Shown piece after piece: positions 1 through 64,000 of a stretch of DNA of 64,000 bases. This DNA comes from Chloroflexi bacterium HGW-Chloroflexi-6. GTDB lineage: Bacteria; Chloroflexota; Anaerolineae; Anaerolineales; Villigracilaceae. Every line of letters begins with the position of its first letter. Position 1 is the stretch's first letter. Made by a program: the position numbers and the translations under genes. The notes beneath the pieces were generated by a model that was not told where the DNA came from, searched no databases, and saw nothing but the letters and a program-made list of their open reading frames with translations. The stretch is from NCBI GenBank assembly GCA_002840685.1, contig PHBU01000004.1, positions 124,001 through 188,000 on the forward strand, given 5' to 3'.

Positions 1-163
1 GCCGATCTTCAAAGATCTGCGCGATGTGACCAAACTCAAAGGCCGCTGCGGAATTTGCGACTATCGCGACGTGTGCGGCGGTCAGCGCGGACGGGCCTAT
101 GGCGTGACCGGCGATTACCTGGAAACAGACCCGGCCTGCGCTTATCTTCCCGAGGCGGCTTAG
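1..163 (+). CDS. Radical SAM/SPASM protein, C-terminal end only
   Basis: Only the last 53 codons are in the window, reading in frame from base 2 to a TAG at 161-163. The fragment shows a Cys cluster CGICDYRDVCGG followed by RGRAYGVTGDYLETDPAC. That is the pattern at the end of the SPASM domain of heme-related radical SAM proteins (the AhbD/NirJ group), where these cysteines bind an auxiliary Fe-S cluster. The next gene starts 3 bases after the stop, so it is probably the first seen member of the heme operon. Family assignment rests on the tail alone, so the exact reaction (heme, heme d1, or peptide modification) cannot be told. Confidence 0.7.
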   Translation, partial: PIFKDLRDVTKLKGRCGICDYRDVCGGQRGRAYGVTGDYLETDPACAYLPEAA

Positions 164-166
164 AAA

Positions 167-859
167 ATGGAAAATAGCGAAGAAATCACCCACCGCACCC
201 TCAGTCATTTTGCGTTTGTGGCTTTCAAAGACGCTTATTGGGCTTTGGGCCAGCAGGAACGCGCTGAGTTTCAGCAAAACTGGCTTTCGGCCCTGCGTCA
301 GTCATCCCAAACAGTGGACATCTATCAGGCGACCGAGAGCGGCCTGGACTTGTTGATCTGGTCTGCCATCACAGCGGATGAAAAGGGGGATGCGGCCGTT
401 TTCTTTGAGAAATTTGCCCGCGCCAACGCCCCCTATCGTCATCTCGTTGAAATAAAGGATTCACTCTGGGGCTTTACCCGCCCATCCCAGTATTCAAAAG
501 CGCGCTCGAAGCAGGAAATCGACCCCTTTGCCGAAACCCGTCTGCCGTACCTGATCATCTATCCGTTCAGCAAAACCACGGAATGGTACCTGATGAGCCG
601 CGAAGCGCGCCAGGGCATGATGAATGAGCATATTCGGATCGGCAAACAATATGAAGATATCAGCCAGTTGCTGCTCTACTCGTTTGGACTGCAAAACCAG
701 GAATTCGTGGTCGTTTACGAAACCGACGATCTGCCGCGCTTTTCCGACTTGGTCAACGAATTGCGCGACACCGAAGGACGCCGCTATACCCTGCGCGACA
801 CCCCGCTCCACACTGCGATCCATCACCCCGCCGAGGAGACCTTGGCCTTATGGAAATAA
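167..859 (+). CDS. hemQ: Coproheme decarboxylase (HemQ/ChdC)
   Basis: A 230-residue member of the chlorite dismutase superfamily. It matches the coproheme decarboxylase branch, which removes two carboxylates from iron-coproporphyrin to give heme b, using peroxide. Supporting motifs are YPFSK (residues 132-136), whose Tyr corresponds to the catalytic Tyr of the family, EWYLM (139-143), MMNEH with a candidate proximal heme ligand His155, and the C-terminal LRDTEGRRYT. The length is slightly below the usual 240-250. The gene sits 3 bases after the radical SAM gene and overlaps hemE by 10 bases, so translation is probably coupled. Its presence is the main evidence for the coproporphyrin-dependent heme route. 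A true chlorite dismutase is unlikely given the heme genes around it. Confidence 0.9.
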   Translation: MENSEEITHRTLSHFAFVAFKDAYWALGQQERAEFQQNWLSALRQSSQTVDIYQATESGLDLLIWSAITADEKGDAAVFFEKFARANAPYRHLVEIKDSLWGFTRPSQYSKARSKQEIDPFAETRLPYLIIYPFSKTTEWYLMSREARQGMMNEHIRIGKQYEDISQLLLYSFGLQNQEFVVVYETDDLPRFSDLVNELRDTEGRRYTLRDTPLHTAIHHPAEETLALWK

Positions 860-1893
860 CCAGCCGATTTTTACGCGCCGCCAACCGCCTGCCGGTGGAT
901 GTGACCCCGGTCTGGTTTATGCGTCAGGCCGGGCGCTACATGCCCGAATACCGCCTCATCCGCGAGAAATTTTCCCTGCTCGAGATCTGCTACCAGCCCG
1001 AGCTGGCTGCGGAAGTGACCCTTCAGCCGGTAAAAGCCCTGGGTGTGGATGCCGCCATCCTGTTTGCCGACATTCTGCTCCCGGCCATTCCGCTGGGCGT
1101 CGGGCTGGAGTTTGCCAAAGGCGAGGGGCCGCTGCTGCGCAATCCCGTCCGCACGCTGGAAGATGTCTGCAAGCTGCGGCCGGTCGACCCCGAAACCGAC
1201 CTGGGCTACGTGATGGACGCTATCCGCATCCTGCGCGGCGAGCTGAAAGAAACCCCGCTGATCGGTTTCTGCGGTGCGCCCTTCACGGTGGCCTCCTACA
1301 TCATCGAGGGCGGCTCGACCCGCGAGTTTCTCAAGACCAAAACCATGATGTACTCCGACCCGCAAACCTGGCACGCGCTGATGGAAAAACTCTCCGGCGT
1401 GCTGAGCGATTACCTGCTGGCGCAGATCCGTGCGGGGGCGCAGGCTGTGCAGGTATTCGACTCGTGGGTTGGCGTGCTAAATGCCGCGGACTATCTCGAG
1501 TTTGTCCAGCCTTACTCACGCCGCATTTTACAGGCAGCCCAGGCGACCGGCGTTCCGGTCATCCACTTTGGAACGGGGACAACAACCCTTTTGCCGGCGA
1601 TGAAAGCCGCAGGTGGAACGGTGCTCGGGCTCGATTGGCGCATTCCGCTCAACGAGGGCTGGGACCTGGTCGGGCAGGATGTTGCCATCCAGGGCAATCT
1701 CGACCCGGCCCTGTTGTTTGCACCGCTGCCCGAGATCCAAAAACGCGTCCACGATATTTTGCGCCGCGCCGGTGGCCGCCCCGGTCACATTTTCAACCTC
1801 GGGCACGGTATTTTGCAGCATACCCCGGTTGAAAATGTCAAAGCCGTGGTGGATATGGTTCATGAATTTTCGCTCGAGAAGGCGGCGGCATGA
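850..1893 (+). CDS. hemE: Uroporphyrinogen decarboxylase
   Basis: Converts uroporphyrinogen III to coproporphyrinogen III in the cytoplasm. The 347-residue protein is of normal family length and has the N-terminal signature PVWFMRQAGRYMPEYR (residues 21-36), GFCGAPFT in the substrate pocket, and the late motif FNLGHGI. The ATG at 850 lies inside the end of hemQ, preceded by GGAGA at 833-837. The stop codon overlaps the next start (ATGA). The product, coproporphyrinogen III, is the branch-point substrate used by the oxidase encoded two genes downstream. Confidence 0.97.
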   Translation: MEITSRFLRAANRLPVDVTPVWFMRQAGRYMPEYRLIREKFSLLEICYQPELAAEVTLQPVKALGVDAAILFADILLPAIPLGVGLEFAKGEGPLLRNPVRTLEDVCKLRPVDPETDLGYVMDAIRILRGELKETPLIGFCGAPFTVASYIIEGGSTREFLKTKTMMYSDPQTWHALMEKLSGVLSDYLLAQIRAGAQAVQVFDSWVGVLNAADYLEFVQPYSRRILQAAQATGVPVIHFGTGTTTLLPAMKAAGGTVLGLDWRIPLNEGWDLVGQDVAIQGNLDPALLFAPLPEIQKRVHDILRRAGGRPGHIFNLGHGILQHTPVENVKAVVDMVHEFSLEKAAA

Positions 1894-2795
1894 TTGGCGT
1901 TTTGCTGATGGCCTACGGCGGGCCAAACAATCTTGATGAAGTTGAGTCCTACCTGCTGGATGTGCGCGGATTCAGGCCAACTGCGCCCGAGATCATTCAA
2001 GAAGTGCGCGAACGCTACCGCGAGATTGGCGGGCGCTCGCCCATTCTAGAGCAGACCCGGGCCCAGGCTGAAGCTTTGCAGGCCGCGTTGGGTGAGCGGT
2101 TTCGTGTGCTGGTCGGAATGCGTCACTGGCATCCGTACATCAAAGACACCCTGACTGAAATGCGCGCCGCCGGGATAGAAAAAATCGTCGGTTTGGTCAT
2201 GGCCCCGCAGTACTCGCGCATGAGCATCGGCGCGTATTACAAAAAAATAGATGAAGCCGCCGCACCGCTGGAAATCGCCCCGATCGAGCGCTGGCACCTG
2301 CTCCCAGGCTACCTCGATGCCCTGGCCGGGCGGGTGCGCGTCGCGCTGGAGCGTTTCCCCGCTGAAGCGCGCGCCGAGGTTCCGGTCATTTTTACCGCCC
2401 ACAGCCTGCCAGAGCGCATCCGCGAGTTGGGCGACCCCTACCCGGACGAACTGCGCGCCACTGTTGCCGCCCTGATGACAAGACTTGGCAACCAGCCGCA
2501 CAGCTTTGCGTTTCAATCGGCAGCCATTTCCAACGAACCCTGGCTTGGCCCGGATGCGGGCGAAATCATCGCGCGTTATGCGGCCGAGGGTAAAAAACAG
2601 ATCCTGCTCGCGCCAATTGGATTCGTCTGCGAGCATGTCGAAGTGCTCTACGATGTGGACATTGTTTTCAAAAAACTGGCCGAGTCGTTGGGCGTGCAGT
2701 TGGAACGTATTGAAATGCTCAATACCGCCCCGCAGATGATCGACGGGCTGGCCCAACTCATTCAACAAACCGCACGGGAAAAGAACTGGCTATGA
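1890..2795 (+). CDS. hemH: Ferrochelatase (probably coproporphyrin ferrochelatase CpfC)
   Basis: Inserts ferrous iron into a porphyrin. The 301-residue protein starts MIGVLLMAYGGP and has the family motif FTAHSLP with the metal-site His171, plus the C-terminal GFVCEHVEVLYD containing the conserved acidic residues. The compact length, without the N- or C-terminal extensions of the protoporphyrin type, and the HemQ gene in the same operon suggest that it acts on coproporphyrin III. It overlaps hemE and the following oxidase by 4 bases on each side (ATGA junctions), a tightly coupled arrangement. Confidence 0.95.
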   Translation: MIGVLLMAYGGPNNLDEVESYLLDVRGFRPTAPEIIQEVRERYREIGGRSPILEQTRAQAEALQAALGERFRVLVGMRHWHPYIKDTLTEMRAAGIEKIVGLVMAPQYSRMSIGAYYKKIDEAAAPLEIAPIERWHLLPGYLDALAGRVRVALERFPAEARAEVPVIFTAHSLPERIRELGDPYPDELRATVAALMTRLGNQPHSFAFQSAAISNEPWLGPDAGEIIARYAAEGKKQILLAPIGFVCEHVEVLYDVDIVFKKLAESLGVQLERIEMLNTAPQMIDGLAQLIQQTAREKNWL

Positions 2796-4237
2796 AACTG
2801 ATCGTTATCGGCGGCGGCATCGCCGGACTCTCTGCCGCATATTACGCCCAAAAACAAATCCCTGAAGCCCAAATCACCCTGCTCGAAGCCGACTCGCGCT
2901 GGGGCGGCAAAATCGCCACCGAAAGAACGGATGGTTTTGTGATCGAAGGCGGGCCAGATACCTTCCTGGCCAGCAAGCCGTGGGGCGTGGCGCTCTGCAA
3001 CGAACTCGGCCTCGCCGACCGTTTGCATGGCACCAACCCCAAAACCAAAAACACATACGTTTTGCACCGCAACCGTCTTCAGCCGCTGCCCGATGGACTG
3101 GCGATGATGATCCCCACCAATGTTCAATCGATTTTCAAAACCCGCCTGGTTTCGTGGTTCGGCAAAGCCCGTATGGGCTTCGATTTTCTCCAACCGGCCA
3201 AAGCGCTCAATGGCGACGAGTCTCTCGGCGCATTCGTCAGCCGCCGCCTGGGGCGCGAAGCCTACGAGAACCTGATCGAACCGCTCATGTCTGGTATTTA
3301 CGCGGGCGACGGCGACCAGCTCAGCCTTGCCAGCACCTTCCCATATCTGCGCGATCTTGAACTCAAATACGGCTCCCTGGCGCGCGGTGCGCTTGAGATG
3401 CGCAAAAAACAGGTAGGGGCGAAGCATGCTTCGCCCCTACAGGGTTCGCGTTCGGCTTTTCTGACCCCCACCAGCGGTCTGGCTGAAATTGTCGAGGCGC
3501 TGGTTGAAAGTTTACGGTTGAACGGCGTATGTTTAAGGTTGAGCGCACCTGTCAAATCTGTGAGCCGTCTTCAACCTTCAACCTGGAACATTGAACTTGC
3601 AACAGGGGATGTGCTGGATGCGGATTCCGTTATCCTCGCCACGCCCGCCCCTGTCAGCGGGAAGCTGCTCGAAGCGCTCGACCCGGCGCTGGCTTCCGTT
3701 TTACAAAGCATTTCCTACGCCTCGACCGCCACCGTGTCCCTGGCCTATCACCTGGGCGATGTGCCCCGCAGCCTGGACGGTTACGGATACGTTATCCCAC
3801 GCCGCGAAGGACGCCGCGCCCTGGCCTGCACCTGGACCTCGACCAAATTCCCGCACCGCGCCCCAGATGGCTACGCCCTGATCCGCATCTTTGTCGGGCG
3901 GGCCGGACAGGATGCCGGTATGCCTCGTGACGAATCGGCACTGACGAATCTTGCGCGCGAGGAACTGCAACTCACCCTCGGCATCAGCGCTGAGCCGATC
4001 CTTTCGCGGGTCTTTGTCTGGGAAAACGCCATGCCGCAATACAACCTGGGGCACCCTGCGAAACTGGCCCAAATTGACTCCGCGCTTGGCAATCATCCCG
4101 GCCTGGCCCTGGCAGGCAATGGCTATCGCGGCATTGGCATCCCCGACTGCATCCACTCTGGCGAAGTGGCTGTTCGAACGATCGTAGAGACTAGACAAAT
4201 GAAAAATAGCGTTTCTCTATCGTTCGCTGCTCACTGA
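2792..4237 (+). CDS. hemY: Coproporphyrinogen/protoporphyrinogen oxidase, HemY/CgoX type
   Basis: FAD-dependent six-electron oxidase. The N-terminus VIGGGIAGLSAAYYAQ is the dinucleotide-binding fold, and LEADSRWGGKIATE plus the C-terminal LALAGNGYRGIGIPDCI match the HemY family. The length (481) is slightly above the usual 460-470. The surplus is explained by an in-frame insertion at about residues 208-218 (VGAKHASPLQG), encoded by a perfect 28-base palindrome at 3413-3440. With HemQ present, the expected reaction is coproporphyrinogen III to coproporphyrin III. The region around 3510-3605 also looks like low-complexity DNA built from AACCTTCAACC-type words. The reading frame stays open, so the enzyme is probably still made. 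Confidence 0.94.
   Translation: MKLIVIGGGIAGLSAAYYAQKQIPEAQITLLEADSRWGGKIATERTDGFVIEGGPDTFLASKPWGVALCNELGLADRLHGTNPKTKNTYVLHRNRLQPLPDGLAMMIPTNVQSIFKTRLVSWFGKARMGFDFLQPAKALNGDESLGAFVSRRLGREAYENLIEPLMSGIYAGDGDQLSLASTFPYLRDLELKYGSLARGALEMRKKQVGAKHASPLQGSRSAFLTPTSGLAEIVEALVESLRLNGVCLRLSAPVKSVSRLQPSTWNIELATGDVLDADSVILATPAPVSGKLLEALDPALASVLQSISYASTATVSLAYHLGDVPRSLDGYGYVIPRREGRRALACTWTSTKFPHRAPDGYALIRIFVGRAGQDAGMPRDESALTNLAREELQLTLGISAEPILSRVFVWENAMPQYNLGHPAKLAQIDSALGNHPGLALAGNGYRGIGIPDCIHSGEVAVRTIVETRQMKNSVSLSFAAH
3413..3440. repeat. Perfect 28-base palindrome inside hemY
   Basis: Bases 3413-3426 (GTAGGGGCGAAGCA) are the exact reverse complement of 3427-3440, with no spacer. The element is in frame and adds VGAKHASPLQ to the protein. 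From memory, near-identical GGGGCGAAGC/GCTTCGCCCC palindromes are interspersed repeats in Chloroflexota and Cyanobacteria. Here one has landed in a coding sequence without breaking it. Confidence 0.9.
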
Positions 4238-4269
4238 TTTCGAATATCAAATTCTACTTTCGAGGCATT

Positions 4270-5553
4270 ATGAACATCCAAAACTCAATCCAGCTCTTCC
4301 GGCAGGCCCAAAATATTTTCCCTGGCGGGGTCAATTCGCCGGTGCGCGCTTTTCGTGCGGTGGGTGGGCAGCCGCTCTTCATCGAGCGCGGCGCAGGCCC
4401 GTATCTTTACGATGTGGATGGCAACCGCTTCATCGACTATGTTCTTTCTTGGGGGCCGCTGATCAGCGGCCACGCCCACCCGAAGGTTGTCGAAGCCATC
4501 CAACAGGCGGCCTTCAAGGGAACATCCTATGGGGCACCCAGCCCGCTTGAAATTGAACTGGCCCAGAGCATTATGGAATTTATGCCCAATCTTGAGATGC
4601 TGCGCTTCGTCAACAGCGGCACCGAAGCGACCATGTCTGCCCTGCGGCTGGCGCGGGCTTACACCAAACGCGACAAGATCATCAAATTTGACGGTTGTTA
4701 CCACGGCCATGCCGATATGCTCCTGGTGCAGGCCGGGTCGGGGGTTGCCACACTTGGCCTGCCTGATTCGCCGGGTGTTCCGGCTCAAACTGCCGCGGCA
4801 ACGTTGGTGGCGAATTTCAATGATATCGAATCGGTTGAAGCCTTGTTCAAACAGCATCCGGACCAGATCGCGGCAATTATCGTCGAGCCGGTGGCCGGAA
4901 ATATGGGCGTGGTGCCGCCTGTAAGGGGCTTTTTGGAAAAATTGCGCGTAGTCACTAAGCGCGAAGGCGCGCTGCTCATTTTTGACGAGGTCATGACCGG
5001 TTTTCGCGTTCACCCCGGCGGGGCGCAGGCGCTCTACAATATTAAGCCCGATTTGACCACGCTTGGAAAAGTTATTGGTGGGGGCTTGCCGGTTGGGGCA
5101 TATGGCGGAAAACGCGAAATCATGCAGCTGGTGGCGCCTTCTGGGCCGATGTACCAGGCCGGGACGCTGTCCGGGAATCCGCTGGCGATGAGCGCGGGGA
5201 TCGCGGCGCTGTCACTGATTCGGGACGAAACGGTTTGGGAGCAGTTGGAAGCCCGGGCGCGGCAGTTGGAAACGGGAATCGCCTTCGCGGCGCAAAAAGT
5301 CGGTGTGCCGGTGCGCCAGACACGGGTCGGGACGATGTTCACCACCTTCTTTAGCGAGACCGAACCGCGAGATTGGAATTCCGTCAAAATAGCGGATAAG
5401 GTCCGCTTCGGGAAATTTTTCCAAAAAATGCTTGAAAATGGCGTTTATTTAGCCCCGTCACAGTTCGAAGCCGGGTTTTTATCGACTTTGCATGATGAAA
5501 CTGTGATTGCTGCGACGATCGATGCAGCTGAAAAGGCGATGATGGCTTGTTAA
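4270..5553 (+). CDS. hemL: Glutamate-1-semialdehyde 2,1-aminomutase
   Basis: PLP enzyme that makes 5-aminolevulinate from glutamate-1-semialdehyde, the entry step of the C5 route to tetrapyrroles. The 427-residue length is normal. Motifs are FPGGVNSPVRAF near the N-terminus, NSGTEATMSALRLAR (residues 115-129), DGCYHGHAD (141-149), IFDEVMTGFR and the PLP lysine K267 in TTLGKVIGGG. It begins 32 bases after the oxidase, preceded by CGAGGC, and is the last gene of the plus-strand heme operon. HemA, B, C and D are not in the window. Confidence 0.97.
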   Translation: MNIQNSIQLFRQAQNIFPGGVNSPVRAFRAVGGQPLFIERGAGPYLYDVDGNRFIDYVLSWGPLISGHAHPKVVEAIQQAAFKGTSYGAPSPLEIELAQSIMEFMPNLEMLRFVNSGTEATMSALRLARAYTKRDKIIKFDGCYHGHADMLLVQAGSGVATLGLPDSPGVPAQTAAATLVANFNDIESVEALFKQHPDQIAAIIVEPVAGNMGVVPPVRGFLEKLRVVTKREGALLIFDEVMTGFRVHPGGAQALYNIKPDLTTLGKVIGGGLPVGAYGGKREIMQLVAPSGPMYQAGTLSGNPLAMSAGIAALSLIRDETVWEQLEARARQLETGIAFAAQKVGVPVRQTRVGTMFTTFFSETEPRDWNSVKIADKVRFGKFFQKMLENGVYLAPSQFEAGFLSTLHDETVIAATIDAAEKAMMAC

Positions 5554-5577
5554 CGAGGCAGTTCCGGGTGTGGTATT

Positions 5578-6564
5578 CTACGGTTTTTGCCCGCGAAATA
5601 ATCCGTACTGGCACAGGCCTTTGCGGAAGGCAGAGTCAAAACGCAAAATTGTATAGGCGTCGCGGGTGTTTCGCCACCAAATATCGGCAGTCCATACCAG
5701 CCCGCGCCCATCGCGCAGGGCCACCAGAATCGCATCTCTCCAGCTCGGAAGTGTGGCCGCGGTCCAATCTTCGGAAACCACTTTTTGCAAGCCGTGGCGC
5801 TCCAGCAGTTGCACGCTTTCGTGAATCGCATCGAACTTTGTGTGGCACCATTCATCGAGTAGATATTGAACATGCTCAATTTCGGATGGTTTCAGCGGAA
5901 CTGAGCGGGAATCGCGCACATTCCAGGTGCCCATCAGCAGCCATCCGCCGGGCTTGAGTAGTCGAACAATCTCGCGCATGAAGCGTTCCTTGTCTGGCAT
6001 GTGGACTTCGGATTCCAGCGTCCAGATAATATCGAAACTCTGAGCGGTGAAAGCCGGATCCATGGCATCACACTCTACAAAGGTGACATTGCACAGCCCG
6101 CTGGCGTGGGCAAGTCGGGTTGCGTGAGTTGTCTGAGCGCTGGAAATGGTGATGCCGGTGATATGCGCGCTGTTTGGCCAGCGTTTCGCCAGGTGCAAGG
6201 CAGTGCCTCCCATGCCGGAGCCTACATCCAGGATTTTTACGCGAGGCCCGTTCGCGGCAGGGTTTTCCAGGCGTTCGATGAGTGCAGGGTCAGGCTGCGC
6301 GATGCCCCAATGTACCATCTCGTCGATCATATCCAGCTTGGCGCGGATGAAATCCTTGCGCTCAGGGGGCTGGCCGTAAAACCCGGCATGCAAATGGTTG
6401 CCCCAGTAAAATTTCATTTTCTGATCGTCTGTCCAGAGATCATAAACGCTCGAAACGGAACCTGGTCCGCTGTAACGCCGGCTGGGTTTGCGTAATAGTA
6501 CGAAGATGAAAACCCCTGCTGCCAATAAGAAGAAAACCGGAACGCCTACCAGGATACTTAACAT
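5578..6564 (-). CDS. Membrane-anchored SAM-dependent methyltransferase
   Basis: Class I methyltransferase of about 328 residues. ATG at 6564 is the better start. The frame stays open to a TTG at 6618, but that would begin inside the preceding terminator hairpin. The N-terminus MLSILVGVPVFFLLAAGVF is one membrane segment. Motif I is ILDVGSGMGGTALHLA, followed by an acidic loop and the post-motif RLLKPGGWLLMGTW. The overall pattern resembles the sterol/tocopherol/phospholipid C- or N-methyltransferase group, so a lipid-like membrane substrate is plausible but not shown. It follows the biosynthetic operon on the same strand beyond a strong terminator, so it may be a tailoring gene or an unrelated neighbour. 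It converges on hemL with a 24-base gap. Confidence 0.8.
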   Translation of the reverse strand: MLSILVGVPVFFLLAAGVFIFVLLRKPSRRYSGPGSVSSVYDLWTDDQKMKFYWGNHLHAGFYGQPPERKDFIRAKLDMIDEMVHWGIAQPDPALIERLENPAANGPRVKILDVGSGMGGTALHLAKRWPNSAHITGITISSAQTTHATRLAHASGLCNVTFVECDAMDPAFTAQSFDIIWTLESEVHMPDKERFMREIVRLLKPGGWLLMGTWNVRDSRSVPLKPSEIEHVQYLLDEWCHTKFDAIHESVQLLERHGLQKVVSEDWTAATLPSWRDAILVALRDGRGLVWTADIWWRNTRDAYTILRFDSAFRKGLCQYGLFRGQKP

Positions 6565-6619
6565 TTGTATTTCTCGCTTTCCAATTGTGGGAAATAATAT
6601 ACGTTGAAGTCTTTGCAAA

Positions 6620-6667
6620 AAAAAGACAGGATACTCAGAACAATTTCAATGAATATCCTGTCTTTTT
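6620..6667 (-). terminator. Rho-independent terminator after the FabG-like gene
   Basis: Perfect 14-base inverted repeat, 6620-6633 with 6654-6667 (TATCCTGTCTTTTT), flanked by A and T runs, with a 20-base loop. It lies 32 bases after the stop of the FabG-like gene on the minus strand and can end the biosynthetic operon. The A/T flanks make it usable in both directions. Confidence 0.85.
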
Positions 6668-6698
6668 AGATGAATAAGCGTCTCTCTCAATAAAAATG

Positions 6699-7451
6699 CT
6701 AAAGGGTGATGCCTCCGTCCACCTGAAATACCTGCCCGGTAATGTAGGCGGCCTTTTCGGAGAGCAGAAAACACACCAGGGGGGCAACATCGTCAACGGT
6801 TCCCAACCTCCGCATTGAAATGCGTGATTTAACATATTCCAGTGTGTCCTGATCGAGGATCGACATCATATCGGTGTATATGTAGCCCGGCGCCACGGCG
6901 TTGACGCGAATATTGTGAGGCGCGATCTCGGCTGACAAGGCTTTTGTGAAGCCGATCATCCCGGCCTTGGCAGCGGCATAGTTGGTTTGCCCGATGGTTC
7001 CATACACACCAGCAACCGATGAGATATTGACAATCGACCCACCTTTTTGCTTGACCATCTGAAGCACAAGCGGCTTGGTGGCATTGAACATGCTGCCCAG
7101 ATTTGTGTTGATGACTGCATCCCATTGGTCGCGGTTCATGCGCGCCAGAACTGAATCGCGCGTAATTCCGGCATTATTGACCAGGGCATCCACCTGTTTA
7201 AATTCCGAGATCAGTCCCTTGACCAGTTTATCCATGGCGTCCGTATCGCTCACATCGCATTGTTTTGCCACGCAGCGCTGATCTGGATATTCTGCCGTCA
7301 GGTGATTGGCCAGCACTTCGGCTTCTTCGGCGCTGTTGATGTATGTAAAAACAACATTTGCGCCTTCCTGCATGGCGGTCTGAACAATCGCTTTGCCGAT
7401 GCCCCGGCTACCGCCGGTGATGAATATGGTTTTGTTGGCTAAAATGCTCAA
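6699..7451 (-). CDS. FabG-like ketoreductase (candidate trans-acting KR)
   Basis: A 250-residue classical short-chain dehydrogenase/reductase of the 3-oxoacyl-ACP reductase type. It has the cofactor motif TGGSRGIG near the N-terminus, NNAG, catalytic Ser in VNISSVAG, and YAAAK. The start is TTG at 7451, supported by AGAGGG 8 bases upstream. It is the last gene of the minus-strand operon, 30 bases after the P450. The PKS of this operon has KS, AT, DH and ACP but no KR, so the inferred role is to reduce the beta-keto intermediate in trans so that the DH can act. A housekeeping FabG is possible but less likely here. Confidence 0.88.
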
Positions 7452-7481
7452 TGGATTATCCCTCTTCTTGTTTGATAATGC

Positions 7482-8813
7482 TCAATTGCCAGCGATGTTC
7501 GTCTTCCTTATGATGCGCAATAGAACCCCGTTTTTGGGTCCCATGGCAATGTCGTGCCGAATTTCGCGCTCAATGCCCGCCGGCTCAAATTCCCAGTGCG
7601 TGACAATTTCGGCAAGCGCGATCCGCATTTCATAATCCGACAGGCCCGAGCCCAAACAGCGACGATGACCTCCGCCAAAGGGGAGAAACTCAAACGGGCT
7701 ATAATTCCGGCCAATGAAGCGTTCGGGGATGAATTGGTCGGGTTCCGGGTACAGGTTCGGATCGTGGTGGATCGCCATGACTGAAACCCCCACCGAGTCT
7801 CCGGGTTGAAGCATATGGCCTGACAATTCAAGCGGCAAAACGAGCTCGCGAGCGATCTCCGGCAGCAGAGTATGCAGGCGCAGGGTCTCGTTGCAGACGG
7901 CTGTCAAATAGGGGGCTTTTGCTGTTAATTCGGGTTCAGGGTTTACTCCAAGAGAAGCCAGTTCCATGCGTAATTTTTCCAGTTTGTCCGGACAAGTCCC
8001 CAGATCATAAAGTGCCCAGGCCAGGGCGGTGGCAGTGGTTTCGTGCCCGGCGAGCAGGATTGTGATCAGTTCGTCTCGAATATCTTCATCACGCATTGGC
8101 AGGCCGTCTTCATAACGAGCTGCCAGCATGCGGCCCAGAATATCGTCTGCTCCGTCTTTTTGAGCGCGGCGTTCGGTCAAATAACGGCTGACCCATTTTG
8201 AAAAATCATTCTTGGCGCGGACGTAGCGCGCCCAGGGCGGGAACCAGCCCTTTTGCAGCGTGGGAAAGAAAATGAATAACGGGTGCATGCTGTGCCATAA
8301 AGCGGTCAGTACCCGGCGTCCTTCATCCAGAAATCCCCCGTTTTCCGCGCCGAACACCAGGCGCATAATGATATCCAACGAAATGCTAAGTGTGGTGTCA
8401 AGCGCGCGCAAGGTTTGCCCCGGCTGCCAATGTTTTATTTTTTGATGGGTCACTTCGCGTATTACTTCGCCATAACCGCGAAAACTCTGGGCATGAAAAG
8501 CTGGCGATAACAATTGGCGCTCCCGGCGATGCTCGTTTTTCCCCAATACCCAAATCGATCCGCTGCCGGCCACCCCGGTAAATCCTTCCTTCCAGAAGGC
8601 ATCGTAGATAGTTGGATCAGCGGACAGTATTTGGCGCGCGCTGTTGGGGGTCAATGCGATTGCAAATGTTTTTCCCATGGGAACGTAAAGAGCAACCACT
8701 TCACCGTAGCGCTTTCGCAGGGATGCCGTATAGGATTGTGGGCGATTGACCAGCAGCCAGGTTTGGTATGGGTTTATCGAAAACCCATCAAGGCGGGCCG
8801 TGTTTGCTTCCAT
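7482..8813 (-). CDS. Cytochrome P450
   Basis: A 443-residue heme-thiolate monooxygenase. The ATG at 8813 lies 4 bases after the NRPS stop; longer in-frame readings run into the NRPS gene and are not credible. Visible motifs are the I-helix AGHETTATALAW (oxygen-activation Thr), ETLR (ExxR), the PERF region and the heme loop FGGGHRRCLG with axial ligand Cys386. There is no membrane anchor. It resembles bacterial P450s that hydroxylate fatty-acid-like chains. A partner ferredoxin or reductase is not encoded nearby. The inferred role is oxidative tailoring of the PKS/NRPS product. Confidence 0.93.
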   Translation of the reverse strand: MEANTARLDGFSINPYQTWLLVNRPQSYTASLRKRYGEVVALYVPMGKTFAIALTPNSARQILSADPTIYDAFWKEGFTGVAGSGSIWVLGKNEHRRERQLLSPAFHAQSFRGYGEVIREVTHQKIKHWQPGQTLRALDTTLSISLDIIMRLVFGAENGGFLDEGRRVLTALWHSMHPLFIFFPTLQKGWFPPWARYVRAKNDFSKWVSRYLTERRAQKDGADDILGRMLAARYEDGLPMRDEDIRDELITILLAGHETTATALAWALYDLGTCPDKLEKLRMELASLGVNPEPELTAKAPYLTAVCNETLRLHTLLPEIARELVLPLELSGHMLQPGDSVGVSVMAIHHDPNLYPEPDQFIPERFIGRNYSPFEFLPFGGGHRRCLGSGLSDYEMRIALAEIVTHWEFEPAGIEREIRHDIAMGPKNGVLLRIIRKTNIAGN

Positions 8814-8817
8814 TCGT

Positions 8818-11800
8818 TTATCCCGCTTTCGATTGGATCCGGTCCAGGATGAGCGCCTCTGGCTGCGGGAGAAAACCGATTTCTTGAAGATAGCGCAAAT
8901 AGGTCCCGAATAATTTTTCATCCGCCGGGTGGCAGGTAATGCCAGAGCCGGCCAGCTCCCGCAGTGTTTCTCGCGTGTCATAGGTGGGCAATTGCATGCT
9001 GACATCGTCCATATCGTCGAGAGCTGCCTGGTAAGCGAACAGGGCATTCGATGAAAAATCAGGGCTGTTGACCAATCTGTCGCGCAGGTCAACAAATGCC
9101 AGTTCTTCAAACTGATATCCGAGGCCGCGCAAATAGGCCAGTCCATCTTTTAATTTACGGCGAGACGGGTTGGTAAGGTGAAAAGCGCGCCCCAAGACGT
9201 TTCGATGAAACGCCATGTAAACCATCGATTTGGCAACATAATCCACCGGGGCGATATCCACTTCAATATCCAGGTCTGGGAAGGCCCCGAATTGCAGAAA
9301 ACCTTTGAAGCAGGCAATAATGAAATGATCGGTGACGCAGCGCCCCGTGACGCTATCCCCGCCCACCTCGCCCGGACGATAACGCGCCAGCGGCAAGCCG
9401 CGTTCAGCCGCGTGAACCAGGCATTTTTCTCCGACCCATTTTGCTTCATCGTAGCCCAGGTTAAGCAGGCCGACATGGTCGATGGGGTCTTTTTCGTAGT
9501 ACGTATATTGCGCGCCCATCGGCCAGATTGCCGCGGTGGAAAGGTGGTGGACGGGCTTGATGCGCGAATGAAAGGCAAACTGGATGATTTCGTGTACGCC
9601 CAGCACGTTCGTCGCGCGCAACGCCTCGTAAGGATAAATAAAATTCACATGCGCCGCGCCGTGGAGGATGGCGTCCACCTCCCGCGAGAGCCTTTCGTAA
9701 TCGTGATCCTTCATCCCCAGGCGTGGCAGGGTGACATCGCCATCGACAACGTGCAGGCGACCATCCCAGGCGGATTGCCAGGCTTCGCCCTCCACCCATA
9801 CCTGATACCGTTTCATCTGGTTTTCGATACGCTGCTTGCTGCTTTCTCCGCGCCGCGGACGCACTAGACAATGAATATCAGCGTTCGTTGTTGTTAGAAT
9901 TTCAGCAATGACATAGGCTCCCAGGAAACCTGTACCTCCCGTCAGCAGCACATTTCGAATGTCTGTGACAGGCTGGTAAACGAGTCCGCGCGCGGGGGCA
10001 AGGTAGCGCGGTAATTCCGCTTCTCGCTGGAGAAATGCCATGCGCTGGCGGGCCCACTCCGGGCTGTGAGAGGAGACGGGGCTTCGTCCGAGGTTCGAGT
10101 TGGCGGTCTCTTGATCTCGCCGCTGGTCAACCAGCGCTGCGAATTTCTTGAGCGTGGATGCGCCAAAGAATTCGCGCATATTGAAACCAACCTGGAACTG
10201 CTTGCGGACTTCCACCATCAGCAGGGTCATCAAAAGCGAATGTCCGCCCAAATCCATGAAATCAGAATCGCGGCTGATGACATTTTCTTCAATCCCCAAC
10301 AAGTTTGCCCAGGCCCCGGCTAATATTTTCTCAGTGGATGTCGTTGGCGGTTCATTCTCAGCATCTGCATTGGATGGTAACGGGCGTACGACTGAGGGCG
10401 CAGGCAGACCTGCGCGATGTATTTTCCCGTTGGCGGTTTGTGGGAACGAATCAGCAAAAAGAATGTATGGCGGAACCATCACTTCGGGCAATCGTTCGCG
10501 TAATTGGGCGCGAATCTCGGATGCTGATAGATCCTTTTTTAGGATGACGTGTGCCACCAATTGCGCATCGCCGCGCGAATCTTGCCACGCTACGACAACC
10601 GCGTCGCGCACGCCTTCCACGTTACGCAATGCAGATTCAATTTCGCCGAGTTCCACGCGCACGCCATGGATCTTTACCTGATCATCCAATCTTCCCAGCC
10701 AGACGATGCTCCCGTCCGGCAGGTAGCGCGCCAGGTCGCCCGTCCAGTACATGCGCTCATTTGCGCTGAAAGGATTTGTGACAAAGCGCTCAGCGGTCAA
10801 TTCGGGTCTTTGCCAGTATCCAACAGCAAGGCCTTCGCCGGCGATATATAAATCACCAATGGCCCCGATCGAAACAGGATGATATTGTTTATCCAGAATA
10901 TACATCTGTGTGTTCGGGTAGGGGCGTCCGATGCGCATAGGTTTTTCGGGCTCGGATGTCACCCGATAAGCGGAAGAAAACACCGTGGTTTCTGTGGGGC
11001 CATACAGGTCCCATAAAGCGCAACACTCTTGCAGGAGTTGCTCGGCGAGATCCCGGCTTAATGCCTCGCCCGCTGATAAAAGACAAATATCGTCCCTGCC
11101 TTGCCAGCCTGCGCTCAGGAGCGTTTTCCAGGTGGAGGGGGTGGCCTGCACATGAGTGGGCTTATCGTTTTTGATCCGTTCCGTCAGTTGAAGACCGTCC
11201 GCGACCAGGCCGTCCTGGCCCAGGTTTACGCATCCACCGGCGATCAGCGGCATGAAAATTTCAACGGTGGAAATGTCAAAAGAGATGATCGTCAAAGCCA
11301 GCATGGAACTTCCCGCTCTGAAGTCCACATAATCTCTTGTGGCAAGCAGGCAGTTCAGCAAGGCGTTGTGGCGGATCTCCACACCTTTGGGCTTTCCTGT
11401 TGAGCCGGATGTGTAAATAATGTAGGCGCTGTCAGTTCCGCTTGCCTGTGGGACGTGTTCCAAAGAAGAAGGCTGCTCGTTGACATCCTCGATGCGCAAA
11501 ACGTTGAATGCATGCTCCTCACCCAGCGCGCCCATCAAATCGCTGTTGACGACCACGGTTTGAACGGCGGAGTCGCTCAACATATAAGCGATGCGGTTTT
11601 GAGGAAATCCGGTATCCATTGGGACATACAACGCGCCGACTCGCCAGGTTGCCAGCAGGGCCGGGATCAGATCGAGCGAGCGTTTCATCAGGATACCAAC
11701 CCGGCCGCCGCGTTTTACGCCGCTTTGATGGAGTGCCGCCGCGATTTGTTCGATTCGCACCATCAACTGAGCATAGTTTAGCGAAGCGCCTCCAGATCGG

Positions 11801-13521
11801 ATGGCGGTTGCTTCATGTGCTGCCCGGGCCTGCTCTGTGATCAAGTCGAGTGTTGTCTTTGTCCGAGGGTACTCTTTGCTGGTTTTGTTCCATTCGGTGA
11901 TGATCATCTCTTGTTCGCGGGCTGTCATCATCGGCAACGATCCGCAGGTTTGGCTTGCATCCTGCACTCCGGCATTCAATAACGCAAGCATGCCATTCAG
12001 CCAGCGCGAGATTGTCTGTGTTTCAAACAGTTCGGTGCTGTAGTCACAGACCAGCGAGATGTTGTTCCCCTGAGTCAGCGCCATCAATTCAATGTCATAA
12101 CGTGCGCCGGCGCTGGGCGGGATGATTATCTCAGCCTCGAGACCGGCAAAAACAATGGAGGCTTCATCCGTCTGTGAGCGGAATGCGGCTGTAAATAGCG
12201 GCGAGCGGCTCTGGTCTCGGGGTAGTTGCAGCAGTTGAATGAGTTCGGCGAGAGAAAGATGTCTGTGGATGTTTGCTTTTGCGAGCGATTCGGCTTGGGC
12301 GCGGACGTGGTCTCTGAAAGCGCGGTTTGCATCATAGCTTGTGCGAATGGGCAGCATATTGCGCGTGTTCGCAATCGCGGGCATGCTGCCATCCAGATAC
12401 AGGCTGGCGCTTTCCAGGCCGATAACCACATCATCCAGCGCGGATAGCCTGTGAATGAAAACTGCAAACGCCGCAAATAAAATTGCCTCAGGGCTGACGC
12501 CCTCAGACAATGCGTAGGTTTTGAGTCGCTTATCAATAGCGGGATCCAGCTTCAGTTCCAGGCGCGAACCGGAATACTTTTTTAACGGTGGGCGCGGATG
12601 ATCGGCAGGCAACTCCAGGAGCGGGACACCTGAGTCGAAAACATCCTTCCAGTATTTTTCCGCAGCGCCTTGGGCTTCTTTTGCCTCATCCGTGGTGCCC
12701 AGCGCGAGATAATCTGCCCACTGGAGGGTGAGCGGTGCGGCGCTGGCAGGTTGATCGTGTGAGAAGGCCTGATAGAGTTCTGCAATATCGTTCAGGATTG
12801 TTTTAAGCGCATGTTGCTCGATCACAAGCGCATGCCCGACCAGTACCAGCACATGTTGGGTTTCGGAGAGACGCAACAATTCGGCGCGGAAAAGCCGTTT
12901 GCCGATCTCGAATGGGCGGGCGACAATTTCAGTCAGCCGCCCTGCTAATTCGTCTGATGTTACGGGTGAAACCAAAAGTTCGAGCGTTTCGCCTGTGCCG
13001 ATATCGAGCGTGTTTTGCTCCGGGTTGAGCGCGGTGCGCAGCGCCTCGTATCTGTTGCCCGCTTCTTCAAGCGCGGCATGCAGGGCGGGTCCATGCAATG
13101 CGCCGTTCAGTTGCATGAGCAGGGCCTCGTTGAAAGCCGCGCTGGCCTCACTTGAATAGCGGCTTAAAAACCCGAGGTGCTGTTGAGATACAGCCAGCGG
13201 AATCTGGCGTTCTGTTTGCCATTGCGCGGCCTGAGATTTCTTTTTCAGCGATTGTTGGGAATTTAACTCCTGCTCTATGTACAGCGCGAGCGTACCGATC
13301 GTGGTCTGGCCCTCGATCACGCGGCGGATTGAAACCAATACACCGAAATGATCGTAAACCTGCCGCATGCCCTCCACGAGTTCGAGCGAACTGATGCCCA
13401 GATCGAGAATAGGAACATCATTGGGAATGGAACGCAGATCATCACCGATCCTGCCGATGATGATCTGCTGTAAGGCGCTTTGTATCTGGGAAAGTTCGTG
13501 TTTGCCGTTAGATCGAGACAT
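8818..13521 (-). CDS. NRPS-like protein: carrier-condensation-adenylation-carrier-thioester reductase
   Basis: 1567 residues. Domains in order are: an N-terminal carrier (about 10-85, Ser45 in DLGISSLEL); a condensation-like domain (about 105-530); an adenylation domain (about 555-1040) with A3 YTSGSTGKPKG, LYGPTETT, YWTGDL and NGKIHR; a carrier (about 1065-1135, Ser1095 in DLGGHSLL); and a reductive release domain (about 1185-1567) with TGGTGFLG and Y1357/K1361. The condensation motif HHxxxDG reads HALVIEQ (230-236), so the catalytic second His is Ala. The adenylation domain has the amino-acid-binding Asp (D749 in FDISTVEIF). The reductase implies release as an aldehyde or alcohol. It is preceded by the HemN-like gene (30 bases) and followed by the P450. 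The substrate was not identified. Confidence 0.93.
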   Translation of the reverse strand: MSRSNGKHELSQIQSALQQIIIGRIGDDLRSIPNDVPILDLGISSLELVEGMRQVYDHFGVLVSIRRVIEGQTTIGTLALYIEQELNSQQSLKKKSQAAQWQTERQIPLAVSQQHLGFLSRYSSEASAAFNEALLMQLNGALHGPALHAALEEAGNRYEALRTALNPEQNTLDIGTGETLELLVSPVTSDELAGRLTEIVARPFEIGKRLFRAELLRLSETQHVLVLVGHALVIEQHALKTILNDIAELYQAFSHDQPASAAPLTLQWADYLALGTTDEAKEAQGAAEKYWKDVFDSGVPLLELPADHPRPPLKKYSGSRLELKLDPAIDKRLKTYALSEGVSPEAILFAAFAVFIHRLSALDDVVIGLESASLYLDGSMPAIANTRNMLPIRTSYDANRAFRDHVRAQAESLAKANIHRHLSLAELIQLLQLPRDQSRSPLFTAAFRSQTDEASIVFAGLEAEIIIPPSAGARYDIELMALTQGNNISLVCDYSTELFETQTISRWLNGMLALLNAGVQDASQTCGSLPMMTAREQEMIITEWNKTSKEYPRTKTTLDLITEQARAAHEATAIRSGGASLNYAQLMVRIEQIAAALHQSGVKRGGRVGILMKRSLDLIPALLATWRVGALYVPMDTGFPQNRIAYMLSDSAVQTVVVNSDLMGALGEEHAFNVLRIEDVNEQPSSLEHVPQASGTDSAYIIYTSGSTGKPKGVEIRHNALLNCLLATRDYVDFRAGSSMLALTIISFDISTVEIFMPLIAGGCVNLGQDGLVADGLQLTERIKNDKPTHVQATPSTWKTLLSAGWQGRDDICLLSAGEALSRDLAEQLLQECCALWDLYGPTETTVFSSAYRVTSEPEKPMRIGRPYPNTQMYILDKQYHPVSIGAIGDLYIAGEGLAVGYWQRPELTAERFVTNPFSANERMYWTGDLARYLPDGSIVWLGRLDDQVKIHGVRVELGEIESALRNVEGVRDAVVVAWQDSRGDAQLVAHVILKKDLSASEIRAQLRERLPEVMVPPYILFADSFPQTANGKIHRAGLPAPSVVRPLPSNADAENEPPTTSTEKILAGAWANLLGIEENVISRDSDFMDLGGHSLLMTLLMVEVRKQFQVGFNMREFFGASTLKKFAALVDQRRDQETANSNLGRSPVSSHSPEWARQRMAFLQREAELPRYLAPARGLVYQPVTDIRNVLLTGGTGFLGAYVIAEILTTTNADIHCLVRPRRGESSKQRIENQMKRYQVWVEGEAWQSAWDGRLHVVDGDVTLPRLGMKDHDYERLSREVDAILHGAAHVNFIYPYEALRATNVLGVHEIIQFAFHSRIKPVHHLSTAAIWPMGAQYTYYEKDPIDHVGLLNLGYDEAKWVGEKCLVHAAERGLPLARYRPGEVGGDSVTGRCVTDHFIIACFKGFLQFGAFPDLDIEVDIAPVDYVAKSMVYMAFHRNVLGRAFHLTNPSRRKLKDGLAYLRGLGYQFEELAFVDLRDRLVNSPDFSSNALFAYQAALDDMDDVSMQLPTYDTRETLRELAGSGITCHPADEKLFGTYLRYLQEIGFLPQPEALILDRIQSKAG

Positions 13522-13551
13522 GAGTAAAGTTCCGGCAGTCTGTGGCGGACC

Positions 13552-14967
13552 CTAGAATTCCATGCCCTGAACTTCCGCGACCATTCGTTCGCGGAGCTGG
13601 TTATAGCGCTTCTCGGCCAACAGGGCTTGAATCAGCGGCGTGTAGAAGGGACCGTCGCCAACGAGTTTGATCTTCTCTGGAGTGATCTCAACGAAACCAT
13701 ATTCCTCGAGCGCTTTCCAGACGCCTTCGAACAGGTCAAGAACATCCACATCAAAAGCCTGTTGGAATTGCGGCCGGTCGAGTTCCAGCCCGAAGAGATT
13801 TCGCCAGATCAGGGAGATCATAAAATCTTCGCGCGCATGGCGGAATCCGCGCTCTGTCGGGAATTTTCCGGCATCGATTTTGGCTTTGTACTCATTAAGA
13901 TTGCGCGAATTGATGAACGACCAAGACCTTCCCTCTGCTAGGGCCGTGTCGTAAAAAAATGTGATCGCTGCATAACCCAGACCCAGGGTATCCATCGTGT
14001 CCACACGGTGCGTGACCCCTTCCTCGTAGGGACGGCTGTTTGGGTCGCCTGGTTTGCGCCAGTTATAGGCGGTGATCTGTTCGTAACCGTGACTTTTCAG
14101 CAGATCACGCGAAGCGCGGTACATCTCGAGGTTGCTGAGGGTACTGGGTAACTCATGGTACCGGTTGAGTGCGAAATCGGTCGGGCCGCCGACATTTAAC
14201 TCATAATGCGTGATGTCGTAAACGCCCCAGGAGATGGCTGTCTCGAGATCTTTGACCATGGTTGCAACGGTTTGTTGCGGCCAGCCGAAGATCAAATCGA
14301 TATTGGCCGGCAGCCCAAATTCGTGCGCCCACTCGATGGTCTGAATAACATGCTGTGTTTTCTGCTTGCGTCCGCTCAGGCTATTAAGAGTTTCGTTTAC
14401 CTGTTGGACGCCCATGCTGATGCGGTTCATCCCGGCTTCCTTGATCGCTTTGATCTTTTCCCGGGTAAAGAGCTGTGGAATACCCTCAAGCGTGATATCC
14501 ACGTAAGCGGGGATATCCGGGAATAGGTCGCGGACCAGATCCATCAACTGGAAATATTTGTCTTCCCTGTAAAGATTTGACGTGCCGCCGCCGAAAAAGA
14601 CTGCGCCCAGGGGAATTCCCTGGAGTGATTCTTTGTACATGGCGGTTTCGCGCTTTAGATAGTCGAAATAGACTTCAAGATCGACATTGCCTGTAAAGGC
14701 TTCCACCGGGAAAAGACAATACCCGCATTTGCCTGGGTTGGTTTGGATGCAATAAGGCACGCCCATATATAAATTGACCGGCGCGCCACGCCCCATGGCA
14801 TGCAGTTCCTGACGGTCATCCAAAATATCATCGACCGGCACACCTGTTTCCGACCAGAAGCGCGGCGAAGGAAAGGCGTGTTGAATTTTGTTTACCTGAC
14901 GTTTGTCGAGATGGCGTTCGATAAAATCGCGGGCAAAATCTCTGTCAACTGAAATAGAATTAAGCAT
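13552..14967 (-). CDS. HemN-like radical SAM enzyme, candidate cyclopropanase or methylase
   Basis: 471 residues, similar to coproporphyrinogen dehydrogenase/HemW. It has YMGVPYC...CGYC near residues 68-84, FFGGGTSNLY (124-133), NRISMGVQQ, and IDLIFGWPQQT. The Fe-S motif is C73-x7-C81-x2-C84, not the usual CxxxCxxC, because extra residues (QTNPGK) sit in the loop. ATG at 14967 has a strong AAAGGAG. It lies between the PKS and NRPS genes, far from the heme operon, so heme synthesis is unlikely. HemN-like radical SAM enzymes in polyketide clusters make cyclopropanes or add methyl groups (class C methylases, e.g. Jaw5 of jawsamycin). That role is inferred from context. Confidence 0.85.
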   Translation of the reverse strand: MLNSISVDRDFARDFIERHLDKRQVNKIQHAFPSPRFWSETGVPVDDILDDRQELHAMGRGAPVNLYMGVPYCIQTNPGKCGYCLFPVEAFTGNVDLEVYFDYLKRETAMYKESLQGIPLGAVFFGGGTSNLYREDKYFQLMDLVRDLFPDIPAYVDITLEGIPQLFTREKIKAIKEAGMNRISMGVQQVNETLNSLSGRKQKTQHVIQTIEWAHEFGLPANIDLIFGWPQQTVATMVKDLETAISWGVYDITHYELNVGGPTDFALNRYHELPSTLSNLEMYRASRDLLKSHGYEQITAYNWRKPGDPNSRPYEEGVTHRVDTMDTLGLGYAAITFFYDTALAEGRSWSFINSRNLNEYKAKIDAGKFPTERGFRHAREDFMISLIWRNLFGLELDRPQFQQAFDVDVLDLFEGVWKALEEYGFVEITPEKIKLVGDGPFYTPLIQALLAEKRYNQLRERMVAEVQGMEF

Positions 14968-15034
14968 CCGAACTCCTTTACCGGTAAATGTAAGTTATTG
15001 CGTTAAGGCCAATAGGCCATAATTTGGTGGCTTG

Positions 15035-18000
15035 CTAGTCGGCAACAGCAAGAGCATCGACTTTCAGATCTGTGGCAAGTGCTTCGTCGTGCAGAAATTC
15101 AGCCATTGTTTCAATGGACTGGTAATCGAGCCCTTGCATTGGCTTGAAGCGGAATTCCAATCTTTCCTGGATACGGCGTTGCAACTCGGTAACGAGCAGG
15201 GAATCCAGGCCGATCTCTAGGAAGGCAGTTGTTGGCGGTAATTTTTCAAGGTTTAATCCGTCGGCGGCTTGTCCGATCGTATCTTTGATCTCGGCGATCA
15301 GCCACTTTGAGAGCAGCGCCACGCGCTCTCTCTTGGATAACGGGCGTAAAAGCTCCACTGCATGCGCGCGGGATTTGAAGATTTGATTGCCTGAAGCGCG
15401 GCTCTTTGCACCGTTATTTTTGCCAAAAGCGAGCGATACGGTGCGCCGCAATTCCAGGTTCTCGAATTTAGCCAGCACATCCCCGGCTTCATTTACGACA
15501 CGGATGGTTGCCAAAACGCCGCGCCCATTTGCATCCGCGTTGATCTTGACATGACTCCAGACCTGGGTCGGCAATTCGTCGCTGAAAGATATTGACTGAA
15601 CCGAAGCCGGCACAAATGCGCCAGGTTGATCCATTCCATCCAGCGTGGAAAGTGCCGCGCCGAAGACTTGCAGGCAACCATCCAGCAACACCGCATCGTT
15701 GAATGGGTCATGCCCATTGCCCGTTGTCGCGTTTATGACTCGCCCAAACGCTTCGCCTGAGCCTGGTTTTCCCTGCCATAATTCGCGCACGTTGGCAAAT
15801 CTGGCGCCGTATTCGAGTCCGCGGCTGCGCAGCTCGCCATAGAATACGCCGATTTTCATTTCGGACTCACGGCCAGACAACTCGGCTTCAACCTGTACTT
15901 TTTCCTGTTTTTCATTCGATGCAGCGATTCGTCCTCGGCAGTACACCAGGCTGCCGTCGCTGCTGGTAATGGCGAATTTTGTGTCGCCCTTACCTTTCGC
16001 AGTTTTTTCGAGCGTGATGAAAACTTTCTTTTCCTCTCTGTAAGAAAGCAGGAGTGGTTGCTCAAAAGACATGTCTTTTACAACGGCAGCCTGCCAATTT
16101 TGCCCTGCATTTGCGGCGAAAGCGCGTGTTGCCATTTCCACATATCCTGCGCCGGGGAAGATCGTGGAATCGAGAACGCGATGGTCTGTCCACGGACTGG
16201 TTGTTTTCAGCGCTGTTTCGAATATGGCTTTTTGAGAGTTACGGGTCACAACCCGGCCGAGCAGCGGATGAAGCTCTGGCAGTTCAGGTAATTCATCTGT
16301 CCCGGTTTTGTGATCTGCCGGGAATGCTTCAAACGACAGATCGAAAACACCTTCAATATCCAGTGAATATTTTTCGACACTGAATGGATAAAGAGGCAGT
16401 GAGACTCTTTGGTAATCAGGATTTGAAAATAGGCGATCAAACTTCAGTGGCGCGCCATTCACATATAAGGATGCGAGTGAGCTGAGAAAATTATTGGCAT
16501 CTTTCATGTCTTTTCTCAGCGTGGGCACAGTTTGCAAGGTTGGGGAGTCAAAAGCGGTCACCACCACGGGGGTCAGCGCGGGGTGCGGTCCAATTTCTAC
16601 AATTATGGAGCACCCGGCATCGATGATCTTCTCCATACCCTGATGGAAGAGCACCGCGTTGCGCACTTGCGCGCTCCAGTATTCGGGCTTGATCTCATCA
16701 GCGAAGAAATCGCCGCTGGTATTGGAAACGATCGGGATCCTGGGTGGAGAAATGCGCATCGATGTGGCAACTTGTGTTAATTCATCCAGAATTGGCTCCA
16801 TCAGCGGCGAATGGAAGGCGTGTGAGACTTCCAATGCTTTGATTTGACGCCCCGCTGACTGCGCCATTGCGCCGATGGCGGCAACAGCCTCGGCCCGGCC
16901 CGACACAACCACAGCATGAGGCCCGTTGACTGTGGCAATCGAGACATCCGCTTCTTTGCCTTGAACCCAGCGTTGCACCTGTTCGACTGAAGCGGCAATG
17001 GCGAGCATCGTTCCGCCGGCTGGTAATTGGCCCATCAGTCGACCGCGAGCCACTACAAAGCGCGCGGCATCTTCCAGGTTAAGCGAGCCTGCCACACAGG
17101 CGGCAACGATTTCTCCGACGCTATGGCCGATCACATACGAGGGGTCGATCCCCAGGTGACGCAATAAATCAGCCAGGGCATATTCAATGGCGAAGAGCGC
17201 AGGCTGAACGTAACGAGTATTTTCAAGATACTCCGCGGATTTTTCGCCGAACAGAACCTCCAGCAAGGGCACACCCAGGTCTGAGCCCATGATCGATGCG
17301 ATGTGGTTGATCGTACCTGTAAAACGCGGTTCATTCTCGTAAAGTTCGCGTCCCATATCCGCGTACTGCGAGCCTTGCCCGGTAAAGATAAAAGCGATTC
17401 TTGGCTTGACCTTTGCAAAAGCCTGCCCATGAGAGAGACCCTTTGGCATTCGGCCTTCGCGCCAGGTTTGAAGTTTTTGCCTGACTTCATCTTTATCTTT
17501 CCCGATCACAGCCAGCCTTTGGCTCAGTTGCGTGCGGGAAAGCGCGGCAGTGAAGGCAATGTTTCGGAGCGGGGTATTCTTTTCTGTATTCAGTGATTCG
17601 ATCCAGCGATCGACCAGTTCGTCTAATGATGAGGCTGATTTTGCCGAAATAACGACCAATTCACCCGCGGGGTCGAAAAGTGTTTTTTCTTCCGGTTCGG
17701 ATTTCTTGGCATGTCCATTCTGTTGAGCGGGAGCTTCCTGTAGAATCGCGTGCGCATTCGTTCCGCTGTAGCCAAAGGAATTCACGCCAGCCAGGCGCGG
17801 GGTTTCGCCGCGCAGCCAGGGGGTTCGTTTTGTTGCCACACGAACAGGTGCCTGGCCGAGGTCAATTGCAGGATTGAGTTTATTGAAATGAATGCTTGGG
17901 AATATTTCTTCGTGCTGAAGCGAGAGTGCAGATTTGACCAATCCCAACAAGCCGGCCCCGGCCTCGATGTGGCCAAAATTACTTTTGACTGAGCCAACGT

Positions 18001-19057
18001 ACAAGGGCTGGTCATCGGATCTGCTTGGCCCGTAAACATTCACGATTGCGCTCATCTCGATCGGGTCACCAACCGGGGTGCCGGTTCCGTGGGCTTCTAC
18101 ATAACCGATTTCGTTCGGGTTTATGGCCGTGCGCGCCAGCGCATTTCGTATTACTTTCTCCTGGGAACGTCCATTGGGCGCTGTGAGGGCCGGGGTGCGG
18201 CCATCCTGATTAACTGCCGTGCCGACGATGCTGGCGATGATTCGATCGCCCTTTGCTATGGCATCGGATTGCCGGCGCAAAACAACCGCCATGCAGCCTT
18301 CTCCGCGGATGTATCCGTCTGCAGATGCATCGAAAGTTGCACAGCGCCCGGCTCGGGACATGAGACCCAATTTCGAAAAAGCAATATGAATTCCGGGGTG
18401 GAGAATTATATTTACACCCGCGACAATGGCCATGTCACAATCGCCAGCCAGAATACTTTGGCGCGCCAGATGCAGGGCTACCAACGAACTGGAGCAGGCG
18501 GTGTCAAGGGTCAGGCAGGGGCCTTCGAGACCGAGAAAATGTGCGATGCGCCCGGCAGCGATGCTCATTGCGTCCCCCATCGCATCGTAGGCGGTCAGAC
18601 CCATTGGACCTTCAAATGTGCTTTTGAGATGAGAATAGTTGTTGGTATTCATCATCGCCAGGAACACGCCTGTGTTGCTATTCATTAACTCTTCAGCCGA
18701 TTGGCCGGCATCTTCAAGAGCATGCCACACCGTTTGAAGAAGTAATCTCTGTTGGGGGTCCATGCGGGTAGCTTCGGCATCTGATATGCCGAAGAAACCA
18801 GGGTCGAAGTGATAAACATCTTCAACAAATCCTCCTCTCCGCACATAAGTTTTGCCTGGCGCGAGATTGTCTGGATCATAAAATGCATCCACATTCCACC
18901 GCTCCGATGGTATTTCGGTAATCAGGTCCCGACCTTCTCTTAGTGCTGAGAGTAAATCCCCTGTGTTTGTAATCTTTCCGGGAAGTGTACAGCCTACTCC
19001 AATGAGTGCGATTGGTTCCGGCCCGCCGTTTGAATATTCCGGTTGATGAAAAGTCAT
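15035..19057 (-). CDS. Type I polyketide synthase, single module KS-AT-DH-ACP
   Basis: 1340 residues from the ATG at 19057 (GGAGAAG just upstream); a longer in-frame reading to 19174 has no ribosome site. The KS (about 12-440) has Cys188 in DTACSSS, His323 in EAHGTGT and His363 in KSNFGH. The AT (about 555-860) has GHSVGE with Ser646 and HAFH at 746-749, indicating malonyl-CoA. The DH (about 928-1200) has His959 in HRVLDSTIFP, with Asp in place of the usual Gly, and Asp1126 in DGCLQ. The ACP (about 1255-1325) has Ser1286. There is no KR, ER, methyltransferase or thioesterase. A single module with no loading domain suggests iterative use, with the KR supplied in trans by the FabG-like gene. 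It is the first gene of the operon. Confidence 0.95.
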   Translation of the reverse strand: MTFHQPEYSNGGPEPIALIGVGCTLPGKITNTGDLLSALREGRDLITEIPSERWNVDAFYDPDNLAPGKTYVRRGGFVEDVYHFDPGFFGISDAEATRMDPQQRLLLQTVWHALEDAGQSAEELMNSNTGVFLAMMNTNNYSHLKSTFEGPMGLTAYDAMGDAMSIAAGRIAHFLGLEGPCLTLDTACSSSLVALHLARQSILAGDCDMAIVAGVNIILHPGIHIAFSKLGLMSRAGRCATFDASADGYIRGEGCMAVVLRRQSDAIAKGDRIIASIVGTAVNQDGRTPALTAPNGRSQEKVIRNALARTAINPNEIGYVEAHGTGTPVGDPIEMSAIVNVYGPSRSDDQPLYVGSVKSNFGHIEAGAGLLGLVKSALSLQHEEIFPSIHFNKLNPAIDLGQAPVRVATKRTPWLRGETPRLAGVNSFGYSGTNAHAILQEAPAQQNGHAKKSEPEEKTLFDPAGELVVISAKSASSLDELVDRWIESLNTEKNTPLRNIAFTAALSRTQLSQRLAVIGKDKDEVRQKLQTWREGRMPKGLSHGQAFAKVKPRIAFIFTGQGSQYADMGRELYENEPRFTGTINHIASIMGSDLGVPLLEVLFGEKSAEYLENTRYVQPALFAIEYALADLLRHLGIDPSYVIGHSVGEIVAACVAGSLNLEDAARFVVARGRLMGQLPAGGTMLAIAASVEQVQRWVQGKEADVSIATVNGPHAVVVSGRAEAVAAIGAMAQSAGRQIKALEVSHAFHSPLMEPILDELTQVATSMRISPPRIPIVSNTSGDFFADEIKPEYWSAQVRNAVLFHQGMEKIIDAGCSIIVEIGPHPALTPVVVTAFDSPTLQTVPTLRKDMKDANNFLSSLASLYVNGAPLKFDRLFSNPDYQRVSLPLYPFSVEKYSLDIEGVFDLSFEAFPADHKTGTDELPELPELHPLLGRVVTRNSQKAIFETALKTTSPWTDHRVLDSTIFPGAGYVEMATRAFAANAGQNWQAAVVKDMSFEQPLLLSYREEKKVFITLEKTAKGKGDTKFAITSSDGSLVYCRGRIAASNEKQEKVQVEAELSGRESEMKIGVFYGELRSRGLEYGARFANVRELWQGKPGSGEAFGRVINATTGNGHDPFNDAVLLDGCLQVFGAALSTLDGMDQPGAFVPASVQSISFSDELPTQVWSHVKINADANGRGVLATIRVVNEAGDVLAKFENLELRRTVSLAFGKNNGAKSRASGNQIFKSRAHAVELLRPLSKRERVALLSKWLIAEIKDTIGQAADGLNLEKLPPTTAFLEIGLDSLLVTELQRRIQERLEFRFKPMQGLDYQSIETMAEFLHDEALATDLKVDALAVAD

Positions 19058-19156
19058 TTTTCTTCTCCAGTCATAACAGTAAATCTGGTGAATAAACTTT
19101 TGATCAGTGATACGTTCTTTAGTACTTAAGAACCGTTTGGCCTTGCGGATTGATAA

Positions 19157-19186
19157 TTGACACAATTTGGTCAAATAAGATAGAAT
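19157..19186 (+). promoter_or_regulatory. Sigma-70-type promoter for the plus-strand operon
   Basis: TTGACA at 19157-19162, an 18-base spacer and TAGAAT at 19181-19186, about 100 bases before the first plus-strand gene. The surrounding 237-base intergenic region (19058-19294) is AT-rich and must also hold the promoter of the divergent PKS operon, which I could not place. Confidence 0.6.
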
Positions 19187-19294
19187 AAATCATAATATTA
19201 AATGCTATGGTTTGTCAATTAGTAAGTTACATCCGTTTGTACTACATCGTCAAAATATTCAAGTTTTGTTGCATATTAGAAAGCGAGAGTAAAA

Positions 19295-19600
19295 ATGGCG
19301 GAAGATACTGTATTGGCTTCGGCAGAAATGACACAACCGGTCATCATCGACCTGGGCAGACAGAGACCAAGTTCGCTAAGGGATTTGAAAAAAGGCGAGG
19401 GCAAACTGTGGGATGAAGTGCTGGATGTCGCTGATGAGGTGAAGGAAATGCTCGGCGCCGATGCCGAGGGCAAAGTGCTCATTCCCATTGTTATGCTTTA
19501 TCAGCAAAAATCTGGCCGCCTGAACCTCGGCAATGTCATCTTTCCTTTATTGGATGATGAAGATGACGATGACGATGATGATGACGATGAAGAGGAGTAA
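19295..19600 (+). CDS. Small acidic protein with poly-Asp tail
   Basis: 101 residues, no function recognised. The core has a pattern PVIIDLGRQRPSSLRDLKKGEGKLWDEV, given here only to describe it as IIDLG, then basic residues, then KKGEGKL. An amphipathic helix (VLDVADEVKEML) and a hydrophobic strand (KVLIPIVMLYQ) follow. The last 15 residues are only Asp and Glu, encoded by a GAT/GAC repeat. No signal peptide or membrane segment is present. It is the first gene downstream of the 19157 promoter, followed after 4 bases by a strongly basic small protein, which suggests a charge-paired complex. It may be an accessory or scaffold protein of the cluster. Confidence 0.75.
   Translation: MAEDTVLASAEMTQPVIIDLGRQRPSSLRDLKKGEGKLWDEVLDVADEVKEMLGADAEGKVLIPIVMLYQQKSGRLNLGNVIFPLLDDEDDDDDDDDDEEE
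19553..19597 (+). repeat. GAT/GAC codon repeat coding the poly-Asp tail
   Basis: Fifteen consecutive acidic codons, mostly GAT and GAC, with nine Asp in a row. It is a trinucleotide-like tract that could change length by slippage without leaving frame. Confidence 0.85.
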
Positions 19601-19604
19601 CCCC

Positions 19605-20057
19605 ATGACCGAATCTGGAAATAAAAAACCACGCGTACTGCGCCGATCACATGGAAAACTTCAGCCTGAGATAAAACCGATCGTCTTGGAATATAAGGAA
19701 CGCAGGAAGAAAAGCACCGCTGAAACCGACGAGGGCAAGGAAAAATATTCAGATGGATTGGAAGATGTTCAAGTTCTTGAGGGGAATGTAGTGCGTGTTG
19801 CCCAGAGAGCTGTAAGAGCGTTATCGAAAGGGATGGATACTTACGAGCGTGAACGCCAGCGATCTGCAAAAGAGAAAACTGACGGCGCAATCGAAGATTT
19901 TTTCAATAATTCTGCCAAGGCCACGAGTGCCTATTTGAAAGAGGCAAGCGATATTCCTGTCGACATCATGGAGTCGATTAACACAGAATCTTACCGCAAG
20001 CGGCTCAGGAAGAATCTGCGCCGTTCATCCAAGCTGATCCGCCTGTTCCGCATCTAG
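19605..20057 (+). CDS. Small basic protein of unknown function
   Basis: 150 residues from the ATG at 19605, which has GAGGAG (the last codons of the preceding gene) as ribosome site. An in-frame start at 19533 would overlap the acidic gene and is not preferred. The protein is highly charged and helical, with no membrane segment. Its C-terminus is strongly basic (YRKRLRKNLRRSSKLIRLFRI, residues 130-150). No family was recognised. The opposite charge and immediate adjacency to the acidic protein suggest that the two interact. The basic tail could bind membrane phospholipid, the acidic partner or an acidic surface of the PKS. A hairpin follows at 20071-20101. Confidence 0.72.
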   Translation: MTESGNKKPRVLRRSHGKLQPEIKPIVLEYKERRKKSTAETDEGKEKYSDGLEDVQVLEGNVVRVAQRAVRALSKGMDTYERERQRSAKEKTDGAIEDFFNNSAKATSAYLKEASDIPVDIMESINTESYRKRLRKNLRRSSKLIRLFRI

Positions 20058-20070
20058 CAGAATTGTCGTT

Positions 20071-20101
20071 TGAGACCATCAAACCGAGTTTGATGGTCTC
20101 A
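20071..20101 (+). terminator. Intra-operon hairpin (attenuator-like)
   Basis: Perfect 14-base inverted repeat, 20071-20084 (TGAGACCATCAAAC) with 20088-20101, and a 3-base loop. There is no T run afterwards, so it may be a processing or attenuation site that separates expression of the two small proteins from the kinase-like genes. Confidence 0.6.
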
Positions 20102-20139
20102 TGCTATATGTTCTGAGCAACCAAAGATAACCATCAACA

Positions 20140-21990
20140 ATGCCTGACATCTCAAACTCTGTAAGCGATGGTCAACGCGCCGGGGTATTAGCAGGGTTAC
20201 CTCGCCGGCGTTTTCTTGATGTCTCGGCAGGAGACGCATCTTTATCGCAGATGCGGTTTATTTCCTTCAAGATAAACCGTCTCCGCTCGGTTGCACGTTT
20301 GCTGAGTTGGTTACAACTTTTATTCTATTTCCTTTCCAAAATCGCCATTGATATTTTGTTGCGCAAGGACACACCGAAGCGAAGAGCTTTACATCTGCGG
20401 CGTGCATTTGAACGCAACGGAGGATCTTTTGTAAAACTTGGACTCCATCTGTCTATGCGTCTGGACTTCATGCCCTGGGTGTACGGGAGTGAGCTATCCT
20501 GCATGACCGATCGGTGGGAGCCCTTCCCGGCTGCGCAAGCCATTGAAACGATTGAACGTTCCCTTTCCAAGCCTCTCTCTGCGTTGTTCATCCGCTTTGA
20601 TCCTGATCCGATCGCGTCTACATCGGTTGCCTGCCTTTACCAGGCGATATTGCAAAATGGCGAAAAGGTGATCGTTAAGGTTCGCCGCCCTGGGATAGGC
20701 GAGCAGTTCATGTCAGACATCGAGGCTTTTGATTGGCTGTTGTCGATTGCCGAATTCTTAACGATATTTCGCCCGGGATTCACGCAGGGAATGAGATCTG
20801 AGTTTCGCGATCTGCTCCTTGAAGAGCTGGATTTTGTGCAGGAAGCGCGCAGGCAGGATGCCTTCCGCCGCGCCGCTGCTCAATCTCGTAAGAATTTTTT
20901 CTCCGCGCCCCGCATCTATTTGGATTTGACCACGGAAGAGGTTGCGATCAATGAGTTTGCGAGCGGCATCTGGTTATGGGAGTTGCTCGTTGCTGTCGAG
21001 CAGGGTAATGCGGATGTGTTGGTTCGCGCGCGGGAAATGAACATAAACCCTGAGCTTGTTGCCAAGCGATTGCTGTGGGTCAATTACTGGAACTGGGGTG
21101 AGAATTTGTTTTTTCACGCCGACCCGAACCCGGATAATGTGATCATTGGCCAGGACAGCACTTTACACTTTATCAACTTTACATCAACCGGTACCCTGAG
21201 CCGGACCAAGCGCCAGGCCCAGCGACAAAATCTGGATTTTGCATGGGAGCGCGATCCGCAGAATATGGCGCGCGCCACACTTGTCATGCTTGAACCCCTG
21301 CCGCCAATTGATGTTATTGAATTAATTCAGGAGTTGGAAACTTACAACTGGCAATTAATTTATTCTTTGGAAGCCTCGCCTCACAACGTTTCGTGGCAGG
21401 AGCGCACATCTTCTGTGCAGTGGGCCGGTATGATGAGCTTGGTTCGCAAGTATGGAATTACGGTTGATATTCAGGTGTTGCGTTTTATACGTTCCACCCT
21501 ACTGTTCGAGTCTATGGGGGCGCGTCTGCACGCTGAGATCGATTTCGTGAAGCAGTATCAGAATTTTAAGAATTATCGAGCCGAGCAGGCTCGCCGCAGG
21601 GTTACAGATTCAATGCTCGATCAAATGGATGGAAAAGGAACCGAGCAAACGATTATCCGCCTGGACCGTATTGCGCACGCGGCGGAAGGTTTGTTTTTCC
21701 GTGCATCGCATATGTTATCGTTACCTTCGGTGAACTTTAATACTTTGATGAGCAAATGGTCCTTTGCAGTGTATACCCTGCTTCGTTTTATTGGACAAAC
21801 GGCAGCGCTTACCCTGATCTTTGCATTTCTCATCAATATCAAATTTTATTTTGATGAACAACAATTCATGAATGTCTATGATGTCTTTTTCCAAGTTGCG
21901 ACAAACCCTGTTTATCAGATCATTTTATTCATAACGATATTTGTTCATGGCCGGACGGTCCTGTTCCGCCTGGATGATAAAGAGGTTTGA
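20140..21990 (+). CDS. UbiB/ABC1-family membrane protein, degenerate kinase
   Basis: 616 residues. It has the UbiB/ABC1/AarF fold (VIVKVRRPGI with Lys180, EELDFVQEA) and two C-terminal membrane segments (about 550-575 and 590-610), but key catalytic motifs are changed. KxGQ reads KLGL (99-102). HxDPHPGN reads HADPNPDN (326-333). The metal-binding DFG reads NFT (346-348), losing the Asp. Canonical members use these residues for ATP and Mg binding and support quinone or lipid metabolism. This looks like a pseudokinase. The next gene is an intact paralogue, so the pair may form a regulator/enzyme heterodimer. It has a weak ribosome site. Confidence 0.88.
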   Translation: MPDISNSVSDGQRAGVLAGLPRRRFLDVSAGDASLSQMRFISFKINRLRSVARLLSWLQLLFYFLSKIAIDILLRKDTPKRRALHLRRAFERNGGSFVKLGLHLSMRLDFMPWVYGSELSCMTDRWEPFPAAQAIETIERSLSKPLSALFIRFDPDPIASTSVACLYQAILQNGEKVIVKVRRPGIGEQFMSDIEAFDWLLSIAEFLTIFRPGFTQGMRSEFRDLLLEELDFVQEARRQDAFRRAAAQSRKNFFSAPRIYLDLTTEEVAINEFASGIWLWELLVAVEQGNADVLVRAREMNINPELVAKRLLWVNYWNWGENLFFHADPNPDNVIIGQDSTLHFINFTSTGTLSRTKRQAQRQNLDFAWERDPQNMARATLVMLEPLPPIDVIELIQELETYNWQLIYSLEASPHNVSWQERTSSVQWAGMMSLVRKYGITVDIQVLRFIRSTLLFESMGARLHAEIDFVKQYQNFKNYRAEQARRRVTDSMLDQMDGKGTEQTIIRLDRIAHAAEGLFFRASHMLSLPSVNFNTLMSKWSFAVYTLLRFIGQTAALTLIFAFLINIKFYFDEQQFMNVYDVFFQVATNPVYQIILFITIFVHGRTVLFRLDDKEV

Positions 21991-21992
21991 CC

Positions 21993-23921
21993 GTGATCGC
22001 AGACGAAGATCTGAAGCCAATCAGCGTGCGACAGGCTGTCTTTGACGCTGTTCGGATGTGGAAAAAGCGTCAGAAAGCTGCGGCAGGCTCGGGTGGGGAA
22101 AGAGGCGAACCGCTTCCGCTGGAGGCGATCCTGCAGAGTATTCCGCGGCGTCAGCAGTCGGTTCCTCCAGACGAAAGGAAGTTGTGGATTCCTTATGTGG
22201 AGCCGCTCCCGGCAAGAAATACTTTCGGGCAGAGCCTCGGGCGCTTATTTGTCTGGTTGAGGTTGATCCTTGCGATTGGGTTGGGTGATCTTTTTGACCG
22301 GATACTGCGCCGGGATACACTGGAAAGGCGCGCGGCGCGTTTTCGCAGAGCGTTGGAGCGGGCAGGGGGCACTTTCGTAAAGTTGGGCCAGCAATTGGCG
22401 ATGCGTGTCGATCTTGTCCCGTGGGCTTATTGTGTTGAATTGTCGAAGATGCTGGACAGGATGACCCCGTTTCCAACGGAACAGGCTTTGCAGGCGATTG
22501 AGCGAACGGTTAAGCGCCCCTGGCAGGAAATTTTTGATGTGTTTGATCCAACGCCAATTGGGTCTGCATCGCTTGCCTGCGTTTATCAGGCGACCCTCAA
22601 GGATAAAACAAAGGTGGTTGTGAAGGTTCGGCGGCCTGGCATCAAGGAACTGTTCATGGCCGATCTTCAGGTGTTGGATTGGATCGCCGGGTTGGCTGAA
22701 TTTCTGACGATCATCCGCCCTGGGTTCACTCAAAAGTTGCGTGCCGATCTGCGCGAGATCCTTATGGAAGAGTTGGATTTTCGGCGCGAAGGGCGCTTTG
22801 AAGATATTTTCCGCCGGAATGCGAAGAAGACCGGCTGGAAATTTTTTACAGCCCCACGTGTGCATTTTGAATTTTCGGGGGATGAGGTTCTTGTGCAGGA
22901 GTTTGTGTCCGGGCTGTGGCTGTGGGAGGTGATTGCGATCTCAGAACAAAAAAATACCCGCGGTCTTGCGCTGTTAAAGGAGCTGAATATTGACCCGGCG
23001 GTGGTTGCGCGCCGAATCCTTTTGGCATTTTTCTGGAGTGCGGATGAACACGTATTTTTCCACGCCGATCCTCACCCGGCCAATATTCTCATCCGCCCAA
23101 ATAATGAGATTACGTTCATAGATTTCGGAAGCTGCGGAAGTTTCAATAATCAGCAGCGAGTTGCGCTGGAGCAAATGGTGCTCAGCATGAAGAATCAGGA
23201 TGTCGAGGCTATGACACGCGCTTCGCTGAGCCTCATGGAGCCCCTGCCTCCGGTGGACCTGCCTTCTTTGGTCAAGCAAGCTCAGGAAGAATACATGCGC
23301 GTGCTGCACACCTTCAACACTCCAGCAGAATATACCCAGTATTGGGAACGAACATCGGCGCGGCAATGGTTCGTGTTGATACGGGTTGCTCAAAAATTCA
23401 ACCTGCCGATGAATCTGCATATGCTGCGCATGATTCGCGCTACGCTGCTTTATGACTCGATTGTTTTGCGCCTGGATAACCAGTTGGATCGGTATCACGA
23501 ATATACAGAATTTATGAAAATTCGGGCACAACTGGTCAAACGAAAATGGCGAAGAAAATTGCATGACAATGCGGGCGATGGCGTTTTTCTAAATATCGAA
23601 GATCTTGGAAATGCGTTTAACGATCTTATGATCCGTGCGCAAACCACTTTAGGCAGGCCCATCGTCAGCCTTGGTTCAACGGTCAATAAGTGGGTTTTTG
23701 CGACAAGTGTCTTGAGTCGCATGGCAGGCCGTATCCTTTTTGTTACTGTATTGTGCATGAGTCTGATTGGCGCCCTGCATTTTCTGGCCGGCAGCCCGAT
23801 CTCTTTCGTGGGCGCGGTGGAGCAGGTTATTCAAAATAGGCTTTATCAGCTGTTTTTACTCTTTGCTGTAGTTTTCAGTATGCGTCTTATCCTGTTTCGT
23901 TTGAGAGATCGTGATATTTAG
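21993..23921 (+). CDS. UbiB/ABC1-family atypical kinase, intact motifs
   Basis: 642 residues from GTG at 21993, chosen because AGAGG lies 7 bases upstream; a TTG at 21987 is too close to that site. It shows KLGQ (130-133), the Ala-rich GSASLACVYQA, VVVKVRRPG, EELDF, HADPHPAN (357-364) and DFG (377-379), so the atypical kinase/ATPase centre looks complete. Two membrane segments lie at the C-terminus. It is a clear paralogue of the preceding gene. UbiB proteins are membrane ATPases tied to prenyl-lipid or other lipid metabolism. Here, between small accessory proteins and an exporter, a role in handling the cluster's membrane-bound product is inferred. Confidence 0.92.
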   Translation: MIADEDLKPISVRQAVFDAVRMWKKRQKAAAGSGGERGEPLPLEAILQSIPRRQQSVPPDERKLWIPYVEPLPARNTFGQSLGRLFVWLRLILAIGLGDLFDRILRRDTLERRAARFRRALERAGGTFVKLGQQLAMRVDLVPWAYCVELSKMLDRMTPFPTEQALQAIERTVKRPWQEIFDVFDPTPIGSASLACVYQATLKDKTKVVVKVRRPGIKELFMADLQVLDWIAGLAEFLTIIRPGFTQKLRADLREILMEELDFRREGRFEDIFRRNAKKTGWKFFTAPRVHFEFSGDEVLVQEFVSGLWLWEVIAISEQKNTRGLALLKELNIDPAVVARRILLAFFWSADEHVFFHADPHPANILIRPNNEITFIDFGSCGSFNNQQRVALEQMVLSMKNQDVEAMTRASLSLMEPLPPVDLPSLVKQAQEEYMRVLHTFNTPAEYTQYWERTSARQWFVLIRVAQKFNLPMNLHMLRMIRATLLYDSIVLRLDNQLDRYHEYTEFMKIRAQLVKRKWRRKLHDNAGDGVFLNIEDLGNAFNDLMIRAQTTLGRPIVSLGSTVNKWVFATSVLSRMAGRILFVTVLCMSLIGALHFLAGSPISFVGAVEQVIQNRLYQLFLLFAVVFSMRLILFRLRDRDI

Positions 23922-24004
23922 CAATAATTGCCATGAAAAATTGAGATTTTTCTATTTGGCTATTTTTTTTGTTCTTTATTTGAAAAGCACGTCTGGAGGT
24001 TACC

Positions 24005-27000
24005 GTGAATGAAATACAGGATCATTTGATCGTAACAAAGGGCCCGCGCCTGGGAGAAAAAATTCAGCTCTCCAAACTACCTTTTATCATTGGCAGGGAT
24101 GAATCTGCGGATGTGCCGATTAGCTTACAGGATATTTCGCGTAAACATTTACGCGTTTCGAAGGGGGATTCGGGTTACATAATAGAAGATCTGAAGAGTA
24201 GCAACGGAACTTACGTTAATCAAGTACCTATTGATAAGCCATATCAAATTCGGGATGGCGATGTGATCGCCCTGGGCCAGGAGTTTGAAATGCGTGTGGT
24301 GATCCCGGTTGTTGAGAAGGGAGATGCTACCCTCTTTAACGCGCCACCCAAGACAGCCGAAAAAACGGCCGATAATGCAACCGCTTTTATGCCATCCCGT
24401 GTCGCGGCGGATAAAACCATGGCCTTCACAGAAATGCCCCCTGTGCCGGCCATTCCGCCGAGTCTGATTGTTAATGAATCAGGCAAGGAACCCAAGGTAT
24501 ATACGCTGACGATGGACCGCCTGCGCATCGGACGCTTGGGCGACAATGACATTGTGCTCGATAACCGTTTTGTCTCGCGCTACCATGCCGAATTGGAGAA
24601 GCGCGGCCTGGAATATTACCTTATCCCGGCCCAGAATGTAAGCAATCCCCTGCTTTTGGACGGCAGGCCGGTCATGGAGCCTACACGGCTGCAGCACGGA
24701 GCCAAGATCCGGTTTGGTGGGTTTACAGCAGGCGAGATGGTGGCGCTGGATTATTTATCTCCGGATTCTGAACTTTCTTCTCAGCAGAAGATTAAGTTTA
24801 CCGAAAAAAGACTGATGACCATTGGGCGCAATCCCAGTAATGCAATTGTTCTGCCATCCCCCACCGTTTCGCAATTTCATGCGGAGATCGAAAAGGTTGG
24901 CCAGCGCTATCGGGTCCGCGATTTGCGCAGCAGCAATGGAACTTTTATTAATGGCAAAAGCGTAACTGGTGAAAATTGGGTGCAAATTGGGGATGCCATT
25001 CAGATCGGCCCGTATCGTTTTGTTGTGGATGAAAATGAGTTTTCTCAATCTGATCAAAGCCAGGGCGGCGTAAGCGTTGACATCATTGGGGTCAATAAGT
25101 GGGTAAGCAAGTCGTTGAATATCATTCAAAACATTTCGCTTGCTTTCCAACCCAAAGAGTTTATTGTTGTTGTTGGCCAAAGCGGCGGTGGCAAGTCGAC
25201 TTTGGTGGATGCCATTGCGGGATACCGGCCTGCAACGCACGGTCAGATCATCGTTAACAAGACCATTGATGTTTATAAGGAGTTCGATTCTATCCGTTCG
25301 ACCATTGGTTACGTTCCACAGAAAGATATTATTCACATGGAATTAACCGTTTTCCAGGCGTTGGATTATGCCGCCCAGTTGCGTATGCCGGCGGACACCA
25401 CGGTGGCAGAGCGCAAAAAACGGGTTGAAGAAGTGATGAAAGATCTGGATCTGGCGCACCGTAAAGATACGCAGATCAGCCGTTTGAGCGGAGGTCAGCA
25501 GAAGCGCGTTTCGATTGGTGTTGAGCTTCTGACCAAACCGGGATTTTTCTTCCTCGACGAACCCACCTCGGGCCTGGATCCCGGCATGGAAACGGAACTG
25601 ATGCGTTTAATGAGGCGGCTTGCAGACCAGGGTCGCACGATCGTCATGGTTACACATGCCACCAAGAATGTGATGCTTGCTGACAAGGTGGTTTTTCTAG
25701 CGCGTGGAGGCTTTCTCACCTGGTTTGGGCCTCCCGAAGAAGCCTTGGCGTACTTCGACAAGTATCGTACCGAGCGCGACCGCCGCGCAAACGCGATGGA
25801 GTTTGACCATATCTACACCCTGCTGGATGATGCTGAACTCGGCAGCGGCGCGGAATGGGCGGAGCGTTTCCGGAATGATCCCGCTTATAACAAATATATT
25901 TCTGAGCCTCTGCAAAGTGGATCCAGGGCTCAGAAAACGGAGACTCCGCAAGCGGCGCCCAAATCGCTCACCAAGCGGAATCAAATCTCTGCGCTGCGTC
26001 AGTTCCTCATTCTTTCCAGTCGAAACTTAAAGATCATGACTCGCGACTGGTTTACCATGGCGCTGCTTCTGGTTACCGCTCCCCTGATGGCCTCCCTGGA
26101 TTTCACGCTGGCCTCCGGAGTTGGACGCAACCCCTTTGGATTCGACACCGGCAATTTCAGCGACGTGGTTTCTTCATTGATCATCCTGACCAATACGACC
26201 ATGCTTGTGGGCGGTCTATCGTTTATGCGCGAGCTGGTTAAGGAACGCGATATTTACAAGCGGGAGAGGATGGTTAACCTTAAACTTCTCCCGTACATCA
26301 TGTCCAAGATTTGGATCGCTTTGTTGTTGGCAATATATCAGACAATCTGCTATACCGCGATCCGTTATATTGCCTTTGACATGCCTGGCGGCTTCGAGGA
26401 ACTTGCCCTCTTTTTTGTTACAGTCTACCTGCTTATCACGGCTGGCATGATGCTTGGCCTTTTTGCATCTGCGCTGGCGCCTAATGCGAATGCTGCACCG
26501 CTTCTTCTGATCATGTTCATTATTCCGCAGATGGTGCTGAGCGGCGCGATGATGCCGTTTCCCGCGCCCACTCGCGCGCCTGCCTCCAGTAGTTGGGCAT
26601 TCCAGGCAATTATTGGGATCAGTGGCACCGGGTCTGATGTTGATGGAGATGCCTGTTGGAATCTCAGCGAGGAAGAACGGGATGATCTCACCCTTGAAGA
26701 AAAAAATGCACAGTGTGATTGTATGGGCGAAAATGCGCTGCGGGAAGATCATTGCAGTTTCCCTGGCCTGGGTGATTATTACGATGAAGCCATTGATCAG
26801 GCTGATCCCATAGAACCGAAAGAACCAGGTCCGCAGCCAACCGAACCGGTTCTCCCGGAGGAACCTGCTGAACCGGAAGACCCCAACAACTTGCTGGCGT
26901 TGCAAATCTACTTGAACGATCTTAACGCCTATACTGATGAAGTTTCAGAGCTTCAGGATAAATACAAAGATGCTGTGGATGCCTGGCAGGAAGAGCAGGA

Positions 27001-27253
27001 AAGTTACAAGGATGAAATCGTGGTCTATCAGGAAGAATTGACCGAACTTGAAGTGAAGCGCGCCATAGCAATTGGCGCTGCTGAAGCGAGCATCGAAAGA
27101 TACAAGGAAGATTTCGGCTGGACTTTCATGGATAAGGATAATCGGGAGAAATATTTAGGCACGATCTTCAGTACCTGGGCCGCGCAAGTTTTGATTATTA
27201 GCATTATTTTCCTGGGCACCATCTTCATGCAAAAGCGAAGGGATGTAGGCTGA
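24005..27253 (+). CDS. Triple-FHA ABC exporter, half-transporter with large external insert
   Basis: 1082 residues from GTG at 24005 (GGAGG 5 bases upstream). Three FHA domains are visible: about 8-100 (IIGRDE, SSNGTYVN), 165-245 (RIGRLGDNDIVL, SRYHAELE) and 262-345 (TIGRNPSNAIVL, SSNGTFINGK). The ATPase (about 360-590) has Walker A GQSGGGKST (391-399), LSGGQ and FFFLDEP. The ABC2 membrane domain begins near 680. Between its last segments lies a roughly 170-residue probably external insert (about 875-1045) with five Cys, a Pro/Glu stretch and a coiled coil. The layout recalls ABCG-type exporters and mycobacterial Rv1747. FHA domains bind phosphothreonine, and the linker after the first FHA is Thr-rich. 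It is likely the exporter for the cluster product. Confidence 0.92.
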   Translation: MNEIQDHLIVTKGPRLGEKIQLSKLPFIIGRDESADVPISLQDISRKHLRVSKGDSGYIIEDLKSSNGTYVNQVPIDKPYQIRDGDVIALGQEFEMRVVIPVVEKGDATLFNAPPKTAEKTADNATAFMPSRVAADKTMAFTEMPPVPAIPPSLIVNESGKEPKVYTLTMDRLRIGRLGDNDIVLDNRFVSRYHAELEKRGLEYYLIPAQNVSNPLLLDGRPVMEPTRLQHGAKIRFGGFTAGEMVALDYLSPDSELSSQQKIKFTEKRLMTIGRNPSNAIVLPSPTVSQFHAEIEKVGQRYRVRDLRSSNGTFINGKSVTGENWVQIGDAIQIGPYRFVVDENEFSQSDQSQGGVSVDIIGVNKWVSKSLNIIQNISLAFQPKEFIVVVGQSGGGKSTLVDAIAGYRPATHGQIIVNKTIDVYKEFDSIRSTIGYVPQKDIIHMELTVFQALDYAAQLRMPADTTVAERKKRVEEVMKDLDLAHRKDTQISRLSGGQQKRVSIGVELLTKPGFFFLDEPTSGLDPGMETELMRLMRRLADQGRTIVMVTHATKNVMLADKVVFLARGGFLTWFGPPEEALAYFDKYRTERDRRANAMEFDHIYTLLDDAELGSGAEWAERFRNDPAYNKYISEPLQSGSRAQKTETPQAAPKSLTKRNQISALRQFLILSSRNLKIMTRDWFTMALLLVTAPLMASLDFTLASGVGRNPFGFDTGNFSDVVSSLIILTNTTMLVGGLSFMRELVKERDIYKRERMVNLKLLPYIMSKIWIALLLAIYQTICYTAIRYIAFDMPGGFEELALFFVTVYLLITAGMMLGLFASALAPNANAAPLLLIMFIIPQMVLSGAMMPFPAPTRAPASSSWAFQAIIGISGTGSDVDGDACWNLSEEERDDLTLEEKNAQCDCMGENALREDHCSFPGLGDYYDEAIDQADPIEPKEPGPQPTEPVLPEEPAEPEDPNNLLALQIYLNDLNAYTDEVSELQDKYKDAVDAWQEEQESYKDEIVVYQEELTELEVKRAIAIGAAEASIERYKEDFGWTFMDKDNREKYLGTIFSTWAAQVLIISIIFLGTIFMQKRRDVG

Positions 27254-27288
27254 ACGTGACAACCAAGAATATTTGCTGATTTAGCAAT

Positions 27289-28059
27289 ATGATGGCGAAT
27301 AATCTGAAGGTTATGAGGCAAGCGCTGGCTCAAGGCGAGCCTTTCTGGACGCTGACCGATTCTGATATCCATATTTGGGTTGCATCGTTGGAAATGGCTC
27401 ATCAATTTCTTGATGAGCCATTCACTTTGCTCGCACCGGATGAAAGGGCCCGCGCCGAACGATTTTATTTTGAAAGAGACCGCAACCGCTTTATCGCAGG
27501 GCGCTGCCTCTTGAGAATGATTATCGGCGGGTATCTTGGGATGGACCCTTCTCAAATAGAATTCGCTTACAGGGAAGCAGGAAAGCCAGTTTTGAAATCA
27601 GGGCCACAGGGTAAAAAGCTCGAGTTTAATCTATCTCATTCGAATGACCTGGCTTTATATATATTCAGCCGTAACCATGAGGTTGGAATCGATGTTGAAT
27701 ACATTCACCCCATGCCCGACACGGATGATTTTGCCGAGAAATTCTTTTCTTCCCATGAAACCGAACTGATCAATTCGCTGCGGGGTGAAGAAAGAGATGC
27801 CGCATTCTTTAAGCTGTGGACGTGCAAGGAAGCGCTGTTGAAGGCAAACGGCAGCGGGCTGACCATGCCGCTCAGTCACATGGAAATATCTCTGAATTCG
27901 GATGGGTCTGCTGCGCTGAGTTCCGTTGGCGGCAACAGGGAGCAGGCTTTGCGCTGGCATCTCCAAGCATTTGACCCTGCTCCGGGTTATCAGGCCGCTT
28001 TTGCCGTTGAGGGATATAAGGGGCAGGCTATTTCTTTTTGCCACATAAATGTAGAGTGA
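27289..28059 (+). CDS. 4'-Phosphopantetheinyl transferase, Sfp type
   Basis: 256 residues. It transfers phosphopantetheine from CoA to the Ser of carrier proteins. The signature residues are present: GIDVEYI with Asp135 and Glu137, and LWTCKEALLKANG with Glu181 and the following Lys; NLSHS lies at 114-118. ATG at 27289 (or the adjacent ATG at 27292) follows the exporter by 35 bases. It is the last gene of the plus-strand operon. It is the obvious activator of the three carrier domains in the divergent PKS and NRPS genes, which links the two operons functionally. Confidence 0.95.
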   Translation: MMANNLKVMRQALAQGEPFWTLTDSDIHIWVASLEMAHQFLDEPFTLLAPDERARAERFYFERDRNRFIAGRCLLRMIIGGYLGMDPSQIEFAYREAGKPVLKSGPQGKKLEFNLSHSNDLALYIFSRNHEVGIDVEYIHPMPDTDDFAEKFFSSHETELINSLRGEERDAAFFKLWTCKEALLKANGSGLTMPLSHMEISLNSDGSAALSSVGGNREQALRWHLQAFDPAPGYQAAFAVEGYKGQAISFCHINVE

Positions 28060-28122
28060 CAACAGTTTGGCAATTTTGCATGAATTTGAACCCGGATTGT
28101 GGCTGGGCCGTGGTGATGCAAA

Positions 28123-31101
28123 TCAGACCAATTTCAACTCTTCCGCGCGTTTAACCGCCTGAGTCCGGTTTTTGACACCCAATTTGATATAAATATTCCC
28201 CAGGTGGGTTTTTATGGTGCTTTCTGATACGCTCAGCGTGTCTGCGATTGCCCGGTTGGCGGTTCCGTTTTTCAACAATTGGAGTACTTCCTGTTCTCGT
28301 TGGCTGATGGATGCCGCGATGAACAGCGTTTCGATTTCGGCCTGCGAAATTTGCGGATATTTATCAACATATCCTGAAACCCGAAGAACTTCCCGGATGA
28401 ATAGCTGGGCATCAGCCGTGAGCTTTTCAGTTTTAAGCATTAGCAAAAGCAGAGGTATGCTACCGATGCTGTTTTCCAGAAAAGGGCGGAAAAAGCGTTC
28501 CGGGGCTGCTAGGCGAACCGCTTCGGTGACCACTTGCAGCGCGTGATGTGTTTTGTGTTGCGCGATCAACGCCAGAGATAACAAGACACGCACCTCCATC
28601 AAGGGTTCATATAAAAGGCTGTTCGGGTTTTGCGTGACGAGCTGGGTCAGAAGTTTTTCCGCGACATCTGCCTGGTTTTTCGCCAGTAAAATCTGTGCGC
28701 GCGCCAATTGAGATAGATAATGCTCCCCGGCTTTCTCAGATTCTCTGGCAAGACTCTCGGCGGATAAAATATCCCCTTTACGGAGCAAGATAAGCGATTC
28801 GTATGCCAGCAGATCCTGATCGTTCCAAATGGCAGATGGCCGCTGACTATGCAAGCTGCGCGCAGCTTGCATGGTGGCAAGCGCCTCGTTGATTTTCCCC
28901 TGGGCTGCTTGAATCTTGGCCCGCTGCACGGTTATCTGGACAGGCATATTCGTACTGGTTGGGTTTGGATCCACTTCCTGCGCCTGGGTCAGGTATTTTT
29001 GCGCTTTGCTTAAATCATTGCGCTCCAGGTATATCTGGCTGAGCACGGTCAGGGTGATGCTGGCTGGTTCCGGCAACTTTCCTTGATGGAATTCCAGTAC
29101 TTGTTGGGCAATCTTTTCGCTACGCCGCAACTGTCCGTTCAGATAGGCGCGTCTTGCCAGAAAACCTCCCGCCATCATAACAACAAATAGATTGTGTTGT
29201 TCCCGTGCCTTGTCAAAAAGGTTGACGATTTGGTTTTCCCATAATTCAGGGGCGGAGCTGTGGCCTTGTTTGAGAAGATGCAGTCCGTTTAGAAGCTCCC
29301 ATTTGGAGTCGTTTTCGCCCGCATGCCATGCCGGCGGGGTAAATATTTGATTTTGCTTCCAGTTATTGTGAATGTGTTGGATTTCAGAGAGAACTTCACG
29401 CTCTTCCGGGCTTTGTCGGGAGAGTGATGTGCTGGACAAGTTAATTTCAATATCGCTGATAAAACGTTCGATTTTGTGTCTGGGAAGGGCTACATCTGCC
29501 AGCCGTAGATAAACATGCAAGAGCGTTTTGTGTTTTTGGACCACGCTGGCCGGTATTTCATGTAGCCAACGCAGCAAGCGGGAATCCTCACCGTATTGTT
29601 CGAGCTCCCGCAGGGCCATCTCCTCGATCAGGGAGGCGGCCTCTTCCCAGGCCATGATCGACAGCAGGTGATAAACAGCATCTGCGGGAGCGTATTGTTG
29701 GCGGTACCATTGTGCAGCGCGTTGGTGGAGTTGTGATATTTCATCCGGGAAGCGCGTCTGCAGCTGGCTGAGCAGCATTTCTGCGAACAGATCATGATAA
29801 CGGTACCATCCCTGATCTTCCAGGCGGACGATGAACAAATTGTCTTGCCACAAACGCGAGAGCATCTCCTCGCCGCCTGTTTGTTTCGTGATTGCATCAC
29901 ATAGACCGCCTGTCAGGTGTTTCAGGATGGCTGTTTTAAGCAGAAAAGATTGTGTTTCGGGGTTGCAATGCTGTAAAACTGTCTCCATGAAATATTCACG
30001 CAGGTAAATATGCGCCCCGCTGAAAGTATCGATAAACTGGCGTCGATCTTGCTGCTTGCTGAGGGCCAGGGCAGACAACGTCAGCCCGGTGGCCCAGCCT
30101 TCGGTGTGCTTGACCAGTTTTTCAAGGTCGGTGTCGGCCAGGGGATCTTCTTGATGGTATTGCCGCAGATATCGGATACCCTCATCAAGGGTAAATCGCA
30201 GGTCGTTGGCATCCAATTCTGTCAGAATGCCTCTGGCGCGCAGATCGCCCAGCGAAAGCGGCGGTTTGTTCTGCCCGATGATAACCAGTTGCATGTTGGG
30301 CGGCAGGTGCTTGATCCAGTTCTGGATGGAATCATAAGTTTTGGGATCGTTGATGTGCTGAAAGTCATCGAGCGCGAGGCAAAAACGGGGGAGGGCCGCT
30401 CGCGTGCCGATAATTTCACTCGTCAGGCGTGAAACGATTTCTGATGGGTCGAGCGCGGACGCGGAGTGAAGGTGGTTGAGCAGTTCTCTTCCAAAATCAG
30501 GCAGGATGGTTTGCAGCGCCACGATGACCGAGCCCCAGAAACGCAAGGGCTGGTTATCCCCATCATCCAGCAAAAGCCGGGCGACGGGGTGGCCGCAGGT
30601 TCGTTTCCAGTCGTTCAGCAAGGTGCTCTTTCCAAACCCGCTAGGGGCATAGATCAGCGTCAAGGGGGTATTGATCTGGCAATTCAGGCGGGGGCGTGTC
30701 AGGAGTTGGGGCGGCAATGCCGGGCTGTTGATCTTGTCCAGCGGCAGAAGGGGTGTGTCGATACGTTGTTCGATTGTTTCGGTTTCTGGGGCGGTGTTGT
30801 GTTCTGAAATTTTTTGCCCGGCAAGCGAAATACTGGTCTGCTCCAAGAGTTCCGAGGTAAGTTCGTCTGTTTTTCCCAGGTATAACTTGAAAAGCTTTCC
30901 TGAGCGCCGACGGTAGGCGTACCAGTAAGTTGTGTTACGGCGTACTTCGCGTTGCGCGGTAAAGCGGCCGCTTTTCCCTTGAAATGAAAACTTGTCGTGT
31001 TGGGAAAGCCACGCAAACCACGCATCCGATCCCACCCGAATATCGGATGGCTCGGCTTTCAACAATTCATTGGTTGCGATGAACTTGTCAGATTTATGCA
31101 A
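28123..31101 (-). CDS. MalT/LAL-type LuxR transcriptional regulator
   Basis: 992 residues. An N-terminal basic Trp/Tyr-rich domain (about 20-95, with YWYAYRRRSGKLFKLYLGK) precedes an NTPase domain with Walker A APSGFGKST (152-160) and LALDDFQ as Walker B. A long TPR-like helical region follows, then a C-terminal LuxR helix-turn-helix (about 930-992, SQREQEVLQLLKNG...SESTIKTHLGNIY). Such LAL/MalT proteins are ATP-dependent activators of sugar or secondary-metabolite genes. It converges on the PPTase gene and diverges from the MFS/GH3 genes, so it could control either side. A perfect 16-base inverted repeat lies just before its start. Confidence 0.92.
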   Translation of the reverse strand: MHKSDKFIATNELLKAEPSDIRVGSDAWFAWLSQHDKFSFQGKSGRFTAQREVRRNTTYWYAYRRRSGKLFKLYLGKTDELTSELLEQTSISLAGQKISEHNTAPETETIEQRIDTPLLPLDKINSPALPPQLLTRPRLNCQINTPLTLIYAPSGFGKSTLLNDWKRTCGHPVARLLLDDGDNQPLRFWGSVIVALQTILPDFGRELLNHLHSASALDPSEIVSRLTSEIIGTRAALPRFCLALDDFQHINDPKTYDSIQNWIKHLPPNMQLVIIGQNKPPLSLGDLRARGILTELDANDLRFTLDEGIRYLRQYHQEDPLADTDLEKLVKHTEGWATGLTLSALALSKQQDRRQFIDTFSGAHIYLREYFMETVLQHCNPETQSFLLKTAILKHLTGGLCDAITKQTGGEEMLSRLWQDNLFIVRLEDQGWYRYHDLFAEMLLSQLQTRFPDEISQLHQRAAQWYRQQYAPADAVYHLLSIMAWEEAASLIEEMALRELEQYGEDSRLLRWLHEIPASVVQKHKTLLHVYLRLADVALPRHKIERFISDIEINLSSTSLSRQSPEEREVLSEIQHIHNNWKQNQIFTPPAWHAGENDSKWELLNGLHLLKQGHSSAPELWENQIVNLFDKAREQHNLFVVMMAGGFLARRAYLNGQLRRSEKIAQQVLEFHQGKLPEPASITLTVLSQIYLERNDLSKAQKYLTQAQEVDPNPTSTNMPVQITVQRAKIQAAQGKINEALATMQAARSLHSQRPSAIWNDQDLLAYESLILLRKGDILSAESLARESEKAGEHYLSQLARAQILLAKNQADVAEKLLTQLVTQNPNSLLYEPLMEVRVLLSLALIAQHKTHHALQVVTEAVRLAAPERFFRPFLENSIGSIPLLLLMLKTEKLTADAQLFIREVLRVSGYVDKYPQISQAEIETLFIAASISQREQEVLQLLKNGTANRAIADTLSVSESTIKTHLGNIYIKLGVKNRTQAVKRAEELKLV

Positions 31102-31120
31102 AGTTTTTATCCAAGAACGC

Positions 31121-31168
31121 GCAAAAGTTACCCAACATTCTTATTATAGGCCGTTGGGTAACTTTTGC
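31121..31168. promoter_or_regulatory. Perfect 16-base inverted repeat before the LAL regulator
   Basis: GCAAAAGTTACCCAAC (31121-31136) and its exact reverse complement (31153-31168) flank a 16-base AT-rich spacer, 20 bases upstream of the regulator's ATG. No T run follows, so an operator (possibly autoregulatory) or a 5'-leader hairpin is more likely than a terminator. The rest of the divergent gap (31169-31360) shows no other clear signal. Confidence 0.7.
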
Positions 31169-31360
31169 AACCAGTATATCCCCCGATTGTGAGTTTTGTC
31201 ATTGCTTTACGTGACAAGCTTTAAGCTGAAATCAGCCAAATTCCCGATTCCCGGCCTTCTTGTTTTGCACTATCCTTTAGATGATATTTTTCTTTTCCTC
31301 GCGTTTGATTGACGAAGAACGTAAAAAAACCATTGCAATGAGCTGAAAGGAATAAAATCT

Positions 31361-32563
31361 GTGAAAATTTGGACCAAGGTTAGGCAATACCCTAAGATCG
31401 GCCTGGTGATCCTGGCCTATATTGCTTTCATCGCATTGGGTATGCCCGATGGTTTATTGGGCGTGGCCTGGCCGTCCATCCGCGCCAGTTTCTCGATCCC
31501 TTTGGATGCAATTGGGATGCTGCTGACTGCGGCTGTGACGGGTTACATGACATCCAGTTTTTTGAGCGGCCCGCTGATTGCCCGGATGGGTGTGGGCCGG
31601 GTGCTGATAACAAGCTGCACCCTGACCGGGGTCGGGCTGATCGGTTACACCCTCGTCCCGGCTTGGTGGATGATGGTTTTACTGGGGGTGGTCGCCGGTT
31701 TGGGCGCAGGCGCAATTGATGCCGGCCTGAATACCTACGTTGCCTCCCATTTTGGCGAGGGGCTGATGCAGTGGCTGCATGCCAGTTATGGGATCGGCGT
31801 GACCCTTGGACCGATCATTATGACTATCGCATTGACAGCTTTGAACTCATGGCAGGTCGGATACCGTGTTGTGGGCGGCTTCCAGCTTGTGCTGGCGGCT
31901 TGTTTTGTTTTGACACTGGCGATGTGGGATCAAACAGATGGGCCGATTGTAAGCGAAGAGCCCAAACGCCTGACCGATTACAAAACGCCGATGAGGGAAA
32001 CCCTGCGCCAGCCGCAGGTTTGGTTGAGCGCACTGCTGTTTTTTCTCTATTGCGGCGCCGAAGTTTCACTCGGCACCTGGACCTACAGCCTTTTGATCGA
32101 GTCGCGCGGCATCGATCCGGCCATGGCAGGCTTGTGGGCTGGCAGTTATTGGGCAACCTTTACCGTTGGCCGGGTTGTGGCGGGTTTGTTTGCCAGGCGG
32201 GTGGGAGTCAACCTGCTGGTGCAAGGCGGGCTGCTGGGGGCCTTGCTGGGATCGGTTCTGCTGTTCTGGAATCCGTCTGAAGTGACAAATTTGCTGGCAG
32301 TCGCCTTGATCGGCTTTTCGATCGCGCCGATCTTCCCGGCGCTGATGTCGGGAACCAGTCAGCGCGTGGGTGCGCACTTTGCGGCAAACACCATTGGTTT
32401 CCAAATGGCTGCGACCGGTTTGGGGACGGCGGTACTCCCCAGTCTGTTGGGAGTTCTGGCGCGCCAGGCTTCGTTGGAGATTATCCCGATCGGGATGGTG
32501 GTGGTGTTTGCCGTTCTGTTTGGTCTGTATCTTTTGACAAATAGATCAGTCGTGAAAGCATAA
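31361..32563 (+). CDS. MFS transporter, sugar-permease-like
   Basis: 400 residues with about 12 membrane segments. The start is GTG at 31361, with AAAGGA about 10 bases upstream. Conserved features include GMPDGLLGVAWP in the first segment and GLGAGAIDAGLNTYVA in the fourth. These resemble the fucose/glucose-type permeases often found beside glycosidases. The stop is 33 bases before a GH3 gene, probably the same operon, so it likely imports the sugar or short glycoside that the GH3 enzymes cleave. The exact substrate is unknown. Confidence 0.85.
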   Translation: MKIWTKVRQYPKIGLVILAYIAFIALGMPDGLLGVAWPSIRASFSIPLDAIGMLLTAAVTGYMTSSFLSGPLIARMGVGRVLITSCTLTGVGLIGYTLVPAWWMMVLLGVVAGLGAGAIDAGLNTYVASHFGEGLMQWLHASYGIGVTLGPIIMTIALTALNSWQVGYRVVGGFQLVLAACFVLTLAMWDQTDGPIVSEEPKRLTDYKTPMRETLRQPQVWLSALLFFLYCGAEVSLGTWTYSLLIESRGIDPAMAGLWAGSYWATFTVGRVVAGLFARRVGVNLLVQGGLLGALLGSVLLFWNPSEVTNLLAVALIGFSIAPIFPALMSGTSQRVGAHFAANTIGFQMAATGLGTAVLPSLLGVLARQASLEIIPIGMVVVFAVLFGLYLLTNRSVVKA

Positions 32564-32596
32564 CCGGTTTCATTTGCGCAAGAAAAGGAATTAGCC

Positions 32597-34873
32597 ATGA
32601 AAAACATTCAATCTCTTATTGAACAGATGAGCCTCGAAGAGAAAGCTGCCCTGTGCACGGGGGCAAGCTTCTGGACGACCACCCCGGTCGAGCGGCTTGG
32701 AATCCCGGAAATGCTGGTTTCCGATGGGCCACATGGCGTGCGGCGCGTGCCGGATGTTCATTCGATTGGTGCGAAGAGCCTGCCCGCCACCTGTTTCCCG
32801 ACTGCTTCCAGCCTGGCCTCTACCTGGGATGTGGATTTGCTCCACAAAATGGGCGAAGCCCTGGCCGAAGAGGCCATCGCCCTCAACGTGGATGTGCTGC
32901 TTGGCCCCGGCAACAACATGAAGCGTTCCCCGCTGGGGGGCCGCAACTTTGAATATTTTTCCGAAGACCCCTACCTGGCCGGAGAGTTGGCTGTCAGCCT
33001 CATCAACGGCATTCAGGGCAGGGGCGTGGGCACTTCGCTCAAGCATTTTGCGGCCAATAATCAGGAGTTTCAGCGTTTCACGATCAATGCCCAGGTGGAT
33101 GAACGCACCTTGCGTGAAATCTACCTGCCAGCTTTTGAGAAAGCCGTCAAACAGGCCAAACCCTGGACGGTGATGTGCGCCTATAACAAGCTTAACGGAA
33201 GCTACGGCTCTGAAAGCCATGCTTTGCTGACCGATATTCTCAAAAATGAATGGGGCTTCGATGGCCTGATCGTCTCGGACTGGGGGGCGGTGCACGACCG
33301 GGTCGCTTCGCTCAAGGGCGGCCTTGACCTTGAGATGCCCGGTCCGCAGGAGAAACGTGTCAAAGCGGTGGTGGATGCGGTTCTTTCCGGCGAACTGGAA
33401 GAAGCCATTCTGAATGAATCCGTGCGTCGCATCTTGAATATTGTTTTTAAAGCGCAAGAAACTCCCAAGGGCGGCGAATTCGATGTTGACGCGCATCACA
33501 AACTGGCGCAGAAGGTTGCCGCCGAAGGTATGGTGCTGCTCAAAAATGATGGCATCCTGCCGCTCAAAGGTCAGCAGCACATTGCTGTGATCGGGCGCGC
33601 GGCAGAAAATGCTCACTTTCAGGGCGGCGGCAGTTCGCATATCAACGCAACCAGGGTGGCTGTGCCGTTCAAGGAACTGCAGTCCCGTGCTGAAAACGCC
33701 GAACTGACTTACGCGGAGGGCTACCCTGCAGACGATTCTTTCCATCAGGAAATGATCGATCAGGCGGTGGGTTTGGCTCGGTCTGCGGATGTGGCTGTGC
33801 TTTACATCGCCCTGCCGTCTTACAAGGAATCGGAAGGTTACGACCGCGCTGATCTTGACCTGACCGTACAGCAGGTGGCGTTGATCAAGGCCGTGGCAAA
33901 GGTTCAACCCAAAACGGTGGTTGTTCTGAACAACGGCGCCCCGGTGGCAATGAGCGCCTGGATCGATGGTGTGGCGGCTGTGCTCGAAGCCTGGATGATG
34001 GGCCAGGCAGGCGGCGCAGCGATTGCAGATGTGCTTTTTGGCAAGGTTAATCCCAGCGGCAAGCTGGCCGAAACCTACCCGCTCAAGCTTGGCGACACCC
34101 CAGCCTACCTGAATTGGCCGGGCGGCGCAGGCGAAGTGCGCTACGGCGAGGGCCTGTTCATTGGCTATCGTTATTATGATGCCCGGCAGGTGCCCGTTCT
34201 GTTCCCCTTTGGTTATGGGTTGAGTTACACCACGTTTGCCTATAGCAATCCGACTGTGTCGGGATCCACCTTCAAAGATGCGGACGGCCTGACGGTAACG
34301 GTAGATATCACCAATACGGGCAAGGTCGCAGGCATGGAAGCGGTCCAGTTTTACGTCCACGATCAAAAGTCCGGTTTGGTGCGGCCCGAAAAGGAGCTAA
34401 AAGGCTTCGCAAAGGTTGAACTCCAGCCGGGTGAGACCAAAACCGTCTCCATCCAACTTGATTTTCGGGCTTTTGCCTTCTACCATCCCAAATACCGCAT
34501 GTGGATCACAGAATCTGGAGACTTTGACATTCTCGTCGCAGCCTCCGCTGCCGATATCCGCCACACGTTGACAGTGACGCTCGAATCCAGCCTCAGCCTG
34601 CCTTGTGTGCTCGACAAAGAGTCCACCATTCGTGAGTGGCTGGAAGATCCGCGCGGACAGGCAGTGATCGGCCCGCTGCTGCAGCAGATGACAGCCATGA
34701 GCCAGCAGGCTTTTGGTGATGATGATGGTTCAGAGGGGATTGGCATGAATGTGATGGACATGTTCATGGACATGCCGCTCTTGAGCGTGCTCCTGTTCCA
34801 GCAGGGTGCGCTGACCATGCCCGCCGAAGAAATGGTGGATGGGCTGCTCATGCAAGCTCACAACATGAAGTAG
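32597..34873 (+). CDS. GH3 beta-glucosidase-like enzyme
   Basis: 758 residues of glycoside hydrolase family 3. It has the N-terminal TIM barrel with SDGPHGVR, GRNFEYFSEDPYL and the nucleophile Asp228 in IVSDWGAV. The alpha/beta sandwich contains GRAAENAHFQGGGSSH, and an FnIII-like domain ends near residue 650. A C-terminal tail of about 90 residues, rich in Met, follows. There is no signal peptide, so the enzyme is cytoplasmic and acts on imported beta-glucosides or related disaccharides. The ribosome site AAAGGA lies close to the ATG. Confidence 0.93.
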   Translation: MKNIQSLIEQMSLEEKAALCTGASFWTTTPVERLGIPEMLVSDGPHGVRRVPDVHSIGAKSLPATCFPTASSLASTWDVDLLHKMGEALAEEAIALNVDVLLGPGNNMKRSPLGGRNFEYFSEDPYLAGELAVSLINGIQGRGVGTSLKHFAANNQEFQRFTINAQVDERTLREIYLPAFEKAVKQAKPWTVMCAYNKLNGSYGSESHALLTDILKNEWGFDGLIVSDWGAVHDRVASLKGGLDLEMPGPQEKRVKAVVDAVLSGELEEAILNESVRRILNIVFKAQETPKGGEFDVDAHHKLAQKVAAEGMVLLKNDGILPLKGQQHIAVIGRAAENAHFQGGGSSHINATRVAVPFKELQSRAENAELTYAEGYPADDSFHQEMIDQAVGLARSADVAVLYIALPSYKESEGYDRADLDLTVQQVALIKAVAKVQPKTVVVLNNGAPVAMSAWIDGVAAVLEAWMMGQAGGAAIADVLFGKVNPSGKLAETYPLKLGDTPAYLNWPGGAGEVRYGEGLFIGYRYYDARQVPVLFPFGYGLSYTTFAYSNPTVSGSTFKDADGLTVTVDITNTGKVAGMEAVQFYVHDQKSGLVRPEKELKGFAKVELQPGETKTVSIQLDFRAFAFYHPKYRMWITESGDFDILVAASAADIRHTLTVTLESSLSLPCVLDKESTIREWLEDPRGQAVIGPLLQQMTAMSQQAFGDDDGSEGIGMNVMDMFMDMPLLSVLLFQQGALTMPAEEMVDGLLMQAHNMK

Positions 34874-34954
34874 CGCTTTACGGGCGCGAACCGTGTAAAA
34901 TAGCTGCACCGCCGATGAACAATCAATTCATTTCAGTATCTCTTAGGAACCCCC

Positions 34955-37150
34955 ATGCCACGTATCTCTCCTGATTCATCTTTGCCCGCTCCCGCTTATC
35001 GTAATCCTGCCCTGACCGTCGAAGAACGTGTCGCCGACCTGCTTGGCCGCATGACCCTCGAGGAGAAGGTCGGCCAGCTTTGTTTGTGGGATGCGCGCGT
35101 CGAGGATCTTTCCTTTATCAACACCCGCCAGCCTGGGTCCGTGCTCCATGTTCTGGGCGAGAAGGTCAATCGCGCGATGAACCTTGCTGCGCAGAACCGT
35201 CTCGGCATTCCGCTGCTGGTTGGCGAGGATGGCATCCACGGCCACTCATTTTGGAAGGGTGCAACCATCTTTCCGACCCAATTGGCGCTCGCTGCGAGCT
35301 GGAATCCCGACCTGCTCGAACAGGTCGGACGTGTGACCGCCGAGGAGATGACCCCGACGGGCATCCACTGGACCTTCTCCCCCGTGCTTTGCCTTTCGCG
35401 CGATCTGCGCTGGGGCCGCACCGGTGAAACATTTGGCGAGGATCCGTATCTGATCGGCGAACTCGGCGCCGGGTTTATCCGCGGCTACCAGGGTCAGGGC
35501 CTTGACGATCCCACAGCTGTGCTGGCTACCGCCAAGCACTATGCCGGCTACTCCGAGACGCAGGGCGGCCGCGACTCATCTGAAGCCGATCTCTCGCGCC
35601 GCAAGCTGCGCAGTTACTTCCTGCCGCCGTTCGAGCGCGCCGCCCGCGCCGGCGCGATGATCTTTATGACCGGTTACCAATCCATCGAAGGCCAGCCTTC
35701 GACCGCCAACCGCTGGCTTCTCACTGAAGTTCTCAAGGACGAGTGGGGTTTCCGTGGCGTGGTTGTGACTGACTGGGACAACGTCGGCGCACTGGTCAAA
35801 AGCCAGAAGGTTTGCGCGACCTATGCCGATGCCGCGATCGTGGCCTTGCGCGCCGGGAATGACATCATCATGACCACCCCGGAGTTTTATGAGGGCGCGA
35901 TCGAGGCTGTGCGCAGTGGCCGCCTGGCCGAGTGGGAAATCGACGCGCCCTGCGCCCGTTTGCTGGCGTTGAAGTTCCGCATGGGCCTTTTCGAAAACCC
36001 ACGCCGTCCTGATCTGGAACGCGCTGCCCTTGAAGTTGCCCGGCCTGAACATCGCGCTGCCAATCTGGACGCCGCCCGCCAGAGCTTGATCCTGCTTCAA
36101 AACAACGGCCTGCTCCCGCTCGACATGGCGAAGGTTAAGTCCATTGCCGTGGTCGGCCCCAACGCTGATGACGATCAGCAGCAGCTCGGCGATTGGTCGC
36201 TCGGTTCATCGCAGCACCCACCGCAGGCTGGCAGGCAGCCGCGCGAAAAGACAACCACCGTTTTGGATGGTATCCGCGCTTTGGCACTGGCTGGTGCATC
36301 CATCCATTACGAACGCGGCTGTTCGATCGTTGATGATGATCTCTCCGCTATCCCTGCCGCGGTTGCTGCGGCGCAGGCGGCCGATCTGGTTGTGGCAGTT
36401 GTAGGTGACCACCTGAAGTTCGTCGGCGAGACTCAGAGCACTGCTACCCTCGAATTGCAGGGCGGGCAGATCGCGCTGCTCGATGCGCTAGAGAAGAGCG
36501 GTAAACCATTGCTCATCATTCTCGTGAACAGCAAACCGCTTGTTCTCCCAGCTTCGGCCAAACGCGCCGCAGCGATACTCGAAGCCTTCAACCCGGGCAT
36601 GGAAGGGGGGCGCGCGATTGCCGAAGCCCTCTTCGGGCAGATCAACCCTTCGGGCAAGCTCACCATCTCGATCCCGGTCCATGTTGGTCAACAGCCGATA
36701 TTCTATAGCCAGGTGCGCGGCCAGCATGGCGACCGCTACGCAGATATGACACAGGAGCCGCTCTTCCCCTTTGGTCATGGATTGAGCTTTACGCAATATC
36801 GTTATTCGAATCTGCGGCTTGCAACATCAATTCTTGCTCGCGGGCAGGCTGCCGTGGTTTCTGTCGATGTGAAGAATGCCGGTCAACGCGCAGGCGATGA
36901 GATCGTGCAAGTCTACGTTAGTGATCTGGTTACATCGGCTACATGGGTCAACAAAGCGCTAAAGGGATTTGCCAGAGTACAACTTGCGCCCGGTGAGAAG
37001 AAAACCGTGCGGATCGAGTTGCCATGGCAAGCCTTCCAGATCGTAGATGCCGAGGCTCGCAACGTGGTCGAGCCGGGCGAATTTGAAATTCTGGTTGGCC
37101 CCTCGTCACGCGATCGCGATCTGCTCAAGGCAACCCTGCGCGTGGAGTGA
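34955..37150 (+). CDS. GH3 beta-glucosidase/xylosidase-like enzyme
   Basis: 731 residues, a second and distinct GH3 enzyme. It has VGEDGIHGHSFW, FGEDPYLIGELGAGFIRGYQG, AKHYAGY and the nucleophile Asp273 in VVTDWDNV, then the sandwich domain (VVGPNADDDQQQLGDWS) and an FnIII-like C-terminal domain. It is cytoplasmic, with no signal peptide. It starts 81 bases after the first GH3 gene and ends at a hairpin terminator. The pair is too different to be a recent duplication, so the two probably split related substrates. Confidence 0.93.
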   Translation: MPRISPDSSLPAPAYRNPALTVEERVADLLGRMTLEEKVGQLCLWDARVEDLSFINTRQPGSVLHVLGEKVNRAMNLAAQNRLGIPLLVGEDGIHGHSFWKGATIFPTQLALAASWNPDLLEQVGRVTAEEMTPTGIHWTFSPVLCLSRDLRWGRTGETFGEDPYLIGELGAGFIRGYQGQGLDDPTAVLATAKHYAGYSETQGGRDSSEADLSRRKLRSYFLPPFERAARAGAMIFMTGYQSIEGQPSTANRWLLTEVLKDEWGFRGVVVTDWDNVGALVKSQKVCATYADAAIVALRAGNDIIMTTPEFYEGAIEAVRSGRLAEWEIDAPCARLLALKFRMGLFENPRRPDLERAALEVARPEHRAANLDAARQSLILLQNNGLLPLDMAKVKSIAVVGPNADDDQQQLGDWSLGSSQHPPQAGRQPREKTTTVLDGIRALALAGASIHYERGCSIVDDDLSAIPAAVAAAQAADLVVAVVGDHLKFVGETQSTATLELQGGQIALLDALEKSGKPLLIILVNSKPLVLPASAKRAAAILEAFNPGMEGGRAIAEALFGQINPSGKLTISIPVHVGQQPIFYSQVRGQHGDRYADMTQEPLFPFGHGLSFTQYRYSNLRLATSILARGQAAVVSVDVKNAGQRAGDEIVQVYVSDLVTSATWVNKALKGFARVQLAPGEKKTVRIELPWQAFQIVDAEARNVVEPGEFEILVGPSSRDRDLLKATLRVE

Positions 37151-37212
37151 GTTTCATCTTTGTGCAACCGCACTTGGATTCACTCGTGATCTTTAATTAA
37201 TCGTGATTTTTG

Positions 37213-37237
37213 CAAAGCGACCGCATCGGTCGCTTTG
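37213..37237 (+). terminator. Terminator after the second GH3 gene
   Basis: Inverted repeat CAAAGCGACCG (37213-37223) with CGGTCGCTTTG (37227-37237), 3-base loop, followed by a T-rich stretch. It lies about 60 bases past the GH3 stop. Confidence 0.75.
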
Positions 37238-37312
37238 TATTTGCATAAGTAACTTTTTCGGTTTGCAAGCATCAAAGGGCGTGAAACGTAGAAAAATGGA
37301 GAATAATATAAA

Positions 37313-37657
37313 ATGAACTTCTTATCTCGTCTGTTTGGCCCGCCGCTTCAGAACTTAAGTGCCCAGGAAGTGAACGAGAAGCTTAAAAGTGGCAAACGAC
37401 CCGTTCTGGTGGATGTACGCGAGCCACAGGAATATGCATCCGGGCATATTGCCGGGGCAAAGTTGATCCCGCTTGGCGAGTTGCCCAGGCGGATGAAAGA
37501 ATTATCCAAAGATAAGGAACTGATCTGCTTTTGCGCAACGGGTAGTCGCAGCCGCTCGGCGACCAGGATGCTGGTTGCTGCAGGGTTTAATGTGTTCAAT
37601 GCTGATGGCGGGATGTTCGCCTGGCGGCGGGCTGGTTTGCCTGTCAAAAAAGCCTGA
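37313..37657 (+). CDS. Rhodanese-domain protein
   Basis: 114 residues with a single rhodanese domain: VLVDVREPQEYASGHIAGA, then ICFCATGSRSRSA, where the second Cys of CFC heads the active-site loop for persulfide. A sulfur-carrier role is expected for the family, but the partner is unknown. There is no signal peptide; the short hydrophobic N-terminus MNFLSRLFGPPLQ could be an amphipathic helix. GGAG lies before the ATG. It ends in a bidirectional terminator shared with the next gene. Confidence 0.9.
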   Translation: MNFLSRLFGPPLQNLSAQEVNEKLKSGKRPVLVDVREPQEYASGHIAGAKLIPLGELPRRMKELSKDKELICFCATGSRSRSATRMLVAAGFNVFNADGGMFAWRRAGLPVKKA

Positions 37658-37679
37658 TATTTGCAGCTGGATTGTTCTG

Positions 37680-37714
37680 ACAAACAGCCCCGGCTTTAAA
37701 TCGGGGCTGTTTGT
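37680..37714. terminator. Bidirectional terminator
   Basis: Perfect 13-base inverted repeat ACAAACAGCCCCG (37680-37692) with 37702-37714, 9-base loop, between the convergent rhodanese and DUF302 genes. Confidence 0.88.
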
Positions 37715-37727
37715 CGAGTCTGGATTT

Positions 37728-38120
37728 TTATCCATTGAGGGCTTGCGTTACGCGTTGAAGGCGCTGGCGGGCTTCGGCAGCTACCGTGTCCAAGGCTGCA
37801 TCCTGGATAAAATCGGTCATCGAAAGCGGATCGATAATATTAACGATCGTTTCGTCGCCATCTTCGTAAATAATCACATTACATGGCAGTAAAAGCCCTA
37901 TATCGGGCCGGGCAGTCAAGGCTTTGTGCGCCAGGGGCGGGTTGCAGGCTCCCAGGATGGTGTATTTTCGAAAGTCGATATTAAGCTTCTTCTGCATGGT
38001 TTCTTTTACATCGATGCTGGTTAATACACCAAAGCCTTCCGCTTTGAGCGCCTCGGTGACTTTTTCGAGCGCTGCTTCGTATTTCATTTGTAATCTGGAC
38101 TGAAATCCTAGTTCTGACAT
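37728..38120 (-). CDS. DUF302 family protein
   Basis: 130 residues, matching the DUF302 domain (GFGVLTSIDVKETMQKKL, ILGACNPPLAHKAL, LLPCNVIIYEDG). The family has no firm function; it is small, cytoplasmic and often located near redox or rhodanese genes, as here. A GGAGGG site precedes the ATG at 38120. It diverges from the AhpD-like gene. Confidence 0.88.
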   Translation of the reverse strand: MSELGFQSRLQMKYEAALEKVTEALKAEGFGVLTSIDVKETMQKKLNIDFRKYTILGACNPPLAHKALTARPDIGLLLPCNVIIYEDGDETIVNIIDPLSMTDFIQDAALDTVAAEARQRLQRVTQALNG

Positions 38121-38196
38121 TTTGCCCTCCAGGCAAGTATTTCTTTTTTTGTTTAGCCGAGAAAAAGATAAAATAGCTCTTTATAGGAGATACTTT

Positions 38197-38742
38197 ATGA
38201 ACGCATTTATCGAACCTCCACGAAAAATATCGTTTTTTTTGCGCTTTGGCATCTGGCTTTCAGAGAAAATTACTGGGCGAATGATGCTCCCAGCGCGGAT
38301 TTTAGCCTGGTACCCAAAGGCGGCGCTTGGCTCTGGTGTGCTCGAGTCTCTGGTTGCGCATCGTGATGGCGAACTTGATGAACGGATGCTTAAGCTGGTG
38401 CGCATGGCCGTTTCATTTGCAACTGCCTGCCCGTTTTGTATCGACATGAATACCTATGAACACGAATCTTTGGGCATCGCTGAAAATGAGGTATCGGCGC
38501 TGCGTGGACTGTTTGCGCTGGATACCGTCTCTACGTTTTCAGCACGGGAAAAACTGGCTATTCAGTATGCCCGATTTGTGTCACAGACACCTCTAAAATT
38601 CCACCCGGATTTTATTGACCAGATCAAAGTCAATTTCAATGAACGCGAGATAGTGACCCTGGCTGCCACCGCAGCTCAGGTTAATTATTGGGCGCGCCTG
38701 ATCCAGGCTTTGGGCATTCCGCCGGCCGGGTTCTCGGGGTAA
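38197..38742 (+). CDS. AhpD/carboxymuconolactone-decarboxylase-like protein
   Basis: 181 residues from the ATG at 38197 (AGGAGA upstream); an in-frame ATG at 38122 lacks a ribosome site and is rejected. The core ATACPFCIDMNTYEHESLG has the CxxC pair of the AhpD-like fold, which in family members gives peroxidase or disulfide reductase activity. No substrate can be given. Together with the rhodanese and DUF302 genes it forms a small thiol/redox-flavoured group. Confidence 0.82.
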   Translation: MNAFIEPPRKISFFLRFGIWLSEKITGRMMLPARILAWYPKAALGSGVLESLVAHRDGELDERMLKLVRMAVSFATACPFCIDMNTYEHESLGIAENEVSALRGLFALDTVSTFSAREKLAIQYARFVSQTPLKFHPDFIDQIKVNFNEREIVTLAATAAQVNYWARLIQALGIPPAGFSG

Positions 38743-38856
38743 GCATCAGGTTTGCGGTAACCTTTTAATTCGTTAGATGTTTGTCGTTCGAAAAAGTTGC
38801 CCGGAACAAGCGGGGCTATCCAGCATCCACTTTGGAATGTAGATTCGGTGAGTAAA

Positions 38857-40107
38857 ATGACCATCGCTCAAAAATATAAATCAAACCTGTTTTCCAACCG
38901 CAACTTTGTGATGCTGTGGATTGGCGGATCCACATCTGCTTTGGGCTCGCAGTTTTCGATGATTGCCATGCCCTGGCTGATGCTGCAACTGACGGGTGAT
39001 CCGCTGGCGCTGGGGCTTGTTTTGGGGCTGGCGGGTATCTCGCGCGCGGCTTTTGTGCTGGTAGGTGGGGTGACCAGTGATCGTTTTTCAACGCGTACCA
39101 TCCTGATCGTTTGCGATTGGCTTAATTTTTTCTTTACCGCGTTGGCGGCGGGGCTGGCCTTCATGGGACTGATGCAGGTCTGGATGTTGTACATTTTCAG
39201 CGTGATCACTGGCCTGCTGGCGGGCTTTGTGATTCCGGCGGCCAACAGTATCGCTCCTGCTCTCGTTCCTGCAGAAGATTTGCAGACCGGTAATTCGATC
39301 ACAATGGGGTCGACCCAATTGGCAGGGTTCCTCGGTCCGGCCCTGGCTGGGATGCTGATCGGCGCCTATGCAGAATCCTCCCTGGGGGTGGCGATCGCTC
39401 TGACCGTAGACGCGGTCACCTTCGGTCTGTGCGCCATCCTGCTCGGACAGATTCGCATCGGGAGCGTGCAGCAGCCTGCATCACAAGATGAGGCCATTTG
39501 GGGCGCGATTCGCAACAGTTGGGTTTACGTGTGGAATCACACCGGAGTCCGCTTTATGTTTGTGCTGATGACTGCCATCAGCTTTCTTTTTGTCGGACCG
39601 ATGATGGTTGGGATCCCGGTTTTGGCCGATACACGCCTGCCGGAAGGTGCGCGCGCTTTTGGCTATCTTATGTCTGCTTTTGCGGGGGGCAACCTGGCCG
39701 GATTGGTGTTAGCCGGGGTTTTTCCCCGCCTGAGTGGACAGTTGCTGCGTACGGTCATTCTCGTTATTTTGGCCGGGTTTGGAGTGGTTCTGATCGGCCT
39801 GGGTTGGCTGAATGTGACCATACTCGATATTATCTTGATGGCCGTGATCGGGATAGGCAATGGCTACCTGAGCCTGGTCATCTTCACCTGGATTCAGTTG
39901 CGTACGCCCAAAGACATGCTGGGGCGGGTGATGAGTATGTTGATGCTGGGCAGTCTGGGGTTTGTGCCGCTTTCGCAGGCAATTTCGGGCGCGGTCAGCA
40001 AATGGAATTTAAGCGGTTTGTTTGCGCTGGCCGGAATCTTGATATTGCTAATGACATTCTGGGCCGCGCTCCAGCCGGGGCTGCGCAGTGTGAGCGAAGA
40101 GATGTGA
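38857..40107 (+). CDS. MFS transporter, MdfA/enterobactin-exporter-like
   Basis: 416 residues from the ATG at 38857 (GGTGAG 6 bases upstream); GTG at 38848 is an alternative. About 12 membrane segments. The pattern NRNFVMLWIGGSTSALGSQFSMIAMPWL, described here as NFVMLWIGG then SALGSQFS, and PAANSIAPALVP is typical of the MFS_3 exporter group (drug or siderophore efflux). It is a single gene ended by a long hairpin. Substrate unknown. Confidence 0.85.
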   Translation: MTIAQKYKSNLFSNRNFVMLWIGGSTSALGSQFSMIAMPWLMLQLTGDPLALGLVLGLAGISRAAFVLVGGVTSDRFSTRTILIVCDWLNFFFTALAAGLAFMGLMQVWMLYIFSVITGLLAGFVIPAANSIAPALVPAEDLQTGNSITMGSTQLAGFLGPALAGMLIGAYAESSLGVAIALTVDAVTFGLCAILLGQIRIGSVQQPASQDEAIWGAIRNSWVYVWNHTGVRFMFVLMTAISFLFVGPMMVGIPVLADTRLPEGARAFGYLMSAFAGGNLAGLVLAGVFPRLSGQLLRTVILVILAGFGVVLIGLGWLNVTILDIILMAVIGIGNGYLSLVIFTWIQLRTPKDMLGRVMSMLMLGSLGFVPLSQAISGAVSKWNLSGLFALAGILILLMTFWAALQPGLRSVSEEM

Positions 40108-40199
40108 TCTCACTCAAACCAACCCGGGGGCCTCTACCTGCCGTGTGAGCGTGTAGTGATGCAGAAATGTTGAAGCTTTTGCCTTTTGGATAACTCGCC

Positions 40200-40245
40200 A
40201 AACCCAACGGCTCATCTTTCCAAGGAAAGATGAGCCGTTGGGTTT
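40200..40245. terminator. Long bidirectional hairpin between convergent genes
   Basis: Perfect 22-base arms (40200-40221 and 40224-40245) separated by only 2 bases. The arms end in AAA/TTT. It serves the convergent MFS gene and the lipoprotein gene, whose stop is at 40271. Confidence 0.9.
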
Positions 40246-40270
40246 AGAGCAGTACGCAATTCCCAGTAAG

Positions 40271-41197
40271 CTATTTATTGCTGATATCGATAGCGTAATT
40301 TATGTACGTTCGCGGTTTGTTGGATTCCACGCTGAGAAGGATGTGAAAACCAGTTATATCTTCTGGAACGGCAACTTCTGTTGTCCATTCCATGTTTTCT
40401 TTCGGCGGAGTGATCGGGACAGGCGCCATATCGATGATTTCATAAGCGCCATAAATAATGCCGTCCGAGCCTATCACGGGTGGGATGCCGATATGCGTTT
40501 TGAGGGGGAATTTGGTAGGATTGAAGTTTTGCCATGTAAACAGAAGACCCGTCTCTGTGCGCTGAGCATCAAGGAGCGTGACCACGTTGTCGCTTAGCCC
40601 GGTAATGCTCGTCCCGGCCGGCTGTATCAAACCTTCCACGGGCGCAGCGATCGGGTAGGTTAAGTCTGTGGTCACCTTGTCAAGATCCAATTCCAAAAAG
40701 CCCTGGGTCTGGTTCGCTTCCGGATCATAATCGTCCAGAATGCCGTTAAAACTGACATATTCGATTGAGAGTTTTGCCCCGGCCGTTGCAACCGTTCCCT
40801 TGCACTCCACATAAAGGAGCTGGGTTGTTCCTTCCTTGTTGGTATATCCGCGTGTTTGAAAACCGGGAGCAAGGCGATGACCGCCGGTTCCCACAAAAAC
40901 CGTCTCGCAATTGGCGGTCTTTCCGTCATTGCCTGCCAGGATGGCTGGTTTTTCGGGTGCCGCCTGCATGGCGCTCCAATCTCCGGTATCGTTTCGGATG
41001 CTCAAATCAATGCGCAAATCCCCGGATTCTGATTTGCCGACGCCGGTCACAGCGGCCGACCAGGCTTTTAATTCTGCGCCCGCTTCCACCACTTCCGGTT
41101 CTTCCAGGCCTTCAGGCAGCACAATATAAATGCAGGCAGATGAAACCAGCGCATACGCCAGTAGAACCAGAGTCAGTATTTTGGTAAACTTGGTCAT
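40271..41197 (-). CDS. Putative exported protein or lipoprotein, unknown function
   Basis: 308 residues. The N-terminus MTKFTKILTLVLLAYALVSSAC is a signal sequence, with a Cys at 22 that fits a lipobox only loosely. The remainder is predicted to be beta-rich and extracytoplasmic, with no recognised domain. It is the last gene of the CUT2 transporter operon, 11 bases after the permease that carries an odd C-terminal extracytoplasmic domain, and has AAGGAG before the ATG. A role in capturing or sensing the transported sugar is possible but not shown. Confidence 0.7.
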   Translation of the reverse strand: MTKFTKILTLVLLAYALVSSACIYIVLPEGLEEPEVVEAGAELKAWSAAVTGVGKSESGDLRIDLSIRNDTGDWSAMQAAPEKPAILAGNDGKTANCETVFVGTGGHRLAPGFQTRGYTNKEGTTQLLYVECKGTVATAGAKLSIEYVSFNGILDDYDPEANQTQGFLELDLDKVTTDLTYPIAAPVEGLIQPAGTSITGLSDNVVTLLDAQRTETGLLFTWQNFNPTKFPLKTHIGIPPVIGSDGIIYGAYEIIDMAPVPITPPKENMEWTTEVAVPEDITGFHILLSVESNKPRTYINYAIDISNK

Positions 41198-41208
41198 TCT
41201 TTCTCCTT

Positions 41209-42810
41209 CTAAGGCGCAGGCTTAATTTCTGGTAGTAAGGGTCTGATTTCTGCCAATGCAAAGGCATACCCTGGCGGCATGGCTGTTGTGCCATCGACTC
41301 CGGTAACAGCCTTTTCTTGGCCATCATAGGCGATATCAATATAGTGAGCGAAACACTGTCTGCACGGATTGAGATAAGTGCTGTATATATCGGGAGTGAA
41401 CCAACGGTGGTCGACACTAATGGCGACGAGCATTTCTTCCACTTCATCAGCGGATACCTGCTTTTCCACCTTAACTGTGCCATCGTTACCGGTAACGCGT
41501 CCATCGGGGTAGATCGCAAACAACTCGTCCACACATTGCGGGCCGGCCGTGCGATGATAAACGATCACTGCGCCCTCTTTGATCAGACTCGCGGCTTCAT
41601 CTTCGCGGAAGGGCGCAACCTGACATTGGGTATTTTCAGGTGTTGCGTTGGTCGATTCGGGAGTTAATTTTGGAATAGTGATCAGCGCCACGATTGCCAA
41701 TACTGCCAGCGCTCCAGCGCCCAAGGCCAGACGTTGCTGTTTGCGACGCGTGGCCAAAATGGCCTCGGTTGACTGGGCACTTTGGGCGCCGCTCTTGCGG
41801 TTCGCAAGAACTGTCTGGACACCGATGAAGATCAGCGTCAGCACGCCGATGACGATCTTCGTCCACCAAGAACTTAGCGAACCAATAAACTGGATCAAAA
41901 CCTGCGTAACGGCAAGCACCAAGACGCCAAATAGTGTTCCGAAGATATAGCCCGAACCACCCGTCAGCATTGTGCCGCCCATCACCACCGAAGCGATGAC
42001 ATCCAGTTCGAAGCCTGGCGCATATAAACCATGCCCAGACTCCACGAACAGGCAGAAAGAAAGACCCGCCAGGGCTGAACAAAACCCGTTGAATGTATAG
42101 ACCAGCAGCTTTGTCCGTTCGACGGGCAAGCCCATCAGCCGGGCCGACTGCTCATTGCGGCCTTCGTTCCCGCCAATGGCATAAACTGTGCGTCCAAAGC
42201 GCGTATATTGTGCAATATAAATTGCTATGATCAAGAGCGTAAATGCGACAACCACCGGGATGGAGATATAGGGAGCTGGGGTTCCCTGGCTCGCAGCAAG
42301 TTCGGTCAGGCCGGGGATCAGGATTTTGGTTTTCCCCAGGATTTGAAAGATGCGGTCGTCGATTTGAACTGCATCATCGCTGATAAAAAAGCACATCCCC
42401 CGGGCAAACCACATGCCCGCCAGAGTGGCGATAAAAGGCTGCACTTTTAGTTTGACAATGAAGGTTCCCATGACTGCGCCAAGGCTCATGCCCATTGCCA
42501 GCATGAGCAGAATAACCACCCAGGGATTCCAGCCTTCTCGTAAGAGAACCGCAGAAGCAACTGTCGTCAAAGCCACGACACCGCTCACCGAAAGATCGAT
42601 GCCTCCGGTCAGGATGACAAACGTCATGCCAATGCCGCTGATCAGCAAGTAAGAACTATTGCGGAACAAATTAAAGAATACTTGCGGGTTGCGCATGCCA
42701 ACAAAAAAATAGGCTCCAATCCCGTAGGCGGCCAGGGCCAGGATGGCCGTAGACATTACCGGAATGAATTTGCGATACTTCGAGAAAAAATTGCCGATAG
42801 ATGTTGACAT
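41209..42810 (-). CDS. CUT2 sugar ABC permease with extra C-terminal domain
   Basis: 533 residues from the ATG at 42810. Residues 1 to about 335 are a normal RbsC/YjfF-type permease with ILTGGIDLSVSG, GGNEGRNEQSARLMGLPV and VVMGGTMLTGGSG. Family members stop near 330. Here a linker, one more membrane segment (about 362-385, LALGAGALAVLAIVALITI) and a soluble domain of about 145 residues with four Cys follow (CQVAPF, PQCVDEL, NPCRQCFAHY). The extra domain should lie outside the membrane. It has no recognised function. It follows the other permease gene by 2 bases. Confidence 0.9.
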   Translation of the reverse strand: MSTSIGNFFSKYRKFIPVMSTAILALAAYGIGAYFFVGMRNPQVFFNLFRNSSYLLISGIGMTFVILTGGIDLSVSGVVALTTVASAVLLREGWNPWVVILLMLAMGMSLGAVMGTFIVKLKVQPFIATLAGMWFARGMCFFISDDAVQIDDRIFQILGKTKILIPGLTELAASQGTPAPYISIPVVVAFTLLIIAIYIAQYTRFGRTVYAIGGNEGRNEQSARLMGLPVERTKLLVYTFNGFCSALAGLSFCLFVESGHGLYAPGFELDVIASVVMGGTMLTGGSGYIFGTLFGVLVLAVTQVLIQFIGSLSSWWTKIVIGVLTLIFIGVQTVLANRKSGAQSAQSTEAILATRRKQQRLALGAGALAVLAIVALITIPKLTPESTNATPENTQCQVAPFREDEAASLIKEGAVIVYHRTAGPQCVDELFAIYPDGRVTGNDGTVKVEKQVSADEVEEMLVAISVDHRWFTPDIYSTYLNPCRQCFAHYIDIAYDGQEKAVTGVDGTTAMPPGYAFALAEIRPLLPEIKPAP

Positions 42811-42812
42811 GG

Positions 42813-43880
42813 CTAGGCCTTCTTTCCTGCAGCGCTGATGCGGCGGACGAAGCTTTTGACTTGATCCGAATACAGCAGGATCACCAGGATGACAACAACG
42901 GCCTTGATCGCCTGAAGGGCAAAGGCTGGCACACCAATTGCATACATGGATTGGGTAATCGCCTGCATTACCAGCGCCCCGATCATGCTGGCCAATAAGG
43001 AGAAGCGCCCGCCGGACATGGATGTCCCGCCGATCACGACCGCCAGGATGGCATCCAGCTCGGTTGTGAGACCAATGTTGTTGGCATCCGAGGTTTTGAT
43101 GTTTGAACTGGCCACCAGCCCGGCGATCCCGGCGCAAAAGCCACAAAATGTGTAAACCAGCAATTTGATTTTCTTTTCATCGATGCCGCTGAAGAAACTG
43201 GAGCGGAAATTGATCCCCACCGATTCTATGAACATGCCAATGGCAGTTTTGCGCGTTAGCAGCCAGGTGATGGCGAAGACAAAGGCCACAATAAACAATG
43301 AAAAAGGCAGGATAAACCAGCCCTGTCCAATATATGCATAAGGTTTATATGTGATCTGGACCCGCAGCCCGTTTGTGATCAACTGGGCAATTCCGCGCCC
43401 GGAAATCATCAAGATCAGGGTGGCCACCATGGGTTGAACGCGCATGTAGGCCACCAGGATGCCGTTCCACATCCCGCACAGGATGGCCACCAGCAAGGCC
43501 GAAATAATCACAACCCAGAGCGGCTGGAAGGTGTAGTTGGGATCCGTTATAAAAAACACTTCGTTTTTCAGAGCAGAAGGGTTCATCAAAATTCCGGCGA
43601 CCGAGGCTGCAATTGCCATGGTTGCGCCGACAGAAAGATCTACGCCGCCTGTGGCAATCACCAGCGTCATGCCAATTGCCAGTAGCATCACCGTTGAACC
43701 ATTGCGGAAGATATCGATCAGGCTGCCATGCAGGTTGCCGTTCCTGTTCTCGATTGTAAAGAAGCCAGGGATAAAAATAAAATCAAAGAGCAGGATCAGC
43801 GACAGGGCAACGATCGGAAAAAAAAGCCTGCTCTCTGTGATGCTTCTCCAGCTAAAAGATGACTTAGAAGACTTTTTCAT
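42813..43880 (-). CDS. CUT2 sugar ABC permease (YtfT-like)
   Basis: 355 residues, RbsC-type permease with about 9-10 membrane segments, VIATGGVDLSVGATMA and VIGGTSMSGGRF. With YtfQ-like binding proteins and a YjfF-like second permease, the closest known relative is the YtfQRT-YjfF galactofuranose/galactose importer. The sugar is not proved. The start overlaps the ATPase stop by 4 bases. Confidence 0.93.
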   Translation of the reverse strand: MKKSSKSSFSWRSITESRLFFPIVALSLILLFDFIFIPGFFTIENRNGNLHGSLIDIFRNGSTVMLLAIGMTLVIATGGVDLSVGATMAIAASVAGILMNPSALKNEVFFITDPNYTFQPLWVVIISALLVAILCGMWNGILVAYMRVQPMVATLILMISGRGIAQLITNGLRVQITYKPYAYIGQGWFILPFSLFIVAFVFAITWLLTRKTAIGMFIESVGINFRSSFFSGIDEKKIKLLVYTFCGFCAGIAGLVASSNIKTSDANNIGLTTELDAILAVVIGGTSMSGGRFSLLASMIGALVMQAITQSMYAIGVPAFALQAIKAVVVILVILLYSDQVKSFVRRISAAGKKA

Positions 43881-45400
43881 AGTTCGCTCCCTGCAATGGC
43901 ATGGATGATCGTGTTCTCATCCACTTCGCCAGAAAATTCGGCCACTTTCTCTCGCTCGCGCAGAACCACGATCCGGTGGCTTGTGCGCAGCACTTCTTCC
44001 AGCTCGGATGAAATGAACACACAGGCCTTGCCGTCTTCGGCCAGCGAGAGTACGAGTTTTTGGATCTCGGCCTTGGTGCCGACGTCAATGCCGCGGGTGG
44101 GCTCATCCAGAATCAGAACCTGCGGATTAGTTGCCAGCCACCTGGCCAGGATCACTTTTTGTTGATTGCCGCCGCTTAAGTTTTTTACCGACTGATCGGC
44201 TGAAGGAGTGGCAATGCTCAACATTGCAATGTACTTTTCAGCGATTTCATACTGTTCCTGTAGACTCAGGTATTTAAACCAACCCTTGTTGGCCTGCATA
44301 GCCAGGATGATGTTTTCTCGCACGGATAAATCGTCCACAATGCCTGCAGCTTTGCGATCTTCCGGGCAAAGAACAACGCCGCGTTTTATCGAACCAAGCG
44401 GGGAATAATCTTGAATCGCATTCCCGTTTATTAAGATGGCGCCGGCATCAGGCTTGTCGACCCCAAATAAAATATTGGCTGTTTCTGTGCGGCCTGAGCC
44501 GAGCAGCCCCGCCAGACCAACCACTTCGCCGCCATGCAAATCCAGATCAAAGGGTTGAATGGAGCCTGTCAGTCCCAGGCCCCGAGCTTGGAGCAGCGCT
44601 TCACTTTTAATGTGTTTGCTGCTTTCCAGTTTTATTTTTGTCATTTCGTCAAATTCGGCCAGACTTCGACCGATCATTTTTGAGATCAAGCCAACCCGCG
44701 TGATCGAAGCTGTGTCATAGGTGCCCACCAACTTGCCGTTTCGCAGGACTGTTATCCGATCTGAAATTTCATAAATCTGCCCCATAAAGTGAGTGATGAA
44801 AATGATGCCCACCCCTTCACTTTTGAGTTTTCTCATCACTTTGAAGAGCTGCTCTGTTTCATTGACATCAAGGCTGGATGTAGGCTCATCCAAAATTAGA
44901 ACTTTTGCGGAAGCAATATAAAGCGCCCGTGCGATGGCAACCATTTGCTGGATTGCCACAGTGTATGAGCCGAGCGCTTTGGTAACATCAATTTCTACCC
45001 CGAGCAGGCCCTTCAGGGTTTCGCTGGCCAGAGCGTTTGTCTTTGCCCAATCGATCCCGCCCATTTTGTGGGGTTCACGCCCCAGGAGGATGTTTTCTGC
45101 CGCGGTCAGGTTGGGGCAAAGATTAACTTCTTGATAAACCGTGCTGATGCCCAGCGCTTGAGCGTGCTGGGGGGATTTTGCTTGAATTTCTTTGCCATCA
45201 AAGATGATGCGGCCTGAATCGGGCTGATCCACCCCGGTCAATATTTTCATCAAGGTGGATTTCCCTGCGCCATTTTCGCCGACCAAACAAAGGATTTCCC
45301 CTTTTCTGAGTGTCAGGCTGACATCGTCAAGCGCGTGTACGCCCGGGAAAGTTTTGCTGATCCCCTCCATAATTAGGATGTTTTTGTCTGACTCGACCAT
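43877..45400 (-). CDS. CUT2 sugar ABC ATPase (double ATP-binding, YtfR/MglA-like)
   Basis: 507 residues with two ABC domains in one chain. The first is canonical (GENGAGKSTLMKIL, KVLILDEPTSSLD). The second has the altered Walker region LLGSGRTETANILFG typical of MglA/RbsA-type subunits, followed by LSGGNQQKVILARWL and LILDEPTRGIDVG. It powers both permeases. A hairpin at 45431-45467 separates it from the binding-protein gene. Confidence 0.96.
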   Translation of the reverse strand: MVESDKNILIMEGISKTFPGVHALDDVSLTLRKGEILCLVGENGAGKSTLMKILTGVDQPDSGRIIFDGKEIQAKSPQHAQALGISTVYQEVNLCPNLTAAENILLGREPHKMGGIDWAKTNALASETLKGLLGVEIDVTKALGSYTVAIQQMVAIARALYIASAKVLILDEPTSSLDVNETEQLFKVMRKLKSEGVGIIFITHFMGQIYEISDRITVLRNGKLVGTYDTASITRVGLISKMIGRSLAEFDEMTKIKLESSKHIKSEALLQARGLGLTGSIQPFDLDLHGGEVVGLAGLLGSGRTETANILFGVDKPDAGAILINGNAIQDYSPLGSIKRGVVLCPEDRKAAGIVDDLSVRENIILAMQANKGWFKYLSLQEQYEIAEKYIAMLSIATPSADQSVKNLSGGNQQKVILARWLATNPQVLILDEPTRGIDVGTKAEIQKLVLSLAEDGKACVFISSELEEVLRTSHRIVVLREREKVAEFSGEVDENTIIHAIAGSEL

Positions 45401-45430
45401 GTGCGCCTGCCTCTTTGATAATTATTTTCA

Positions 45431-45467
45431 GGGTTGGGAAGCGACATTCTTCATCGCTTCCCAACCC
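45431..45467 (-). terminator. Hairpin between binding-protein and ATPase genes
   Basis: Perfect 14-base inverted repeat GGGTTGGGAAGCGA (45431-45444) with 45454-45467, 9-base loop, no strong T run. It probably acts as a partial terminator or 3'-end stabiliser, so the binding protein is made in excess. Confidence 0.75.
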
Positions 45468-45521
45468 AACTATTTTGTTTGAAACAGATCTGCTGTTAGT
45501 TTTTGCAAACCAATTTCATGT

Positions 45522-46586
45522 TTAGTACTGACGGCCTGCCGCGATATCCTTCAGGCTGGGATCATCCATGAAGAAGACGCTTTCTTGCGAGGGGATCCAC
45601 TTTGGCAGGCTTTCACCGTTGAGGGCTGCCAGGGCAGCTTCGTAAACCTGCGGGGCCAGCAGTGGGTTGCATTCCACAGTCACATTCAGGGTGCCGTCAA
45701 GCATGGCCTGGAAAGCGCCGGCGGTCGCATCGACGGAGATGATCTTGACATCCACAGCGGGCACAAGACCGGCTTCTTTGAGGGCTTCGATAGCGCCGAA
45801 AGCCATTTCATCGTTCTGACCGAAAATGCCCTGGACATCCTTGCTTGCTTTCAGCCAGGCTTCTGTAACCTGCTTGCCTTCGACAACGCTCCAGTTGGCG
45901 GTCTGGCTGTTGGTGACAACGATGCCACACTCAGCAGCTGTCTCGCGGAAGCCTTTGCCGCGATCAATGGCGGGGGCTGCGCCTACGTTGCCAACCAGTT
46001 CCCAGACATTCTTGCTTTCACTGCCTTCGAGCAGTTTGCACATCTCGCGACCGGCTTTGCGCCCTTCTTCCACGAAATCTGCGCCGATGAAGGTTACGTA
46101 TAGATCTTCAAAGCCATCGATGCGGCGGTCAGAAAGGATGACGGGTTTGCCAGCGGCCTTGGCATCTTTCAGCACCTGTTCCCAGCCCGTTACTTCGAGA
46201 GGTGACATGACAATGACGTTAACTTCGGGATCCTGGATAAATTGCTGGAAGCCGGCAACCTGTTTCGCCAGATCGTTTTGGGAATCGTAGAACTTGAGGG
46301 TGATGCCCAATTGTGTGGCTGTTTCCTTGAAGGAAGCGCTGTTGGCGGCGCGCCAGCCACCTTCGGAACCGGTTTGCAGGAAACCGACAACCATGTCCTC
46401 GTAGGCATAAACCTTGGCGGCGGGTTCAGGTTCTTCGGCTGCGGGCGCTTCGGTGGCGGGAACTTTGGTGGCAGCGGGAGCGGCTGGTTCGGCAGGCTCC
46501 GGCGTTGCGGCCGGTGAGCATCCCACCATTGTTGCAAGAAGGATCAAAACCATTACAAGACCGGGTAAAACTTTTGTGAATTTCAT
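45522..46586 (-). CDS. Sugar-binding lipoprotein of the CUT2 transporter
   Basis: 354 residues from the ATG at 46586 (AGGAG upstream). The lipobox is LLATMVGC, followed by a Pro/Ala/Glu/Thr linker of about 45 residues that tethers the binding domain away from the membrane. The mature part is a Peripla_BP_4 (YtfQ/RbsB-like) fold: VGFLQTGSEGGWRAANSASF, VILSDRRIDGF, IFGQNDEMAFGAI. It delivers the sugar to the permeases encoded downstream. A clear paralogue lies directly upstream (46804-47802). Confidence 0.93.
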   Translation of the reverse strand: MKFTKVLPGLVMVLILLATMVGCSPAATPEPAEPAAPAATKVPATEAPAAEEPEPAAKVYAYEDMVVGFLQTGSEGGWRAANSASFKETATQLGITLKFYDSQNDLAKQVAGFQQFIQDPEVNVIVMSPLEVTGWEQVLKDAKAAGKPVILSDRRIDGFEDLYVTFIGADFVEEGRKAGREMCKLLEGSESKNVWELVGNVGAAPAIDRGKGFRETAAECGIVVTNSQTANWSVVEGKQVTEAWLKASKDVQGIFGQNDEMAFGAIEALKEAGLVPAVDVKIISVDATAGAFQAMLDGTLNVTVECNPLLAPQVYEAALAALNGESLPKWIPSQESVFFMDDPSLKDIAAGRQY

Positions 46587-46740
46587 CTGCTTTCTCCTTT
46601 TGTTGATTGGGCTATCAAAAAGCATTTCTTCAAGAGAAATGCTGTGGCATATGACCATTAATAACTTACATCTTTGCAAAGTGGAAATCCATGCTTTCTC
46701 TTTTGTAACAAGTTTGTTTTTTCACGCCATCAAGCCTAAT

Positions 46741-46774
46741 AAAAAATCTACCGTTCTATAACGGTAGATTTTTT
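46741..46774 (-). terminator. Terminator after the second binding-protein gene
   Basis: Inverted repeat AAAAAATCTACCGTT (46741-46755) with 46760-46774, 4-base loop, with A/T flanks giving a T run on the minus strand. It separates the sensing genes from the transport operon. Confidence 0.88.
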
Positions 46775-46803
46775 ATGATGGAAGTTAACTTTCTTTTGTT
46801 TTG

Positions 46804-47802
46804 TTAATATTTACGCGTTGGCAAGATTTCCGCCGCATCTTCTGGGAAGAAAATGCTTTCTTCAGATGGGACCCATTTGGGAACATCTTCGCCGTTGACA
46901 ACCTTCAGGGCCAGCTCAAAGAATTGTGGGCCAAGCAATGGGTTACATTCAACTGTCGCATTGAGTTTGCCGGCAATCATTGCTTCAAAGGCGCCTCGGG
47001 CAGCATCCACCGAGACGATTTTGATATCCACCCCGGGCCTGAGACCGTATTCTTCGATGGCTGTGATCGCTCCCAGGGCCATATCGTCATTGTGCGCGTA
47101 AACGGCCGTAATGCTGCTTCCGTATTTGTTCAAAAAGGTTTTCATCACTTCTTTGCCTCTGGCGCGGGTAAAATCGCCAGATTCGGATGCGATAATTTCC
47201 ATACCCGGGTAATCTTTCAGAATTTCGCGAAAGCCGGCATAACGATCGTTGGCTGGCGCAGAGTTGATCGTCCCAACCAACTCCACGATTTTGGCCTGAC
47301 CATTCATCATCTCCGCCATCACTCGCGCCGCATTGCGCCCCTCTTCCAGAAAATCGGAACCCAGGTACGTTACATAAAGATCTTCCGGCACCGCTGCGCG
47401 GCGATCCACCAGGATGATGGGAATGCCAGCATCTTTTGCTTCCTGGAAGACTTCTTCCCAGCCAGTTTCGACGATTGGTGACAGTCCGATAACATCCACT
47501 TTTTGGATGATGAGCTTGCGCACCGCTTCGATTTGCTTTTCCTGTTTTTGTTGCGCATCCAGGAACCGGAGTTCTATTTCGAGCTGCTCCGCCGTTTCTT
47601 TGATCGATTGTGTGTTTGCCGCCCGCCATTCGCTCTCTGCCCCAAGCTGGGCATAGCCGATGATAACATCCGCGTAAGTTTTCTTGGGCGTGGGACTGTC
47701 TGTTTGCTGCTGCGGGGCAAATGTAGGAGATGCGCTGCAGCCCAGGGACTGAGCAAGTATCATCAAGATCATCAGCAGTAAAAAAATACGTGAAATTTTC
47801 AT
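46804..47802 (-). CDS. Second sugar-binding lipoprotein, probable sensor subunit
   Basis: 332 residues, paralogue of the transporter's binding protein (VIIGYAQLGAESEWRAANTQS, IILVDRRAAVPEDLYVTYLGSDF, YAHNDDMALGAI). Lipobox ILAQSLGC. Its ATG overlaps the histidine-kinase stop (ATGA), so the two are translationally coupled. A binding protein paired with a LytS/YesM kinase and a YesN regulator upstream of a CUT2 transporter is the layout of the clostridial XylFII-LytS-YesN system. The inferred job is to present sugar to the kinase, not to the permease. Confidence 0.9.
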   Translation of the reverse strand: MKISRIFLLLMILMILAQSLGCSASPTFAPQQQTDSPTPKKTYADVIIGYAQLGAESEWRAANTQSIKETAEQLEIELRFLDAQQKQEKQIEAVRKLIIQKVDVIGLSPIVETGWEEVFQEAKDAGIPIILVDRRAAVPEDLYVTYLGSDFLEEGRNAARVMAEMMNGQAKIVELVGTINSAPANDRYAGFREILKDYPGMEIIASESGDFTRARGKEVMKTFLNKYGSSITAVYAHNDDMALGAITAIEEYGLRPGVDIKIVSVDAARGAFEAMIAGKLNATVECNPLLGPQFFELALKVVNGEDVPKWVPSEESIFFPEDAAEILPTRKY

Positions 47803-49400
47803 AGAGCAACCTTGTCTGGAATATTTTCCGGTTTTGTCGAACCAATTTTGTCAGATATGGCTTGCTCCATTTTTGCTGGGATCACGAGAGTCACGCAAGT
47901 GCCGATATTGTATTCGCTTTGAACCGACAGACCGTATTGTTCGCCATAATACAGCCGAATGCGTTTGTTTACATTCCCAATCCCAAACCCGCTTTCCATC
48001 TTGATGTCGCCCGAATCATCATCCAGTTCCATCTGGATTTGTGCGAGCTTGTCTGCGCTAAACCCAATTCCATTGTCTTCGACTTCAAAAAGGATCTCGT
48101 TTTCCCCTTTTCGCTTTGCGCGCACAATAATCACTCCGCCTTGTCTTTTGTTTTTAATCCCGTGGTAAAGGGCATTTTCTACCAAAGGCTGAAGGATAAG
48201 CTTCAAAACGGTATTCGCAGACACATTGTCTTCAACTTCGATCTTGAAATCCAAGATATCCTGGTAGCGCATCTTTTGAACGGTTAGATAGTTTTTTGTT
48301 CGTTCCACTTCTTCGCCGATTGTGATCCAATCTGCACCCTTGCTCAAGCTGATACGGAAGAAACTGGATAATGCACTCACAATTTCCACCACCTGCTTGG
48401 TTTTCTTGGCTTCCGCCATCCAGATAATCGTATCCAATGTGTTATATAGAAAATGAGGGTTGATCTGCGCCTGGAGTGCTCTTAATTCAGCTTTTTTTAG
48501 ATTCTCCTGTTCCTTAATTTTGGAATCCAGGAGTTCTTTGATCTTGCCAATCATGATGTTAAAGCTCATCCCCAACTCGGTGATTTCGTCAACGTTATCT
48601 TTGGTAACAAGCGCCTGTAAATCGTTTTTGGTAATGGTGGCTGTCACATCGTGTAATTTTTTGATTGGAATATAAATGCTTCTGGACAGGCTCCACGCAG
48701 CCAAAACAGAGAAAACAATGGCTGCAAAGATGAGCATTATCGCTAGAATCTCCCAGCGGATAAATCCTTCTCGCATCACCTGGTATTGGCTATCGGTCCG
48801 GTGTACTTCAAAAAGTGCATAATCTTGAACAACCTCTTCTACAACCGAGGTGGCAAAGCGGATTTTATCCAGCATTGCCTCGTTTTCGGCTGCCGTACTG
48901 TTGTTTTCTATCTGAACCCCCATCTGGTCGATGTACTCGGTAAGAGTCTGCATCGTGCGCCGGATCCCCTCCAGTTTGATCTTGGCGCGCGGTGAATCGG
49001 TATTGGCGGTCATCAATTGCAGCTTGGCGTTTACGCTGTTGATCAGATCGTACTGTTTGCCTTCCTCGAAATCGATCTTTCCCGAAACAATTTTCCACAT
49101 TTCGGTGTCAACCTCCGGCTTGATGTTGCCGGAGATACTGTTTGCGGTGGTAATGTTGTTGATAATCGCATCATACTGGCTGCTATAGCTCAAGACTTGC
49201 GAAACCAGCATTGCGTTCGTAGATCCCATGATGAAAATAACAATACATAATGAGACCAAGATTTTTGCCCGGATGGAGAGGTTAATATCAGCAATAAAAT
49301 CTGCCAGTTGCCCAAGATATTTCAGCGGTGATTTACTCGTTGAGTGAGTAGCCGTTCTTAACCAGATCAAGAATGATTTAGTGTTATTCTTCTGCGCCAC
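47799..49400 (-). CDS. YesM-type sensor histidine kinase
   Basis: 533 residues from GTG at 49400 (GGAG upstream). Membrane segments lie at about 43-68 and 225-250, enclosing an extracytoplasmic helical sensor of about 155 residues. A HAMP region, the His_kinase motif LQAQINPHFLYNTLDTI (phospho-His) and HATPase motifs VENALYHGIKNK and GIGFSADKL follow. It is predicted to phosphorylate the YesN-type regulator encoded just upstream and to be controlled by the coupled binding protein. Confidence 0.94.
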   Translation of the reverse strand: MAQKNNTKSFLIWLRTATHSTSKSPLKYLGQLADFIADINLSIRAKILVSLCIVIFIMGSTNAMLVSQVLSYSSQYDAIINNITTANSISGNIKPEVDTEMWKIVSGKIDFEEGKQYDLINSVNAKLQLMTANTDSPRAKIKLEGIRRTMQTLTEYIDQMGVQIENNSTAAENEAMLDKIRFATSVVEEVVQDYALFEVHRTDSQYQVMREGFIRWEILAIMLIFAAIVFSVLAAWSLSRSIYIPIKKLHDVTATITKNDLQALVTKDNVDEITELGMSFNIMIGKIKELLDSKIKEQENLKKAELRALQAQINPHFLYNTLDTIIWMAEAKKTKQVVEIVSALSSFFRISLSKGADWITIGEEVERTKNYLTVQKMRYQDILDFKIEVEDNVSANTVLKLILQPLVENALYHGIKNKRQGGVIIVRAKRKGENEILFEVEDNGIGFSADKLAQIQMELDDDSGDIKMESGFGIGNVNKRIRLYYGEQYGLSVQSEYNIGTCVTLVIPAKMEQAISDKIGSTKPENIPDKVAL

Positions 49401-49458
49401 ATTCGTCTCCTGGGCCTGTATTGATTCGAATTTGTATCAAAGCTTGAAATCGCTTTTT

Positions 49459-51039
49459 TTACAAAGCTGTCTGTTGCCGAAATTCGATTGGGGAAAGCCC
49501 GGTGTTTTTCTTGAAGGCATAACTAAAATAGTGCGGATCGTTGTAGCCGACCTGGTAGGCAATATCGGCAGCTTTAAGTGCTGTTGTGCGCAATAATTCT
49601 TTCGCCTTTTTGATCCTTATTTCGGTCAGGTGATCCTTGAAAGTCTGGTGGGCCTCCTGGCTAAAGATCAGGCTGAAATGGCTGGGGCTAAGATTAACGC
49701 GGCAGGCTACATCTGTCAGCGAAAGATCTGGGTCCATGTAATGGCGTTCAATGAACTCTTTTGCCTGCTGAATAATCCCTGTGTGCTGGCTATTGCGTTG
49801 ACCATCCCGAAATACCAGGGCCGCGGATAGTATCTTATAAGCCTGTTCCCTCAACTGCTCTATGGTTTGGATATTCGCGAGTGTCAATTCAATTGAACTT
49901 AGCTCCGGGACAACCTTCTCAATCTCCCCGCCCAACTCATCGATCAGTTTTGCTGTGGCCAAAACAACATCCACAAAAATGTAATTTTTAAGCAAATAAG
50001 ATTTTAGCGCTGTTTCGCTGACAGGACGGATATAAGTATCAAAGAACTTATCAAAATCTTCCTTTACCCCGCAACGCAAGTAATTTTCAACAGCAGATTT
50101 GTCAACTTTTAGTAATTCTGCCCTATCCATGACCTGATTTAGGCGGCCTTTTTCCCCATTTTCTTTATCTTGTATATTTACCAGTGCTTCGACAAAAGAG
50201 CGGGAAATATCCGCAATGCGCTTTTTGGGAGTGCCGGCCCCAACAGTGAACTGATAGCTTGTTTTTTTGAATTCCTGCTTGATTTGCTCAAGCAGCAAGT
50301 CTCTTTCTTCCTCCAGACATTCTGGGGAGTTCCCCTTCATAACCAGGACAAGCTCTTCCCAATCTTTTTTTAGCCAAAAGATATCGGGATTATTGCTAAT
50401 CAGCCCGGTTAGGATTTGTTGAAGATGCTGGTATTCATCATAATCGAACTGTTCCGGGCGGTCCTTGAGGTTGGCCTTCAAGATGATAACCAAATAGCAG
50501 CGGGCAATAAGATCGAGCCCCAACAATTGGCCCTGTTCAATTGCCTCTGTGGGCGAGACAGCCCCTACAACCAGCTTTAATAAAAACTTTTCCTTGAGCG
50601 CAGCCTGATTTACTTCCAGTTGCTCCTGTAATTTTTTTAGATTTTCCTGATCTTTTCTTTCACGATCGAGCTGCGCTGCTACTTTTTGAAGTGTGCGATG
50701 CAGGTTTTGCAAGGTGACGGGCTTGAGCAGGTATTCAGTAACTCCCAATTCAATTGCCTGCTGTGCATATTCAAATTCATCGTGCCCGCTGAGGATGATT
50801 ATTTTTACCCAGGGCATGCGTTCGCGGATAATTTTGCTAAGCTGCAGCCCATCCATGAATGGCATTTTGATATCGGTAATCAGCACATCTGGCCGAATGG
50901 TTTGCATAAGCGGTAACGCCGTTTCGCCATCGGTTGCCTCGCCGGCAAACTCGAACCCGTTCGCCTTCCAATCAACGTTGTCGCGAATCCCTTCACGGGT
51001 CACAATTTCATCTTCAACAAAGAAAACCTTGTAAGGCAT
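49459..51039 (-). CDS. YesN-type response regulator with AraC DNA-binding domain
   Basis: 526 residues. Receiver domain at 1 to about 125, with acidic pocket VEDE, phosphoacceptor Asp in LITDIKMP and Lys in LLKPVTLQ. A long middle region follows (about 130-415, partly coiled coil), then a C-terminal AraC helix-turn-helix pair (about 425-525, LSLTDVACRVNLSPSHFSLIF, here shortened to SLTDVACRVNLSPSHFS; DIAYQVGYNDPHYFSYAFK). First gene of the sensing operon. It probably activates the CUT2 transporter genes downstream. Confidence 0.94.
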   Translation of the reverse strand: MPYKVFFVEDEIVTREGIRDNVDWKANGFEFAGEATDGETALPLMQTIRPDVLITDIKMPFMDGLQLSKIIRERMPWVKIIILSGHDEFEYAQQAIELGVTEYLLKPVTLQNLHRTLQKVAAQLDRERKDQENLKKLQEQLEVNQAALKEKFLLKLVVGAVSPTEAIEQGQLLGLDLIARCYLVIILKANLKDRPEQFDYDEYQHLQQILTGLISNNPDIFWLKKDWEELVLVMKGNSPECLEEERDLLLEQIKQEFKKTSYQFTVGAGTPKKRIADISRSFVEALVNIQDKENGEKGRLNQVMDRAELLKVDKSAVENYLRCGVKEDFDKFFDTYIRPVSETALKSYLLKNYIFVDVVLATAKLIDELGGEIEKVVPELSSIELTLANIQTIEQLREQAYKILSAALVFRDGQRNSQHTGIIQQAKEFIERHYMDPDLSLTDVACRVNLSPSHFSLIFSQEAHQTFKDHLTEIRIKKAKELLRTTALKAADIAYQVGYNDPHYFSYAFKKNTGLSPIEFRQQTAL

Positions 51040-51149
51040 GCCATACCGCCTTTACTTTTGAAAATTGGGGAAGTTCGGAGTTCCGTTATCGTTCACAATT
51101 ATAGTAGCAAATTCAATTCGTAAAGAACAAGATGAAAATCTGCTTTGAT

Positions 51150-51288
51150 GTGGGGACAGGAGCTTGGGTTCGGAACCGGCCTTTCGGAGACCGGGATAAA
51201 CTTTCATGGGTTGCCCCCTAGCCGCGCGATGGTAATCAACGCCAGTTTAAATTGAGAGAGCCGGGGACGCCGACCCCGGCTCTCTTTT
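51150..51288 (+). ncRNA. Candidate terminated small RNA or orphan leader
   Basis: A GC-rich segment in AT-rich surroundings, with short local pairings (e.g. CCGG at 51176-51179 with CCGG at 51191-51194) and ending in a strong terminator: GAGAGCCGGGG (51256-51266) pairs with CCCCGGCTCTC (51274-51284), then TTTT. No gene precedes it on this strand. It matched no riboswitch, SRP, tmRNA or RNase P pattern I know. The 5' end is a guess and no good promoter was found. Confidence 0.4.
51256..51288 (+). terminator. Terminator ending the candidate small RNA
   Basis: Perfect 11-base GC-rich stem with a 7-base loop and a TTTT tail, with no upstream protein gene on the same strand. Confidence 0.85.
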
Positions 51289-51588
51289 CGAAGGAGGAGA
51301 AGAGAAATCACCTGCGCTTATGATAGCTGCAGCGAGTGATTTTTGCTTGACGTTTGCCCGCTGTCTGCCCTACGATTGCCCATTGATTGCAGATATCCCA
51401 TCCGATTTGTGGGCGAGTCGCTATTTCTTTTGCTTGGCCGTGTTCGGCCAAACCCTGTTTGCGCGCTGAATTTGCAAGGGCTTTGATGGTGAGTGTATTT
51501 GAAAGTTCTAAACTTAAAATCTTGCTTGATTTTCTTTCCAGGCAAACTGCGTGCTCAATAATCTAAAATATTTTTATTAGAATTTAGC

Positions 51589-51617
51589 TTGACAGAGTGC
51601 ATTGTTTTTAGTAAAAT
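51589..51617 (+). promoter_or_regulatory. Sigma-70-type promoter of the LacI-family gene
   Basis: TTGACA (51589-51594), a 17-base spacer and TAAAAT (51612-51617), 35 bases before the ATG. Similar AT-rich words flank it, AAATATTTTTATTAG near 51566-51580 and AAATATTTTAATAAA near 51624-51638. They may be operators for autoregulation. Confidence 0.75.
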
Positions 51618-51651
51618 AAGCGAAATATTTTAATAAAAAGGCCAATTCTTA

Positions 51652-52671
51652 ATGAATGAACGCGTGACCATCAACCATGTCGCCCAGGAAAGCGGAGTTT
51701 CTCTCGCAACGGTTTCTTTGGTTTTGAGGAATCGCCCGGGAATTTCTCCGGAGACACGAACCAGGGTTTTGGAGGCCGTCGAGCGGTTGGGTTATAAGGT
51801 TAAGGCGCCGGCCAAGCGCGGCCAACTTTCCCGAATCGGGATGTTCGTCCGCATGGAATCCAGCGTGTCACCGCAAATGAACCCTTTTTACTCAAGAGTA
51901 ATGAGCGGGATCGAAGAGGCCTGTCGCCGTAATGGAATAAGTTTGCTTTACGCGACTTTGCCGGTGGATGAGAATAATCATCCGGTTGAGAGTTTGCCAT
52001 TGTTGGACAACGATGATGTAGATGGTTTGTTGATGGTCGGGGCCTTTGTTGATCACACCGTGATGACGGTTCTTGGCAAGCGCAAGTGTCCGATTGTATT
52101 GGTGGATGCCTATTCTGATACTGAAAGTTATGATGCGGTTATTTCTGACAATTTCCTGGCCTCTTACCAGGTGGTTGAATATTTGCTCAAAAAAGGACAC
52201 CGGCACATCGGGTTGGTGGGAACTGAAAAGGATGCATATCCAAGCCTGCAGGACCGGCGTTTTGGTTACCTGCGGGCGCTCAAAGAAGCGGGGATGCCAA
52301 ATACCTATATCGCCGATTTTAATGTCAATCGGTCGCACGGATATGAAGAAGTAAAAAAACTTTTGCAGGAACATCCAGAAATCACCGCTTTATTTGGGGT
52401 CAATGATGAAGTTTGTGTGTCTGCCATACGCGCTGCTCGAGATGTTGGCCGCCATGTTCCGCAGGATCTGTCCATTGTCAGCTTTGATGATACTGTTTTA
52501 GCTGCTCATGCCAACCCAAAGCTTACGACAATGCATGTTGATACCGTGGCCATGGGGCAGGCGGCAGTTCAGATGTTAGCTTTTCGTCTTGAAAACCCGA
52601 ATGCCGCTCGGATGACTCTAACCATTCACCCGGAGCTTATTGAGCGCGAGTCGGTTGCTCCTGTATCTTGA
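51652..52671 (+). CDS. LacI-family transcriptional regulator
   Basis: 339 residues. N-terminal HTH VTINHVAQESGVSLATVSLVL and hinge, then a periplasmic-binding-like sugar domain (MNPFYSRVMSGIEEACRR, DGLLMVGAFV, ALFGVNDEVCVSAIRAAR, SIVSFDDTVLAAHANPKL). It is the first gene of the mannan-like locus, 33 bases before the GH130 gene, so it most likely represses or activates that operon in response to a manno-oligosaccharide. The ligand is inferred from the neighbours only. Confidence 0.93.
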   Translation: MNERVTINHVAQESGVSLATVSLVLRNRPGISPETRTRVLEAVERLGYKVKAPAKRGQLSRIGMFVRMESSVSPQMNPFYSRVMSGIEEACRRNGISLLYATLPVDENNHPVESLPLLDNDDVDGLLMVGAFVDHTVMTVLGKRKCPIVLVDAYSDTESYDAVISDNFLASYQVVEYLLKKGHRHIGLVGTEKDAYPSLQDRRFGYLRALKEAGMPNTYIADFNVNRSHGYEEVKKLLQEHPEITALFGVNDEVCVSAIRAARDVGRHVPQDLSIVSFDDTVLAAHANPKLTTMHVDTVAMGQAAVQMLAFRLENPNAARMTLTIHPELIERESVAPVS

Positions 52672-52704
52672 ATTCATCTTTATAAACTGGCGAGAGAAAA
52701 ACAC

Positions 52705-53682
52705 ATGTGTTCATTGAAATCTGATCTGCCTAATATCCCCTGGGAAGCGCGGCCTTCTGGTCGTAATGATGTCATTTGGCGCTATAGCGGGAATCCGGTT
52801 ATCCCCCGTGATTTAATCCCATCTTCCAATAGTATTTTTAACAGTGCAGTGGTGCCCTTCAAGGGTGCTTTTGCCGGGGTTTTTCGCTGCGATAATAAAA
52901 AACGCGACATGAATGTTCATCGCGGTTTTTCGGACGATGGCTACACTTGGAAGTTGGACAATGACCCGATTGATTGGCTCTGTGATGACCCAGAAATTGG
53001 CCGCTACCAGTATCGCTATGATCCGCGCGTGGTTTGGATCGAGGACCGCTATTGGGTAACCTGGTGCAATGGCTATCATGGTCCGACGATCGGCGTGGGC
53101 TACACCTTCGATTTTGAGAAATTTCACTTTCTGGAAAACGCCTTGCTGCCTTTCAACCGCAATGGTGTTTTGTTCCCCCGCAAGATTAACGGGAAATACG
53201 TAATGCTGAACCGTCCATCGGATAACGGCCACACCCCGTTTGGCGATATCTACCTGAGCCAAAGCCCGGATATGATCCACTGGGGTGAACATCGCTTCGT
53301 GATGGGCACCAAGGGTGGCTGGCAAAGCACCAAGATCGGTGCCGGACCGATTCCGATTGAAACCCCCGAAGGCTGGCTGCTTTTTTACCACGGTGTGTTG
53401 ACATCGTGCAACGGCTTTGTTTACAGCTTCGGCGCAGCGCTCCTTGATTTGGAGCAGCCCTGGAAGGTGATCGCACGCGGCGCGCCTTACCTGCTTTCGC
53501 CACAAACCACTTACGAATGTGTCGGTGATGTACCTAATGTGGCTTTCCCTTGTGCGGCTTTGTATGATGAACCAACTGGCAGGATCGCGATCTATTATGG
53601 CGGCGCAGATACTGTGACGGCACTGGCTTTTACCTATCGCGATGATATCCTGGCTTTTCTGAAGAGTGATTCTGAAATCTGA
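52705..53682 (+). CDS. GH130 beta-mannoside phosphorylase-like enzyme
   Basis: 325 residues of glycoside hydrolase family 130, a five-bladed beta-propeller. It shows [29 protein letters not shown] being the family hallmark, [42 protein letters not shown] and [12 protein letters not shown]. Known members phosphorolyse mannosyl-glucose, beta-1,4-manno-oligosaccharides or mannosyl-GlcNAc to give mannose-1-phosphate. It has no signal peptide and is cytoplasmic. With the downstream ABC importer and beta-mannosidase it points to use of beta-mannan fragments. The subfamily was not resolved. Confidence 0.92.
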
Positions 53683-53688
53683 GCAACT

Positions 53689-53706
53689 CGCAGGCGGTTG
53701 CCTGCG
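53689..53706 (+). terminator. Small hairpin after the GH130 gene
   Basis: CGCAGGC-GGTT-GCCTGCG directly after the stop, no T run. Possibly a weak terminator or processing site before the abundant binding-protein mRNA. Confidence 0.45.
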
Positions 53707-53799
53707 CTAGTGGTTATCGATGAAGTCGGGTAGCTGCTCTCACAAGTTTTGCCCAGATCTTCTTCACCCTCATTCAAGAACAACCGAAATATTTTCATG

Positions 53800-53809
53800 T
53801 AAGGAGGTG
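53800..53809 (+). promoter_or_regulatory. Isolated perfect Shine-Dalgarno, no ORF (STAB-like)
   Basis: TAAGGAGGTG lies about 80 bases upstream of the binding-protein ATG and has no start codon at usable spacing. The gene has its own site (AGAGGAG just before 53892). In Bacillus, such a 5'-leader SD can bind ribosomes and stabilise mRNA. The same role here is inference. Confidence 0.45.
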
Positions 53810-53891
53810 GTTTTACTCGACCATAGCAAAAAGCTCTGTTACGGAAAATAATTCAGATCTTCCACCCATTCTAAAGAGGAGAAATATCACC

Positions 53892-55787
53892 ATGAAGAAA
53901 CTGCTATTTGTTTTGAGTGCCCTGGTCATCGCTTCGATGCTCTTGGCCGCTTGCGGTACTGCTACCGAAGCCCCCGCTGCACCGGCTGCTGAAGAAGAAG
54001 CCCCTGCTGCGACTGCGGCTCCGGAAGCGACTGAAGTTCCTGCTGCTGAGCCCCTGAAACCCGGCGATCCCCTGCCCCGTACTGAAACCCTGTACTTCAA
54101 TGGTCAACAGTGGGGCTCGGTTGTTTGTTGGAATCCTTACTCGTCCAACTGCAACAATGCGATGGCGATTGGTCAGCAGGATAGCGCTCGTGTGACCATG
54201 TTCGAAACCCCGTACCTGTACAACATGCTCGACGGTCAGCAGTATCCTCTGCTAGCGGACGGCGCCTATACTTGGAACGATGCGCAGACTGAGATCACCT
54301 TCAAGATCAAAGCTGCTGCCAAGTGGAGCGATGGCACCCCCGTGACCGCTGAAGATGTTGCCTACACCTGGGCGACCAACGTTAAATACGAAACCGGTGT
54401 CGGCACCGGCAGCAAAGATTTCATCGATGCGATCGAGGCTGTTGATGCCCAGACAGTTGTGGTCAAGGCCAAGCTGAATGAAGAAGGCAAGGCAATCAAT
54501 CCTCTCGAAGTTGCGCATTACCTGAGCAACAACTACGTTGTCCAGAAAGCCTGGACCCAGACCCTGGAAGCGCGCTCCGCTGATGCGACCGCTCTTAAGG
54601 CTGATGTCGCTGAAGATGTTGTTTTCTCCGGCCCCTATTCCAAATTCTTTGCTGACGATACCAAGGTTGTCCTCGTTCGTAATGACAACTACTGGGGTCA
54701 GGATGCATCCATGTGGGGCAAGTTGCCCGCTCCGAAATACCTGGCGCATACGATCTTTAAGGACAACGCTGCCGGCACAACCGCTTTGCAAGCTGGCGAA
54801 GTGGATGTAAGCCAACAGTTCAACTCCAATGTTCAGGATCTGTGGCTCAAGCAGAACCTGCCCATTTCCACTTACCTGCCCGAGGCTCCTTATGGCATCG
54901 GCGCCAGCCTGCCAACCGCCTTCTACAACCAGAAATCGTATGGTTTGGACAACATTGCGGTTCGCAAGGCGATTGCCATTGCAGTTGACTATCCCACCAT
55001 TATTGCCAATGCTATGACCAACCAGTCGGCCACCTTTGATCAGGTTCCGCGCTCGTTGATGAACCCGACCGCTGGTGAGCAGGCCCTGTACGATCAGGCT
55101 GCCGTCAAGGATTTGCAGTGGGCTGGCAACGATATCGAAGGCGCCAAAAAGCTCCTCGATGAGGCAGGTATCACAGACACCGATGGCGATGGTTGGCGCG
55201 AGCTCGATGGTCAAAAGCTCAGCTATGTAGCCACCTGTCCCAATGGCTGGTCCGACTGGCAAGCTGCGATCGAAATCGTTGCTGCCGCTGGTAAAGAGAT
55301 TGGCATTGACATCACCACCAACTATCCTGAATGGTCCGTTTATCAGACCGTTGTCACCAAGTCTGATGCTCCGCTGCCCGCTGGCTATGACATCTTCATG
55401 ATGTGGAGTGATGGCGCTGGCCCGACCCAACCCTGGAGCCGCATCCGCCATTTGATGAGCTCTGAATACATTGGCATGGCGAGCAACTGGAACGGCAACT
55501 GGGGTCAATACAGCAACCCCGTCGCTGACGAGTTGATCAAGTCGATCCCCACCGAAACCGACCCCGCCAAGGTGAAGGCTGCTTACACTGAATTGGTCAA
55601 GATTTACCTGACCGATATCCCCTCCTTCACGCTCATGTATCGTCCTCAATCGTTCCACACTGTGAACGAGAGTGTTTGGACGAACTTCCCGCATGATGGC
55701 GATGGCACCAACCCGCCCGTTCCGCCGCTTGATCTGACCGATGGTTGGAGTATCGCGGGTCTCTACAACCTGACACTGGTTAAGTAA
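53892..55787 (+). CDS. Family 5 (Opp/Dpp-type) substrate-binding lipoprotein
   Basis: 631 residues. Lipobox MLLAAC (Cys about 20), an Ala/Glu/Pro/Thr linker to about residue 55, then an SBP_bac_5 fold ([35 protein letters not shown]). Such proteins bind peptides, but in Thermotoga several bind beta-mannan oligosaccharides. The GH130 and GH2 neighbours favour a manno-oligosaccharide here. A hairpin follows the stop. Confidence 0.92.
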
Positions 55788-55804
55788 ACTGTAATCTAGG
55801 CATG

Positions 55805-55841
55805 ACAGCCATGTTCCGCCAATCACGGGGGGCATGGCTGT
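55805..55841 (+). terminator. Hairpin after the binding-protein gene
   Basis: ACAGCCATG (55805-55813) pairs with 55833-55841, with partial extra pairing inside and TTCTTG after. It probably lowers read-through into the permease genes. Confidence 0.6.
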
Positions 55842-55855
55842 TCTTGTAGTAAATG

Positions 55856-55933
55856 GGTGACAGTCACTTTATTCGAATTTGGCAAATCTCGAAATCGCAG
55901 TCTCAGACCTGGTTTGAACGAGTGGCTGTCACC
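55856..55933. repeat. 78-base element with 13-base terminal inverted repeats
   Basis: GGTGACAGTCACT (55856-55868) and, inverted with one mismatch, 55921-55933, flank 52 bases with no ORF. This resembles a REP-like or miniature inverted-repeat element sitting between binding-protein and permease genes. One copy only was seen in the window. Confidence 0.5.
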
Positions 55934-55974
55934 TTGTTGATATAATTTGTATTATATTTGCCTGGAGGTGTGCG

Positions 55975-56979
55975 TTGAAAGGATACCGAAAGTATTTCCT
56001 TAACAAGTTGGGGTGGTTCATCATTACCTTTATTTTTGCTTTCATTTTGAACTTCACCCTGCCTCGCTTAATGCCGGGAGATCCTGTGGCGGCTATCGTC
56101 TCAAGGCTGGCCCAGGGCATGACCAATGCGACTGGCGTGCAGAAGATTTATGAGCAATATACGGAGCTGTTCGGAACCAACAAACCCATGATCGAGCAGT
56201 TTTTTATTTATGTAAAAAATGTTTTACGGGGCGATTTTGGTTTTTCTTTCAGCCAATACCCCCGAACAGTTGCAGATGTTCTTAAATCTGCAATTTGGTG
56301 GACGGTGTGTTTACAGTTCCCGGCGATCATCGTTGGCTGGCTGATCGGTAATACACTCGGTGCACTGGCAGCTTATCTTAAGGGCGGTTTCGATAAAGTT
56401 CTCATGCCCGTCAGTATTTTTGTGAGTAATTTCCCTGCCTTTGGTATGGCGGTTATTTTTATGGTTCTTTTTGGGGTCAATTTGAAATGGTTCCCAACAT
56501 CTGGTGGTTATGGGTTTGACCTGATCCCAAGCTTCACATGGTCATTTATGTGGTCTGTGATCGTTCATTACCAGTTGCCGTTCTGGTCGATCGTGACGAT
56601 TGCCATCGGCGGTCAGGCGATCGGCATGCGTTCCATGTCCATCTACGAACTGAACGCGGATTATGTTAAATACGCCCGGTTTCTGGGCATCAAAGATCAA
56701 AAGATCGTCGGTTATGTTTTTCGAAATGCCATGCTTCCGCAGGTGACCGGTTTGGCCTTATCGGTCGGCACCATGGTCGGCGGAGCGCTGGTAGCGGAAA
56801 CCATTTTTAGTTATCCGGGGCTTGGTACCACCTTGTTAACCGGTGTCATGGGACAGGATTATCCGCTGATCTCGGCTTCCACCATGATTATTACAATCAT
56901 GGTATTAATCGCGAATTTTGCCATCGAACTCATTTATGGCTTTATTGACCCGCGTATCAAAGCGGCGCAGTCGGATTAA
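55975..56979 (+). CDS. Opp/Dpp-type ABC permease, B subunit-like
   Basis: 334 residues from TTG at 55975 (GGAGG 6 bases upstream). About six membrane segments; [13 protein letters not shown] near the N-terminus and the EAA-like loop [31 protein letters not shown], of which [15 protein letters not shown] is the key part. Pairs with the next permease. A TATAAT box at 55941-55946 may drive a separate transcript. Confidence 0.93.
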
Positions 56980-56993
56980 GTGGAGAGACGGCT

Positions 56994-58247
56994 ATGAAAC
57001 ATACACTTCAACAAGTTTTTCGCTCCGGTAAGTTTGTGGTTGGGTTTTCCATTTTTGCTGCATTGCTGTTGATCGTGACCTTTTATCCACTATTCATAAA
57101 AGACGACCCATTGGGGATCATCGCCCAGGGTACTTTCTTCCCGCCTGGGATTTATGTGAATACTTTTGACAGCATCAATTCACCGATCACATATACACTT
57201 ATGCTGGAGGATGCCGCTGCCAAACGAATTGCCAACAAGCTGAGCGATGATGACCGCCTGGCCATGAAGGAGTGGCTGTTGGCAGATGGGATCCCTGAGG
57301 ATCAGATCGATATCACCGATACCGCACTGCTTCTGGATCAGTGGGTTACTAATTATGATCCCACCCAAAGTGTTCCCGGGATGACCTTTGCCAAGCAAAG
57401 ATATTATCAAAGGGTCGATGCCTCGCTTAAAGGACTTTTGTCCATCGAGGGTGTAACTGTTTCAGTAAAAAACCCGGAAACAGGTGTCTTGGAAGAGGCC
57501 GGTATTGTCAAACAGTCCGATTTCGTGAATATCAACGAAGTCGCGAATGTACGCGTGCTTCCGCTTGGAACGGATAACTTTGGCCGGGATGTGCTGACGG
57601 AACTGGTTGCGGCCACAGCTGTGTCGTTACAGATCGGCCTTGTTGCAGGTCTTATTGCCACCCTGATCGGGTTGACCCTGGGATTACTGGCGGGGTATGT
57701 CGGCGGGCTGGTGGATGACATCATTATGTTTGTCACCAATCTTTTTCTTGTCATCCCAGGCTTTGTGTTGTTGATCTTAATTTCATTCAGCATTGGGCAA
57801 GATAAGCGCGGCCCCTTGACCGTTGCCGTGGTGATTGGGATTACATCCTGGGTCTGGCTGGCCAAGGCTGTTCGGTCGCAAGTGCTTTCCCTGCGGAATC
57901 GCGATCATGTCAACCTGTCGAAACTATCCGGCCACTCGATCTTTCACATCATCCTGAACGATATTCTGCCGTATATCGCATCATATGTTGTGATGGCGCT
58001 CATCTTGCAAATCGCATCGGGCATTCTGGCAGAGGCCCAGTTGTCGATCCTTGGGCTGGGACCCAGAACGACCGAGGTGCCAACGCTGGGTTTGATGATG
58101 AGGTGGGCGATGATCTACCAGGCGCAAATCCTCGGAAATTGGTGGGCGTACTTCCCCGTGCTCGTCACCATCGCCCTGGTTACTTTCTCGATGAATTTGA
58201 TGAATACCGGCCTTGACCAGGTATTTAACCCGGCACTAAGGGAGTAG
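56994..58247 (+). CDS. Opp/Dpp-type ABC permease, C subunit-like, enlarged loop
   Basis: 417 residues; the family norm is near 300. The surplus is an external loop of about 160 residues between the first membrane segment (about 14-33) and [14 protein letters not shown] (about 185), where about 50 residues is usual. The rest is normal: [17 protein letters not shown], the EAA-like loop, [16 protein letters not shown]. The loop may contact the large binding protein. It starts 14 bases after the first permease. Confidence 0.92.
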
Positions 58248-58256
58248 GTGATTGAT

Positions 58257-59264
58257 ATGTCAAAAGTAATATTAGAAGTTAATGAGCTGACAACAAAATA
58301 TATCACCCGGTTCGGGGAAGATGTTTACGCGGTTGATCATGTTTCTCTGAAAGTTGAAGAAGGGAAATCTCTGGGGATTGCCGGAGAATCCGGCTGCGGA
58401 AAGTCTACATTGGCGCTCAGCCTGATGGGCTATTATTTCGCTCCGCTGCACTATACGAGCGGCGAAATAATCATCGACGGAAAAAATATTTCCGGGATGA
58501 AACCCGATGATGTGCGTAAATCGATCCTGGGCACGGAGATTGCCTATATTCCCCAGGCTGCGATGAACGCGCTCAACCCCACTCGCAAGATCATCAACTT
58601 TATTGAGGACGTGATCGAAGCGCATGATTCAACCAAAACCAAAAAAGAGATTTATGAACTTGCCAGACAATGCTTTGAGGTTTTGGGGCTTCCAGCGGAA
58701 GTGTTGGAAAAATATCCCGTTGAACTTTCGGGCGGCATGAAGCAGCGTACAGTGATCGCGGTCTCGGTGATCCTTACCCCCAAAGTGCTGATCGCGGATG
58801 AGCCTTCCTCGGCTCTCGATGTTACTTCACAGAAGATGGTCATCAAGATGCTGCGCAACTTGATGGAAAATGGTTTTATCAAATCGATGATCTTTATCAC
58901 TCACGAGCTTCCACTGCTCTACAACGTGACCGATGACATTATGGTTATGTATGCCGGCCAGATCGTAGAGAAGGGAGCTGCCAAGGAAGCTGTCTTTGAT
59001 CCGCTCCATCCATATTCCAAGGGTTTGATGGGCTCGATTATTGTGCCTGAAAAAGGCCTGCGGGATGCCAAGCTGACAGCCATTCCTGGCGTGCCGCCTA
59101 ATCTCAAGAGACCCCCCTCCGGCTGCCGGTTTGCCGAGCGCTGCAAATATGTTCGGCCAGAATGCAAGGATTTCGTGAATCTTCGCGAGCTTGAAGACGG
59201 GCGCGCATATCGCTGTGTCCTATCTGAAAAAGAACTGCGGGAGGCATATAAAAATGTGCGCTGA
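58257..59264 (+). CDS. Opp/Dpp-type ABC ATPase (D subunit-like)
   Basis: 335 residues from ATG at 58257; GTG at 58248 is too close to GGAG. Walker [14 protein letters not shown]-loop [11 protein letters not shown], signature LSGGMKQR, Walker [13 protein letters not shown], and the C-terminal oligopeptide-transporter domain with its Cys cluster ([14 protein letters not shown]), which in relatives binds an Fe-S cluster. Overlaps the next gene by 11 bases. Confidence 0.95.
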
Positions 59265-60066
59265 TAAAAAATTATGTCTGAGTGGGTCAGGCGTTACCAA
59301 GGTATTTGGGTTTGGCCGCCAGAAAACCGTAGCTGTGGATCGTGTGGATTTCAGTTTCTACGAGGGCGAGATCGTTTCGATTGTAGGCGAATCGGGAAGT
59401 GGAAAAACCACCCTGGCGAAGATGCTTTTGGGCTTGATCAGCACCACTGAAGGCGATATTTACTTCCAGGGCAAGAAGCGCGATATCAGTTCGCAGAAAA
59501 AGAAGCAGGAATACTGGAAAAGCACCCAGGCCATCTTTCAGGATCCATTTTCTTCCTACAACATCTTCAATAAGATTGATGCTGTGCTTTTGGATTGTAT
59601 TCACATGCGCGGCGGCCGAAAACTCCCGTATGCGAAAAAAGTGGAATTGATGGCAGAAGCGTGCAGCTTTGTCAACTTGAAGTTCGAGGAAATGACCAAT
59701 AAATATCCTTTTGAACTTTCAGGTGGGCAGATGCAGCGCTTGATGATCGCTCGTATCTTCCTGCTGAAGCCGAAGATCCTGCTGGCCGACGAACCAACCT
59801 CGATGATCGATGCCTGCTCACGTGCAACCATCCTGGAACTGTTGATGCAGCTGCGCGATGAAACCGGGATGACGCTGATTTTCATCACTCATGATATTGG
59901 TCTTGCATATTATGTCTCTGATAGTGTCTATATCATGGAGCATGGAAAAATTGTCGAAAGCGGGTCGGCCGATGATGTTATTCTGAACCCGAAAGAGGCT
60001 TACACCAAGCGCTTGATCAACGATGTGCCCAAGATCTATGAAGAATGGGATCTCTCGACTGTATAG
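59254..60066 (+). CDS. Opp/Dpp-type ABC ATPase (F subunit-like), short
   Basis: 270 residues from ATG at 59254 (GGGAGG upstream). Walker [13 protein letters not shown], signature LSGGQMQR, Walker [13 protein letters not shown]. It ends just after the ATPase core ([11 protein letters not shown]) and lacks the roughly 50-residue C-terminal Cys domain of the usual F subunit. This is tolerated in several sugar-type members. Confidence 0.93.
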
Positions 60067-60135
60067 CGCATTCCTCTTGAGCTTGGCTTGAACGAAATAA
60101 AACCTGAAAATTTAAATAAAAATAGAGGCTTATCT

Positions 60136-62598
60136 ATGGAAAAAATGACCTTGACCGGTGCCTGGCAATTTCGCCAGGCTGGTACCGAGGAATGGCTGCC
60201 TGCCAGCGTCCCTGGCGGCGTGCATACCGATTTAATGGCATTGGGTAAAATCCCCGACCCGTTTGTGGCGGATAATGAACTCAAGGTGATGTGGGTTGCC
60301 GAAACCGATTGGGAATATCGCCGCACCTTCACCGTGACCCCCGCTTTGCTGGCCGCTGACAACCTGCTGCTCGTCTGTGACGGTCTCGATACCCTGGCTG
60401 ATGTTTATCTCAATGAAACCTACCTCGGCCACGCTGAAAACATGTTCCGATCCTGGGAGTGGGATGTCAAAACGCTCTTGAGCCCGGGCGAAAATGAGAT
60501 CCGGATCGTTTTTGCCTCACCCCTGCGTTTTATCGCCGGCAAGCAGGCCCAGCTTCCCCTGCAGGGTGGCGGCGACATCCCAGGAGCGCCTCACATCCGC
60601 AAAGCGCCCTGTCACTTTGGCTGGGACTGGGGTCCCAAGCTGCCGCCGATCGGCATTTGGAAGGATATCCGCCTCGAGGGTTTTTCGACGCGGCTCGAAA
60701 ATGTCCATCTGCGCCAGAGCCTGGACGACAACCTGGCAACGATCAGCGCTGATGTCAGCACCGAGGGTGGCGCTACAGCCGAGATGAAAGCCGTCATGAC
60801 CGTGACCGGCCCCAATGGAGAAAAATTCCTGCACGAAGAAACTTTATTTTCGCTGGGCGATGGCGACCACTTCGCGAATCTCTCCGTTGAAATCCCCGAT
60901 CCGCAACTGTGGTGGCCGAATGGCTATGGCGCGCAGCCGCTCTACGATGTAACAATCACCATTAAGGCGGGCAAAACCACGCTTGACCAGCGCACATACA
61001 AGATCGGCTTGCGCACGATCGAGCTTTGCCAGGATGCCGATCAATGGGGCAAGGAATTTACTTTCTATGTCAACGGTGTGCGCCTGTTTGCCAAGGGCGC
61101 AGACTGGATTCCGACCGACTCATTGCCGACGCGCATCAACGAGTCGATGCTGGATGGCCTGCTGAAGAGCGCTGTCGATGCCAATATGAATATGCTGCGC
61201 GTCTGGGGTGGTGGTTACTACCCCGAGGACATGTTCTACGATCTGTGCGACCGTTACGGCATCCTGCTCTGGCAGGATTTCATGTTCGCCTGCGGTATTT
61301 ATCCGGCCGACGCCGACTTTTTCGAGAATTTCCGCGTTGAAGCCATCGAAAATGTGCGCCGTTTGCGCCACCACGCCGCCCTGGCGCTGTGGTGCGGCAA
61401 CAATGAAATGGAACAAGGCTGGTGTGATTGGGGCTGGAACAAGCCCGACGATCCGCTCAACCAGCGCCTCAAGGACGGCTATGACCGTATGTTTCATTAT
61501 TTGCTGCCTGAGCTGCTCGAGGTTGAGGACCCCGACCATCCCTACTGGCCCAGCTCGGCTTCGGCCAACACGCCTTTCGAAGGTGCGAACAACCAGGTTC
61601 AGGGCGACTGTCATTATTGGGATGTCTGGCACGGGCGCAAGCCGTTTACCGCCTACCGCACCTCCTTCCCGCGCTTCATGAGTGAATTTGGCTTCCAGGC
61701 CCTGCCGCCGCTTAAAACCATCGCCACTTATGCCGAACCCGCCGATTGGAATATGACTTCTTACATCATGGAGCATCACCAACGCAGCGGCTCGGGCAAT
61801 GGTTTGATGATCGCCCAGATGACCGACACCTTCCGCATGCCTAAAGACTTTCCCGCGCTGACCTACTTGAGCATGATCTTGCAGGCCGAGGGCATCCGCT
61901 ACGGGGTGGAGCACTGGCGGCGCAACCGCAACCGCGTCAGCGGCACGCTCATCTGGCAGCTCAACGACTGCTGGCCGGTTGCATCCTGGTCCTCGCTCGA
62001 TTATTTTGGGCGCTGGAAGGCGCTCCATTATGCCGCCAAGCGTTTCTATGCTCCGTTGCTGCTCTCGGTGGCTGATTATGGAAAGGCCGTCAAGATCCAC
62101 ATCACCAGCGACCTGGTCGAGCCGACCGATGGGCTTGTCCGTTGGCGCCTGGAAAGCCTCGACGGGCGGGTCATGCAGCAGGGTGAGCAGCTTGTCAGAG
62201 TGGCGGCGCTTGCCGATACCCTTGTCAGTTCGTTTGATTTCTCGGTGCAGGTTACACCTGAAAACCAGCGCGAGGTTGTTTTTGTCGCCGAGCTGTGGCA
62301 GGGAACGGAGTTGAAAGCGCGCAGCGTGACACCTTTTGTTTCCAATAAACATCTCGAATTGCGTGATGCTGATTTGAGCGTTGCCACCCGTGTCAAAGAC
62401 AAAACTCTGTTTGTGGATGTCTCCGCCCAAACTCTGGCCCGTTTCGTGGAGCTCTCGATCGATGGAGCGGATCCCGTTTTCAGTGACAACTACTTCGACC
62501 TCCCGGCTGGCGCAACCGTGACTGTGACCACACCTCTGCCTGAAAACTGGAATTCCAAATCGACGGTTCAGGTACGTTCCTTGCGCGAATCCTATTAA
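60136..62598 (+). CDS. GH2 beta-mannosidase
   Basis: 820 residues from ATG at 60136 (AGAGG upstream). An N-terminal sugar-binding domain (LTGAWQFRQAGTEEWLPASVPGG), RKAPCHFGWDWGPKLPPIGIW (the short form CHFGWDWGP is typical of mannosidases), an immunoglobulin-like domain, and a TIM barrel with acid/base Glu424 in CGNNEMEQ and nucleophile Glu517 in MSEFGFQ. It cleaves terminal beta-mannose and is cytoplasmic (no signal peptide). It closes the locus with GH130 and the importer. A terminator follows. Confidence 0.95.
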   Translation: MEKMTLTGAWQFRQAGTEEWLPASVPGGVHTDLMALGKIPDPFVADNELKVMWVAETDWEYRRTFTVTPALLAADNLLLVCDGLDTLADVYLNETYLGHAENMFRSWEWDVKTLLSPGENEIRIVFASPLRFIAGKQAQLPLQGGGDIPGAPHIRKAPCHFGWDWGPKLPPIGIWKDIRLEGFSTRLENVHLRQSLDDNLATISADVSTEGGATAEMKAVMTVTGPNGEKFLHEETLFSLGDGDHFANLSVEIPDPQLWWPNGYGAQPLYDVTITIKAGKTTLDQRTYKIGLRTIELCQDADQWGKEFTFYVNGVRLFAKGADWIPTDSLPTRINESMLDGLLKSAVDANMNMLRVWGGGYYPEDMFYDLCDRYGILLWQDFMFACGIYPADADFFENFRVEAIENVRRLRHHAALALWCGNNEMEQGWCDWGWNKPDDPLNQRLKDGYDRMFHYLLPELLEVEDPDHPYWPSSASANTPFEGANNQVQGDCHYWDVWHGRKPFTAYRTSFPRFMSEFGFQALPPLKTIATYAEPADWNMTSYIMEHHQRSGSGNGLMIAQMTDTFRMPKDFPALTYLSMILQAEGIRYGVEHWRRNRNRVSGTLIWQLNDCWPVASWSSLDYFGRWKALHYAAKRFYAPLLLSVADYGKAVKIHITSDLVEPTDGLVRWRLESLDGRVMQQGEQLVRVAALADTLVSSFDFSVQVTPENQREVVFVAELWQGTELKARSVTPFVSNKHLELRDADLSVATRVKDKTLFVDVSAQTLARFVELSIDGADPVFSDNYFDLPAGATVTVTTPLPENWNSKSTVQVRSLRESY

Positions 62599-62645
62599 GC
62601 CCTCGCATTTACGCCACAGTTGACCAGCGTGCAAACCTGATTGAT

Positions 62646-62686
62646 AACAAACCTCCCTGCTGTTTTCGTATGCGGGGAGGTTTGTT
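62646..62686 (+). terminator. Terminator after the GH2 gene
   Basis: AACAAACCTCCC (62646-62657) pairs with 62675-62686, 17-base loop. Confidence 0.8.
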
Positions 62687-62797
62687 GCGCTGTTCTGCGT
62701 CTGCGTTGTGAGTCGCTGGTCAAAACTTTTCTCACTGGTTATACTTTCAGTTTGAGTATTGGTTTGGTAATCCCTGTAATCTGGTAGAAGGAAGTTC

Positions 62798-64000
62798 ATG
62801 GTAAATCAGCAAAGCAACCATAAGTGGTATATCCTAACCCTGGTGGTCTTGACCAACATGTTCGTCGTTGCCATGCCGGCTATGGGGATGTCGGTGTTGG
62901 CGAAAGAAATCTCGCAAGATCTAAGCCTGAACCTGGTGCAGGTCGGGGTGGTCTGGGGGGTGGGTTCCCTGCCTGCCATCCTGACCAGCCTCTTGGGTGG
63001 GGTGATCGGCGATAAAATCGGACCCAAACGGGTGCTGATCGCGGCAACGCTATTTGCGGGCCTGTTGGGCGCGGCGCGCGGCCTGGCAGTGGATTTTGTC
63101 TCGATGACGCTCATCGTTATTTTGCTGGGGGCGCTGATTCCCTTTGTTGCCATGAGTGGTATCAAAACTGCCGGGCAGTGGTTCCCATCTCATCAATTGG
63201 GGCTGGCCAACGGCCTGATTTCGATGGGCATGGCCTTCGGTTTCTTGATCGGCTCATTGTTGAGCGCCACCACTTTTTCCCCGTTGCTGGGCGGCTGGCG
63301 CAATGTGCTGATCGTTTATGGTTTGCTCGGGGCTTTGTTCAGCATTCCGTGGTATTTTTCGCGGGTAAACTCAAACGAAGCCAAAACTTCTGCGGCGGCG
63401 CTTTCGATGCGTAAGGCAGTCGGGCACATTGTTGGTTTGAAATACATCTGGCTGCTTGGGTTGACCCTTTTTGGGGTAAGCGGCGCGGTCCAGGGCATTC
63501 TCGGTTACCTGCCGCTCTATCTGCGCGGAATTGGCTGGCAGCCTGTCCATGCCGATGGGGCGCTTTCGGCCTTTCACACTATCAGCATGCTTTTTGTCCT
63601 GCCGATTGCGCTCTGGTCTGACTGGCTGGGTTCGCGCAAGTGCCTGTTGTTATTTGCAACGCTGATGGTTGCGCTGGGCTCCGGGCTGCTGAGTTTTGCC
63701 AGCGGCGGGTTGGTTTGGACGGCCGTGCTGCTGGCCGGGTTTGTGCGGGATGCCTTCATGGCAATTTTTATGACGATGGTCATCGAAACCGAGGGGGTTG
63801 GTCCCGCTTACGCCGGGACGGCCCTCGGGCTGACCATGGCGATCAGCGGTATCGGCAATGTACTTGCCCCGCCACTCGGCAACAGCCTGGCGAGTTTGTG
63901 GCCCGGCGCTCCGTTTGTTTTCTGGTCTGGCCTGACCCTTTTTGGGATGGTTTGCCTGTTGATGGTCAGAAAGGCAAACCCGAATCCCATCCCCCTAATT
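62798..64000 (+). CDS. MFS transporter, C-terminus beyond window
   Basis: Open from ATG at 62798 (AAGGAAG upstream) to the window end, 401 codons with no stop. About 12 membrane segments, with GGVIGDKIGPKRVLI after the second, as in CynX/NarK-like or hexuronate-type major facilitator proteins. It has its own gap from the GH2 terminator, so it is probably a separate unit. Substrate unknown. Confidence 0.85.
   Translation, partial: MVNQQSNHKWYILTLVVLTNMFVVAMPAMGMSVLAKEISQDLSLNLVQVGVVWGVGSLPAILTSLLGGVIGDKIGPKRVLIAATLFAGLLGAARGLAVDFVSMTLIVILLGALIPFVAMSGIKTAGQWFPSHQLGLANGLISMGMAFGFLIGSLLSATTFSPLLGGWRNVLIVYGLLGALFSIPWYFSRVNSNEAKTSAAALSMRKAVGHIVGLKYIWLLGLTLFGVSGAVQGILGYLPLYLRGIGWQPVHADGALSAFHTISMLFVLPIALWSDWLGSRKCLLLFATLMVALGSGLLSFASGGLVWTAVLLAGFVRDAFMAIFMTMVIETEGVGPAYAGTALGLTMAISGIGNVLAPPLGNSLASLWPGAPFVFWSGLTLFGMVCLLMVRKANPNPIPLI

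Follow-up and report, generated by a model that had tools for sequence, protein, structure and literature searches.

A probable polycyclopropane amide lipid cluster in Chloroflexota, with a predicted NRPS-reductase ending and a conserved membrane module

What does a HemN-like radical SAM protein do in a polyketide operon that adjoins a set of heme genes? In the window (the whole stretch of 64,000 nucleotides analysed), a HemQ-HemE-HemH-HemY-HemL operon (167-5553) borders a cluster in which the polyketide synthase (PKS), radical SAM, NRPS, cytochrome P450, ketoreductase (KR) and methyltransferase genes all lie on the minus strand, facing a divergent module on the plus strand. The first-pass annotation had described a KR-less KS-AT-DH-ACP PKS, a HemN-like enzyme and a FabG-like KR in one operon, and domains and coordinates agree with this. 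It had set the range at 6699-28059, and all genes that it named are in place; the start, however, has to be moved to 5578, as the operon includes a methyltransferase that had been missed. We infer the other end at 28059, behind a phosphopantetheinyl transferase gene. A LuxR-MalT regulator (28123-31101) was considered as a member and left out, its place not being conserved in other loci.

The PKS (15035..19057, minus strand) was assigned to the iterative type I synthases of polycyclopropane (POP) pathways (POP-iPKS, Jaw4/Pfl1 type) by Pfam domains, motifs and its position within the POP clade. It is built as KS-AT-DH-ACP with no KR, ER or MT domain, shares 46-50% identity with tested Streptomyces POP-iPKSs and, aligned with POP-iPKSs, carries the KS C/H/H, DH H...P and D...Q and ACP DSL motifs as well as an AT of malonyl type (GHSVG and HAFH). 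A point against is the DH domain, in which most Chloroflexota copies have the usual Gly of HxxxGxxxxP replaced by D or E. The FabG-like, trans-acting KR (6699..7451, minus strand) is of the Jaw6/Pfl3 type. Both PKS and trans-KR are POP-type with intact active sites, and the combination that marks POP-iPKS pathways, i.e., a KR-less KS-AT-DH-ACP PKS, a stand-alone HemN-like cyclopropanase (CP) with a Cx7CxxC motif and a stand-alone KR in the same operon, is present. In the fuelimycin cluster pfl1-pfl4 of Streptomyces albireticuli NRRL B-1670 (locus L026), the order PKS-CP-KR is alike, with identities of 50% for the PKS, 61-62% for the CP and 49% for the KR (Pfl3). The first-pass annotation had named the same trio from the antifungal jawsamycin (FR-900848), and jaw4/jaw5/jaw6 are indeed described as KS-AT-DH-ACP iPKS, Cx7CxxC cyclopropanase and separate KR, likewise without a thioesterase (PMC13389473). 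This likeness follows the published description; the sequence comparison used the pfl cluster of S. albireticuli and the log cluster of S. longispororuber. In contrast to jawsamycin, the Chloroflexota cluster features a C-A-carrier-reductase NRPS, a P450, a methyltransferase and a UbiB/FHA-ABC module.

The radical SAM protein (13552..14967, minus strand; Jaw5/Pfl2 type) shares 61-65% identity with Pfl2, Log2, kleCP and ferCP, the experimentally tested Streptomyces CPs, and 60-66% with actinobacterial POP CPs; the enzymes of S. albireticuli, S. longispororuber, S. klenkii and S. ferralitis were tested in vivo (PMC13389473). Its Cx7CxxC motif (C73/C81/C84), reported as invariant for POP cyclopropanases and described for Jaw5 (PMC13389473), occurs in 36/36 members of the CP family, in contrast to CX3CX2C in all eight HemN/HemW-like controls with a readable motif. 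In the tree, the protein groups with tested POP cyclopropanases and apart from HemN/HemW (support 100/100), the Chloroflexota sequences being nested inside the clade. The non-actinobacterial CPs form a branch of their own, and the number of rings could therefore be low. The predicted structure (pLDDT 88.4) adopts the HemN fold, with a Z of 33.9 over 405 residues to E. coli HemN (1olt). Fold, cluster residues and SAM-site residues of HemN are retained in the family, whereas the F310-Q311 segment is missing in 36/36 members and identity to HemN is 22%.

Could the protein nevertheless be a HemN/HemW-type heme enzyme, placed in this operon by chance and linked to the heme genes next door? The adjoining operon, the NCBIfam matches to hemN models and the shared fold would fit, but all hemN-family scores are far under their cut-offs (138 vs. 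325 bits), tree and motif set the protein apart, the genome has a separate HemN/HemW-like protein, and in locus L010, whose CP is 99% identical, the flank is something other than this heme operon. Moreover, the heme genes next door belong to the coproporphyrin-dependent type, which is not known to need HemN. Of the marks of a true HemN that were sought, namely CX3CX2C, the F310-Q311 segment, a score above the hemN model cut-off and grouping with HemN, the CP shows none. We regard this explanation as vanishingly improbable: tree, motif, scores and the L010 flank rule out a role as coproporphyrinogen dehydrogenase or heme-operon member, and on these sequence grounds the protein is no coproporphyrinogen dehydrogenase, an identity which the first-pass annotation had named in advance as fatal to its reading. 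It is improbable as well, though less extremely so, that the protein acts as a class C C-methylase like NosN/NocN, or works with the methyltransferase of the cluster in the style of C10P/C10Q; the product would then be a polyene amide carrying methyl branches and few cyclopropanes, if any. Such enzymes belong to the HemN-like superfamily, NocN is a distant match of the CP, and C10P/C10Q provide a precedent for a superfamily member with a methyltransferase partner (PMC6050322). The operon's last gene (5578..6618, minus strand) in fact encodes a SAM-dependent methyltransferase that has an N-terminal hydrophobic segment and weakly resembles cyclopropane synthases. It is likewise found next to the KR in L010, L012 and L015 and is absent from others. 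However, the 61-65% identity to tested cyclopropanases extends over nearly the full length, as opposed to a partial 33-bit match to NocN; loci L013, L014 and L016 keep the CP without the methyltransferase, and POP pathways function without one (PMC13389473).

The cyclopropanase reading leads to the question of how the chain is released. The NRPS (8818..13521, minus strand) has the order carrier (~13521-13237), C (13212-11902), A (11838-10423), PCP (10323-10129) and thioester reductase (9954-8869), based on Pfam/NCBIfam models and active-site motifs; this protein and the P450 had both been recognized before, and their Pfam domains are present. Its active-site motifs are conserved in 11 loci, with carrier serines and the reductase YxxxK kept. 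As expected for myxalamid-type reductive release, an A-carrier-reductase order with intact carrier Ser, Rossmann motif and YxxxK is found, and of the solved structures that match the reductase domain, those of the reductase from the terminal MxaA module (4u7w/4w4t) rank among the best. Myxalamid is released as a polyketide amide by an NRPS reductase, as proposed here, and reduction by MxaA is a four-electron process leading to the alcohol; its modular PKS without a cyclopropanase, however, differs from the present cluster. In jawsamycin, the acyl chain ends up in the amide of an aminonucleoside. Fuelimycin is set free as acid by a hotdog thioesterase (Pfl4), whose gene is found in 12/18 actinobacterial clusters, as against 0/11 NRPS-type clusters: tblastn at 1e-6 gave no match in the window or in any of the 11 NRPS-type loci. 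Because the thioesterase is absent from all of these, reductive release seems to replace hydrolysis in NRPS-type clusters. Two features of the NRPS count against this pathway. The C domain motif is altered to G/S-H-x-L-x-x-E/D-Q (one L) as compared to HHxxxDG, with the second His retained in every copy, and the A-domain code DIVQLALVFK (read by hand) found no match in the papers searched and, to our knowledge, corresponds exactly to no known code. The pocket weakly suggests one small, glycine-like amino acid.

The gene arrangement is not due to chance, because it recurs in other genomes. The same carrier-C-A-carrier-reductase NRPS lies beside the cyclopropanase in ten further loci (eight from Chloroflexota, one from Planctomycetota and one from a Bacteroidota MAG), so that the set passed the second test fixed beforehand, conservation together in relatives. 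Across 11 loci in three phyla, the NRPS directly follows the CP, and on every contig that is long enough the KR comes next. The putative tailoring P450 (7482..8813, minus strand; PF00067, heme motif FGGGHRRCLG), which starts with the ATG at 8813 and not at 9146 as in the ORF list, is present in four Chloroflexota loci. Among 400 sampled Chloroflexota genomes, a close match was found only in the window's own, and our literature search returned no paper linking polycyclopropane chemistry with Chloroflexota. A silent or decaying cluster without any product would be in line with this sporadic occurrence and with a cluster type known only from MAGs, but reading frames and active sites are intact and all genes compared between the window and L010 are under purifying selection, with dN/dS from 0.008 (cyclopropanase) to 0.17 (P450), which makes decay very unlikely.

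Apart from the core, the plus-strand module was found only in Chloroflexota (8 loci). It starts with a DUF6200 small protein (19295..19600; PF19702, 44 bits; 8 loci) and a small helical DUF6312-like protein (19605..20057; weak PF19831 match below cut-off; 7 loci), both missed in the first-pass annotation, which had otherwise correctly named two UbiB-like proteins, a triple-FHA exporter gene and a PPTase, as domain searches showed. UbiB1 (20140..21990; PF03109; motif alignment, 8 loci) still belongs to the ABC1 fold family, but its kinase motifs are degenerate, the window copy reading KLGL for KxGQ and NFT for DFG, whereas UbiB2 (21987..23921; PF03109) has KLGQ and DFG, and KxGQ and DFG are kept in 8/8 loci. 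A predicted ABCG-type exporter with three FHA domains, ATPase and ABC2 permease follows (24005..27253; Walker and signature motifs intact, 8 loci), and then usually an Sfp-type 4'-phosphopantetheinyl transferase (PPTase; 27289..28059; PF01648). The PPTase gene adjoins the FHA-ABC gene in L010, L012, L015 (short fragment) and L016, has a different place within the locus in L013 and L017, and lies on a separate contig of the L014 genome. Neither small protein gave a lead to function: the sole strong DUF6200 match elsewhere in the 400 genomes has neither UbiB nor transporter genes on its contig, plasmid and literature searches for DUF6200 returned nothing, and the DUF6312-like model (pLDDT 52.6) is too poor for use.

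Whether this module exports the product is less certain. UbiB proteins are mostly quinone or lipid factors, and it is a real, if doubtful, possibility that the core makes a POP acyl-aminoacyl compound while the UbiB/FHA-ABC genes keep membrane lipids or quinones in balance, protect the producer itself or deposit the product in the membrane in a regulated way. Transporter relatives also exist in PKS-free settings, one of them next to a Ser/Thr kinase on a Brasilonema plasmid, and the surroundings of the Planctomycetota POP cluster lack the module. Rv1747 and other FHA-ABCG proteins of this kind, likewise FHA fused to an ABC exporter and genetically linked to a kinase-fold protein (PknF, as compared to the UbiB pair and three FHA domains here), are kinase-regulated and only putative exporters (PMC3908365, PMC5549992). 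On the other hand, the module is linked to 8/8 Chloroflexota POP loci with a contig reaching far enough, even in the rearranged L017, and the other 399 sampled genomes have no UbiB2 relative at E<=1e-70. Relatives on plasmids are distant (UbiB2 ~26-32%, FHA-ABC up to ~42%), without a PKS link in the one region examined. Linkage and rarity of UbiB2 do not separate export from deposition.

Altogether, we consider a POP-iPKS pathway that ends in an NRPS reductase and whose product is handled by a membrane module highly probable, based on homology, domain order, intact catalytic motifs and conserved linkage, from which we infer all chemistry, amino acid, product, chain length, ring number and export. 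The PKS would condense malonyl units iteratively, the separate KR would reduce and the DH dehydrate each beta-keto intermediate to the enoyl-ACP, and the cyclopropanase would add a SAM-derived methylene onto many of the double bonds ahead of the next round. The finished chain could then pass to the first NRPS carrier and be coupled by the C domain to the small amino acid loaded by the A domain, before reductive release by the terminal domain gives an N-acyl amino aldehyde or alcohol, as opposed to the free acid of thioesterase-bearing Streptomyces pathways. P450 and methyltransferase may tailor the product, the PPTase would activate the carriers, and dealing with the highly hydrophobic product at the membrane could fall to the paired UbiB proteins and the FHA-ABCG transporter.

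Polycyclopropane biosynthesis, so far reported from Streptomyces and close kin, is sought after for antifungals and high-energy fuels, and divergent, non-Streptomyces cyclopropanases have been explicitly called for (PMC13389473). The cluster and its relatives represent an independent lineage spanning three or more additional phyla, apparently with another chain ending (amide formation and reduction instead of hydrolysis), with tailoring variants (P450, methyltransferase, halogenase-like) and, in Chloroflexota, with a conserved membrane module including a UbiB kinase/pseudokinase pair. The products of the cluster are probably polycyclopropane amide lipids of a class not described before. More tentatively, and somewhat short of an even chance, the non-actinobacterial POP family of Chloroflexota, Planctomycetota and Bacteroidota might produce N-acyl amino alcohols or aldehydes with polycyclopropanated chains, perhaps resembling N-acylethanolamines, with the Chloroflexota possessing a dedicated lipid-trafficking machine of the UbiB pair, the two small proteins and the triple-FHA ABCG exporter. 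If true, a trafficking system for polycyclopropane lipids would be known for the first time.

Known polycyclopropane (POP) pathways combine an iterative KS-AT-DH-ACP polyketide synthase (iPKS), a stand-alone ketoreductase (KR) and a HemN-like radical SAM cyclopropanase (CP), which carries an invariant Cx7CxxC motif (C68, C76 and C79 in Jaw5) and, according to gene exchange experiments, contributes to setting ring number and chain length (2026 study, PMC13389473). In the window, a minus-strand operon encodes a KS-AT-DH-ACP PKS (15035-19057), a radical SAM protein (13552-14967) and a FabG-like KR (6699-7451), together with the NRPS, P450 and methyltransferase described below. The cysteines of the window CP (C73, C81, C84) are spaced identically to those of Jaw5, and its alignment with two Deinococcus relatives (43-44% identity, tblastn against plasmids) served as query for a scan of 84,980 species genomes, yielding 33 loci. 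These include S. albireticuli NRRL B1670 (the Pfl2 strain), S. longispororuber, S. klenkii and S. ferralitis, species with experimentally tested CPs (PMC13389473), to whose CPs the window protein is 61-65% identical.

The first-pass annotation had named grouping with true coproporphyrinogen dehydrogenases as grounds for refutation; the HemN-like protein groups with the POP CPs, apart from HemN, HemW and Chloroflexota HemN-like proteins (tree support 100/100). Cx7CxxC occurs in 36 of 36 CP family members, and each of the eight HemN/HemW-like controls whose motif could be read has CX3CX2C. Long-branched outgroup rows render the order among outgroups unsure, but not the separation from HemN/HemW, for which identity and motif are independent evidence. 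Nine Chloroflexota CPs form one clade (98/94). It belongs to a larger group that also takes in Acidobacteria, Planctomycetota, Bacteroidota and a single alphaproteobacterial MAG (92/79), and the actinobacterial CPs are the sister of this larger group; the phylum labels of the single-contig hits L018, L019, L028 and L031 may be binning errors. The predicted structure of the window CP (pLDDT 88.4) matches HemN across 405 residues (Z 33.9). Of the cluster and SAM-site residues of HemN, all 36 CPs share Y56, the three cluster cysteines, GGGT, E145, Q172 and D209, and keep I329 conservatively, whereas the F310-Q311 segment of HemN is missing from every one. A sister lineage of Cx7CxxC radical SAM proteins (43-49% identity) lies beside PKSs on Deinococcus plasmids (L007, L008) and in L038, L039 and L040; on the plasmids the PKS is of the DH-ER-KR type, and an NRPS, a thioester reductase and an aminotransferase accompany it. 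This second cyclopropanase-like branch, so far unexplored, spans Deinococcus, Planctomycetota, Acidobacteria and Nocardia takedensis.

The window PKS contains all KS, AT, DH and ACP motifs, including a malonyl-type HAFH in the AT, agrees with POP-iPKSs in length and sequence, and falls inside the POP clade of the KS-AT tree (support 100), concordant with the CP tree. The KR is 49% identical to Pfl3 of fuelimycin biosynthesis. As far as sequence reaches, the earlier proposal of a jawsamycin-like core (PKS, radical SAM protein, trans-KR), read as a putative POP pathway, is supported. In the readable Chloroflexota copies, D or E takes the place of the glycine in the DH motif HxxxGxxxxP, save in L017, which like the actinobacterial copies has Gly. 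An Acidobacteria MAG contig (L018:17-6708) carries a tandem of two POP-type PKS genes enclosing CP and KR and ends ahead of any release gene.

In their genes for chain release, fuelimycin-type clusters and the window differ. Of 18 actinobacterial clusters, 12 carry the fuelimycin thioesterase, as against none of the 11 NRPS-type loci, so that both devices were never seen together. The carrier-C-A-carrier-reductase NRPS (8818-13521, minus strand) occurs in the window, eight other Chloroflexota loci (L010-L017), Planctomycetota L028 and Bacteroidota L031. In the readable copies, the serines of the carrier domains are conserved, as are YxxxK and the nucleotide-binding motif of the reductase, and myxalamid MxaA ranks among the best solved structural matches to the reductase. 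The C domain bears an odd yet conserved variant of HHxxxDG, G/S-H-x-L-x-x-E/D-Q (last place L or H in two copies), retaining the second His throughout. The A-domain code, read by hand, is DIVQLALVFK (DIxQx(A/T)(L/M)(V/I)(F/Y)K in relatives); it is nearest to the glycine code, which weakly suggests a glycine-like amino acid. The Planctomycetota POP cluster is followed downstream by two large genes for modular PKSs (L074 and the 3' end of L028).

A divergent plus-strand operon ending at 28059 encodes DUF6200, a DUF6312-like protein, two UbiB-family proteins, a triple-FHA ABC transporter and a PPTase. DUF6200, both UbiB proteins and the transporter recur in 8/8 Chloroflexota loci with sufficiently long contigs, the DUF6312-like protein in seven of these; together with the NRPS distribution, this bears out the expectation that the gene set is kept together in relatives. 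The PPTase lies within the locus in 7/8 (a fragment in L015), and on a different contig in the L014 genome. In L017 the module stands on the opposite side of the core, and the linkage has therefore outlasted rearrangement. Around the Planctomycetota cluster, the module was not seen over about 18 kb on the upstream side and 16 kb on the downstream side, and the Bacteroidota contig does not extend far enough to show its presence or absence. A search of the other 399 sampled Chloroflexota genomes turned up no UbiB2 relative at E<=1e-70. The UbiB pair (20140-23921), one with degenerate and one with intact motifs, is conserved in eight loci: UbiB2 retains KxGQ and DFG, and UbiB1 looks like a pseudokinase partner because the Gln of KxGQ is lost in 6/7 readable copies and DFG in 7/8. 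Gene linkage suggests a putative role of this module in product export.

The genes listed in the first-pass annotation are correct, but a methyltransferase in the PKS operon (5578-6618, minus strand) and the two small DUF proteins had been overlooked. The methyltransferase (window, L010, L012, L015) and the P450 (7482-8813, minus strand; window, L010, L013, L014) each occur in four loci, as does a flavin-dependent halogenase-like protein (PF04820, WxWxIP; L012:18647-20500, L014:18357-20213, L016:16920-18767, L017:9533-11446), which adjoins the NRPS-type POP cluster and with which halogenated product variants would be possible. A coproporphyrin-dependent heme operon (HemQ/ChdC, HemE, HemH, HemY, HemL; 167-5553) adjoins the cluster. 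In L010 (CP 99%, PKS 95% identical), unrelated genes instead of a heme operon follow the methyltransferase, where the window cluster consequently ends, and the proximity to a HemN-like gene looks coincidental. A LuxR-MalT gene past the PPTase was rejected as a member, its place not being conserved in other loci. Two successive glycoside hydrolase family 3 genes (32597-37150) are unrelated to the cluster.

Most loci stem from MAGs. Since just one of 400 sampled Chloroflexota genomes, the window's own, contains the CP, the POP cluster is rare and sporadic, consistent with horizontal transfer. The window cluster belongs to the known POP-iPKS kind, as a novel variant.
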